Positions 1-64,000 of a stretch of DNA of 64,000 bases are shown piece by piece (position 1 is the stretch's first letter; each line of letters opens with the position of its first letter). Under the pieces are notes generated by a model that worked only from the letters and a program-made list of their open reading frames with translations, made no database searches and was not told the origin of the DNA. The DNA lies in contig OZ020257.1 in NCBI GenBank assembly GCA_963971285.1, positions 15,700,602-15,764,601 of the forward strand, in the 5' to 3' direction. Made by a program: the position numbers and the translations under genes. Source of the DNA: Astropecten irregularis. Lineage: Eukaryota; Echinodermata; Asteroidea; Paxillosida; Astropectinidae.

Positions 1-3000
1 CTAGCTCTATGAAATTGGCCCCTGGTTAATAATACAGAATTCACCGAAGATCTTCATTCTTCGCTTACAAGGTTAGCGCCAAATTTGTGTGCTATCCAAG
101 TATTGTAAGCAAAAAATCTGTGGTCATGTAAACTACTGTACGCATGTGTGTGCAACTGAAAATGTCTTGCTAATCCATGAAACAGGATCTTGTAAGCACA
201 GAATGTTCTGCTTCAGTAAGCGCTGATTCTACGCTTAAGGTAAGCAGAGCCATAAATTGGGGCCTGATCAGATTTTGCTTAATTTAGCTCCCTTATTTTA
301 ATTCTCTTTCGGACGTGTAGGTCACACACTGTGATATATTGGTTCTCACCGGGGTTAGGCTGCAGGTATTCCACAGTCTTTGTCATTAAGTCTTCCACAG
401 TGTGACATGTCACGTCAATTTTCTAATGGTAAAATAAAAAAAAATTCATTAATTAATTAAATCATGCATATGAGGAATTACCGGCTACAGAATTATAGCA
501 TTTAACTATGTACATATCATTATTTCTTGGCATGAATCTTACATGGGCAAGTGTATGAATACATACATGTACAATTAGAATTAATGTATGTGGGGACTAT
601 GTGCATAGTATTTTTCCTGCATGGGTGCAGACTATATAATCCCCTTCCTATCCGAAATTCCAAAGGTCATCTGCAATTAATGTGCATCCATCTAATTATA
701 GGGGAGAAACGGATGTACACATTTATAATGTGCAATGGATGGGACCCATAAGGGACTTGGACTGTATCATCAGTGCCCCTTCTTAAGGAAATAACCCATG
801 CATAAAAAAGGAAAGAGAAAACATGCAGGTCTTCGTGTGTTTAGAAACAAAACAAATCCATGCACACTACACATTTAGCCTTTTACTAGTGGAAAGACAA
901 ACATTATGTAGGAATGTTTGCAAGCAAGGCGTGATGGCATGTTAAACACATGAACATGTGGTGTAGTTTGTACCACATACTTGTGTCATTCTGCTGTTTT
1001 TTTTATAACATGTAGATTCCAGGTTGTACATAATGTATGTACATGTAGGCAAGGAGGAAGGAAAACAGATTTTTCCTAATTTCCCTCATGTGTGTTTTGT
1101 GATAATGACACCAGAATGAAACTTGAAAATATTTAGGCCATTATTCTGTGGCTGCCATAATGGATTTTAATTTGCCTATAATATTGACTGTACATAGTAA
1201 AAGTAGTTAAGTTAACACTTTACAAATTGTTTACCATGTAGGCCCCCTATTGTACCTGTTCTTCTATACACTATGTACATTTAAGTACAGTACAGTGTAC
1301 ATGTACATTAATTTGTGCAATGTTCATGTATCATGGAGGATGAAAGAGTTAGACAAGAGGCTAGCCTGAGAATAGAGCTAGCTATAGGCCTACTGTAGTA
1401 AACATTTTGAACTGTAGTATGTACTAGCCCAGAAATGGTCAATTACTAGACTGGTTCATGTGAACTGTGAACCTTAGGACTGTAGGATCATGAAAACTTT
1501 GACTTGGGCAGTGTATCTTCCTTATGATGGTCTGTCATGCACTGTATGTACAGTACATGGCCTCTACAGTAGTGAAGATGAAGTCATAAGTGGGAAAGTC
1601 CTCCATGGCCAGAGACTGGACATTGTATGACCCCCCTGATGACCACTACAACATGGCATCTACAGTATTGAAGATGAAGTCATTAGGAAAGTCCTCCATA
1701 GTCCAAGAGACTGGACATTGTATGACCCCCCTGATGACCACTACAACATGGCCTCTACAGTATTGAAGATGAAGTCATTAGGAAAGTCCTCCTCCATGGT
1801 TCAAGACAAACTGGACATTGTATGACCCCCCCTGATGACCATCTGCCTTGTCCTTGCATTGATCAAGGGATATGGTCTTCAATACAATGCATGTTTACTA
1901 GGATTTCCTTTTGCCCTCAATGTGCCATTGTCAGGATTATCAAGGGGAGGCCATGACAAGACAGCAAGGTCTTCATACAGTCAATGGAGATGTTATCAAG
2001 ACCAAACAAAATCCTCAGGGTCTTCCTTCCTTCCTTCCTTCCTTTTGACAAGAACCACCCAAATGTGGCTGTAATGACCGAATCTTGGTGTGGGGTTCTA
2101 CATGTACACTAGCCTGTACATATGCACATTAATGTAGATTGTCCAGTACAAAGGGTATGCTCAAGGCATAAAACCTAATAATGGATGAATGATGACAGAG
2201 TGAGAGGCTTGAAGATGAAAAGAAGAAGAGTACCATATTATGTACACATACATGTACATGTATACATATACATACAGTACATGACCATGAAGAGATGACA
2301 CATACTGCACATTGATCAAGTTGGTGGTACAACTGTGTACCAATTGTACAGTACATGCACATGTATGCAATGACCAATGACTTTCAGCTCAAACCTAGTG
2401 TGCATGCATAATGTTGCATGGACTTTTTTCCAACAGAATTGCATTTTTAAAAAGGGAATTCAGGCTTGAAAGGAATCCGTGACTAAAGACACCACTACCC
2501 CCCCCCCAAAAAAAACCCCCCAAAAAACCCCAAAACCAAAAAAGAAAAACAACCAACAACAAGCCCACAAGAAACGAAGAAGTTCGGAAACAAATAAAAT
2601 CCTCTTCTTACATGTAATTCCAAAAGAAGTAATTTACAGGTTTTGCTTGGTTTTGTCAGGCAGGCAGTTATAGCCATTTTTGTAGGCAATTTTAATTGAG
2701 TCATTGTAAGCCTTTTTCAAAAATTGGTACGACTGTGATCATGAGCCTCAATCATGAAATATAAATTAAATTATAGTGGAGAATGTTTCAAAGATACAAA
2801 TACATGTAGATTGCAGCATGAATGACAGATACCATGTCATTTGCTTTAAGATTAGCAGGGGCTGAAGTGTGTTGGAGTCAACTGTTTTCATGATTTATGA
2901 CACGTACATGCCTGTAGGCCCTATATTATATTCAATCACCTACAAATGTGTATAATATGTGCCAACAACTTGATAACTATCAATTCAAAGGACTCAGATT

Positions 3001-6000
3001 GTAAACAGTACAATGTCCATAGCATTTGGAGGGCACGTTTTTCACAGGATGTTGTTTAACTTCCTACAATCGGAGCAAGGTCAAGAGTCAAACTACAAAA
3101 TGTTCATCCATTGTCCATGATGATTCCTGACCCAGGAAAATCAATCATAATGAGAACTGTGATTCTGTAAAAAAATAGCGCTAGGCCTACGTACAATTTC
3201 ATATAGGAAACAAGATGTGGGGTTTTGCACTGCGGTTTGGTAAATAATTGTAATCACAGATTACATACCCTCATTCATGTCATTCATTCACATGTACAGT
3301 ACATGTATATGCATGATGTGTAAGGTCAAGGAGTCTGAGATGATCTTTGGTGTTGAGATGATCTCATCACGGAGATGATTAATTCACAGATCATCAACGT
3401 CAGAAAGTCCATGCAGTACACACAGATGAACTACATGCACGACTGTATGCTTATAAAATGCTTCATGTTCTAAATAGGCCAATAGGCCTATAGGCCTACA
3501 CTCCCTACAGTATGTGTTAATTTGTACAGTGTAGGCCTAAAGTATGTTTTAAGCATGTACATGTACAGTGCATGTACATGTACAGTACATGTACCTTTCC
3601 CAATATGACAAAACATTTTGCACATTTCCTCCTGAAACAAATAGGGGCCTAGGCTACATGATGGTCCTATCCCTAGTATAGTATATATGGACAGCTAGTG
3701 TACACAAAGTACAGTGGTTTGTATACTAAAAATGTGAAATAAATATGTGTATTACTGTATGCATGAGTTCACAATGTACTACGGATATTTGTTGTCACTG
3801 AACTGAATGACACTGAACACTGGTGTATTGTCAATTGTTATACTTTTTTAGCATTAGAAATGATTCATCAATTCCAATCTGCACGTGAGTTTTACGCACA
3901 TTGTTGTCATGAATAAAATATTACTGTTTATGCATACATACACACATTGATTATTTACTTAACATCCTGTAATATGTTAAGTGCACTTGTACCGGTATAC
4001 ATGGAAATGTATGAGGAAACTGCACTGATATAAAAAATGTCTGCCAATTTCCTTTCAACTGCTACATGTACATTTACACAGTGGAGATGTGTCATTTGTG
4101 GCTCCAAATAACATGCCAACTATTTTCTGTTTAAAGAAAACAGAACAATTACATGTAGGCCTGCAGTTTCATATTCCATTTGATTCTCTTTCACAATGCA
4201 ACTGACTTTATACTTTTGTACATTATAATATTTTTGTAAAAGTTATGAAACGTAATCAGATATCATTCAGCAGGCTTTTCAATAGGATGTACATGTGTAC
4301 CATTTTTCCCATCTGAAAGCAGAAAATCTTTGATTTTCAAAGAGTCCTATTAAAAAATCCTGGTAGGCAAATAAACCATTTTCGATTTTGGTTCTTGTTC
4401 TTTACAATGCCTCAACTTACAAGTAGCATTATGGATACCGAACAACTACAAATTTTGCATACAAGTCTAAATGACCATGGATAAAGAAAGAAAGAAAATA
4501 GGCCTACTGTACATGTACATAGGTACATGTAGCACTTCACCAAAAAACCAAACCCAAGCCCTTCACAGGCAAGGCAAGAACCAAATTAAGAACATATCAA
4601 GCATGCAGAGTGTTTATGCAATATCTGGCTAATCCTGATGAACCTTTTCCCATACGGCTGTATGAAGTGAATAATATACATACAGCAGTGTAAGCCTATG
4701 TACTTTCCTTTTCCACTTTATTACACTGCCAGACACCAATTCTAAATAGCTTAAATCATATTACCATCATGGCTACCGGACTGCTATCGTTAAATGCGTT
4801 TTACGCCTGCATGTCTGCAAGGTTTTATTTTTACAAGCTCACAGACCATATAAATGTGAGGGTTGACTATATCTGTACAGTTACAGTCGATAGTGAAAAT
4901 TGTATGCACATTGATTGTAGGAATGCATCCATCATTAATTGTTCAGGCTCTTGTAATAAATATTACATAACTTCTAGAAATTATCTAATTAACAAATTAT
5001 GGCAGAGATTATGGATCTAGAGATCTATATTCGAATGGTCTACATTTCGGGATTTCCAAGGTTTTGCCTCAAATTATAGAGTCAAGGCTGAATTTAGACG
5101 TCATCTACAACTGAACGTGTTCTGCACATGTTCCCAACTCTTCAAACTACATGTAAAATCTGAAAATGCGATGCAAACCTTCAGCTTGTGATAAGAAATT
5201 CAATTTGTAACACTTTCACTTTTGCATATAAAATTGTGAACATTAAAACACAAAGAAGCATACAACCAAAATTAACAAATAGAGAGTATTTGAAATCTGA
5301 GCAAAATGGAACTCCACAACAGAATTGGCAAAACCTTGCCAACATTTACAATGTCAAGTATGTAGTTCAGTCAGTCCTTGTACAGTTGGAAGGACTGTAC
5401 ATGTAAATGAATTGAATAATAGAAGGTCACAGAGTACAGCAACACATCTTGATTTCAACATCAGCAGGTGAAAATCTGATTGATTCAGGATGTATAGGAA
5501 TCTTCAGACACCTGCTATTTGCATATTACCGACATATGCAAAGTATTTTCCCAAGACACCCAACAATCCAAGGAACAAGCAAAGCCTTTCTTTTCCTCCA
5601 GCAAAAATCCTGAGGCTGAACATGCTGAAGGGGGTATAGGTCAATGCATATATATCAAGGGTAACATATTGTACAGGTGTGTGCACCAAACACTGGCTAT
5701 AAAACTTACCCGTTCCATTTCCACAAAATCTTCATCGAGCTTGGTCTTTTCGGCACCGCCGATCTTTTCGCTCAAGTACTGCATGTGTAAAAGACAAAAA
5801 TTGAAAAGAAAGAAGAATTTTGTTTAAAACAATATTCATTATTAATCAAATTTGAGGGAATACAAAATCCAAAATTGGTGGTTACAGAATACAGGGACCC
5901 TTTCAAATATATGCCGGAAGTGCACAGAGAAGATATGAGAAACGCATTGTGGAACAGTTTGTGCTAACATTTTGTGTACAAAATCCCACAGGCAGGCTAT

Positions 6001-9000
6001 CCACGAAAGGGACTACATGTATGATCACATTAATTAAATGAGCTGTATTTTCATTTTATGCGATTTAATCAGTTCGCCTTGAGCAGCGAGAAATTGGACA
6101 GGAGAGAGGGACGTGAGTATACCGAGGTTGGACAGAAGAACGTCTAAGGCACGCATCATCAGGGCTCCATCACCTAAAGGTGTTCACCCCCCTATGATGA
6201 GGCCAGGGTTTCTCCACGGGCTGAGCTCCTTGTGCCAGTCCAGAAACCATATTAGGACCAGTGATATCAATCCATTATTAAACCACACACATGACACAAA
6301 TTCTACCCACTCCTCGGGTTATATCCCAATTACACCGGCATTTAGGGCCTACTTAGTTACAAATTTAATTGAAACCTACAGTATTTCAGGTTTGCAGTTT
6401 AACGCTTATATGATCTACATCATGTAGCTACAGATGACAAGGCTATGACAGCTGTTGGCCTTCAATACATAAATCATTGTAATATTATGCTCATATTGTT
6501 ACAGCATACACAGTACATGATGCAATGAGAATGCAGGTCATACATACATGTACTCTGATTACAGGTGTACAGTATATCATTGCATGTTATAACTCCATTA
6601 AAAATAGAGAAGAAAAAGTATGACAAACATCTGGTTTATAAATCTATCATAAAATGTATGGTTAAAAAAACTACTGAATCCAGAGAACGAGGCTTTGTTG
6701 AATGTTTTTAAAACGACTTTCAATTTTTTAAAATGTTTTCATGGCTTCTAACGAACAAAACGATCAAAGATTATTGACTATTTGAGACACCACCAAGATA
6801 GGGCTGGATAGCTCGGTTGGTAGACCACCAGTCAGTACGGTATTCCGGGTGGTCACAGGTTCGAATCCCGCTCCAGTAAATTTTTCTTTGTTCCCCTTTC
6901 AACTTCTTTTATTTTCTGTTAGAAATACAAAACCTGCTCAAGGATTCTGCTGAATTTATGTCTCATCAAATTGTTCTGACAACAATGAACGCAGTGCATG
7001 TGTGAAGAATAATTCTATAGGCAATAAAAATCAATTATTGTTAAATTATAAACATTGTGATTTGTGAGTATGTACAGTGCATTTGAAACTTAAAAAATAA
7101 AAAATAAACAGTGCATTTGAAACTTAAAAACTAAAAAACAAATTAATAAACCTGCTGCAAATACATGTAGCTCATCAATCAAAACAATGACCTGGGCTCT
7201 ATTTCATAAAGAGTACTTATAAATAAATGTTCAGTAACTTAGGAACAATTATTGTTCCTAAGTCCGAGATAGGAATATTCCTAACTTTTATGAAATAGAG
7301 CCCTGAAATATAAAAATGCTCCTGCAGAGTTACATGCAGGATGGCTCTACAGATTCTGAGAATGGGGGAAATTAAAATAACAATGGCAGAGTGACATCAT
7401 TACTCCACATAATATGGTAATTTCCTCCCATTGTGTGATAATATCTATTGTTCCTGCAACATGTGGTGTGATATCAATACAGAGCACAATTTGCAATCAG
7501 TAAATGAAGAATACATTGGTTCCCTGGGTACCGGCTAAAATTTCTACGGAACAGCAAATGAGTTCCCTGCATGATAACAATAGGTACACCCAACTTAACA
7601 ATGATCATCCATGGATACCGGTCACATTTGGCATGCCTGTTTAATCAAAACAATTATCTCTAGTTCTGATTGAAAAGGAGCTTATGTTGCTCAGATGGCC
7701 TGGGCATGCTCTTATCAATAGATCTAAGATGGATGCTCCACAATTTGCCTTTCAGTTCAGCTTACACAGTAAGCATGTTTGTCTAACAGTGTATCAAAAT
7801 TTAAAAACTAATTACTTTAAAAATTCAAATTTCTCCTTTGTTAATATCATGAACACTATGTAGAATGTTTGCAGAAACACCACATATTAAACTGTTTTCC
7901 AAAATGTAAAATCTAATTGCTTTAAAAATGTTCCTTCAAGAAAGATCCTGCTAGGATCGAAACGTCAGGCCCGCCCCACTGGAGTTCCTTCCTCCATGTT
8001 CAGATCAAACTGCTTTCAGATCATAAACCACTTTCAGATCATCACAAACCGCTTTCAGATCATCATAAACTGGTTTCAGAATAAAACATCATAAACCGCC
8101 ACATACAATACATAATGTACATAATACATGTGTACTGTACTGTACATGAACTAGGAAGTGAAAATAACTCTAAAAATAAAGTTGTGCCTTTCTAAATGTA
8201 CAGCATAAACAGGCCTGAGCGTTATTTGACCAAACAGCCAAAATAATAGAACATTTTCATTTTATGTCTTACCTGGTTTGCTTTGCTATACTGTTTCTTC
8301 AAGCTTGGGAAAGGCATGGTGGAGACAATTCAATGTTCACAGTTTCAATATCAAGTATACAGTGCACAACTACAACTTAGGCTCCCTACTTAACGTCTGA
8401 ATTGAATGGTGGCCAGTCAGGGTTATAAGTGGCCCAGACAGAGGAAGTGTGCTGGCTTGGTGCTTCCAAGAGATAAGAAAATGCTTATTATCAGCGAAGC
8501 ACGTGGATATTAGGAGGATGCTGACATACATGTACATGTATACTGTCACCTGTACACATGTATGTATGCCATATTATGTACATGTATGCCAGATTTGCGT
8601 CATCAATCATGTCAATAGGTTTATCAATACCTGGGGATTGATTTGTTACAACGATGCCATAAATTGACTAATTAAGAAATGAAGTGGATAAGAAATGGAA
8701 AGAATTAATTAATATACATGTACACTGTACATGTTCCCATTGCATAGTCAATATTCATGTCTACTAAGCATTGTACTGGTATGTCCAGAAAGTACATGTA
8801 AATTGCTGGAATTGTGTGTAGTCTGTGTAAATAAACTTGTTTTCTACATGTACAGTATGCAAATTGTAGGCCTACCAATTGAAACAAGCTACATGTACAT
8901 GTACATGTAGCTACCTGTATGATATTCTACCTACAGGTATCTGCAACATTGCGAATATAAAGGGTGCACAAAAAGTAACTTCCGTTGATTTTGACGCCCA

Positions 9001-11802
9001 ACCCCTCTAAATCTAATCGGTTTGGGGTGATATGAGTAGTATGAGTGTTTAGAGCACATCTTAAGCTGCATTTTGATGCCCCACTTGATGCCAAAGACCT
9101 AACACAGTTCAATGCACACAGCATTGTTTGTCAAAAGGTACAAAACCAAAAGTTGCACTTTTAGGTATACAGTGTGTAGCTGTGCGTAACCCATTGTAGA
9201 CCCAAACAATATCGCCCTATGCAATATAGCGCATGGTAAGTTCAACCTGGATTTACATCTAACAAAAATAAACAAAGTGTAAGAGTGGCTCAGCAAACTT
9301 CTCACGTGATCTGTAATATTCCAACCCAGATTTTGTACACAATTTATTTGATAGATTTCCTCCACTGTGGTCATGGTGGTAGGTACATGTACAATTGTAC
9401 ATGGCTGTATACAATTGAGGAAGTAGCCACAACTACATTAATTTTGCCTTAACACTTTCATTGCAAAATCCAAGCCTGTAAGGAATGGGGTAATATTGGA
9501 AATGGCAGCGGGACTGTGACATTCAGCCCGAGACCGGGGCAAGGATAGACCAATCTATCCATGGAGCATATTACACACAAGCAACACAATAAGGATCAAT
9601 GCAGATCCTGCTTTGTTTATCATCCCAGGCAAGGAGGTACATGTACTCAATGACCCAACCTTCACCCAATCAATACAATTGACTAACGGGAACACTTATT
9701 TTTGGTCATTATATGTGCATGTGTTTGTGTACAGGCATTTAAAAAAATCTTCGATAAAGATCCTGCTAGGATCGAAACGCGTCAGGCTGGCCCAAGCACT
9801 TTATATAATAAATTTCAGGTCACTATTTTGGTTGATGAGCAGTTTGCAGCAGTTTACTACAAGTTTGTATTAAAAAAAAATCATAATTGGCAATCAATGA
9901 GTAAAGAATATTTCAGGTGTACATGTACGTGAATTGTATGGAATATTCAGAGACCTGCATAATAGCAGGCATGCAACTTGGACTTTACAAAAAAGAGGAA
10001 ATTCCAATCTTTACCACACTTTGTACAGTGTTTTTCACTTTTCAATGGCATAAGAGTGAAGTGAAAAAAAGAGGAAATCAGCTGATCAGAGGAAAAGTTG
10101 CATGCCTGTATTAGTTAAATGCACTGATTATGTTTTGTTTTGTTCGTAGGGCAGAAATGAGAATTGTTATTCCAAAATGCTAGTCTTTGTTCAAATCCGC
10201 TGTAGACACTATGAAACAGGGATGTGAGTTCAGATACCTGTCTTCCCCAACACAGTTAAACAGTGTATTCATTACATCTGGATACAGGCGCCAATTTAAT
10301 AATAAACCCTGGACATGCTGGATGACAACCGACAAGGTTGAGGTTGAGTGAAGTAAAGGTGAAGTATTAAAAGACGAAGGGGAAGGGTTGAATCATGGAT
10401 CAACTAGGAAGGGAATGGCCTGGGAGACGGCAGATCTATGTTCTGAGAGATTGACTGTAAGGGAATTGTCTAGGGGAAGGGGTTTGGTCACTCATTGGGA
10501 AGGCAGTTGGGGAGGAGAGGCTGGGTGAATGGGAAGGGAATGGCCTTTATGTGATTTGGCTGACAGTGGATGAAAGGAGGGATTGCAACAATGACTCACT
10601 GGAGAGGGAACAAGCAAGGATGTGGACACGGGTGATTGGGAAGAATAAAAGGGCAAGGGATAGAGGTCGATTTTTAAACATTTTAAAAAATCCACAGACT
10701 AAAATAATTTCACATTCTGTGAGACTGAAATAGTGAAAGTGAAAGATGTATGTAACTCCCCAATAACTTTGTTCACAATCACTTAACACAGGCATGCAAC
10801 TTGGACTTAACAAACGAGGACGTCCCAATCTTTACCATACTTTGTACAGTGTACATGTCTAACTTTTACTTTTCAATGGCATTTAAGAGTGAAGTGAAAA
10901 AAGCTGAAATCAGCTGATCTGAGAAAAAGTTGCGCGCCAGTAAACATGAAAACAGACAAAGTGTAGGTAAATGTTTCTAATGTAAGTAGGATGCTGAATT
11001 CTTAACAAACACTCTTCATTTTATTTTTAAGCTTCTAATTTTTCTCCAATTCAAAACTCAAAAGTTTAAAATGTTTAACCTTTCGTCTGGTTTTGAATTA
11101 GGCCTACAGAAAAAATTGTTAAAGCTTAAAAATCCTTAACTAAAGAGTAAAGTCAAGATCAACCTTCCAAAACCTTGCAACTTGTTGGCAATTGTAAAGT
11201 TCAGGACACACCGTGTTATTATCATAAGAGGAATGACTGTGAATACATTTCGTTACGCATCCAGCACGTGTAAATGATAAAGCACAGCCACAGCCTGGGA
11301 CGGTCCCGAGCCCGAACTTTACACTTACAACCACCAACTGTTTCACCAGTCCAATCTGCTTTGTTTTGAAACACAAATTTACCAAAAGACAAACTGATTT
11401 AATCATAATTCCTAAATGAATAATAAATTTCACCCCACGATTTATTCAATCAAAAAAAGTAAAATTGCACTGCAGTAAACAGTATCTGAGTATCAATTTA
11501 CAAAATCAGTACACGACACGTCAATAAGCCTTATCGCAAATACCGCCTGGTTGATTTTGGACAATAGTCGAAAGGCACTGTGGGAAGGGAAAAGGTACAA
11601 AATATGCCCCTTTTTCCTTCCCATGGTGCCTTTCCACCATTGTCCAAAATCAACCAGGCGGTATTTGCGATAAGGCTTATGAGACGGAATATGTAATATC
11701 ATAACTGGTTAATACAAAAACGACCTGTGTATCTACGCAATTCGCAACCGAACCTACCTGATTAGTCTTATTGAACTGCTTTTTGAGTCCTGCGAACGAC
11801 AT
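1..11802 (-). CDS. SH3GL: Endophilin-A (SH3GL family), 5' part only; gene continues beyond the left edge
   Basis: Endophilin-A is a membrane-bending BAR and SH3 protein that acts with dynamin and synaptojanin in clathrin-mediated and fast endocytosis. Seen here on the minus strand are two alternative first coding exons (11758-11802 and 8273-8317, 15 codons each) and a shared exon 2 (5710-5778, 23 codons). All are in phase 0 with GT donors and an AG acceptor. Exon 2 encodes SEKIGGAEKTKLDEDF, close to the vertebrate endophilin-A sequence just after the N-terminal helix. The first exons encode MSFAGLKKQFNKTNQ or MPFPSLKKQYSKANQ, both matching the family's amphipathic helix 0. The rest of the BAR domain and the SH3 domain are not in 1-5709 and must lie beyond the window. 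The assignment to endophilin-A rather than -B is firm; which vertebrate paralogue it matches cannot be said, since an invertebrate probably has one gene. Confidence 0.92.
1557..1843. repeat. Three-copy tandem repeat, unit about 95 bases
   Basis: Units begin at 1557, 1653 and 1748. Each contains CTACAGTATTGAAGATGAAG (or one change) and ends with TGTATGACCCCCCTGATGAC. The copies differ by a few substitutions and a 3-base insertion, so the duplication is fairly recent. No conserved open frame runs through all three. Confidence 0.85.
2496..2558. repeat. Low-complexity C/A tract
   Basis: Alternating runs of C and A form a nearly pure two-base tract. The short open frames over it are products of the composition. 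Confidence 0.8.
3554..3593. repeat. ACATGT/TACATG self-complementary cluster
   Basis: Overlapping copies of TACATGTA form a run able to pair with itself. It is the densest of many such runs in the left 20 kb (for example 1290-1315, 2243-2284 and 8890-8912). Confidence 0.7.
5710..5778 (-). CDS. SH3GL: Endophilin-A exon 2 (start of BAR domain)
   Basis: The exon is preceded by a CAG acceptor and followed by GTAAGT. It carries 23 codons containing SEKIGGAEKTKLDEDF and ends in EMER. Human and worm endophilins have very similar residues at this position, immediately after helix 0. Both upstream first exons end on a codon boundary and join in frame. Confidence 0.93.
6801..6905 (+). mobile_element. 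tRNA-derived SINE (head and short tail)
   Basis: The A box TAGCTCGGTTGGTAGA is at 6809-6824 and the B box GGTTCGAATCC at 6858-6868, correctly spaced for an internal RNA polymerase III promoter. The anticodon arm does not fold as a proper tRNA (GACCACC and GGTGGTC enclose an 18-base loop), and only part of the acceptor stem pairs. It is followed by a T-rich tail. It is therefore a SINE head and not a working tRNA gene. Confidence 0.7.
7194..7303. mobile_element. Fold-back MITE with GGGCTCTATTTCATAAA termini
   Basis: The ends GGGCTCTATTTCATAAA and TTTATGAAATAGAGCCC are inverted copies, and a second inverted pair (AGGAACAATTATTGTTCCT) sits in the middle. At 110 bases, with no coding capacity, it is a non-autonomous DNA element. 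The superfamily is not clear because no clean target duplication is visible. Confidence 0.75.
7944..7971 (+). repeat. Hairpin motif copy 1 (hammerhead-like 3' half)
   Basis: GATCCTGCTAGGATC forms a 6-base-pair stem with a 3-base loop and is followed by GAAACGTCAGGCC. The motif recurs at 9759, 26847, 55569 and, inverted, 55463. It is followed at 8006-8095 by about four 21-base units with the core TTTCAGATCATCATAAAC. Confidence 0.75.
8006..8095. repeat. Short tandem repeat, 21-base unit
   Basis: About four degenerate copies of CGCTTTCAGATCATCATAAAC lie just downstream of hairpin motif copy 1. They are probably the 3' tail of the same dispersed element. Confidence 0.7.
8273..8317 (-). CDS. SH3GL: Endophilin-A alternative first coding exon 1b
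   Basis: The frame reads MPFPSLKKQYSKANQ, then the donor GTAAGA. The start codon context (CCACCATGC) is close to optimal. It encodes the same kind of helix 0 as exon 1a, shares LKKQ and the closing NQ with it, has the same 15-codon length and the same phase, and lies 3.4 kb downstream in the same gene. Having its own ATG, it is most simply an alternative first exon with an internal promoter upstream (coordinates above 8317), not a cassette exon. No in-frame AG acceptor use is needed to explain it. Confidence 0.88.
9759..9870 (+). repeat. Hairpin motif copy 2 with downstream repeat body
   Basis: GATCCTGCTAGGATC at 9759-9773 is followed by GAAACGCGTCAGG. The next part (about 9796-9860, with TTTCAGGTCACTATTTTGG and GCAGTTTGCAGCAGTTTACT) is repeated in diverged form at 15783-15845, where a hAT element has inserted. 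Confidence 0.75.
9966..10109. mobile_element. MITE with CAGGCATGCAACTT termini, copy 1
   Basis: The termini CAGGCATGCAACTT and AAGTTGCATGCCTG are perfect inverted repeats of 14 bases. The interior matches the second copy at 10789-10940. There is no coding capacity. Confidence 0.8.
10789..10940. mobile_element. MITE with CAGGCATGCAACTT termini, copy 2
   Basis: It is in the same orientation as the copy at 9966 and shares most of its length, including TTTTCAATGGCAT and AGAGTGAAGTGAAAAAA. The right terminus has decayed to TTGCGCGCCAG. Confidence 0.75.
11525..11680. mobile_element. Long perfect fold-back element inside endophilin intron 1
   Basis: The left arm starting ATAAGCCTTATCGCAAATAC and the right arm ending GTATTTGCGATAAGGCTTAT pair over about 50 bases with very few mismatches, leaving a short centre. 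It lies 77 bases downstream of the exon 1a donor site, close to the bidirectional promoter. The near identity of the arms points to a recent insertion. Confidence 0.85.
11758..11802 (-). CDS. SH3GL: Endophilin-A alternative first coding exon 1a
   Basis: The frame reads MSFAGLKKQFNKTNQ and is followed directly by the donor GTAGGT. There is an A at position -3 of the start codon. The peptide corresponds to helix 0 of endophilin-A, which inserts into the membrane and helps the BAR dimer curve it. This is the promoter-distal-most exon and faces CHAF1A head to head, so transcripts starting here probably use the shared CCAAT-rich promoter. Splicing to exon 2 keeps the frame (phase 0). Confidence 0.92.
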
Positions 11803-12323
11803 GATGATTTCTGATGTTGCTCTCCTTGACGATAAATGTTTTTGGTTTTATTCGGCTCCAATCAGGAAGAAGCGTCGATTACAACTTGGCTGGGAAAGGT
11901 AACCTTATTGTCAAAATTCGGAACCACAATCGTCACACAGTGGGGCGTTCACGTTGTACGGCAACTATCGCGATGTTGATGAAGTCACGTTTTTTCTCGA
12001 CTAGATGAAGAGATTTGATGATGTATACTAGCTTGCCTGTGATTGGTCATCCGCAACCCTTTCTTGTTTACACGACCAATGACAAATCACTTACTTCCAA
12101 CGCGTGAGCCAAAGTAATTTTTCAAAGCTATTCTCATTGGATAAAAATGTCCATGTTCCAAGAGGTCAACCAATTACTATGCGGGTTTCATATGTCCGCC
12201 GGAATAGATAAACACCAATATTTCCCGCCAAGTTCGATTGGGTCTGGGTTTGGGGATTTTGCACACTAGATCGGTCCCGTTTTTTACATTGTTTGTGCCC
12301 TTAAACGTCGGCTTAATTCGACT
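11803..12323. promoter_or_regulatory. Putative bidirectional promoter between endophilin-A and CHAF1A
   Basis: These 521 bases separate the start codons of two divergent genes. Between 12042 and 12241 there are six CCAAT or ATTGG pentamers (12042-12046, 12076-12080, 12136-12140, 12170-12174, 12215-12219, 12237-12241). At 12221-12229 lies TTTCCCGCC, an exact match to the E2F consensus TTTSSCGC, about 95 bases upstream of the CHAF1A start codon. No TATA box is evident. Multiple CCAAT boxes with an E2F site are typical of S-phase genes, which suits CAF-1. Binding and transcription start sites are inferred, not shown. Confidence 0.7.
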
Positions 12324-15300
12324 ATGATAGGTGAATATTCTGCCGAGGACGGGATAGGATCAAAAAAGAGGTCCCTCACTTCTCCCGGTAAGTATTTTTA
12401 AGAACATTTTAACAAGAATAAATATCTGAAATCGTCGTGGACGGTCGTAGTGTAGTACTAGTAGCCTAGGCCTAATCTGTAATGTATATTGCACACAAGG
12501 CATTCGGAATTCTGCATTGAAATTTGCAGGCAATGTAACTTAAAAGTTAATGTTGTTGTCGTTGGACCATCGGTCATGGATTTTGAGTTGTTAGATTGTA
12601 TGAAACTGTATTGTCTAAAAATGTTTTAATTGTTTTAGTTAGGGCCTAACTTTGTTAGGCTCATGATGAAATAAAATTAAAAACCTGACTTGACCGTCAA
12701 CAAGTTGGCCTGGCTAGGCCCTAGGGCCTCTGTCTACGAAGAGTGTATTTTATTTTGGCCTAACAAATTAACAAGAAACAATTTAAGAATTAAGAAAAAA
12801 AACCATACCCAGTCTACAAAAATCAAAGCAGCATATTCACCCACAATTAAATTTAGCTGCACGTTAACTGCTGCAATGTAATGGACAAATGATTGAGTTG
12901 CTTGGTGCAGTGTACTCCACCAAACGTTAATTCTAAATTTGCAATCAAGAACAACTGACCTTATTTTCCTTAATCCTGGATATTTTAATACAAGCTTTGT
13001 GACTGTAGTGTGGCCTTTTGTGGGGAAATTGAGCAGATGTTTACTTATTAAAGAACAAAACAAAAACATTTTGAAATATTTATGGATGTTTAGGCCTAAC
13101 GTTAGGCTTATTCCGTATTCATTCCCCTTATTCTTATTTCCATTTAGCCTAATATAAATAAAGTTGTTTTAAATAGTTTTGTTTGTTTTTATTTAATTAA
13201 GGCCTAGGCCCAGGCCCTTTCAACGGGGTTCAGCTGACTGAATTCAGATGCATTCTGTCAGTGTCACTCATGTTGTTGAAAAGAAAAATACATATTATTA
13301 ATCTGAATAAAAGACAGTTTGACAGTATTCATTGTTAGAACAAATTTCCTTATATGTATTTTATTTGGTATTCTTTGCTGGACAGTTTTGACTAAGTAAG
13401 TTATAATTTATTCAGGAGAAGACATCTTGGGAGAAAATTTCAGTTTAAATTAAAATATCAAAGAAGTGGAGAGAAAATTTAGACAGACTGTTGGAAACCC
13501 TAAAGATATGAGATAGCCTGGTCTAAAGAACTGCTACGTCCGAGCAGCCTGACCCGATTCTAATTTTAGATTCGCTTAGCAAGTAATTTAAGGAAATTCT
13601 TGCCACTAAACTGGGAACGGCAGCTGGCCAAGTTGTAACTGTCAGCTGTGACTAATAATAATACTTGTTTTAGGATTGACAAGTACGTGTACAAATAATC
13701 TTTAGGATGTCAAATTAATTACCGAGGCTTTAGTGCTTTACTTGTTTTTTTTCCAATTTTCAAGTTTAAATAAAATAAAGAAAGTAAATAAGAAAAGTAA
13801 ACATCAGTTTCTTAACAAAATCTAAACTTGTTTCTCCCCTGTCTTTGATATACAGCACTGTATGAACTTTCATAAGAAATCGTTAAATCTATCAATTTTC
13901 TTTTTACGTTTTTTTCTTAAATACTTTCTTTGTTAGCAATACAAGTTTAACGATACTGCGTTATTTGAATCAGTGACCTATGAAATGAATATACAGGCAT
14001 TCAGATACTTCAAATACTAAAAATAAAAATACAGTCAGTAAATGAAATTTATACAATCATATCCAGAGGTCTTGCCTTAAAATAAAATCTTGTCTTTCAA
14101 TTTGCCTTTTGACAAAAGTAAACAATGCACTTGACTGCCAGGAGGAATATTACGTTAAATCAGTGCCTTCATTAATTAAAAATTTGTGTGTACTTTTTTT
14201 TATTATAGGAGCAGTGCCAAAAACTGAAAGATCCATTATGAGTCCTCCAAATAAAAAGTTAAAGCAAGGTAAGAGATACATTCATTGTCATTAAAGTACA
14301 TGTATACAGTATACAGTAGGTAGCATGGTTACAACTATAATTGGTGCAGGTTTACTCTTAAAATGCAGTTGAAAAAAATATAAGCCCACCAAAATAAAAT
14401 CTTTTTCCTTGAGGAAGTTTTCACAAAGATCCGGTGTACTGCTCGATCCTTTGTTGTTGAAAGTGCCACTCCTTGCCTACGGCATGATAGCGATCAGGTC
14501 TGTCATGCTCACTCGTGAGCGTATCTCACTCAATGTTTGAAACCATACATAGGCCTGTAGACACAGAAGTTTTTTTCTAAAAATAAACAAATAATACACA
14601 TTGATCAAAAAGTAGCATTGCTTAACGTAAAGTAATTTTGCAGTTTTCTATAAATTTAAAGATTGAATTTTCACACCAAGGTACGGAATTCAAAATTTCA
14701 AATTTGTCTAATACATTGCTTCACGCAAAATTGTACCCTATTCAACTTGTCAAGTGTCGGCAAAATAAGTACATGCACATGGAGTTTATGGTCTAAAAAT
14801 CCTTCCCTTATTCAACTTGTCAAATGTTGCCAAAGTGCATGGAATTTATCTCAGCATTGCTTGTCTGAAAATCTTGATTTTTACTTGCGAGTAAAAATCA
14901 AGATTTTTAGACCAAGAGAAAAACAAAATCATACAAACTTACGGCTTTCTGTAAAGTTGAAGATATCAGTCGCTGTCTCTCCAAAGCCCAACCAATAATG
15001 CTTGTTTAGCAGCCTGGCATTGCTGCTTCTGTAGATGATGTTATAATCTCTAGTGGCTCAGCAAAAACAGTTCCACAGAGTGGAGTCTAACACAAACTCC
15101 TCACTTCCAAGTTGCAACACGGTTCCACAATCTAAGACACAGCTACTGGACACGTACATGTATCCATTCATGTACATTTGGACTATAGTGGACTGCCACT
15201 CCCTACCCCGAGTATATATCTGAAAACTTCAACATTCAGATGCAAACTAAATAACTCTTCCATTCTGTTTTTCCAATGCTGGCTGGATTCACAATAAAGT

Positions 15301-18300
15301 TGAAGAATTCCAGAGGGTTTTCTTTGCCATTGTTCAACAGAACTAGTGCATAAATTTACCATGTTGACAACAGAACTTGGCTCAGGTTCCGCATAATCTT
15401 ATCAACTGTGGGTTGTAGATTGTCACAAGTAAGATGAATATTCATCAGCAAAGAATGGGGATGTGGAAAATAGACTTCAATGCATGGTTGTGGATTCATT
15501 GGCAGAAATGTTAAATCAGTGCATTTAGTCATTTACTAAAGTACAAAAATACAATCATCGGGGCTTTTATTTCATTAGAATTTAGTAATCATGAATCTTG
15601 CTGAATAATTGTTGCCAAATAACTAAGAAAGAAGACTTTTTGTTAAAGTCAAGTTAGGAACTATAATTGATTAGGGAACCTACATTCTTCATATAAGTCC
15701 AAGTCTTCATATGTTTCCATGAAATACTTATTTGCTAAGTAATGTGAAATTACAAATACTGACTTGTGCCCTCTTTACACTAGGCCTTTATATATTTCAG
15801 GTCTTTGTTTTGGTTGACAAGTAGTTTGTAGCAGTTTATTATTACTAGGCCTGGGCGATTAACTCGATTAATCGATTAATCGCGATTACATTCCTGTGTC
15901 GATTACTCGATTAGTAAATTCTGAACTACTCGATTAATCGTGCCAGCGCGATTAGTGCCTTCGAGTTGCGATTAATTCCATGAGTTACTACTATTCTCAG
16001 TCGATCAATAGCCATACCGTGTGTGTTGCATGGAGCAGCTGCATAGACTTGATGACAAGTCGTTAGACATTCGTGTTTTGTCCATCCGTCCGTCAATATC
16101 ATGCATCGTTCGTATAGTGAGGCAACGTAATCTTGATTCAATAGGGGTCGAGGGTGTATATGTACCGCGGTCGCGTCCCCGCATGTTGGACATTATGCAG
16201 GACGTACACAGTGTAATGTGAACACGAACACCGTACCCCTGGTGTAGCGATACAATTACCGACTTGATATCACGTCTGCTGCTGCACGTGCACCGGATGC
16301 CCGCCCAATTGTGACAGCACCATGACAACATTTTGAGATTACACTGTAATTGGCCAGTAGCCCTTCTAATAATACTGCCTTATATGGTCAACGTGGATGA
16401 GGCATGAATGAGGGCTATACCATTTCGCTGTTTATTGAGGTACATTTAGTTATGTTGCATTTTCAATAAATACTATTTATCTCACTTAGTAATAAAACGA
16501 AAGGTTGTCGGGACTTGTCGCACACGTGAGTTATTGGATACATACAGTTTAAACGTGTCGGGGTGAATTTTTATTCAAGCCTGACAGCTGACAACGAAGT
16601 TTTTCTTAACTTCTTAGGCCCACGTATTTACAATTGATTCGGCTACCATGGCCGGCAAGCTTGGCGCATATGGCGCGATGGCATTCAACTACTCGAGTAC
16701 AGACGCTACTCGATTATACGATTACTGTGAATACTACTGTATCGTATCGTATGATAATCGTGAAGTGAACATGTGGAGTAATCGTGAAATGTAAAATAAT
16801 CGCGATGTGTTTAGTAATTGTGAACTGTGTAATAATCGTGTTCACTGTTCAGCCTACTATCGTTGACTTGTACTTGCATGCACGTGTGTACGTACGTGAG
16901 GCAGTAACTGCATGCCTTGTCGGCCACACTCCGCGAAATTACCCTACTTTACTGAAGGGATACCAATAATTATGGACGATATTAGCTTCACGAATTTTGC
17001 ATTATACCTTATCAGAACAAAAATGGCATTGCTCAATGCCTCGGAAATCGGAACTGATCGCTGTTGAAACTTGTAAGAATCAATGCATTACGCTAGTGCA
17101 GTTTACTGCAGTGCCGCATATGATGAACACAAGGTACGTGCTGCTTGTATAGTCACTTCCGGGTAATCGCGATTAATCGATGAATCGCGATTATTTCCTC
17201 CGCGATTAATCGATTAGTGAAAAGCACTAATCGCCCAGGCCTAATTATTACTTTACATTTTTACTACTAAAACCCCGGATCTACATAGTTTACATAAGGT
17301 TTTCAAAAGAATCTGCATTTTAAGTATACAAATAATGTAGGCCTACATGGTACATATTGCACGTTTTCATATTTTTAGTTCGCTTCATACAACTGGTACA
17401 TTAACAATACCAAGCCTGAATCTCAGCCTCCCAACCCCCAAAGGGTATTGAGGCCAACTGAAAGGGCACAGAGGCCACTTCCAATCTGATGACTTGATGC
17501 GTTTTCCACCCATTTGTAGATGGTGCTCACCAGCGTACCAAACGCTTTCAATGACAAGGCATTTTTACATACAATGATAGTGCTTGAATAATTGGTAAAA
17601 AAAAAAATGTCCAAGACACAGACCCCCATGTATTTAAACCCCTGCTTGTTTTAAAGCAAATAAAACAATCCCAAAGTTTCAGTTTGATCATTTTGGTTAA
17701 TTGTGATAAATTAAAAACAGACTTTGCTTTGATTACCAAACCTTGAAATTTGAAAAGCGTTTAGAATTTGTTTTTGTTTCTGTGATTTTATTTATGAAAC
17801 AAAACAAAACATCTCTGTTGTCACTTGTCAGTAATGTCAGAACAATGGAGTCAACAGGCAAATGTCAATTTAAGGTTACACCTGTTTCCTGTGGGATTTA
17901 ATTAGGTTCTGTGTCTAAATATCTTGTTGCATGACTCACAGTTTCTGACATTTCATTCAATGGCACAGGAGAATATAATACGTGCTGGTTCAAAATAATA
18001 ACTTTAGTTGAGTTCTTTGAAGATCACACAGAATGAAGGGGAAAAATAAATAAAATATATCCACACAAACTTTCATCCAATGACATGTTTTGAACAAAAA
18101 CAAATCAGTTCATTGCTTATAATACATTTTTCTGTGTCATGCTGTACGTGTCTTACTCACTTTGTATGTCTTTAGTGTTGAGTGGTTACTGCATACTTCA
18201 CATGTAGGCTGAATAAGCTATCCTATAGTATATTTTTAGCTATAAATACTCATCCAAGAGAAAAGCTTTTTAGACACTTTTGCTTTGTTCCAATGAATCT

Positions 18301-21300
18301 ACATGTTGATATATACATATTTATCTCATAGGCATAAGTATTTTCATTACAGAGCAAAATATTAAGACTCAGTTTGTTGAAATATTTTGCTATATTATAT
18401 TTTTCACACTATAAACATGATAAAAGCTAAATTTACATTGCATCAAAAAAGAACTAGCAAGGTTACCTGCACGTCAAATGTATTTTTAAAATCAATTTTT
18501 TTTTTTAAAAATTCATGTGTCCTAAGACTCAAGTAGCAAAACACATTTTACTGCTGAGTGTTCATTACTAGGAATATATAAACATGTTCTTTTGTGGTAA
18601 TTGAAGTAATAAAAAAAATATGTAGAAAGAAGAAAAGTTTTGGCAGTTGGCCCATAGGAAGAAACCAACCAAAGACACATACTGGAAACAAAGAAGAATT
18701 TCAAGACAATTGAAGTGAACATTACCTGTTGCATCCTAAGCAGGCGTTTGACCGCGGCTTGCTTAAGTGTTATGCCCATAACGATGTATGTTGCCACCCT
18801 GTCCATCCTTCTAGAAGTAATTGTCTCTGCCCCCCGATTACATAGATGTATAAACAGTTACACGGTGTGCTGGGATCTTTGAATTCTCCCTCTACTCGAG
18901 GATATTGCCAGTTTCCTCTTGTGATTCACACGGCTCAATTACAAAATGAGTTTACAATTGGTTTAGCAGTTGTCAACCAGTTGACATGTGGGTTTGCCAT
19001 GTGCAAAGATCGTCAGCCCGTTGGGGTGGCTTGAAATTAGAGCCGTTATAGCGTCATAACAGTTGCCAGCGATGAATGGGCATCGGGGAATTTAAAGGGG
19101 ATTGGCTGTATTGACTTCTAGAATAACTTTCAAAATATCTAAGCTGTAAATTGAATTCTAATCTATTTTCTCAAATTTGATAACTGCCTGACAGTAATAC
19201 AGTATGAAAAGAAGTTTTCAAATAGAGAAAAAAAGGAGAAAATTCAGCCCAAACCAATAAAAAAAAAAAGTAATCATCAATTAATACTACTCTGCCAGTC
19301 AATGCTTCTTTGTTCACTTTTCAATGACTTAAATTACTTTTAAAAAGAAGGATAAAAGAATGCTTTCCAATAGAAATTGAATTAAGTTACAAATAAGTGG
19401 AGCCATAAATAGAGTACAAGGACTGCCAATCACTCAAGCAGCATGACAATGTGGCAATACATGTAGTACATAAAATGTGTACGTGCTTCACATCTCAGTG
19501 AATTACTTCTCAAACTGTTTATATTCTTGTTCCACTCCTAGCCCGTCTACCCTTCAAAGTCATCTCAACCCCATCACCCAACCGGCGCTCTGAGTCTCCA
19601 GCAACTGACCCACTGCCGTCCAAAAAACGCAAGCTCTCTGGCCCAGAAAAGCCTCCCGCCCTCAGCCAACCAAAGCTGAAGATCAGCGATGCCAAGAAGT
19701 TCTTCCCCAAGAAGACCTGTGCCTCTCCTGTCAATCCCAAGAAGTCCCGGGTTGAAACCATCAACCTGGAGCCAGAGGTGACATCAAGCTGCGAGGAACA
19801 AGAAACTGGCAGGGCGGTGCCTACGTCCACCACCCCGAAAAGGCCTCAGTCCTCCAAGCCGAAGTGCTTGGACAGCTTCTTGCAGACCACCCAGCAGCCT
19901 CAGGTGTCTACATCCGATGGCGTCATCGACATCTCGGGAGATGAAAGTGATACACCAGCACCTGAGACCAGTGACATCAAAGAACCTCCCTCGGCAGACA
20001 ATCCTGACCTGGAAGCATCTGTCACAGGGACTGTGACGGCAGACGAGAGACCATCATCCAATGAGCGGAACAACCAAGCTAGTCCAAGTGAAGAGGAAGT
20101 GTTCATCATTACCGTATCAAGTAACAAGGCAGATGATATCGAAGAGCTCAAATCAGATTTGCAGCCTGACCAAGAAGTCAGTACAGCAACAAGTGCAGAG
20201 GACTCCAGTGCCGACTTCAAACTCAACTACGATGCCGACTCGGAGGAGGATTGCGAAAATGAGGCTGTAGTGGACCTGTCCAAGGACTCAAAGATGTCGG
20301 ATGGATCAAGCGAGGCTGAGAGCTCAACCAGCGGCCCGGCATCAGCCACTCCAGTCACTCCATCGGCAGCCTTAAAACCTGTCAAAAAGGTGATTTCATC
20401 TTTGCTATCTCATGAGATAATTGTGCAAGAATATTTATAAATTTCCTGAATTTGCTGCAGATATCATATCCGCAGAACCACTTCTTAACTTTTCAGATTC
20501 TTAAAAATAATTTCTTTTTCGATGTTTTGAACAAGCCTTGAATATTTCCTGAAAGCAAAATTAGAAATTTTAAATTGACATTTCCAGGCAATGGCAATGT
20601 GACTCTGCTCCAAATGTATTTTTAAAGCGTGGTGAAGGTTGCAGTTAACCCAATTATATTTTGCCAAACCTTGTTTTCTTGCTTACAGACTCCACTCTCC
20701 GCCAAAGCACAGAAGAAGTTGGAGGAAAAAGAGCAAAATAGAGAAGCTAAGGTAATTCACCATTTAGAGCAACAAATAACTATTTTCCAAATTTTCCATT
20801 TGTATAATATGCACATTTATCGTTGATAGGCCGATTCTTTTCCAAGTAGAATAGTCAGAGTTTCTCCTGAAACTTAAACAGTGTACATATTAAAAGTGAG
20901 GTGTCTTTTGTCTGGTTTGACAAACTTCAGCTCAAACTACGCATGGATAAAAAACGCAAACTGGAAGAGGAAGAAGCAGAGAGGAAACGGGTGAAGCTGG
21001 AGATGCGGAAGAAGAAGGAAGACGAACGAGAGGAGGCGAGGAAGCAGAAGGAGGCGGAGCGAGACGATAAGAGGAAAGAGAGACAGCAAAAGAAGGAGAT
21101 GGAGGACAAGGAGAAGGAACAGAAAAAGGTGGCCAAGGAAGAGGAGAGGAAGAAGAAACAGGAAATCACCGAGTAAGTTCAGGGTGTTTGACCTCCGAGG
21201 AGCTATTTTCCAGAGATGTATTTGTCTGAACAGTCATCTAAATCTACGTTGCTTCAAACGCCAAATTTCCCACATTACTCCGAAGTCAAACTTTGCCTGA

Positions 21301-24300
21301 TTTGGTGACATCCCATCTCACAAAAATAAGAAAAAGAAATTCTATGTTTTTCATCATTTTTAAATTTTTGTTGTTTTGTTTATTAGTGCCAAGATGGAAG
21401 AAAAACGCAAGAAGAATGAAGAGCGTCTACGTCAAGAAGATGAGAAACGACAACAAGAGGACGAAAAGGTATTGGTGCTCATTCAGATGTTGGTGGTTAT
21501 AACCTCAGTGACTAGGTGCTGGTGCAGTATTCTGGAGGTCACGGGTTCACATGTCCCGCTTCAGCCATGCTTTCTGTAAAGCCAGTTTCTTCTATTTCAT
21601 GAAATTGTTTCAGTCAAATTACGTGTTTTTTTTCATTCTGGTTTTTACCAACAGAGGGAGAAGGAGGTAAAGCAGAAGAATTTTTTCAAGAGTTTCTTCA
21701 AGGAGGCAGTGGTCCCGGTCAAGAAACCCCAAGAGAAGTCCTGTGGCTGGTTTGCCCCGTTTCAGATAAAGGAGAACATGGTCCTGGCTCCGCTGATCCG
21801 CGGCGAGAGAGTCCCTCAAGATTCGGAGGAATTTGAAACCGCATTCAAAAACCAGGTATGTTGCAGTTACAACGACAATTTGGACAACTCGATGAAGACT
21901 GGAGGCGGTGCATCTTGCTGTGCGAGTCAGGAGTATCACACTAATAGGCTTTCCATTTTATGGTTGTTGTGCACAGGATTGCAGCTCACTCTATCTTGAT
22001 GTCTTGAGAGGGAAGTCGTATCGTGCAGGGAAGATGGGACGAACCCCTCAAGACCAGCCGGCAGGAGTTGATTGTGACAGCCGGACGGCCACACCCTCGG
22101 CTGAGATGGTGCAACAGGACAAGTGAGTGAAAACAACGAGCCAGAATTTATATTCCCCATTTGCCACAGGTCTTTTACTTTGGGAAGACATCGTTGAGAC
22201 AACAGTGCTTATTGGTGACATCAGAAGTAGTGGTTTTACAAAACCACTACCAAATTGCCGTCAACATTTGGTCCGAATTCAGTTTCAAAGCCCTGTCTCT
22301 GTAAAGCCGTGCAAAGTTTCTGGGATGTGATTCCAGTGATCAACTGTTCAGTTTGATGCAAGATTTGGTATAAGAGAGAAGTAATTTTACTTCATCACGT
22401 GTACGTGGTCTGGTACTTTGCAATCATAACTTGAATGTATTAGCAATCTTTTACTCGCCCATTTTTTCAGGGACTCTCAAGGTGTGGAGATTGTTTGCGA
22501 GGTGGCTCCCAAGAAGCTGGTCAAGATGAAGTGCAAGCTGCTTCAGTTCCACGAGAACTACCGGCCTGCCTATTACGGAACCTGGAGACGAAAGAGCAAG
22601 GCCATCAACCCTCGCAACTATACCAAGAAGGATGAGGTAAGTAGTTGGGAAATCATGTCATGTATAAAACTAAAACAAACTGAATGAAAATCATCAATTC
22701 GTCTCTTGGGCAGGTTTTGTGATGTACCCACAAAAAACACCAGTTCATGTCAGTTGATTGCAAATTTGGTCTGGTTTTCTGTCCTAGAACCTTGTGGAAT
22801 TCTCTCAATAATATCACTGACTTGTTGGTTTTGTTCAGGATCTGTTGGATTACGACGAGGACAGCGATGAGGAATGGGAGGAGCCTGGGGAAAGTCTCTC
22901 ACATTCAGAGGTAAGAGAAATCAGCGGGAAGCCCTGTCTCTGTCCCAGTGTCCCTGTGGTGGTATCCCTCACCCTTGAGGCTGAACCCAAGCCATCTAAA
23001 TCTAAAAATGTGTCATTCTGTCTCTTCGTTGTCTACAGGGAGAGGAGGATGCTGAGGATGTTGAAGAAGGAGGTGATTCTGATGATGGATTCTTTGTCCC
23101 TCACGGATACCTCTCAGAGAGCGAAGGATGCGAAGATGAGGTGAGTCAAGATTCATAAATTGAGATTTATGAAACCAATTTGAACATGTTTTCATGAAAC
23201 AACCAACGTCATTTGGTTTTTGGTTCTATTGTGCGACCACTTGAATGATTTCTGATGTCAATTTTTGTTTTTTTAGGAGGAGGTTGAGAACTGGAAAGAG
23301 AGGCGAGCAGCCAAGGCCAAATCCTGGGAGGCTGAGCTCAAACGTCAGCAGGGAATCCTGAAGCCCATCCTGGTCGGCTGCGTCTGGGAGACCAACCCCT
23401 CCGGCTCTGCGGCCAGCAAGACGTTGGATGCTTACAAAATTGTCACCCTGGTTACCGTTCCCATAGATACGCGAACCAAGAAGCAGATCGAGGCATCCGC
23501 TCAGAGAGAGGAAACTGATGATTCCTCATCTAAGTCGTCTGCCCATGTCAAAATGCCCGGGACTGAGGGAGTTTCTCTAAAGAGACCCGTGCCAGCAGAA
23601 GGTAAGTTTGATGTGTATGATTGAACCAGTCTAGCAAAATATCATTGATTGGAGTTGTAAAATAATGAATTGTTTCATATCCAACTATTATCTTCAAGCA
23701 AAAAAAAAAGCTACAAAAAAGGACTACATTTTATGGCTCTACATATTGAAAAACATAGAATTGATGCCTTCAGAAGCAGAAACTTTATATATTTCATCAA
23801 TTAGTGAAACATAATTTGGCCCTAATCCTTTAAGCAAAGAATGATGATCATTGTGGGCAGAATTTAGCACAGCAAAGATTTGCACAGCCATGAAACCCTG
23901 GTTTTCACAAATTGCTTACTATTTCCCTTTTTTCCCCTCAGCTATGCCTGATCTGATACGTCTAGTCCATGGAAACATAGCGGGTATCAGGACACTGCAG
24001 CGTGAGTTCAGAGAATACTGGCGGCTGAGAGATATAAGGAAGATGTCTGAACGATCTGCTCCCATATCGGAAATGCCATCCACTACCTCAACTGGAGCTG
24101 AAGCCAGTCAAGAGAAGGGCCCCTCGGAGGGGTCTGAGACATCAGGGGCTGTACCTAAGGTCCAGCAGTCAGGTGGACCTGAGGGAGATGTAGCACCTGC
24201 TGTTGACACTGAGCAGAAGGATGTACCATCTCTAAGCTCACTTGTTAAGGATGTCATCACCCCTGGAAGTGAGGGAGGGACTCCGGAGTATAGCAGACCC

Positions 24301-25620
24301 ATACTAACTTCACTGAATACCACCATAGGAGATTCTGTTGAGTGCTCCATCTCCAAACGTCAGCTTATGCTCACGATCACTGCCATTGCAGTACGCGAGA
24401 GGCGACCAGATCAGTTCCCTCGGACTTGTTGGTACGTCCACCAGCACCTTCTGGAGAAGCACAATTTGCAGAACTTGCCGATACCTAGCCAGTGGCAGAA
24501 CATCACCAAACCGCAGAAGGCAGTGCGTGCAGAGAGCCCACTGGTGGGGTCGTCACATTCGGCACTGGGTAACCGGACCCCTGTGAGTTATGCTGCATCA
24601 GTATCAGGGGGTCGTGCCATGGATATCAACCAGGTACCACATGTTGCTACAGGGCACCAGTCTGTTGTCCATCCAGCATTGTACGGATCCGCCAACTCGT
24701 TAATACATGTACCCCAACTTGCTGGATCACCTTATCAGACTCCTGTAAGACTACAAGGAGGCACAGTGGCACAGAATCTGGCCATGGCAAGAGCCAATGC
24801 AGCTAATTCACTGAGCGGTGTGGCGGCTCAACAGCCCGGAGCCACATTCCAACCCATACAGCTGCAACTTGCTAACGGCATGTCGGCCTGTGAAATCATG
24901 CAGAGGCTGTCGGCTACGGTCCCCGTGCAGCATCAAGGAGTTCTACCGGGTCTCCCCGCATCGCCGCAAGCCCACATCTTCAGTCCAGTCACTTCTAGCG
25001 ACCAGATGCACTACTTGAACATGCTCAGTAAAATGGAGAGTAAACCTTACCCTTCATCTGTTGCTGGGCTGTCATCGGCCTGTCCCGTTCCTCAAACCGC
25101 TGACTTGGGTCAGGCCGTGAAGGTACCACGTACAAGCCCCAATGATATAAAATCCATGCTGTCATCCCAGGCAGCCAAAGCATCAACAATCAGACCTAAA
25201 ACAGCCACCTCCACCACCTCCAACATTCAGCCTGATTCAAGCTCCCAGACCCTCGACATGCAGGCAGCACCAGGCAGTGCTGTGGCCAAACCTCCGACGC
25301 CTACCCCAAACTGCCAGGAAGAGCAGCAGCAGGCGCCCAGTAAAAAGGTGACAACTCTGAAAAGTTTCTTCAATGTCAAACCCGTCTCCAAACCTGAAGC
25401 CAACCAAACTGTCAAAATGCCCAAGACTGCCGGGACAAGCAGCAATACCGGTAAAAATACAGAAGTATCTGTAATTGAGACGCCATTACCCGCAGCTGAA
25501 ATGGTTGTTTGTGACGAAAAGGTCCAGTTGCCACCTACCATTGACGAGGTAGTTGAAATACAGATAGAAAATACCCCAGAAGAAAAGATGGAAGTGGAGG
25601 TCAGTCAGACAGGGGTATAA
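12324..25620 (+). CDS. CHAF1A: Chromatin assembly factor 1 subunit A (CAF-1 p150), complete
   Basis: CHAF1A is the large subunit of the CAF-1 histone chaperone, which deposits H3-H4 on DNA at replication forks through PCNA. Coding exons: 12324-12387, 14209-14268, 19542-20389, 20689-20751, 20931-21172, 21387-21468, 21655-21855, 21977-22122, 22471-22636, 22839-22910, 23039-23140, 23277-23601, 23942-25620. All have GT-AG borders, phases agree throughout, and they total 4050 bases (1349 residues plus stop; human has 956). Residues 41-47 are QARLPFK, the N-terminal PCNA-box region. About 325-460 is the charged KER coiled coil. NFFKSFF at 462-468 resembles the second PCNA box. CGWFAPFQIKENMVLAP is at 483-499, and NYRPAYYGTW follows in the exon starting 22471. 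The acidic ED domain (625-682) includes EEWEEPGESLSHSE and DGFFVPHGYL. LIRLVHGNIAGIRTLQREF is at 795-813, and a winged-helix region is near 926-985. The extra length is mostly a low-complexity C-terminal extension. Confidence 0.96.
12388..14208 (+). other. CHAF1A intron 1
   Basis: A plain AT-rich intron between the GTAAGT donor and the TTATAG acceptor. No gene, RNA or clear mobile element was seen in it. Confidence 0.8.
15783..15845 (+). repeat. Older dispersed repeat interrupted by the hAT element
   Basis: CTTTATATATTTCAGGTC and GTTTGTAGCAGTTTA match the repeat body at 9796-9860. The match resumes poorly after 17252. The hAT insertion therefore landed in an existing repeat copy. Confidence 0.65.
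15846..17243. mobile_element. Non-autonomous hAT-type DNA transposon, complete, with target duplication
   Basis: The element starts TAGGCCTGGGCGATTA and ends TAATCGCCCAGGCCTA, with inverted ends and subterminal arrays of ATTAATCG-type repeats. It is flanked by exact 8-base duplications ATTATTAC at 15838-15845 and 17244-17251. Eight-base duplications and TAGG(N)CTGGGCGATTA ends are typical of the hAT superfamily. The 1.4 kb interior has no transposase-like reading frame, so it would need an enzyme from elsewhere. Confidence 0.9.
21488..21590 (+). mobile_element. Degenerate tRNA-derived SINE in a CHAF1A intron
   Basis: GGAGGTCACGGGTTCACATGTCCCGC resembles, in parts, the B-box region of the SINE at 6801, preceded by a weak A-box-like stretch. 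The similarity is visible but eroded. It lies wholly within the intron after the 21387-21468 exon. Confidence 0.4.
23942..25620 (+). CDS. CHAF1A: CHAF1A last coding exon with winged-helix region and long C-terminal tail
   Basis: This single 1.68 kb exon supplies residues 791-1349. It opens with the conserved LIRLVHGNIAGIRTLQREF block. It continues with ISKRQL and RRPDQFPRTCWYVHQHLLE (about 927-960), which match the winged-helix DNA-binding region of vertebrate p150. After about residue 1000 it is a tail rich in Ala, Gln, Ser, Thr and Pro. Near 1258-1269 it reads KKVTTLKSFFNV, with the L-x-x-F-F spacing of a PCNA-interacting peptide but no leading Gln. The reading frame opens upstream of the exon (from about 23851), but the CAG acceptor at 23939-23941 and the conserved start of the block fix the exon border. 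Confidence 0.94.
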
Positions 25621-26133
25621 GAATGTTGATTGTTCTCAGGTAAGAATTTGAAAGAAAATAGATGTAATTGTAAGAATTTGCAGCGATACCACATAGAGTA
25701 AGGTGTATGTGCGGTTCTGTTGGACCTGATGGAGACTGTTTGTGACAGGAAATTGCTGAAATCCAGAATTCAACATGACAGGTCCACCCGTCTACTTCTG
25801 AACCAAACATACCCAACACACAATTTGATTTACTGTATCTACAATGGTTTTACCATGAATACTAAAAATGAGTGATAAGTCTTGATCAAAGAATGGTTCT
25901 GGAAGCAGGAAAGAAAATCTGACCAGACAAGAATGACTTTGAATCTTTTGACTTATTGAAAACATACACACAGTACCTCATGGGTTATCCAGCCCTTTGA
26001 TGGGGCCTCCCTATTGCCACACAATGTTTGGAAAATTGTTTAATACAGATTCTTTTGGTTGATCTCCAAAGAAAATATTTCCTGTAATTATGCAAAATAT
26101 TGGCTTTATGTGGAGTGAATTATCACCCTGCAA

Positions 26134-26139
26134 AATAAA
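26134..26139 (+). terminator. Candidate CHAF1A polyadenylation signal AATAAA
   Basis: This is the first clear AATAAA after the CHAF1A stop codon, about 510 bases downstream. Another lies at 27426-27431. The choice between them needs transcript data. Confidence 0.35.
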
Positions 26140-26846
26140 TCTCACTAGTTTCATTGTTTATAATTTTGTAAAAAGTATTAAACTGGCGATTGTTGGAGGA
26201 ATGTTACTTAAAGGCACTTTTCATTAGTTTCCAGTCATATTTTGTGAAATCAAGGGTAGCCCAGATTACAGACTTTAGTTGAGAGTGTAGATATATTGGA
26301 TTTTTTATTTTTATGAGAATTATCGGGGTATTGTAGTGGTTTTTTGGTTTAAAATATTTATGGTAAATGATTTCAACCTGAAGTACATTATAAATTATAA
26401 TTATAGACTTGAAACTTGTTTACCAAAGAAAACAAATATTGACAAGATATTGGTTGTAATATTAGTATACTCTGTAACTTGTTACTTCAATTCAGTTTCA
26501 AGCACATGTACTGTACACTAGTGCTGTTTAAGAATTTGCTATAAACCGAGTAACCAAAATAAGGCCATTATTTAGTTTTGATGTGCCTTTCCAAATTACA
26601 AGTATTATTTGTGAAAAACCCCAAAATGTTTTCTTTCTTGTACAAGCATCCTTTTTTAGCAAAGACTTCCAATCAAAAGTGTGAAATTGTTTCCCTTAAT
26701 ATTATCGTTAGGGTAATTTTGTTAACTACCATTTATTTGAATAACCAACTTATACTAACCCCCCCCCCCTGTTCTGATCCTCTCATCCGTGTATGTGTAT
26801 CTTTACTTGCATGTTCTTGTCCTCTTGTCATTTAGCCTTCCATAAT

Positions 26847-26877
26847 GATCCTGCTAGGATTGAAATGCGTCAGGCCC
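26847..26877 (+). repeat. Hairpin motif copy 3
   Basis: GATCCTGCTAGGATT followed by GAAATGCGTCAGGCCC. The stem has one G-T pair and the GAAA is intact. Confidence 0.7.
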
Positions 26878-29800
26878 TCCTAACTCCAAGCAAGTAATGA
26901 CTATTTGGTTACTGAATTAATCCCAGCACTACTGTACTTACAAGCAGAGAATCGGAGATAGAAATGTTCAAGTTAGTGTAGTTTTAGAGGCTTAGTTGGT
27001 TAGATACAAGGCATACAGAAGATTTAGGTGGTTGCCAACAGGAAAGAAACTGTGGTTGACAACAAGTGTTACATCATAATCGTTACAGAATACACATGTG
27101 GCAGGCGCACACTGTTAAAATATGCTGTTGCTTGTCAAGTTCAGTGTTCACTGCATTTGTACGCATTTGAATTTCCTTCAAAGTTTCAGCAAACAAATAC
27201 GATTTATAATTCAAACTAAAAACCTGCAAATTCAGTCATATACAGAAAATCAGAAATACAATTATATTTTGGGTCAGATCTTTTTAAGATGAAAATTATT
27301 GCAGATTTGCGGGGTGAATTGTATAAAAAGCAGCTTTTATGAAACTCTTCATTGAAAAAAAAAGGTTATTTATAGCTAAAGGTGTGTCTATGTGTGTTTT
27401 AGTCACTGTGTATGCTTGTATTGCAAATAAAATACAACAAAATGTTATTTTCAAGTTATATTTAGACAAATGTCTAATTCAGTACAGATTGAAGTAATAG
27501 AGTCACAATCTGAAAGTGTTGGGGAATTTTATGACATTCAGTTTCTTGACATATCCTGAACACTTCTTTCTGGTAATACACTGCTTGAACAATGCTTTAT
27601 AGTTAATAATTACGACAGGTGATAAGTAAAGCAAAGATCCTAAGCTTATAGGATCTTTCATGTAAATAATAAATGATGGGTATTCATGATGGGTGCCATC
27701 AAATTCTGCTCTCCCATTAAACTGTTTTGTTAAGTTTCAACTTCATAACATGATGTGTATTTTGATAAGAATAAATAATTCTCATCTGAAATGGAATTCA
27801 AGACTTTGAGCCGGATTTTTCATTGCCTCTGAAATTGGACTAATTTTTTGCCAAACTCTTTGTTCGATTAATTCGATAATTTTTTTAGCATCGGAATTTT
27901 CCCATTTTTGTGTTCATGAGATAAATATTTTTTCCCACAGACTGTACGTCCATAATCATTCATTTTCTCAGAGATCCCATAGTTCTACAAAAAATTCTGT
28001 AATATTAAAAGCATCACATCACCTTGTCAACAATTCCAAAACTTAAAATAAATATTAAAAAAATTCGGAGTACTTGTTTTTACTTGCATGTACATGTACA
28101 TGTATATGAATGTATGTTATTCTTAGAAAAAGGGTGTGAAGTTTATGATGTGGAGATTTGTACATAGTATTGTTATGTAGCAGTAAAAAAGTGTGATGTT
28201 TACAGATATAAACTGACAAAATCACTGGAAAGCAAAGGTACGGTAGGGGTAGTAGGAATAGTAGAGTTTACTAAGTACATGTATAAGGTAATTAATGGCC
28301 AAGTAAGCTGATAGTCTTACATGGTAGACCTGCGCAGTTTACATCCATGCACATTTGAAATCATGCAAGGATTAAAAGCTTGTTCAGAGTTTTGGGAAAG
28401 CTTCAACATTAGCTTGTTTTTCATACATGTATGAATTTTTCGGTTGTACTTTTAAAAAAGCCAAATCCACCAAAATCTTTCTAAATGGGTGCAAGATCGG
28501 ACCGGAGAGCCCAAGGGGGGTTCGATGGCCCAATTTGGACTGAAGAACAGTATGTAGCAGAGGAATACTACGACTTGTTGGATTTTAGTAGATTTAGGAA
28601 GATTCCAATGTACATACATGTACATGTAATCCCCAGGGATGATGATTATGTGTATTTAACCACTTAAGTTATTCTGCCAAGAAATGTATTAATGTTAAAC
28701 TGTTCAACCGGTAACTGTTAAGTCCCTTGTTGTGTTATGTTGTAGAGTTTAGCTTGAATATACCCACTGAAACAATAGGCCTAAGCTTTATCAAAATCTC
28801 TGAATGTGTTTTTACACTAGCATTACTATAAATTTTTTTTTACTGAATCATTCCCCGTAAAATTGACATTAGTTCATCTATCTTATCCGAACCTGTCGTG
28901 ATTACTAACTAAAACAAAACCCGGTTGTTCATTGTCAGTAAATAACTTGGTTCTTTTTTTGCTTACACATTTTTATTTCTTCATCCGTCAGTATAACAGT
29001 GGTCAATGTGCACTTGAATAAATTGGGATAAGTTGACACATTTCTTGTTTGTTGTCAAGTTTGTTTTTCTGTGTAGATTAAAAGTGCAGCTTTTGGTCCC
29101 TGATTAAATCAGTTTCATCCGATTTGAAAATCTGATATTCTGATTTGATCATCTGATTTTGTTTTTCTTGAATTAGTGTGCTTTTTTGGTTTTTGTGTTC
29201 CCATTGAAACAGAGGTTTACCTGACTTAAGTTTGAGCTAATGAGGTAAATCAGTTTTAGTTTCTAATACCACAAAAACAAGTGCAGAAAGTACATTAAGA
29301 TGGCAAGTCAAGCACAAATTCGCCTGACAATATATTTTTCATTTTACTTAATGAAAAAATAAATATTAATGCACACTTTCTTGGAAATAAACAAAAAGAA
29401 CTCAAAAGCAAAATTCCTTGGCAAGCGAAGTTCATAAAATTATTTATTCAGCCAACTGAACTAATCTGACAAAAATAATGTGAATTGCAAGATGAAACCC
29501 ATGATTTGTAAATAGCGCCCTCTTTTGACATTAAACAGAAAGTTTTTTTTACTCAAAGTTTGGCCTAAAGTTCAGGAGATGTAAATTGAAGATTTAAGAA
29601 CAACTGATGATGAGCTAGTGTTCATGAAATCATTCACTTTTAACTGAGAAATTAAGATAGATAGTACAATTAGCAACCATCGTAATTTGTTAATTACCCG
29701 AAAATACTACTTAGGAGTGACTGTGTGACATCAAGTTTGGGACGGTTATGTGGATATCTCGCTATTACAGGAAACAAAAAACTAGCCCTCAGTATCTAAT

Positions 29801-30191
29801 GGAATCAAAAATGTTGTTGGCCAAAGTAAAATAAAATGAATGGCAACTTTAATACCATATCTACAGATCACATCATTGTCATACTTCTCATTTATTTATA
29901 CTAATCCATTGCTTCAGGAACATTTCTGAATTGTCAATACTATTAAGTCTTCATTTCAACCATTTTAAGGTACTATCATACTTTGGTAGCATACCCGGAC
30001 AGAAATCTTCACAGATTTAAGTATAACTTACAGGGTAGGACGATGGTGATGATAGAAACATAATATTAAAACTGTTCTGCCTGAAAAGCTGTATTTTTTT
30101 CCAGAAAGGTGTAAAATCAAAGACCAAAAATAGTTTTGATCTCACAGATCAAAACACCTGCATGTGAACAGAATTAAAAATACTATAAACA

Positions 30192-30345
30192 TTTTTCACT
30201 GATTTCTCAAAAAGTTGCCATCGTATGGGACTGGAAATTTCACTGTTGCTGTATCTTTCTTGACATTTCTGCCCTTGAATCTGCATTTCTTTGACAAAAA
30301 CCAAAGTGCGATATTACCTTCAAGGGAAACAATTATCAAAGATGC
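30192..30345 (+). repeat. Dispersed repeat, copy 1
   Basis: It shares CACTGTTGCTGTATCT and TTCTTTGACAAAAACCAAAG with 62692-62840 in the same orientation, along with several shorter blocks. The nature of the repeat is unknown. Confidence 0.7.
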
Positions 30346-30900
30346 ACAACTGCCCCAAGACACTGACTTATCTTGCCAAATGTTGGCTGCTGTGGGTGCA
30401 AACAGGCCCCATCAGCCCACCCTGCTTGAAGTACACAATAATAATTCTTTCAACATAAATTATCTATCTTCACTCGATGCACACATCAAGGCAAGAGAAA
30501 TTATTCAATCATTTTAAGCTCATAAATATTATGAAATTGAAATGCTCTGCTTGTTTTAACTTTTGTCTGTAAGTGAATCTGTGAGCAAAACTCTGAATTG
30601 AGAAGGCATTTGCCTTGTATCCATGTAACTTAATTATAACAAACATAAACGTGGCAGGACACAACAAGGTGAACACAAAAAAAAACAAAAACATAAATTT
30701 GTACAATTATTCAGGTATTACTGTACAGTGTCCACAATTAAGAACTCTTGACCATTTTGTGATTGAAAAATATTACAATAATTTATACAGAATTGACTTT
30801 AGCAGTTTTATATTCTGTGTGGTAATTTCTTGAGTTAACAAATCGTCTCTTGAAAATCATCCATTTGAAAATTGTCTAAAGCCAGGAATTATAAATAAAA

Positions 30901-31020
30901 GGGCCCGTTTGTTTCAGGCACGTGATCATGATCATGCAAATCCACGTCTCAGGCAGGATACGCTAAAACGGGATCCGGAGCAGCAGGATCACTGATCGCG
31001 TGCCTGAAATAAACAAGCCC
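30901..31020. mobile_element. Fold-back MITE, GGGCCTGTTTGTTTC family, copy 1
   Basis: The ends GGGCCCGTTTGTTTCAGGCA and TGCCTGAAATAAACAAGCCC are inverted. The interior GGATCCGGAGCAGCA and CAGGCAGGATAC recur at 35258-35402. Confidence 0.8.
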
Positions 31021-31680
31021 ATAAACAACTCCACTGGAATAATTTGTCATGAAGCTTTTCAAATGATTAAAACAAAACAGAGACAAGAACATCATCATAT
31101 CTGATCACATAGAGCAGAAATGACACGGCAATCTTAAACCTTGATCTGACAAACCACTGAAAGACTTAAAAAACTTCTTTAAAGTACACAATCATGTCAG
31201 GTTTTTTCACTTCCAGCAATTAATTGTAACTTTACCTCCTCCCTAGACTTTCATGGGGGTCTAATTGGGCCGGACACATATTTACAAGATAGAAAACGTC
31301 TTGGGAAAACAACCGTATTAACTTAAGAGATCATCTTTCCAAAATTTCAAGGTGTAAGTTATTCGGAAAAAAAGCCACATCACTGCTGCAAGTTCATTAA
31401 TTAAAACACTAAATCTACCGAGACAATTGATGAAGTGGCTTTTTTAAATTTAATTTTTAAAAATGGAATATTTACAATTGCCTTCAGCTATAAACATATG
31501 GTTAAAACCGATTTAGAATTGGGGATGGGGCTGCTCTCCATGTGGCCCTTCATTTCCAATGAAGATTTTTTTCATATGTACCTTCTTCAACTACATAGGA
31601 ATCCCGATAAACCCCATACGATCTTTGCTAGACCTTCCCAAGAACAGCAAAGTGGGGATTGTTTGCAGGCCGTTGAGATC

Positions 31681-31941
31681 AGGGACCAATTTCATAGACA
31701 GGATGGAACTGCTTAAGCACTAAAATTTGCTTAAACTTTGGTAAATAAAATCAGCATTCCAGTCAAAATTCCTTGTGAATGTTATGCTCAGACTCAGAGA
31801 ACAATGGCCGGATACAAGTCAAAAGCTGTATTAAAGCATCACATTAAAATTTGGTTGGTATTCCTGTTTGATCAAGGAAGACTTTTCATGCGCAATGAAG
31901 TTTTGTGCTTTTAAAAGCAGCTCTATGAAATTTGCCCTTGG
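31681..31941. mobile_element. MITE with ATTTCATAGA-type termini
   Basis: The left end AGGGACCAATTTCATAGA and the right end CTCTATGAAATTTGCCCTT are imperfect inverted repeats, and the inner TTAAGCAC and GTGCTTTTAA arms continue the pairing. At 261 bases it has no coding capacity. The right end matches the first bases of the window. Confidence 0.65.
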
Positions 31942-33165
31942 ATAAATTGCCTGGGCCAAGTCCTACCTCGTGATTTATAAATGTTGAACGCCACATTCCG
32001 ATAATGCCTCAGCCTGTTAAAACGCGGATGCTAAACGCCATTTCGGTCACAAATCATTGGTAGCGAATACCGCCGGGACATACTCCTCATTTCCAAACTT
32101 CAACCTGGTTTCAATAAATTAATTTCCTCACCTGTCGCCTCATGTAACGGCCACCATCGTCCAATTTTCATAATTTTCGGCGCCCGTAAGTTCCATATCG
32201 TCTGCTCCTTCAACACAAGATCGTCTGCTGGCCAAAGGACTTGTCCCCACTACCTATTAGTTAATACAAGACGTATGAATGGCCCACATGTTGTGGCACC
32301 AGACTACTTGGCACCTAACAAGACAGAACGCCCTCAGGCGACTCGACAATGCTGCAATTTCATTGGCTGCTACTTGAGTTGTCAACTTTGGGCGTTGCAG
32401 GTGAACTTTTAAAGCTTCGTGGATAAGTTGTGCAGAAACGACTGCGATAAATGTAAAATGAACTTCACAGCCAACATTCTGCGATGGTCCATGCATGGCG
32501 TAAATTTCGCTTCACATTCGTGGAGTATAAACTCAGCATAACATGGCAACCGATACCTCCATGTCAAAGGTAATGTGGGGAAAATTAAAATCATAATTAT
32601 GAGGAAAAATAATTATAATTTGTATACACATATAAAAATATTATTTTAAATTGACAGGGATCAGGTCCGCCAAGCCTAAGTCGGTCGATTTCATTCATTC
32701 TTAAAAAACATAAATCCATCGACGAAAGACTGCTCCTTTGAATTATAGGTGACATACACGTACACGAACACTTTCAGCTGGCGCCGTGAACGACCCCAAA
32801 CAGGTGACTGGCGTGGCATATCAGGTGAACTCCAACTGGAACCAACGAACAAACATCAGGTGTACAACACCTGTCCGCATCACGTGATCTCCCTCGATTG
32901 AAGTTGTCCTGGCAACCCATTTGGCCGAGACTGATAAGAAAATCGGCGGCAGGGGAGTTATTATTTTTGCGACCAGTTCAGGATAACAACAACAATTCCA
33001 TTGACAGAACTCCAAATGGGGCAAGATAACATACTCCGGGCTACATTATGTCAGTATTCTTTTACAGTTCACAGAAAGAAATATCAACCAGTGGCCCCAA
33101 GGAAATCACTTACTTATCAAAGCAACGTGCACCAAGAAAAAAAGCTGTCAGATATAGCCCGTCCC

Positions 33166-36100
33166 TCAAAATATTTTAAATCCTTTATTGAAAAACTTGA
33201 AACTCGACACTGTCCTCTTTTGCAGCACTCGGGGCGCCTTAGGCTGGGGCGATTTGGCACGGTCCCGGTCTTTCCTTGAGGAAGGCGGCGAAGGAGGGAT
33301 GGTCTTCTCCTCGCTAATGAAGAGCGGCTTGAGGGGCATGTGCCGCTCGGCCTCTCGCCGAATCTCGCGCACAGTCTCGTGAAAGACGTTCTCCACGTCG
33401 CGGAATTCGCCGGCTGCCGACACTTCGTGGTACGTGCATGCGTACTGGGTCGCCAATGAACTGCCGTCCAGCTTGCTGACTTGTCTGTTTGAAAGAAAGG
33501 AAAAAAATGTAAACAGGAAAAGTTTGTGAATAACTGTTGTAATTTTGACTAAACACCACAACAAACGAACGGAGATAGATATAAAAACAGGAGCAGTGTT
33601 GTTATTAATCTTTCTTAAGCGAATGGGCGAAAATGTTTCCCAAAAAAGTCTAGGGTCTCGTGCAGTACAGAAAGGCATAGACATTGGAAAAACACATTCT
33701 CCATTTCCATTTCGCCAGCATTCATCTCATGTTTTTATAAATACTTGAAGAGGCAAAAAACACACGATTTCAATTGAAGCCCTTGAGCACACTTCACTTT
33801 CCTCTTCAGAAGATATGAATACCGCCCTCAGGGTTGAATCAGCGTCGTCAAAACTCACCGGTATCGTTCCATCTCGTTCTTGTTCCCTACGAGCACGACG
33901 GGCGCTTCGTGAGTATCCCTCGTCTTCTGCAACTCGGAGACTTCTTGCAGTAAATTCTTGGCGTAGTTGAAGCTGTGCTTGCTGGTGATGCTGTACACGA
34001 CCACCAGGCCATCCGCCCACTGAATATAACGCTCCAGATTCTCTGCATCCTGGCCACGTGGGAAGAAAAAAGAGAAACAAAAGTTTGAAAGATTTCCCGC
34101 CTAAACGCAAGATACGACGATCTCACTCAAAGATGAGAAATATTGGTTTTTGCTTACCCCATGAGCTGTATCCATGAGACGTAACAGCATCGTCTGATTA
34201 TCAATCACGTCCTCCTTGGAATAGGTGTCCTCTGAAATGACAGAAAAAAATATCCAAAATTATTTCCTATCATTATTATCTATAAAAGCTCCACTGCCTG
34301 TTCAAAACCGATGTCAACGGAACGGATTTCTTTAAAGCAGCTGGTTGAATCATACCAATTCCTTGCCCAAAAGTTGCTCTTTGTAAATCATTTTCTTTAT
34401 CATAGCTCACTTGTGGGTACTTTCAAAGCTTGTGAAGTAAGTCATTTCAACCATTAATCAACAAGGCATAGAGCATAGAGACGCCATACGTTGATTGTGA
34501 TATGCGCTATATAAAAACGGTTTATTATCATTATTATTAAGGTAATCAAAGAAGGATATGTGACGTCATAGCAAATACGTCATTTGAACAGCCACAAAAT
34601 CAAATTGATTGGGATACAGAGTATCATAAGAGATACCCCATCTTTACACAGCACTCACTCTTGACTAGTGAAAAATAATAGCCACATCAAATATCAACTA
34701 TTCTTCAAACAAATAACCTCGACCGAGGGAGTACGTGTTGAGTGCCTGTATACCAAACAATGTTGTATATCATTGTTTATGCAGCTATTCACGTCAATCT
34801 GTCAAATATTTCTCCGAACAACCCAGACAAATTACGAACGAATAGCATCGCGAGTACAGTCTTTACGCCGTCCTTCGTCCCAAAGATGTCAATGTTTCTC
34901 AAGGTAAACCAGAAATTGGCCACTTTAATTGGGCAACACAGCCATTATCGGCGGGTACGAATAAATACACATGGGGCAAATTTACGGCTGAGGAGAAAAC
35001 AATCAAAGCGACTGACAGATTCAGTATACCATCGTCCGGAACGCCTACGTGACAGTTTGTCGCTCGCACTGGACCCGTGGATTAATCACTTCGATCCTTG
35101 GCACATGATGAGTATGTGCAGGGAGTATGTCTGTTTGGTATAATCATTCAGAATGTAGAACTGCTACGTCAAACTCCATAAAATACCCTACACGAAGTAA
35201 CTTCATGAACCTTTAGGCATTACGGTTACATTCCACCAATACCCGCTCAATTTGAACGCCTGTTTGTTTCGCCGCGGATCTTGGTCGCCATTTTTTTTTT
35301 AAATCTTAATCCACGTCCCAGGCAGGATACACTAAAATGTGATCCGGAGCAGCATGTTGAGCACCAGATTTACTGATCGAGTTCCTGAAATTAACAGGCC
35401 CTTGTTATACTGTACTACATTGGGTCCATTTTGTGAAAACTTGAAATCAGGGCCTAGCTAGCTCTCAATGAGTTGATTTTTTTTGCCAAAGACACGGTGC
35501 CCCTTCCTGCATTTTTTTCTCGAATATTCACTTAGGTCCAATTGTCATGAGAAACAAGAGCCGCTGCTCTTAAGACACGAGTAATACTCTAAAGCAGTGA
35601 CGTATGAGCAATTTTGGCCGATACTGACCCGAGTCGAGATATGAGCTGGTATAATGACTCGGGTAATGACAACACCGCACAAGAAGTGCACCTTGACAAG
35701 AGAAAAAGTGCTTTCGCCCATTTTGAAGATAAGGTCCAAGCCATATAAGATATTATTATCACTGGCGCGGTAAAGTATATGCATCAAGCTCACAATGACG
35801 ACTTGAAATTCAATGTTAAGGAACTTAAGGGCGGTCGTGACAACCCCCACGTGTTGTGATAAAAATCAAAATGAAGTTCCTATTTTTGATAAGTGATTTT
35901 GTTTTGAAAATGAAACTACCCTCAGATGGAAATGATTATTTTGTTATTAATTTTACAGCTTCTCTGCATGCCGTTGGGGTGATTCTAGTCAACTCTCGGT
36001 CCTCCGGGGTCGATGATGAGAATGCGAGATAAAGGCCCAGGAACTCGCTACTCTGCCCCGCCCTCAACAAATCATATCCGATACGGTACACACACGATGA

Positions 36101-39100
36101 CACGAGAGACCGTATGGGCGCTGTCACATACCGAGTTGCAAGCTAGTAAGAGATAACACAGGTAGGCATAGGCCAAGTGGCTACGATGTTATCACCGACA
36201 ACAACATTATTTGTCCCGAAATACCAGACTCTCTCTGTGTCCGCACTTCAAAGATAAGAACGAGTTCACGTACTTTTATGTAAACGAAGTTTGTAGTAAT
36301 CAAATATGATGCTTTTTCAATAAAAGTACAAGGGTTATGGCCTCCAAAATAATGATTGATTGTTTGTTAATGTGTTTTTATTCAATTTTTCAAAGTGAAA
36401 GAAAAAATCTTGACACCTTTGAGTGCTCGGAAATCTTAAAGCGGACATTGAATTTTCTGACCATTTTTGAAAATGGGAATCGTTATAAAGGTATATTCCA
36501 TTTGAAACAATCAAATATTTCATATCTCCATAATGATTGAAGTAAGAAAACCGGCTCGTCATATCGCTCCTATTTGCAATAGCCAGGAACTTACGAAAAT
36601 CTGAGTTGAAATTTGGTCTGTTTCGCTCCAAGGCAGAAAACACTAAAGTAAAGTAATATTTGATACTGCGCCAGGTATGCTCCAACATTTTGAAGGTACT
36701 TTACATTCAACCAAATACATGATGTGCGCCCTCAGGAGTTTGCCAAGAGCCAGTGCGTTTTTGTGCTGAGTGGAAATCTTCCGCCGTAACGACGTTATCA
36801 AAACAAATGTAACCCAATGCTAGTCACAGTGACACAAAAGAATATACATTTGGTATGATATTGATATGGACCCAGCCTGGCGCAAATTCTGCGAAATTTG
36901 CAAAGAAGCTGTCGGCCTCCGTACTTATTCATCTAGATCACGTAATGTGATTGGCCACAAGCATTGTGCAGGGTTTCAATACATGGAAGATGGACACGAA
37001 AGATGTATATATTTCCTAAAATAATGTTCGTATTAAACACGGTTATTGACAGACATAAAGTTTCAGGCTCACATTCTATTTGAAACATTAAGTCTTATCC
37101 AATACATGTAGTAATTTACCCTTTCGCATTGCATGACATAGCCTATACAAAATGGAATATATTCTGTTAAATGTATACAGTACACTTCTTAACTCTTGTT
37201 ACAATGAGGCACAGCGAAATACAGATATTCTATCAAATTTCACCAGTGTTTTCTTTGGTAAATGAAAACCTTCACTCTACTAATCTGGAAATTTACACAT
37301 GCACTGTATCGAATAAGGGGCCCTTAGCCTTAGGGGCACAAACCGAAACTCAATTTTGGTTGCGTTTATTCTTCATTTTTTAAGTAAGGAAAGACCACCC
37401 TTAAAATGGACTTTTTATTTTTCTAAAAATGATATAAAAAACCTAAAACGACAGCTGAACACTCTTCTTGCGGTGGATGGAAGGTTTGCCTCGGGTATAT
37501 CAACGAGTTTACGCACCGTGCTTTGCGGCTGATGTCGAGAGCGATTTCGGCGTGTGTAACGGGACCTCACACCAACGACCTTGGGCTAACATTATTCGAT
37601 TGCGACCGAAAAATTTAAGCGACCTTCCCCGCAGGGGGAAAAGTGGAAAATAACCTCGGATGGTCGTTCGTCGGTGGTGGACCGTCACAAGTGGTATGAT
37701 TCGAACTGCCTCGGGGATATTGCAGATCAATCTCATAGTGGAATGAAAATGTCACTTTTCATTTGCAATTTAAAGGTAATACGAGGCAGGTTAGAAATAA
37801 AAGCAAAAGTTTAAAATACCGAGCCCTGAATGGACGTCCACCATTGCATAGAGCTTCGAGTCATTTGTGTAAATAATTATAACAAAGAACTTGAACTCTG
37901 ATCTGGCTCGAAGCAGCTACCGTTCTTTATTTCCGAGTTCAATACCAACCTACCAATGTACTTTATCCTTTTCAAACCCCACAAACTTCATCAGGAATGT
38001 CCGTTAAAAACCAATATTTACTGTCGGCGACAAATTGAACAAATTATTTCTACTGATGCGGTACCAGTTATAGAGTATTGCAAGATGCATAGTTTAGTTG
38101 GTTTCCATGAAGATGCAGTAATGTGCTACGATGCCCAGACATCCAATCGGAAGTTTGAAACAGTGCACCATGGAGGTTTTCCACACAAAAAATCTATACG
38201 ATAATCATGGATAAATATTTTTTACATTTCAAGCAAATCAGATTGGTATAGGCAGGAAAACTAAAAACCAAACGAATCCAAAACAAAAATGGCAAAATAG
38301 GACACAAAAATGGCCACAAAGTTCTAAGTCGTATGCAGACAGTCACTTTAAAATCCGCATCTTCGAAGCAAGCACCAAATGGGGTTATATATCTCATTAC
38401 AACACGTGCAAGGTGACAAAGGGCGGTGACTTCTATAAAATTGACGAATGTCGTCCACCTGTTCAGGCGAACCTAACCCTACCGCACGAGGACGATTACC
38501 CTAGGCAATGAGGGTATTCCATTTGCCGCTAAAGAGACCTCATGGGTCAAGTGTATATATCATAAAACATGGAGCTCATGCTAGGTGCATAAAACAACAA
38601 GATTCAGCCATGTTTAAAGGTCGGTATACTTGAGAGTACACATCGGTGGGTCTACCAAATGGGGCAGGGATTCTGACAGTGTGTACAACGCCAATCCGTC
38701 AGTCTGGCCAGGCATACAGGGCTTCCGTCAGCCTGTTGGCCCTGCGTGAGTTCAAGAACAAGAACTTCGGTGTTGAAAAGGCAAGCTAATTTTCTATTGA
38801 CAAAGGGCATTACTATTGAGGAAACCTCCGATGTCTATTTGAATATATACACCGAGGCATTGACCCGGGTCGAAAAGGCAATGACCAGGGGAACCAAGGA
38901 AATAACTGTGGGCATAACCAAGGCAATCGGCAGGAGACGCCAAGGCAATCGGCTAAATGTTTCTGCATTAGCGTTCTCCATCCTCACATACGTTTGTGAA
39001 GCAAAGTCACAAGTTCGACTTCCCATGTACGGCTCTCCCCCCTGAGAGGGGGAGACACCGTCCAAGCATTCGCCACGTCCAAAAATGGACCCAAGAGTTC

Positions 39101-42100
39101 GGCTCATGTATACGCCGACGCCCACGTCATAACCTGGATGATCACCGAGGCAATGAGTTCCAGGCAATCTCCATCAAGAAGAAATAACAACCATCTTTCA
39201 ATTTTGATATAATTTTCTTGGACAAACTGCTATACTGCTAGGAATGTCTGATGCTACCGGAATTTTCCTTCTGCAAGTTGCTTGCCTCCAAGTTGCCTGG
39301 AAAATAAATGCCTCTGGTGGCATGGCCCTAGAGAACTTTACAGGTGATTTGAATATCACATCGTGCCAGTGGCACATATGGTAAGGATCTACCACGGCGT
39401 GGGACGCAAGATCGCGAGGTTCAAGAAACCCAGACGTGCGCCGTTCTCCTGACGGTGGCATCACGCCCCACTGGGTCCAATAATGTGAACAGTGTGTCGT
39501 CGGACGATAAGGTCGCGGCGGACTAATTGCTCGTCGGAATACGATGAAGGGTGTGAAGTTCCCTGACTGACGGCCCTGATGTCCGACACAGATATACACC
39601 AAGAGTGTCGTAAGCATCGGGCTGTCGGAACATGGAACCAGGACGAGAGCTCAATGGTCGGAATAAGGGAACATACCGACAAGGACGTGACATAAAAGCC
39701 GTCGACTAGGCACTTTAAGGGTCATCGAACTTTTGGAAGATTTTTTCACTGAGGAACAACAAAAACGAAATTTCTGATCAAACGAACGGTCTGTTGGGAG
39801 AAAAATATGCTGGCAGCTCGATGCCATTCATCTTATAATATGGTCTACAGGGATTCATAGGTGTTAATGTGTGAGTGCAAGTTTGTCATCAGGTAACGTG
39901 GGCGTTCAGGAGAGGTCAAAACTTGTTTGTTTGTTTCGACGAGTGGGGGGATTTGATTCCACAAACACCGGAGCTTCACTTTACAGGTCGACTGCTTAAT
40001 TTAGCGGTCCAGAAGTTTCCTTCTTGGTACAACAGCCTGAAAGGCCCGGGCTTACAAACTCACTTCAGCCTAATCCGAACTCAATACGGCGATCTGAGCT
40101 CGCTCAGTAGTTTCAAATGGCCTAGCGAGGTCACGAAATGGCGATTCTATCATGGCGTCCCATTCCAACATTTAGATCAATTTCCACAAGCTCATTGAAT
40201 CGAACTATCGATGTAATGTACCGTACTTTATTGGATTCCAATCTGTGACAAAGTATCACCAAATACTCATTCTGATTTGAGGAACCTTTTTGTTTAAGCA
40301 ACGGGGCAAAGGATTTCAGTGGTAAATCTTATAATTGAAACGTTAGCCTCTTGGGGACTACGGTATGTACACAAAAAAACGAGTTCCGGCATGGCATCAA
40401 CTCTGGATGTGGTGTGACTGGGTTTAATTTTAAGTAAGTCGTGGGAACAATTCATCTCAAATCAGTTAATTTCCGGGTTCATTTCTTGGCTTAATGTGTA
40501 ATGTAGATTACAATTTTATGGCAACTGCTATACAGGAATGTAAGTCAAAGAACGGCTCAAGTAAATGTTAAAGCTTTAATTACATGCCGTGACAACTATT
40601 ACATAGGGAGTTTCGCACGAAGTAAAATCTATTTTGATCGCATCTTGCTTTGTCAATTTGAACATGAAGTCTACACTCTCATTTGACAAGATTCCGCAGT
40701 CGCACATAACTGACTCGCGTATTTTGAAGCCCGACGTTTTGACGAAAACAGCGGTACTATCTGCTTTCCAATTCCTCAACCTATGCCCCGTGTTTACTTC
40801 AATCGTTTAGTGATGACGGTACATGGGCTGTATGTACACTGCATGGTCGATTTTGTCTATGCGCACAACAGGAACTCGTTTGCAAAAGCTATCAATCTTT
40901 CCCAGGTTACCATGATGTCTTTCATTGACATACATGTTTCTTGTTGGATCAGTGTTCAAAGACCACTATCATTTCCTCTAACTTCGGTCGTATAGTCCTG
41001 ATATATAGTGTGCCACGTAATTGTCAATTTCAACGCCCTGGAGCCGATTTCACGAAGCCCTGCGATCGATCGTAACTCGAGTTACGAAGGAAAACACATC
41101 GTAGGGGGCCTATCCCACGTAAGGGCAGCAATGCATCAAAAGTCCTACGATTGATAGTAAGTTAGGTGAAATCGACCCCTGGTGGTCTTGTAATCATCGC
41201 TGATGATAAATTACCGCCAAGTTATCAAAGGCGAAAATGTGATTTATTTCGTCTTGAAGAAGAAGGGGAGGTGTCTCGCGACGTACCGCCGTTATTATTT
41301 CATCGAGCTGGATTGAGATCTGTCCGTGAATAGGACACCAGACACCAGGGAGGTAGAGAGTTTACATGAGTGAAGAAACAAACACCAAGAAAAAAAGCAC
41401 TCCAATCTTAAACGAACGAGGTATAAGGGCAGAAAAAAAAGATTCAGTGTCACTCGTGCGTAAGTAAGACGGAATGACATGTTTTTAAGACCAGGACAAA
41501 AACGCGCCAACACCAGCGGTACTAACGTGAAGTGTTTCGAGTTAAGGAACTCAAGGAATGATATTGAAGAAGCCTGTGCCCAGTATCATGATGGTTTGGT
41601 GGTTTTGATTGGGCGACTGTCATTCACGATCGCTCTGAAGTTCATGAGGCCACACGCAGGTTCATCGAAATTGCAACACATTTTGGAAACAAACCCGAGT
41701 TCTGTTTACATTCACTTGGCAAAGTTTAGGTTTCGCTAATGACACGCGATAGTACACTACCATAACAAAAACTCTACATGATGCAAAGAACCATGATCTT
41801 TCTAAGATTTTGTCATAATACCTATCTTTAAAACCTCTCAAATTTCGGAATCCTTAAAAGATATTTCAGCGAGATGAGCATCTTAATCTAAACAAAAATG
41901 CATCTTTCTGTTAACCTCACCACACAGCAGGCCTGTAAAAAGTCACATTCTCGTTTTAATTATAGTACTTTGCGACCGAATTCTTAAAAGTTACCTAGAG
42001 TGTGTCCTCATGCACTGCATCTGTGTTTGTACAGATGCACAGCACGGTAATTCGAGAGCCACTAAAGAGATTCATCATAGAAATGAACTGACGAATCGTG

Positions 42101-45100
42101 ACATCAGACACAGTGTGAAACCTTAATAATAAGTTTGGAGCTCTTATAGACCCTCATCTTAAGATTAGCAAGACGAAGGACGGAGTGTCTCGACTGCACC
42201 TGCGGGGTGTGCGCGCTAAGGATGAAGGGTGAAAACAGCAAAATGCACCCGTACGAAACCGAAAACCCTGGGATTGGTGGGATAGCGAGACTCTAGGATG
42301 ATACGGTTCTTAGGTCCAGACGGCATTATGGCCGGTCCCGTGCCTGTTCTCAATGACCTTCAGAGATGCCGTAGGTTGCCATCTCCTACCGGTATCAGAC
42401 AAGGACCGCCCTGCGAGGCCTAGAAAAGCCGATGAGGCTTCTCTCCGAGACGCTCGCCATGCAGAGCGAGCGATGGGATGACTTCGTCAGGACACATTCG
42501 GGCACAATGGATCTAATTGGTCGCCCTTCGGCGACAAGAGCCAACACATTACCGACGATCTCATTTTCACAAGCCCATATCCCTTCTGTGGACCGTTCCA
42601 TACCCCCCAATGCCAAATTGTCACCGGTCGACAAGAAAGAGCCCCTCCGGACGCACCACTTAGTCCCCACTCCAACACGATATAGTCCCCATGGGCTCAA
42701 AGGATTACCGACCGGGACGGCAGGCCTGTTTCCCCGGTATTACAGTTTAGAGGAACGTCCTCTAAAACCCATAGAATTTGATAATTGATCCAAGTGGTAC
42801 TTCACATACTTAGCTCAAGGATATAAATGGTGATAGTTTTGAGAATGCCTCTGAAACGATATCCCTCCTTGTATTGTTTTAATTTTATCATTACCCTCAA
42901 CATTTTTCCCTATCAGAAGCTTTTAGAGACGTGCGCCATATTAACTGATAATTTCTACCGGAAGACGTTAAACTATATGTTTTGCTTAAACCATATAGCA
43001 GTTCCTAGCTCTATATGCTTACACAAATTGTGGAGGGTGTGGCGTGGATCAGACCAGTCAAGAAATAACAGCCGGTGTCGATTTCATGGGATCGATCGTA
43101 ACTCAAGTTACGAAGGTTAACCCATCGTAGGAGACTTACCCCACTATAGGGTTTCAATGCATCAAAAGTTATACGATTGATAGTAAGTTACGATGAGTTT
43201 GGTGAAATCGACCCCTGGGGCCGATTTCACTAACGTTTGCGATCATCGCTAAAGCCCAAATCCATCGCTAAACGGGAAATTACTATGCAAAATAGCGATA
43301 GATTTTCCGCTTAGCGATGGATTTGGGCTTTAGCGATGATCTAAAACGTTAGTGAAATCGGCCCCTGGGCCGACTCGGGCAATTATTTTTTCCAGATTAA
43401 ACGACGTTTTAAAACTTAAAAGACCATCGTTTTCACTAAAAACAGAAGGAGAGAGGTTTTAAAAAAGTGGAAACGGAATGTTGAACTTTATCATCTCAGC
43501 AAAAATGGTTTATTCTTTGATTTATATATCCCGGGGCGAAAGCAATGTGTAAATTCACTTTGTTTCACGGCTGGCCTTGACCCTATAGCTGCTGGGTTGA
43601 TAATTTCAGCTTCAATTTTATTTTCCCATCTCCTGGTTCGTGATGGGATATGATGAGCATCGTTGTAAATCACCTCATCCTCCTCGTGTTAAACAGCTGT
43701 CTGCTTGCTGATCGTCGGCCTTGGGATGCCGAAGCAAAGGCCCAAGAATGATGATGGAAACTGCACGGTGGCAAACACTTTGCATCGCTATTTCGCCGGG
43801 AGCGCCTGAGTATGCACGCAGGGACTGTTGCAATGAGCAAGCGATTCTGCTCGTGACGGCGCGGATAGCTACTTCTCGCATATTTTACAATCATGGATTG
43901 CCGTTTCATTCCGCATCCATCATACCGGATTGCATGATGAGATGGCGAACGCCGTACCGGTACCTCGTCCGTTTATAGTCTCCCTACGCTCCGGCGTATT
44001 TTTAGGACGTGACAGGTCCGCTGGGATCGGTCTTCATCATTCCCGGCACGTCGAATAGTCACGTTCTCACTAAACTCATCAGACAGTGTTTCCAGCGAAA
44101 TCATTCGTTTAGACAACCTCTCCACGCTTTCCATCTTAAAACCATTTGAATTCACGTCACTGACGTATAGATTTGTCATGTCTGGGGCCGATTTCACTAA
44201 CACTTTGCGATCATCGTAAAGCCCAAATCCATCGCTAAACAGAAAATTGCTACGCAAAGTAGCGATCGATTTTCTATTTAGCGATGGATTTGGGCTTTAC
44301 GATGATCGCAAAGCGTTAGTGAAATCGGCCCCTGGTGTCGATTTCACCAAACTCATCGTAACTTTTTTTTACTGTAGGACTTATATCCTACCCTACGTGG
44401 GATACGATGAGTTATCTTTCGTAACTCGGGTTATGATCGATCGTAGAGCTTCGTGAAATCGACCCTGGACAGTTTGTCACGGCTGTTTCTCTTTCAAGCT
44501 AAACACTCAGCACTTTTGTCAGAGTAAATGTAGCAAACGAGTTGGTCTCGCCGTTCGGTATGACATGAGAATTTAAGTTCAACTCGCCTACACCTCCATG
44601 TTTGGTATACAGCACTACGATAACTCATCGTATCCTACGTAGGATTGCAATGCATCATAAGTGCTATGACTGATAGTAAGTTACGATGAGTTTGGTGAAA
44701 TCGACCGTTTCCAACTTTACAAATTAAATGGCATAGAACCCTACCCGCACAAACTGCAGTACATTTCATTCTAAGTACATGTTGTGTACATCTTCCCAGA
44801 ACTTCCACAGCCCACACGTGTGTCATCCATCAAAGGGATTTACCCAATATGGCATAGAGTTTGGGATTCGAATCTTCTGACGTGAATCGGGGCTGTAAAA
44901 TTACGTGCGATATCCGCTGTTTATTATGACAGCAAATTCATTCACGGCATTATTATTACTCGCCGTCGCGGGGTTCAACGCCCACTCCGACCCGACTGGC
45001 CACGATGCCAAAGTTTCAACAACGGACTCCTGGTAGAAGCTCACAGCAGCCAGCTGTTAAAAAGACGGAGGGTGGGTAAAGAGGCTGTATTACAGTAGGT

Positions 45101-48100
45101 TTGCTGCCGGAGCGAGATGGTGTCTGCCAGTTTTGCGTCAGTGGCCCGGAAGTCGTGCAGGCAGCGCTATACATCGAAACACGTTATGCGTTTCAAACGG
45201 AGAAGAGTTCAACGACCGAGCTTAGCCCCAATTGCATGCCACGCTTGCTGAGTAAAACCATTACCTTATCGAAAGAGCCATGTCGCTATCAACTTCAAGA
45301 GCCATACACCATGATACATTGGGTCTACCGAACTTTAAGAAGACGCCGCATAATCAGACGGAGATGAACATGTCCCCAGATGACCGTGGTTATATAAATA
45401 ATACTGCCAGCAATTAACGTCGTGATGAAATAGAATTCAGATAGCTTTCAATCACTCTACGCACACATTTTGACAGCATACATAAACACCACCATCACGT
45501 AATAGTACAGCAAGTCCATTAATAGTTGGATGAAAGGGCATTCAACTTTCATTTGATGACACGAGAGGGCGTATGAGAGGTATCGAGGAGTCAATGCACA
45601 TCATCGCATGTAATAACGTACAGAGGTGGTAACGAATGCATGCAAGTTGAGCACATTTCACTTATCTTTTGATCAAAAGCATGACTGTACGTATTAAACG
45701 ATAATCAAAGAAGTACTCGAGGTCGAGCCGAAACTCTTCGTGAAATAATAGACATCTTGTATCAGACCAATTTTCTACAAAAATTGTAAAATGTACTTCA
45801 ACAAATGTTATTGAAAACAGGGCCCTGCCCCTGCACTGCAACCGGTCAGAAATGGGAGACTTTTGAAAACTGGTCTTCGAGACAACAGCGCACGCGCACG
45901 CACAACAGCGCAGGCGCAAAACAACGCGCGCATGCTCACAATATTGCGTGCGCGTGCGCTGTTGACTTGAAAACCGGTTCTCAAAAGTCTCCCATTGGCA
46001 AACATCCCGGTGAACATTCCTGGCATACTTCAACGTGCTTCAGGTGACGGGCGTCTGGACAATCAAGAAAGACCGAAGAATGTCCTTCCAGCCTTGGATA
46101 CCTGCGTAGTGCCTGTGGTTATCGAGAGTTGACCCATTGCAAGCACGCGCTATCCTGTCACTCAGGGGCCTGTTTGTGTCACGCAAAGGATCATGAATCC
46201 TTCGGATCCGGATCCAATTTTAGCGTACCCTGCATAGGAGGTGGATCTGAAAAATGGGATCCGGATCCGAAGATTCGTCCGAAACAAACAGGCCCCTAGA
46301 CTGGTATTATGTACTGAGCTAATGAGACGGACATCTTCTTTTTTTCTCTCGGAGTCTTGGAGAAGAAAAGACGTAATATCGGCCAAATCCGATGATTGGG
46401 TGCTCGGACACACGAGCAAGACCAGCACACGACTTCAAAATTCAACTTTCAGGCATCCAAGCCATTTATTATGACTGATTTATCTACCGGCCATGTGATA
46501 GAGCAGTAACGTACGCACGACGACTACCCTCAGTACAACTCCTTGATCGCGTTCGCTACCAAACCATCACCAAGCGAACACTTTCTATCACGTACATTAT
46601 TTACACGACAACATTCTATGAGAGATCCCCAGGAGATTGTTTAAATTCTTGTTTAGCCCTAGATCAACGACGTCAGAGAAACAAATCGGCAAATGCCAAC
46701 CTCTTGCTAGGCTTGAAGAGTAATCTAAATCCAACGGCTAGGTCCACAAGTGGCGTAAGTTACGAGGGAAATTACGAGGGAATCGCTTGACAAAGTTTGA
46801 TAGACGAAACCCGTTGGGACTGATGTACATCAATTGTGATAGAGCTGGCCGAACCAATGGCAAAAGGGTTTATAGTAATAACAAAAACACTCGATAAATT
46901 CTGTGGAAGATTAAGGTACACAACGGATGACAGCTCAGTCCTCTCGTTCCTCACACAAACTCCATGATTCTTAAGATTCTTCAGCCACTGTTAGTTTACC
47001 CATAGAGCTAGGAACAGAGGTCTGTGGTTTACCAAAGCAACTCCAAAGCTTGGCGACTATTCCTGGATTTGTGTTTTTGTTTTATCAAGGTCCCATGTTG
47101 GAATGGAGGCCCATTAACTCACAAGACAGTAAACATGGATGTGGAGTGACGAGCAATTTGTCCGAGCCCTTTGTGAGAGCATGGAGCTGAGGAGCTCCAT
47201 GGTGAGAGCATCATGAATGACACATTCTACACAGAGCTGGACGTCGACGCGAAGGGTGGACGAAATGGGGCATGAAGCGGAGGACAGAGGAGCACGGACA
47301 GTACGACCATTCAACACTGGACGAACGTCACTTGGGATGAATTGAAAAAATGTAGTCACCGTATAATGATGCGCGACCTTGCAAGTATGTTTTGCGCACA
47401 TCATATACCTTGGCCAAACGAATAAGGGCTTCCTGCTTTGTTAGGCGAGTGTTTTGGTCAAGCAGTCTAAACGGATTCGGAGATGCATGCCACGAATGGA
47501 CAATCCAAAGCCCTAGCCAGAGTGTCACATCTAATGTTAACTAACTAGACCTAAGAATCAAGGTAAACCATGTTGCCTTTAATACGGGAAAGCAAAGACA
47601 CAAAGTCGAACAATACGGATCAATCCAAGCCTCTTTCTTAATGCCTCTTAAAGCCACTACTATAATGTAACCACTTTTGAAACAAAGCACCTTGTTTAGC
47701 TGACACTTCCGGCCAAAAAGTTTCGATTTGATCAAAGAGACCTAAAATAAAGACCATCTCAAAGACATGTACTTTAAAAGGACATTCCTGACCTATCTCA
47801 GTCAGTAGGCCTAACTACACCATTCGAGAGATTAACCACTGTTCTCATTCTGTTTTCATTCTGTGGAATGATAACACAACCTTGAGTCGGATCGACTGAG
47901 AGATGCATGTCTTCTATCACAGCGGCATCTCCTTCTTGAATCCATGCACTTAAACCTTTCGGTGTTTCGAAGAATCTCCGGGCTTTATTTTCATTGCCAT
48001 AATGGCGACTAGCCGCCACACTTAAGGAATTATATCAAGAGCCCATCAAGTCTTATAACCAGCGATTTCATTCTTGACATTCGTGGCGAGTTTGTCATTT

Positions 48101-51100
48101 GCAAGCTCCGATTTGAAAAAAAAATTAAAATACCCAAAGATGATTGAACCTGAGCGATTAGAGTTTTAAGGATGAGGTTTAATTCAATTATATACGGTGT
48201 TCCATATGCTAAAACACTCAATGCAGTTAAAGGTAATCTGCGTGTGTACGTCTGTATAGTACGGAAGTCTTCCTAACTGGAGCAAAGACATGAAATGAGA
48301 ATATGAAGACTTAAATTCTACTTGTTCGAAATCGAACGGAATCTGTTCTTCAGTCATGAATGTTATTTGGTCAATGTGAGTAGAAATCTGTTACGAACCA
48401 TATATCAAGCAGAATACTTATTATCCAGCCAGATGTACAAGATGCTCGAAGTTGGGAGAACCTGAAATGTTCATCATTCTCGGGGCTCTCAGACAATTCC
48501 TAGAAGGGTTGACACGTCGGGCCCAATTTTGGCACACTTTCTGATAAGTAACACTGGGTGGGGCAGACTATTTTAGGAGGTAGCGTGCGAGGGGTGGAAA
48601 TAAAACATCTCAAATATGACTGCATCACTGGAATAAACACTCGCTCACATCAAGAGAGGAATCTTGCAGGCAGTTTTATTTGCCTGTTGACGATCAATTA
48701 GACAAACCAGGCAGTCTTTCAGTCATATTACCGACCGAGTAACAATATGAGACCATCAATATGTCGCACTCGGAACGCGCTCTATCATGCCAAGATTATT
48801 ACTACTGTACTGTTATACCTCCCAGCAACATCGGTTTAAGTATAGGTGAGAAATTTTACGGCCCTCAAGTTCAAATTCCACGCCAGATCCCGAGAGAGCT
48901 CTGATTTACGGCGAAATCATAAATGTGTGTTTCTAACCGAGCTGAGTAAATACATTGGGAACAGCTGCGTATACATTCCTATAGGGGGAATAGGCCCGTG
49001 CATGGAGGCGGGGAAATATCTGGCAAGGATGATGTTGCGTGGCGACTACTTTGGTCACCTAATGTCCAATATACGGACATTACGCGAGTCGTTCATGGTT
49101 GATGTATTACACAATTCGTCTTGCAAAAGGGTGTAATCGTTGTAATTGTGATAAATGAAGAACTACCACAGCATAGTAACCCAAAAGTGTGGATTCGAAA
49201 AGGTCACATTTCCCATCAATCAATTTGTCAAAGAGCTGTGAAATGTAACTGATAGACCATGGAAGCTAAACGAATTCGGTAACCTATTATCAAAGTCTTC
49301 AGGAAGGCGACAGCGAAGGGGATACTTTTAAATCAAAAGAGCCAATGCGATGAGAATGTCTGAACTAAGTTGACTCGTTCTACCAGTAGGCAATGAAAGC
49401 ACTAGGTAGATGGTAGGATTCAAACCGTGTAAGGCAAGGGAATTGTAGTAGGCGTTTCTCAACCCCAAGGTAAGCTAGATACTAGGGAAACTCTGACAGG
49501 GAAACTGACAAAACATTTGAGGAATGACCCTACAAGCTGGAACTCTTGGTGGTAGCAGACACACTGAGGTCCTTCAGGACTCTTGGTGGCAGCAGACACA
49601 CTGAGGTCCTTCAAGACTCTTGGTGACAGCAGACACACTGAGGTCCTACAAGACTCTCGGTGGCAGCAGACACAGTGAGGTCCTTCAAGACTCTTGGTGG
49701 CAGCAGACACACCGGTCCTTTTAAACCTTTGGCAGCAGCATACAATTACAAACCGGTCGTCTTGCTGAGGTTGCCGAGGAGTACATCGTCTAGACCAATG
49801 GAAATGAGCCTCGGTGTGCCTGCTTCCACAACGAGTTTGAGAAGTCTCGAGAGAAAATGACCAGATGTACGAATGGCGAACGTGCCAAAAGACAGGACAG
49901 CGTGATACGTGAGAGTGTACGCAATGCAAGACACCTGGCCTTCCTTCATTCACTTCACGACTTGTAAACTTTGACATTTATGACATTGACATGATAAGAG
50001 CGAGTGGTAACCGTCTCCTCGCCCGAATTCGCCGTCTTGGCCCATCGGTCTCGGTCATTCAACCCTGTCGGTGCGAAGAAAGACCCACGATGCATCCAGC
50101 AAATTTCCCGATCAAAATTCTAAATAATCAAATATATAAACCGATGAAAATCACAAAATAAACAACAGGTCAGTTGAGTAAAGTGGAGCCGGTCTTGATT
50201 TTCGGATGGAGCTAATTTCTCCGTTACTCACAATACATTCATATCCCGAGGGTACACAACTTCAAATATAATGGATTGCAGAACATCTTTCAACGACAAA
50301 ATTTGGGTCATGCTAAAAAAAACACAACATGTGGACACTTTAAAAACACATTTCATCATTTTAAGAGACTCCACTTTGAAGTTATTTACCGGAGCATTAG
50401 TGACGCCACAAGGGACTTGAGAGAGCCGAGATTTATGATGTAGACCCCCACAATCATCAGTCAGTGCACGAGACACGTGCTTCATGAGCATCTAGGGTGA
50501 TATATGGTCACCATGTGTTCTTGTGATACCCCCCTTTGGTTCCCATGCATGGTGTCAATTTTTTCACATGCACGCAATTTGCAAGACTGCCATAAAGCTT
50601 TGTTTCACATGCTGAACTACACAGAGGATGCGATCAGTGAATAATATTGCCTATATGCACCATAAAAGCTCTTTGTAAAAACGTTGATGCTAAAACTAGG
50701 TCTATGCATCTGATGGCATAGTAGGCCCCTATATATTTATCCGCAGCTCCGAGCAAAATATAAGAAAATACCTACAGAACTATAATTCAAGGCCGAGGGC
50801 AGAGCAGGAAACCGGGGCCGCACAATCTTAGATTTCATATAGTGGCTTATTGTGCAAAAAAAGAGAAGCAGACTGGTTATTTTATGGAGAGGATACCGCG
50901 TGCAGTTTTCACTTTCGGTGATTTTAATCATATTTTTACAATTTCTAGGGCATGTCTGGCAGACAAATCATAAAGACATGCATCAATATTGGTGTCTTTT
51001 CATTGTCATAACGGCAAGTCTACGACTCGAATTTCAGCATTTTCGTTAATGGAGAACCCATCTTTATATTAACAAGATCCTTCACCGCCACTAGGACAAG

Positions 51101-54100
51101 TACGGTGTAAGCCATGATGATGTCCAATTTAAGAAAGTGACATAGTTCCACGCATGTTAATTCGCCCCAGACACACCAAAATATAACATTATACCAGACA
51201 CCATCTGGGTTTATTAAAAGAGATAGCATTTTATAACTAATGCACCATCACGCACCGACGACCGATTGAAGAAGGAGACACCACAACGACAGGAATGAGA
51301 GAACGGACTTTCCATCTGCCATCTGCCGTGGACTCGGGCCGTGACAACGGGGAAGCTGTACTTCAATGACTGCCAAACCCCTCAAGACTTCATCTACCAA
51401 ATGCTACATCAAGTTGTTTTATTCATATGATATCGTATTCAGGGAGTCAGGTTGGCGTTGCGGTTCTTTTCTCGTCTTTCACCTCTGTGGACAGGGTTCA
51501 AGTCCTGCTCGGTTCACAAGTGGATTGGGTTTTCAGTCCCTTATACCTGTTTCTGTGGGTTTCACCCAGAATATAACTCTGGGTTTTTCCTCCCACCTCT
51601 AAAACTGTATCTTCTTCTCATCATCTTTCCATAAAAGGTTTCATCAGGTTTTCGAGCTAAAATGCCTAGGGCACTTTTGAGGAATCCTTGGTGTCATTGC
51701 CATAAATATAATAATAATCAAAAGAAGCACCATCCGTGGGTTTATCTATATTTTTATATGTCACTGAGAATAAATCTGTATAGTAGAATATACATAAAGT
51801 CTATTGCCACGACCTCTCGACCAAAATAATGACGCACGGTATAGTACGGCACCGGTAATTCATTATCTCAGAAGAGTAAAATGCCAAATGAAAACAATTT
51901 CTATTCATCAAAATGATTCCATTCACTCTGCTATCATCATGTGATGGCTGCTTGTCTCAGTATCGCATTTGCTAGCTTATATACCTCCAGGGAATCGTAT
52001 ATTAAACCTTGAGTACGATTGTACAGTATACTGCGTGAATAAGTCTTCTTTGAAGAAGATGAGGCTTTAGAATAAAATGGAGTTATTATAACTTGTTCAA
52101 GCCAGTTAATGTCATACGTCTTCTTCCATTATGAAGAGAAATCCTTTGGGACATCATAATACTTACATAATTTTCATCATTCGAGAAAAAAAGCACAAAT
52201 AATCCATCTTTAATGGTATGAAACCTTGCATGCACTCAACCACTCCTACACAGATGAAGGTCGCGTCTTTGTTAGGTACAGCAAATTGCTCTTCCTTGGA
52301 TTTTTTCCCAATCAAATTTATCATTTGGCGCTGCCGAAGGAATATAAAATTTTGACTTATTTTTAGAAGATTTTTTTTTTTCAAATATAACATACTATAC
52401 TTACCCAACGTTGGGTCGTATTCGTTGATGAAACGTCTGGTGATGAATTTCACCGTCAAAGCTGCAAGAAAAATGTATTAAAAAACCTAATTTAATATTG
52501 TTGTCGTGCCAGGTATTTTGAGAATACATAAAACACGATTAGCATGACTTCAAATGAAGGTAGCATTCACTACATACCATGCAACCCAACGAACATGTAC
52601 CAAATGATTATGCATGCACAAACAAGAATACTTTATGAAGCACAGTCTAATTGTATTTCATGAGACGTGGACAAAAGAATAGCATCATTAAGTGGTCGCG
52701 GAATATGAATGAATGGTAAATTGGGATTTAGAAATCGGGAATAGAAAGCGATTATTAAATCAAATAGACGATTTCTGCCGTTTGGCATATTGTACACATG
52801 TCTTTCTATGACTGAGATATGACATAATAAACATCAGCGGTGACGCCACTTGGTCCCATGCATGTTCACATCAGACGATTGTGTATTACATTGATGACTG
52901 TACATGTACATATACATGTACAACTAGGAATACACTTCACACGTTCATATCACCCATGTACCACCCTGCCGTTACTTTCGCATCCACTCAAGAAATTAAA
53001 CACCCGCATGTTTACTTAAAGTAATGATTTCATTTAAGCAGAGAAAATAAATAAGAGAATCGAACAACGGTAAAAATGGGTCATTTTAATTATACATAAG
53101 AGATGGGTATCTCTGCTGGAGGCTCAGTTTTATCATGAGGCTCAAGTTTGGAAAGAAGAAAAATCAAACTTGTATTTCCGACTGATGGACCTCCGTTGGA
53201 GGACAAAATAATTTTGCGGGGAGAGCATGCACGCTCACGAGCGGTCAATACCGGCGGTTCCTCCGCGGCCACGCGAGCCCCACACGATCCGACGAGACGT
53301 CATCGGAGAGTAGACGACACCTGCTCACTGATTCATCTTCACGGTTTACATATTTTCGAGTCATCACCATCTCTTCGAGCAAACACAAGGTGGTGGAACT
53401 ATTGGTGGTATACGGGAGCCGGAGTGGTAGGGAACGATTAACTTTTTTAGGGGTACAGTACACGGCGATAATTATCACGATGCAAGGGCCAATCGCAATG
53501 CTCTATCATTTTGAGTCCGTACACGATTCTTGATCGGTAAACTATTGATGCTCATAGCATATCTGGGAATATCAATATAATTAACTCGGTTTAATATTAA
53601 GGGCTATCAATCAATTGACTCTAAAAAACTTCATAACCCAACACCAACACTGCCATGCGTGACAAAATGAATGAAGCAAATAATGCAAGATTAATACTGA
53701 TATTACCATCCCCCAGGCCCCAAGAAAACCAAAAAATTATCATTGCATTGAGTGCCATTAAGAAGCTACAAAGATGGAATCACTCTCTACAAAATCGAGT
53801 ATTACCATATACATGTAGCACCATGTTATGAATGTTTGAATGATTGCAGCGCCTGAAACTCTTGACAACCATCCGAAGACAATACAGGTTTGCACTGAAG
53901 TCTGCAGTTGATCGGGTTTTTTTTTTTACAGAAACAACTCATCATCAATTCAGATGTACTTCCGGACCCAGGCTGTTGTGCCACTTGCAGGTACCATCTA
54001 TCGTCCACACCCATAAGGTGTGAAATGCAATAGACTCCACAACGCCTCTGAAAGGAAGTCTTTTGGCGTGGAAGCGACAAATTAATGCCCCATTCTGTCA

Positions 54101-57100
54101 CCAATTCGAGGTCGGACCAAACGGACCAACCTTCGCTATCCCTGACGCACTAAGGGCTCATCACAAATAACATGAAAAATGTGTATCCTCCATAATAAAA
54201 ATCGCCGCTAATTGCACCATTAAGGGTAATTGGGTCGAACCCTAATGGTATCATGGTCTCTCAGACTCCAGTGTGGTCTGTCTGCTAGTGGCCTGTTTAT
54301 GGCTAACTAACCTTTCACCCGGACATCGTTAAAGCACCATATCTCACCAGAGGAAGGAATACTGACAATGCATTATAGATAAAGACCCAAATCTCAATTG
54401 CCCCTTTTGGAGGATTTTTTTACGACATGGAAATGGGTGAACTTTGCTTTTTGAAGCGACAGGACCAGCCCGGTAATAATTATACCAGGTGCACTCTTCT
54501 TATTAAGCTCGATGTAGCACCACCGGGGGACGAGTGGTCACAGGGAAGGACTAGACCATAGGCCAATGTCGTAAAACTGCCTTTCCTCCATAAAACGGGT
54601 CGTTTGGCGTGAACAGGTCTTCAAAAGGTGTAAACTTATTCCCATCTAAAATTCGAAATGAGACCGACGACTCATGGGATGGGATGTAGGCCTACACTGT
54701 ATGTATAAACAATAATAGATTGAGCTGAAGCCAGTGATGAATTCAGTCCAACTCGCAGCCAATGATGATTGTGCTTATACATTATTACCTCTGCTCGTTA
54801 AGCAGTGCCATCCATGACTTCATGGGGAGTATACGGGGTATAAACTGATATGTTGTCATTAAGCGCAATGGTTAGTTCAAACTCAATGAACAACTCCTAA
54901 TGTGCAGAGAAACAAAACGTCTTGCTCAGGGACAGCTGCAGGTGACCCACGGGTGCCGTCACGACTGGGCTCGAACCCTCAACCTGTGGGAGTCACCACA
55001 GATACCTGGAGTTCGAAGAACCACACGCGACTCCACGAATTGCAATCTTAATAACAGGACTCCTCAAATCGTAAATATCGCAAAAAACAACAACACACGA
55101 TCTTTTGAACACCCTTTTCACTAACTCTCATATCGTGCGATGAAGGCTTTCGTTTCCGTGCAGGCTTGTTGCCACGTAAAATACACTTGGGCACAGCTGT
55201 CAGTGCAGTTTCTCTTCTAAAGGTAAACGTGAAACAACGAAACCACCGGTCGGGAAATTGGTCATGACCATTTACGGTCGTCTGGGGATTTTGGCCACAA
55301 ATCTTGGGATTCAGACTGCATTGTGAGGCCAAGGTCCCAGTGTATGGCACACATCATGGTCTAACCCTGACCTCGTCAAATTAAATTTTGCAGTTCAACC
55401 GCACACACTAAGCCGAATGGGTCATTAGAGTTGATACTCTGCTGTTTCTTTTGGAGTTTGGAGGGCCTGACGTTTCGTTTAAGGATCTTTCTAATAGGAG
55501 CTCAATCTCATGATCAGGATTTTTTCTAAGAGGCTTCATAAATCTAATTTTTAACAGCCTTTGAGAATGATCTTGCTAGGATCAAAACGTCAGGCCACTA
55601 AGAGCGTGATGATTGTGCGACCATTTTTGATCGAGTAAACTCTCATAGGCAATTTTCCTGCACACGATCCTCAGTCCAAATAATGAACGTCTTCGCAAAG
55701 GTTTTGGTATAATATGGACAAAAGTTATGTGCTAAATGCTGATGCTAATACAACATCAAAGGCTGTTCCTCTCCAACTCTTCAAAAACTTTGAAATAATT
55801 ATGATTGCCGACTTTATCTCAAAAAATGACATCACATCAAAACCCGTAATATGGACCTTACGCGTGGTTTGATGGAAAATGGGAAAAACATTATATTTTT
55901 TTCTTCCAATTATTTTTTTCTTCGTTCCCCATTTGCGTTTTCCCCTCGATAAAATCTGGTGTTTGCACACGACGACGCGAGACTGTAAACATTCTATACA
56001 AGAGTTGTACATCGGTATGTGGGAGCACAAAAGATGTGCGAGCCGAGCGGAATGCGGAGGGAGAATAGGCCGGGAGCCTGACAATGCCTCCCGTTTATCT
56101 CGAAACTTTAAAGTTGCAATCTCGCGAGGTTTGGTCCCACAACAACAATCCACATCGAAAACACTATAATTCTTATACAAAAAAGCTCACTGAACACAAA
56201 TAATGTTTCCCGATTTTCTTACTTGACCCTCGTGCACGCAACGAAGTTGACATTGAAGGTATGAAGTAGACCACGGGAACTTTCTCAGAGTCGGAAACGC
56301 TGACCCAAGAATCACCCCGGTAAAGAGACCCTCTTTAAAGCATCAGGTGCAATTGTTAACCTTCCAGGCAAAATTCACAGGCTACCGAGGGGCACAAAAC
56401 CCCTGTTAAACCCCCCTTTCAAACTCTCAGTTCTCACGCCCACAAAGGTAAACGGCAAATATTGCAGGCGAAGTCCGTGGTTGATTCATCAAATCATACC
56501 CGATGGGAAACAGCATGATGCATTATCATGGGGGTTACTCAGTCAAAAATAGAACAGAAACGGGGAGAAGCAGAACAGTACGGTCATTGTTCAAGAGCAT
56601 ATCACATCATGTTGAGTTTGACATCATGTCCATCGGTGGAATCATTTTACAGAGTCGACATCTAGTAGATAATACTAGATACATTACAGCTAGTGTAATG
56701 TAGCACATAATTAAAGAAGGACTTGTAATGAAAGACCTCAGTGGTGAAATTTGGTTGGCAGATGGTTGAAATCCTCTTCTCAGAACGGAAACTTAACCCA
56801 CATCAAGAGTTGCAAAGCTTCCCCCGTCTTTGTTGCAAGGCAATGACAGGCCAAAGAAAAAAGACTAATCAGGAACTGTGTTTTTATTTGTATTTATTTA
56901 TTTTATTTATTTTCCTCAAAGGTTTCCTCAAAAGCACCCATAGGCACTGTATCTCGAAATCCTGATGAGACTTTTTTTATGGAAAGATGATGAGAAGAAG
57001 ATACAGTTTTAGAGGTGGGAGGAAAACCCCAGAGTATGATCTACATAAGGGGTATGTGCAACATCAAAGCAGATAGGGGTTTACTTTGAAGTTCGTACCC

Positions 57101-58653
57101 TCGTACTCGGAATGCCAAGAGAGGTAAACCATTTCATCAAGAGGTGACCCTTGAGGTCCTGAGATAACTGCGCATTGCGTGGGAGGCAGCGTGTTTATCA
57201 GTATAATCGAAGCCTCTGGTTTGTATTACACACAAATAAAGTACATGTTCATACATCGAGTTGCCGTTTGATGAAGGGGCATTTGGCTGGAAACATGGCA
57301 ATACACATTTAATGCTACGTCTGCATGTGTAGGTCATCTAGATAACGCATTTGCCAACTCGAAATGATTTTAACCCGCAGGGGGTGGGTCGCTGCATGGA
57401 TACAATGATAGCATGTTATGGGATATCCCGGATTGTAGACAGTAGTTAGTACAAATCCCGATACAGTGTAGGGTTTCCCTAATAGTGTGTATATCAGTAC
57501 CTCTGTACAAGCTTAGTTGTCTGGCTCTTGCAAACAAAAACGATTCACAAGTTACAACATTTAACATCAAGCCGCGGCCCACTACAGTATGCAGACTCAA
57601 AAGGGGCCTTTGTCAGAAGCAGACGAAAACGATCGATCAAAATTGTGTAATTGTGTAGGTCTTATTTATTTTGGCTTCCGTTTTGCGGGCGGGAATATGT
57701 CAAGAATGCATATTCATTTATGAATCTGCTCAATGGTAACAATTCACACAATGAATTCCCCTAACACGGTAAGGCGTGAAGGGAAACAATACAATAATTT
57801 AATAGGCGTTTAGGTCTACTATTCATTAGCAAAATAACTTTTCCCAAATCTCATAAGCCTCAACTGTCTCCAGTATTATGAACATGCTTTTGCGGCGGTA
57901 CTTCAACAACATATTTTGTTAATCAAAGTGACAATGGGGGCGCCCTAATAAGCCATTGTCGCCACAATGGTTGCCATGGCTAAGAAAATATTTAGAAGGG
58001 GGTTGTGTGATGGAGGAGTAGGCCTAGTACGTAAATACTGACGGGAGCCGAGCCTGGGTACACAGTATACACACTGAGCAGGCGGTGAACTTTTAAAGAC
58101 TCCCTCGCTCAACGCACACACACGCTGGCAACGTCATTTGCAGTGGTGGTGTAGAATCTGAGTGTGGTCATTGCCATGGCGTATTAAAATAATCTGCACT
58201 ATAGTCGTGTCGGCGGCATTTGGTCAGAATTATATTACGACGTGGCAGCTAAGTGCAATTGAGTAATTAAATGAAGCACTTGACAGATACCAGGCAGGAT
58301 TTAACGCATTTCCTGATGCGTTTTATTGGTTACGGTACAGTTAGCAAGGTAAACTAGTTCAACACCGATAGCACGGCGAGACAACCCTCAATTATCTCCC
58401 ATAAATTTTTAATATGAGAATGACCAGAATGAGTATTCATTTAGAGTGGAAATGAAGGAACTTAGATGAAGATTCCGAGACCGAAAATGGATTAAAGATC
58501 CACATAGGCCTAGCATCTTATTTGTGGTAATTCTGTTTAAATATTCTTACCTGACTTGCCCACTCCCAGGCTGCCCAGAAGAGCGATTTTGTACTCCGGG
58601 ACAATCATCCCGCTGGCCCCACTGCTGCGATTCCTCATGGGTCGATATGACAT
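33166..58653 (-). CDS. RASL12: Ras-like protein family member 12, complete
   Basis: RASL12 is a small, poorly characterised Ras-superfamily GTPase without a C-terminal CAAX box. Minus-strand coding exons: 58653-58551, 52461-52405, 34231-34158, 34049-33859, 33484-33166. All have GT-AG borders and matching phases, totalling 744 bases (247 residues plus stop; human is 266). Motifs seen: P-loop GSLGVGKS (27-34), switch I region EYDPTLEDTYS (48-58), DTAHG (74-78) in place of DTAGQ, NKNE (134-137) in place of NKxD, and EVSA (161-164). The protein ends in KGFKIF, the same ending as vertebrate RASL12, and contains PLFISEE just after the G domain as the human protein does; these two features separate it from RERG and RASL11. 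The second intron spans 18 kb and is full of transposon debris. The gene converges with CHAF1A and diverges from the C1q gene. Confidence 0.95.
34440..34543 (+). mobile_element. SINE or LINE 3' tail
   Basis: GCGCTATATAAAAACGG followed by TTATTATCATTATTATTA matches the common 3' end shared by L2/CR1-type LINEs and the SINEs they mobilise. The 5' border is not clear. Confidence 0.5.
35258..35402. mobile_element. Fold-back MITE, GGGCCTGTTTGTTTC family, copy 2
   Basis: The ends GCCTGTTTGTTTC and GAAATTAACAGGCC are inverted. The interior CAGGCAGGATACACTAAAAT and GATCCGGAGCAGCA are shared with the copy at 30901. Confidence 0.75.
41041..41179. mobile_element. MITE family B (GTCGATTTCAC termini), copy 1
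   Basis: The ends GAGCCGATTTCACGAAGC and TAGGTGAAATCGACCCC are inverted. The internal blocks GATCGATCGTAACTCGAGTT and ATGCATCAAAAGT recur at 43074 and 44334. Confidence 0.75.
43074..43215. mobile_element. MITE family B, copy 2
   Basis: It has the same internal blocks as the 41041 copy (ATCGATCGTAACTCAAGTT, ATGCATCAAAAGT, GATAGTAAGTTACGATGAG). Its right end abuts the family A element that starts at 43217. Confidence 0.8.
43217..43365. mobile_element. Palindromic MITE family A, copy 1
   Basis: The arms GGGGCCGATTTCACTAACG and CGTTAGTGAAATCGGCCCC enclose further pairing (GCCCAAATCCATCGCTAA with TTAGCGATGGATTTGGGC). The 149-base element is almost wholly self-complementary. Confidence 0.88.
44184..44332. 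mobile_element. Palindromic MITE family A, copy 2
   Basis: It has the same length (149 bases) and the same arms as the copy at 43217. Its right end abuts a family B copy at 44334. The reading frames over it on both strands yield the same peptide because of the palindrome. Confidence 0.88.
44334..44465. mobile_element. MITE family B, copy 3, opposite orientation
   Basis: It begins GGTGTCGATTTCACCAAACT and ends AGCTTCGTGAAATCGACCC. It is inverted relative to the copies at 41041 and 43074 and lacks the ATGCATCA block. Confidence 0.75.
44612..44706. mobile_element. MITE family B, partial copy 4
   Basis: Right half only: ATGCATCATAAGTGCTATGA, then GTAAGTTACGATGAGTTTGG and GTGAAATCGACC. The left end is lost. 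Confidence 0.65.
45851..45996. mobile_element. Fold-back element with GC-alternating centre
   Basis: The arms AATGGGAGACTTTTGA and TCAAAAGTCTCCCATT are inverted. The inner arms CAACAGCGCACGCGCACGC and GCGTGCGCGTGCGCTGTTG are also inverted, so it folds over nearly its whole 146 bases. The centre is CpG-rich, unlike its surroundings. Confidence 0.85.
46165..46296. mobile_element. Fold-back MITE, GGGCCTGTTTGTTTC family, copy 3
   Basis: The ends GGGGCCTGTTTGTGTC and GAAACAAACAGGCCCC are inverted, and GGATCCGGATCC occurs in both arms. The internal TTTTAGCGTACCCTGC is the inverse of the block in the copies at 30901 and 35258. Confidence 0.8.
49541..49737. repeat. Minisatellite, 37-base unit, about five copies
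   Basis: Units start at 49541, 49578, 49615, 49652 and 49689, with a decayed fragment after that. The core is GGTGGCAGCAGACACACTGA. Since 37 is not a multiple of three, the 172-codon antisense frame over it reads the repeat in shifting phases and is not a gene. Confidence 0.88.
51440..51719 (+). mobile_element. tRNA-derived SINE with conserved central domain
   Basis: A B box GGTTCAAGTCC lies at 51495-51505. It is followed by a body containing GGGTTTTTCCTCCCACCTCT and a tail ending in ATAAATATAATAATAAT. A 5'-truncated inverted copy lies at 56886-57035. The A box is weak, so the 5' border is approximate. Confidence 0.65.
55463..55487 (-). repeat. Hairpin motif copy 5, inverted
   Basis: Minus strand: GATCCTTAAACGAAACGTCAGGCCC in parts. 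The GAAACGTCAGGCC block is kept, but the second half of the stem is lost. Confidence 0.6.
55569..55596 (+). repeat. Hairpin motif copy 4
   Basis: GATCTTGCTAGGATC followed by AAAACGTCAGGCC. The conserved GAAA has become AAAA. It faces copy 5 head to head about 80 bases away. Confidence 0.65.
56886..57035 (-). mobile_element. Truncated SINE copy, inverted
   Basis: On the minus strand it matches the body and tail of the SINE at 51440-51719 (shared TGATGAGAAGAAGATACAGT and AGAGGTGGGAGGAAAA, read on the plus strand). The tRNA head is missing and the tail is a TTTA-rich run. Confidence 0.65.
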
Positions 58654-61523
58654 TGTTCACCCCACGGACAGAACGGCAGTGCACGGTCACCGGCGTCACT
58701 AGTAAGTAGTAGTGCCGGTGATTCCTTTCAATCCACTGGGTCCTGTGTTATTTTATTGTCGCAGAAGGTACTAGACGTGTCCACAATTAACGATAATTAT
58801 ATCCCAAGATTCATCCATGTACAAGCTGTTCAGTGTATCCTATCCAAGCTAGCTGCTACTCCTCTCAGTAATACGGAAGTTGATGGTCATCTTGCAAACA
58901 ACAGACAAGTCAAAATTATGAAGACTGTTAAGTCATTGGCTAATTACTTAATAGCCGTCTTAATGACGACAGAAGTGTTTAATAGAGCAGTAGTTCACAG
59001 CAACTGATGAACTATTCTCCACTGGCAACAAAAAGACCCTGTGTTGAATTCTGACCAGGCTGCCTGCGGTATACGGTAGGTCGGTCTGTGGTCGCCTCGC
59101 CGAAGCTGTTGGATGTAGGTCTTTGTGCATGGATTAACCGAGGGCCAGGCACACACAGGACGAGAGTCAACACAACCTGGTAAGCTACCGGCCCGACCGA
59201 AACTGGTGGTGATGAATGTGTGTGCATCAGCTATTCTCTACGTGCAGACAGGCTACTACAAATGGGGCTCATTAACCTGCTCCAATGCCTGGCTCTTGTC
59301 ATTATGTCTCATGGATTCATTGACGACCTCCAAAGTTCCACATTCAGTCATCGAGATCTTGCCATCAATGTTCGAGTGTCCGTGAATTCATGCGTCAGCA
59401 GTCATTGTTCGCTCACCGTAAGCACCACATCATATCCGAAGTTCAAAAGTAAGAAATGTATAGGCTTATGTGTACACATGGCTGCCCTGATGTTTCCATC
59501 CAGCGCTGCCATAGAGGCAAGAGCTAACGCAAATACGAGTCCCCGTAGCGATAACTTTGGCAGCTTCCCCCCGCGAGACGAATGTGAACTAGTCGCGTGC
59601 TCGTCGTTACTGCACGCCACACTGCCACTCATCAGACTCCTCCATTCGTTTGGGAGGGTAGACAGTTGTGAGGGGGATTGCGAAACCCCATTTCTTTTAT
59701 CTGGGGATTTATTTAGTCTCGTCGCGGCGTCTACGTGTGATAATATTAGCAAGCTGCATTATGCATCGTAATGACTGTAAACATTAAACTTTGATACGGT
59801 ACCTATTTATCTTTTTTGTGTTGGCAAGCAAGAAAAGTCCCCCGAATGTATCAGAGCAGCTTTAGGTGTTTAGTTCTCTCAATCTAGACCAAGTTCTGAT
59901 CGAGGTTGTTAATTCTGGTTGAATTCCGGTCAATTGCTCTTGGACTGAAATAAGAACATTCATTGACACCCTTTTGGATGAGAGGTGACATCAAGAACTG
60001 AAAGGAAATTGCCTCAGCTGAAAGAAGTGTGGATTCCTGAATGTAGGGGTCCTGCATGGGTACTTCAATTGGGTTCCTCTATGGGTTCTTCTATGGTTCT
60101 TCCATGGGTGCCTTCATGGGTTCTTCCATGAGTTCCTTCATGGTTCTTCCATTGGTTTCCCAATCTCCATGGGTTTCTCCATGGGTTCTTCCATGGCTTC
60201 TACCATGGGATCCTCCATTGGTTTTTGCCATGAGTTCCTCTATAGGTTCTTACATTTGTTTCCCAAAATGGGATCTCCCATGGGTTTCTCCCCGAGTTCT
60301 TCCATGGTTTCTACCATGGGTTACTACACTGGTCTTTCCACAAGTTCCTCCATGGGTCCTTCCGTTGGCTTCCCAAAATGGGTTCTACCATGGGTTCCGC
60401 CATTGGTTTGTCCATGGTTCCTCATTGGGTTCCCTTCCTCATCCATGGTTTCCTCCAGGTTCTTCCATGGGTTCCCCATACTGCTTCCAAGTAATCTACT
60501 TGGTTATCCACCCTTGGACTACAGGACTAGGCCCTCAAGTCCTTGGGTCGACATCCCAGTGACCATGGACAAGCTCCTGAGTCCTGAGAGTCCTGACCGA
60601 ACATGAAGAAAAAATTGCGTCATAATTTGGCTGGACGGTCATAGTTACTGAACAACAAGAACTTGGAACATGAAAAGAAATATATACCACCCAACTGTTT
60701 TGTGATATTTATTTTGGTCTGCTCTCTGTGTGAAATACAAGTGAAAGGAAACCATGAAATTATAATTATGTTTTGTCTCTGATTTTGTTGTTGAGACCTT
60801 CCCCCAAGATGTTTAGTCAGTTAGATGCTAATTATGCATCCAATCCTTAGTTACTGTTGTTGATTTGATCGAGAAAAAAAATCTTTTCAATTTAAAATCT
60901 TCCTATCTCTGGTTGGCATCCATCCGTAATCTGAAGACAATTGAAGAATAACATATGTTGTGGCTCGTGACTCAAACAAACGTATTCCATATCATAATCT
61001 ATCGGTGAACTTTTGACTCTCAGATAGGAATAAGTGAATTATAAATGGAACATCATCTCGGCACATACATGGGAAAGGTGGCACGGATCACAGCCAAGGT
61101 TACCGTACCACAAGCTGTAAGAATACACAACATCTTGCAACCGTCGACTTTTATCATCATATTCCTTTCAGCGTTTGGATTCTGTAGAATGCCTTAGTCT
61201 CGAGGGGGAGGGGGAGAAATCGGATAAGGCAGACACATCATATCACGTCACACTATTACAGATATGATGGGAAACATTCCAGAGAATAATGAAATAGTGT
61301 CTGGTTGGATTTATGGGAAATTCAAAGTTTACAAGTACTTGGGAAGTGACTTGGAAGCCTGCTGCTGCCCGATCTGTTGAATTTGATAAATGGGTGAGCA
61401 TTTTGTGTGATTTTGTTGACTTCGGACAAAAACTGTGACGTCCTACGTTCACTGACTTAAAACCAGAGGAACGATTTCATCGATTTGATACTGATCACAA
61501 CAACTTCAGTCTTCGTCTTCAAG
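58654..61523. promoter_or_regulatory. Spacer between divergent RASL12 and the C1q gene
   Basis: This 2.9 kb stretch must hold both promoters, but no core element can be placed with confidence. It contains a 15-base minisatellite at 60056-60475 and an unassigned open frame at 59220-59771. Confidence 0.4.
60056..60475. repeat. Degenerate minisatellite, 15-base period, TTCCATGGG core
   Basis: Degenerate copies of GGGTTCTTCCATGGGTTCC follow one another for over 400 bases. The two long plus-strand frames over it encode Gly/Ser/Met- and Trp/Pro-rich repeats, which come directly from the repeat and are not credible proteins. Confidence 0.85.
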
Positions 61524-62621
61524 ATGTTGCTTGCGCTTATCCTGACTGTGATCCTTCATTTCATTTGCTTTGTCCTTCCGATGGGAGCGACAACTCCACC
61601 AAGTTCCGAGGATTCTGACAGGGCTTGTCGTAATGTGTTCTGTGATGTGCCCGTGCTGTCAGCCCCTGGAGTACCTGGTGTGCCCGGAACACACGGTATA
61701 CCCGGATTGTCCGGACCCAGAGGCGAACAGGGTAGCAAGGGCTCCCCAGGCGATGCAGGACCTCGGGGTCACCCAGGACCTCAAGGCGACCGCGGACCTG
61801 AGGGACCGAGAGGGCAAGAGGGTCGGTGCACAGGTGGATGTGCACCTGGGCCAACAGGTGAGCAGGGACCTGAGGGGCGACCAGGACCTAAGGGAGAGCA
61901 AGGGATGAAAGGTGAGCGAGGTGAGAAGGGTGCTAAGGGTGAGGCTGGCCAACGTGGACTGGAATGCGATCGGAGATGCTCCCAAGGAGACCCAGGACCC
62001 AAGGGCGACCCAGGATGGAAAGGCGAGAGAGGTGGAGAAGGGCCAAAAGGGGAGAGGGGACAAGCTGGACCAAGAGGTGCTCCATGCGCCAACGACACCA
62101 ATCTCAGGACCGCACCCGACGAGTTACCGTCCCGGCGAGAGAATGGTAGGGAGGAGGATCTGAGACCGACCGGCGGTCCAAGTTTAGAGGTGTCTGATGA
62201 AGAGAAGAGAGCTGAACCACTCTCGAACCTGGCCTTCACCGCAGCTCGATCTTCCAGTTTTCGAGCGAATGCCGGTGACGTCATCATCTTCCCATCCGAT
62301 GACGTCATCACCAACGTGGGGAACGCCTTCGACGGAGACACGGGCGTGTTCACCAGCACGCGGAGGGGCGTGTATTTCTTCACCTTCTCCCTGTTCAGGT
62401 TCTCCACCATCAAAGACGTCGCCGTCAGTCTGGTTCGCGACGGGGAAGTGATCGTGAGCGTCCGGAGCAGCGCCCTCAACGGCCACTCGGATCACATGAC
62501 GAACGGCGCTGTGTTGGATCTTGGCGTTGGAGATCGCGTGTGGTTAGAGGTCGTTGACGACGAAACGACAATTTCTAGTGACGACAAACGGTACGCGTCG
62601 TTCACCGGTTTTATGCTCTAA
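61524..62621 (+). CDS. Secreted collagen-like C1q-domain protein, intronless
   Basis: The frame gives a 365-residue secreted protein of the C1q/TNF-related kind. The first true ATG is at 61524 (context AAGATG); the 13 codons upstream in the same frame begin with TTG. Residues 1-22 form a hydrophobic signal peptide (MLLALILTVILHFICFVLP). Gly-X-Y repeats fill about 49-187 in three blocks of 17, 13 and 11 triplets, interrupted by cysteine-bearing breaks CTGGC (102-106) and CDRRC (148-152) and closed by Cys188. Residues about 235-365 are a C1q globular domain (NLAFTAARSSSFRANAGDVI at its start, FTGFML at its end) of normal length. Such proteins trimerise and usually act as extracellular pattern-recognition or matrix factors. 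No intron is needed. The exact family member cannot be named, and the ligand is unknown. Confidence 0.94.
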   Translation: MLLALILTVILHFICFVLPMGATTPPSSEDSDRACRNVFCDVPVLSAPGVPGVPGTHGIPGLSGPRGEQGSKGSPGDAGPRGHPGPQGDRGPEGPRGQEGRCTGGCAPGPTGEQGPEGRPGPKGEQGMKGERGEKGAKGEAGQRGLECDRRCSQGDPGPKGDPGWKGERGGEGPKGERGQAGPRGAPCANDTNLRTAPDELPSRRENGREEDLRPTGGPSLEVSDEEKRAEPLSNLAFTAARSSSFRANAGDVIIFPSDDVITNVGNAFDGDTGVFTSTRRGVYFFTFSLFRFSTIKDVAVSLVRDGEVIVSVRSSALNGHSDHMTNGAVLDLGVGDRVWLEVVDDETTISSDDKRYASFTGFML

Positions 62622-62652
62622 AACCAAATCAACGATATCATAAAAGATCAAA

Positions 62653-62658
62653 AATAAA
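62653..62658 (+). terminator. Polyadenylation signal of the C1q gene
   Basis: AATAAA lies 32 bases after the TAA stop of the collagen-C1q gene, giving a very short 3' untranslated region. It is the only such signal close by. Confidence 0.6.
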
Positions 62659-62691
62659 AGAGAAAAGACTTAAGAAATACTGTGGCTGTTT

Positions 62692-62840
62692 TTCACTGTT
62701 TTCTCAAAAAGTGGGCAAATGAAATTTACACAGATGACTGTTGCTGTATCTGTCTTGATATTTTTGCCCAAGAATCTGTACTTCTTTGACAAAAACCAAA
62801 GTATGATACTACCTTTAATGAATCAAATAAACTGTGATGC
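62692..62840 (+). repeat. Dispersed repeat, copy 2
   Basis: It matches 30192-30345 in the same orientation over about 130 bases with scattered changes, including CTCAAAAAGT near the start and TTCTTTGACAAAAACCAAAG near the end. Confidence 0.7.
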
Positions 62841-64000
62841 TTTATCACTGTCATTGTCTGACGCAATAATTGAAAAGCTTATAATTATTACGAAGTGTAG
62901 GCCTACCCTTGGGTATTTGAAGGATTTCTCATTGAGCCAACGGATATGTCATCCGCTCTCGTAAAGCGAAATTCTCCGAATTGGAGTGCCACATTCCGAA
63001 CGTTGTTGACATTTCCAGTGTTATGTGATTTTAATGAGGAGCAGCGGTCTATCTGCCCAGGTGAGTGAGCAGACGTATGACATGATGACCGGCCGCGTCT
63101 TGTGAAAATAAACTCTCCTCCGCATAACCAAGGAAAGTCCTCATAACCAAGGAAAGACTTTGGAGGTAGAAATGGCCATTCCAAGATCAAATTTACTGTG
63201 GCCACTTCGAAGCGCTCAGTTTTCTGCCCGAATTTCAAAACATTTTGGGTGAGTGTTTTTCGGAATACAACTGTACATTACAACAGATGCCTTCGACAAG
63301 ATGCCTTCTTGTCGATTGACAAAACTTACATAATAAAATTCAAAACATGTAATAAGCGCTAAATGCAACACTGAAACTTTGTTGGTGATCAGACGGATGT
63401 TTCTGGCTCAAACACCCATTTTTTTTTTTTTTAGTTTTCAATTTTTCATAATCATAGTTGGGTGGGTGGAAATAAATAACTGCTGGAGTGCTGGTACTAG
63501 GCTGGTAGTGCTATCTTGCACGTACACCACCGTGATAAAGGGTATCATGTCAGTGACAGGAGAATTTCTTTCGATCAAGAAATATGTATTAGTCTAGGCC
63601 TCATGATCTGTTCAAAATTTATTTTCTGGAGAGAAAATCGAGCAAAAGGTCGAAGCATATCAGGAAGCGTGCCATGCATGACCGCGATGGATGGCACCGG
63701 TACGGTGCTCGCTAGGCATTCTCAGCTAAATTAGTAGCCGGTGTTTCAAGCGAGCCGGTGACGACAGCTGGTGGGTGACCAGGCCACCGGGGCCCCCGTG
63801 GCTTCAGCCCTGCTGGACGGAGGGACATTTTCATAACAACCTCATATATAGCTTCGTCTTTTTTCATTTATTAAAAAGTCGGCTGTAGTATGTTATAGCG
63901 ATATCGCATTATCATCTGATCTGCCGGACGGTAGGCCTAATAAGATGTGTCAAATCGTGAAATACCAATCGAAACGGTACAGTAAACGCTCGAAATTATA

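Follow-up and report, generated by a model that had tools for sequence, protein, structure and literature searches.

Why do a gene for a membrane-traffic protein and a gene for a chromatin-assembly protein stand head to head in the sea star Astropecten irregularis, as their orthologues do in human? In this study, we analyzed a stretch of 64,000 bp (contig OZ020257.1, here C21, positions 15,700,602 to 15,764,601; hereafter the window) carrying an endophilin-A gene (SH3GL) and CHAF1A on opposite strands. A preliminary description had proposed that, given their unrelated jobs, keeping the two genes paired across deuterostomes would point to a shared promoter that cannot be split. Gene models, domain matches, motif counts, marker genes and the literature were used to follow up this claim.

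The minus-strand gene, with its start codon at 11802-11800, is an endophilin-A gene. Its model comprises 10 coding exons with GT-AG borders at all nine introns and encodes a product of 343 aa. Three of the 10 coding exons lie within the window, namely exon 1a (MSFAGLKKQFNKTNQ; 11758..11802; donor GTAGGT), which faces CHAF1A, exon 2 (YLSEKIGGAEKTKLDEDFVEMER; 5710..5778) and exon 3 (350..422), all on the minus strand. Exons 4-10 lie to the left of the window, up to 12.8 kb away, and the last one ends at C21:15687834. The product matched the Pfam domains BAR (233.6 bits) and SH3, and scored 300.7 bits against endophilin A1 (SH3GL2) versus 99.7 bits against endophilin B1, i.e. it has an N-BAR domain and a C-terminal SH3 domain and is nearer to the A than to the B type. 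When a 284-aa endophilin query was searched against the 476-Mb assembly of the species, all matches listed (at least eight, match counts being lower bounds) fell on this locus, and SH3GL appears to be single-copy there. A weaker match on contig C24, obtained with a shorter endophilin query, looks like endophilin B when compared with SH3GLB1.

The plus-strand gene, with a predicted ATG at 12324, is CHAF1A (CAF-1 p150). The Pfam domains CAF1A_acidic (PF11600) and CAF1A_dimeriz (PF12253) and PDB chains of human CHAF1A were matched in this order on the plus strand between about 20.9 and 25.6 kb, covering the acidic region, the dimerization domain and the C-terminal region of the human protein, presumably a winged helix. 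The acidic domain lies in an open frame at 20871..21173 and ends in a second one at 21580..21996 (CGWFAPFQIKENMVLAP), and the dimerization domain follows at 22430..22684. Further downstream are an exon stretch at 23048..23140 (DDGFFVPHGYLSE), an open frame with an exon at 23277..23621 and the open frame with the last exon at 23848..25617 (WYVHQHLLEKHNLQNLPIPSQW), which carries a match to human CHAF1A; the PDB matches cover two exons. Toward the 5′ end, coding exon 1 (12324..12387) was predicted with a good splice donor and is preceded by a stop codon in the same frame at 12267, and exon 2 (14209..14268) and exon 3 (19542..20389) were also predicted; exon 3 starts with ARLPFK, as does the corresponding part of human CHAF1A. 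A comparison of exon 1 with the human protein found nothing at E<=1, and therefore the start codon is a prediction. PF12253 had one match in the whole 476-Mb assembly, and CHAF1A also appears to be single-copy. Scanning genome contigs of other organisms with a CHAF1A stretch yielded a single locus among 189 candidate stretches, in a gammaproteobacterial record, and nothing among 15 candidate stretches of viral contigs. The bacterial locus was dropped because its frames showed an acidic stretch surrounded by unremarkable bacterial sequence, in which endophilin and CHAF1A probes gave no match below E 0.6.

Both genes face each other with their 5′ ends, and the 521 bp between the SH3GL start codon and the predicted one of CHAF1A (11803..12323), as given in the preliminary description, were confirmed. 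Start sites within the two first exons would be closer together than this, unless upstream non-coding exons exist. Bidirectional promoters are usually defined by start sites less than 1 kb apart, and CCAAT boxes, E2F sites and high CpG are frequent marks of them. The interval contains seven CCAAT boxes on either strand (first bases at 11858, 12042, 12076, 12136, 12170, 12215 and 12237), compared to a mean of 1.7 after shuffling; this count was reached in 3 of 2000 shuffles, a figure that, like the other shuffle figures, is optimistic because the motifs were spotted by eye prior to counting, and in 8 of the 2635 windows tested across 264 kb, the interval itself included. One copy of the perfect E2F consensus (TTTCCCGCC; 12221..12229, plus strand) ends 94 bp upstream of the CHAF1A ATG; 7 of 2000 shuffles reach this, and 264 kb contain five copies. 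The CpG o/e of 1.15 was reached by 175 of the 2635 windows. The CHR-like motif TTYGAA was not enriched in the interval (one copy, reached in 1495/2000 shuffles), the count of a looser E2F form was unremarkable there (137/2000), and a pattern search of 11500-12700 for E-box, SP1, ETS, NRF1, TATA and BANP found no site. The minus strand is free of ATG from the SH3GL start to 12050 and the plus strand from 12192 to the CHAF1A start, which fits with start sites on either side of a putative core at about 12050-12190. Taken together, the content of the 521 bp is like that of a bidirectional promoter, and the CCAAT boxes and the E2F site close to the start suggest, as far as motifs can tell, an E2F/NF-Y cell-cycle promoter. 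In human bidirectional promoters, E2F1 was enriched 6.9-fold and NFY 5.3-fold (PMC3121118). CHAF1A is marked as G1/S (PMC5453983) and is found in a table based on RB and E2F1 promoter binding in human (PMC9090780). A term search of the main text of the latter source did not find SH3GL1, so the listed human RB-E2F target is on the CHAF1A side only.

SH3GL likely has an independent second first exon outside the shared region. The candidate exon 1b (MPFPSLKKQYSKANQ; 8273..8317, minus strand) is located in SH3GL intron 1, 3.4 kb downstream of exon 1a and beyond the 521 bp, and has the donor GTAAGA and the same phase as exon 1a. Among 359 stop-free frames of 15 codons with ATG first and GT after in 264 kb, it scored 48 against exon 1a, while the best unrelated frame scored 17. 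Four codons of the two exons are identical, five differ synonymously and six non-synonymously. With this predicted exon, SH3GL need not rely wholly on the shared region.

SH3GL1 and CHAF1A are given as neighbors in human (PMC9409227) and cattle (PMC7668599), and both are named in one 19p13.3 peak (PMC2873534). In human, the interval is listed under CHAF1A as 'upstream' and under MPND as 'downstream' (PMC9409227), and hence CHAF1A points away from SH3GL1, in line with the divergent human pair assumed in the preliminary description. In the cattle list, UBXN6, STAP2 and MPND flank the SH3GL1–CHAF1A block (PMC7668599), whereas our markers for genes of the mammalian block, i.e. PUB for UBXN6, Saf4_Yju2 for YJU2 and RAMA for MPND, were not found on C21 in a search of the assembly. 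PUB was matched twice on C14 and once on C16, Saf4_Yju2 on C17 and C24, and RAMA on C16 and C62. Therefore, the pair seems to have been kept together while its neighborhood scattered. The LEDGF domain (HDGFL2) had no match anywhere in the assembly and thus was uninformative; PDC10_C had no match anywhere in the assembly either. Among the matches listed for the main-text literature, none was found that treats SH3GL1–CHAF1A as a promoter unit.

We consider it rather probable that the two genes belong to an ancestral animal neighborhood, in which they diverge from a compact bidirectional promoter region and were kept together by constraint. Their adjacency in sea star and mammals would then be due to common descent, and the neighborhood would predate the split of the A. 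irregularis lineage from vertebrates. CHAF1A is probably an S-phase gene driven by E2F at 12221 and by NF-Y on the CCAAT boxes, and NF-Y and the open CpG-rich core probably act on the SH3GL side as well, for the transcript that begins with exon 1a. Survival of the pair would be mainly because breakpoints in an interleaved promoter of about 0.5 kb would harm one or both genes, and not owing to a joint function of the two proteins. The earlier reasoning from unrelated jobs to a shared promoter is weak, since only about 8.5% of 924 human divergent pairs with less than 1 kb between them and present in at least one other species were judged functionally related, although the more frequent relatedness of better conserved pairs speaks in its favor (PMC2871058).

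A less probable but serious possibility is that the ancestral adjacency is real, while the promoters are separate but close and the genes have, by chance, never been parted by a rearrangement. Adjacency can last without selection when rearrangement is slow, and with the likely exon 1b SH3GL could in part do without the shared region. The human gap, which we take to be about 2.1 kb versus the 521 bp between start codons here, exceeds the usual 1-kb definition and speaks against the preferred reading. HSPE1 and HSPD1, a classic head-to-head pair, are still divergent in the A. irregularis assembly, although the first exons found, which do not include HSPE1 exon 1, are 10.9 kb apart; genes may thus stay linked for longer than they closely share a promoter. 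Also, several hundred such pairs are known: 372 bidirectional promoters of chordates are putatively ancestral, and vertebrates have lost the majority (PMC6292497), so that one survivor would in itself be unremarkable. Against this, the missing block markers on C21 suggest that the pair outlived its surroundings, and the 521 bp resemble one compact promoter with motifs across its middle.

In a wider version, which we regard as improbable, the promoter would belong to the few bidirectional ones kept across most bilaterians and would tie endophilin output in proliferating cells to S-phase E2F/NF-Y activity, while an exon 1b promoter serves non-dividing cells such as neurons. Exon 1b would then provide SH3GL with a different membrane-inserting N-terminus, and the alternative exon would allow an essential shared promoter to persist. 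This version is weakened because SH3GL1 does not stand beside CHAF1A in PMC9090780.

The promoter originally proposed, i.e. one indivisible element that must drive both genes, is very unlikely. It draws support from the short distance, the motif content and the adjacency common to mammals, but conflicts with the likely exon 1b and with the wider gap assumed for human. CHAF1A is presumably a single gene in human. Three endophilin-A genes (SH3GL2, SH3GL1 and SH3GL3) are present there (PMC12457278), which indicates that SH3GL promoters work without CHAF1A. Least likely of all, the genes joined independently in the A. irregularis lineage and in vertebrates, since two apparently single-copy, unlinked genes would have had to meet twice in like orientation, for which a chance on the order of one in thousands is an estimate and not a computed value.

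If the pair is intact across bilaterians, it would serve as a clean natural experiment on what keeps unrelated genes together. The promoter would be short and clearly delimited, each partner is apparently single-copy, and vertebrates have SH3GL copies that lack a CHAF1A neighbor. In addition, the putative exon 1b promoter would make it possible to study how a gene frees itself from a shared promoter.

Several known systems resemble the pair. PRR11-SKA2 is likewise a head-to-head pair with a cell-cycle gene, reported to be regulated by NF-Y (PMC5372550); it was tested experimentally in human cells, whereas the evidence for SH3GL–CHAF1A consists of motifs. HSPD1-HSPE1 is also divergent and anciently conserved (PMC2871058), but its partners are functionally related. 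It was our only yardstick pair; the markers AIRC (PAICS) and SF3A2 were located in the assembly. Of two Cpn10 matches, the one on C19 was used as HSPE1, and the other, on C123, was not considered because it lacks introns and looks bacterial; two weak candidates for HSPE1 exon 1 within about 1.3 kb of HSPD1 were not accepted. The promoters of the amphioxus CAGE set (PMC6292497) likewise separate 5′-to-5′ neighbors by a short gap and apparently come from an ancestral animal, but rest on measured start sites, in contrast to the start codons used here. In human SH3GL1-CHAF1A at 19p13.3, both orthologues adjoin and CHAF1A points away (PMC9409227). Bidirectional-promoter pairs of this sort are already well known, and as matters stand SH3GL–CHAF1A adds a further example to the several hundred on record.

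The endophilin-A gene (SH3GL, minus strand) and the CAF-1 p150 gene (CHAF1A, plus strand) stand head to head, with start codons at 11802 (-) and 12324 (+), and the gap of 521 bases between ATGs on opposite strands given in the preliminary description was thereby borne out. The SH3GL model comprises 343 aa from ten coding exons, three within the window and seven further left, taken from the assembly that contains the window, with GT-AG introns throughout. The protein contains BAR and SH3 domains (Pfam) and is more similar to endophilin A1 (300.7 bits) than to endophilin B1 (99.7 bits). Exon 4 (G000:C21:15699978-15700103, left of the window) lacks BAR residues 67-73 of human endophilin A1, a stretch that includes the membrane-inserting residues M70 and I71; this may be a real loss or an assembly error. 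CHAF1A was identified by its acidic and dimerization domains, and two of its exons matched human CHAF1A chains, while exon 1 is predicted solely from its open frame and splice donor. Additional stretches of the window align, in order, with the human CHAF1A protein. To assess copy number, all 168 contigs of the assembly (475.7 Mb) were searched. The CHAF1A dimerization domain gave one match, and all eight matches of an endophilin query of 284 aa were exons of the window's SH3GL. A shorter endophilin query matched a second locus on contig C24, whose reading frame, compared with SH3GLB1, looks like endophilin B.

The region between both start codons (11803-12323) contains seven CCAAT boxes, both strands counted (shuffle mean 1.7), a number attained in 3 of 2000 shuffles and, across the 264-kb region, in 8 of 2635 windows, which fall at four places including this one, and one perfect E2F site TTTCCCGCC (7/2000 shuffles), which occurs five times across the 264 kb, this copy included; as both motifs were spotted by eye before counting, these shuffle and window figures favour the case too much. 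CpG observed/expected was 1.15 versus a regional mean of 0.72 (attained in 175/2635 windows). In the same 521 bp, a CHR-like motif was not enriched (1495/2000 shuffles attained its count) and a looser E2F form was ordinary (137/2000). In human bidirectional promoters, E2F1 is enriched 6.9-fold and NFY 5.3-fold (PMC3121118), and both motifs are reported in medaka histone bidirectional promoters (PMC11676430). Human CHAF1A is labelled G1/S (PMC5453983) and is tabulated among genes by RB and E2F1 promoter binding (PMC9090780); a text search found SH3GL1 absent from the main text of the latter, which counts against E2F controlling both sides in human.

Transcription start sites probably flank a core at ~12050-12190, because no same-strand ATG lies between this core and the start codon of either gene. 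NF-Y at the CCAAT boxes would keep this core accessible, serving SH3GL and CHAF1A alike, while CHAF1A would in addition come under S-phase control through E2F at 12221.

The earlier proposal of a shared promoter "that cannot be split" is weakened by a likely alternative first exon of SH3GL, exon 1b MPFPSLKKQYSKANQ (8317-8273, -), which lies in intron 1, is followed by GTAAGA and has the same phase as the first coding exon (exon 1a, 11802-11758, -). If used, exon 1b would give SH3GL its own promoter. Among 359 candidate frames in 264 kb (stop-free, 15 codons, starting with ATG and followed by GT) it scored 48 against exon 1a, versus 17 for the next unrelated frame. The predicted N-terminus is amphipathic and differs from that of exon 1a, with which it shares 9 of 15 residues, five of these nine through synonymous codons, suggesting selection on the protein. 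In contrast to the 521-bp region, CpG at exon 1b is low (0.2 to 0.5 observed/expected). Intron 1 also carries an inverted repeat (11524-11595 / 11609-11680; 72-nt arms, 93% complementary, 13 nt spacing) that looks like a small foldback element. The motif CGTTTCGATCCTAGCAGGATCTTT was found on the minus strand at 7941-7964, 9756-9779, 26844-26867 and 55566-55589, in two exact copies and two with three mismatches where none is expected by chance, and looks like a dispersed repeat.

Human SH3GL1 lies on the minus strand, with a gap to CHAF1A of ~2.1 kb. That the two are neighbours in human, as the preliminary description stated for 19p13.3, was confirmed by the table labels for a chromosome 19 super-enhancer interval (SH3GL1 "in gene", CHAF1A "upstream", MPND "downstream"; PMC9409227), from which the genes adjoin and CHAF1A points away from SH3GL1. 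The cattle order is UBXN6 (name garbled in print), CHAF1A, SH3GL1, STAP2, MPND (PMC7668599), and both genes are named as possible drivers of a single peak at 19p13.3 (PMC2873534). The sea star assembly was searched for domains that mark further members of this mammalian block, namely PUB, Saf4_Yju2, RAMA and LEDGF. PUB, present in UBXN6, matched twice on C14 and once on C16, three matches of which one may be UBXN6; Saf4_Yju2 matched on C17 and C24, and RAMA, present in MPND, on C16 and C62; none of the three matched on C21, the contig bearing the window, in this assembly-wide, exon-wise search, which split domains can escape. A LEDGF search was uninformative. The two genes thus appear to have stayed together, whereas genes that flank them in mammals sit elsewhere. 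Six neighbouring frames picked from a ranked list encode, by Pfam, a TCP-1 chaperonin, a MutM/Nei-type glycosylase, an aquaporin, a Ras-like GTPase, a kinase and a C1q-collagen protein. The last is a 386-aa open frame at 61461-62618 (+) that combines collagen repeats with a C1q domain (C1q 92 bits, Collagen 71 bits), and the Ras-like small GTPase exon at 33858-34100 (-) is, in our reading, of the RERG/RASL12 kind. Contigs C57, C62, C123, C131 and C152 carry long open frames (AIRC, RAMA, Cpn10 or COX1) free of in-frame stops; they look bacterial and are probably contaminant or symbiont contigs. A stretch resembling COX1 (G000:C25:9951047-9952018) lies on a large contig, has seven TGA codons in frame and is probably mitochondrial DNA copied into the nucleus.

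The reading we favour is that the pair persists because a break within such a short common region would be costly; passive retention competes seriously with it. Bidirectional promoters hold 3,950 of 15,884 neighbouring genes (25%) in amphioxus, 12.83% in mouse and 7.84% in zebrafish, and vertebrates have lost most of the 372 that are putatively ancestral (PMC6292497). One survey of human divergent pairs reports full conservation of 12 in Drosophila and of 9 in C. elegans (PMC2670823). A further survey counted 924 human divergent pairs <1 kb that recur in one or more other species and classed ~8.5% of them as functionally related; relatedness was commoner in conserved than in poorly conserved pairs, and neither fishes nor non-vertebrate animals showed enrichment of short divergent pairs (PMC2871058). 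Unrelated jobs, which had been offered as a pointer to a shared promoter, are by these base rates common among ancient divergent pairs, so that this part carries little; a tightly kept pair in an invertebrate is, following PMC2871058, somewhat more notable. In the main texts consulted we found no treatment of SH3GL-CHAF1A as a promoter unit, and the surveys' supplementary tables may list it. HSPE1 and HSPD1 served as a yardstick: like SH3GL and CHAF1A they are still divergent in this genome, with 10.9 kb between the first exons found, which for HSPE1 do not include exon 1.
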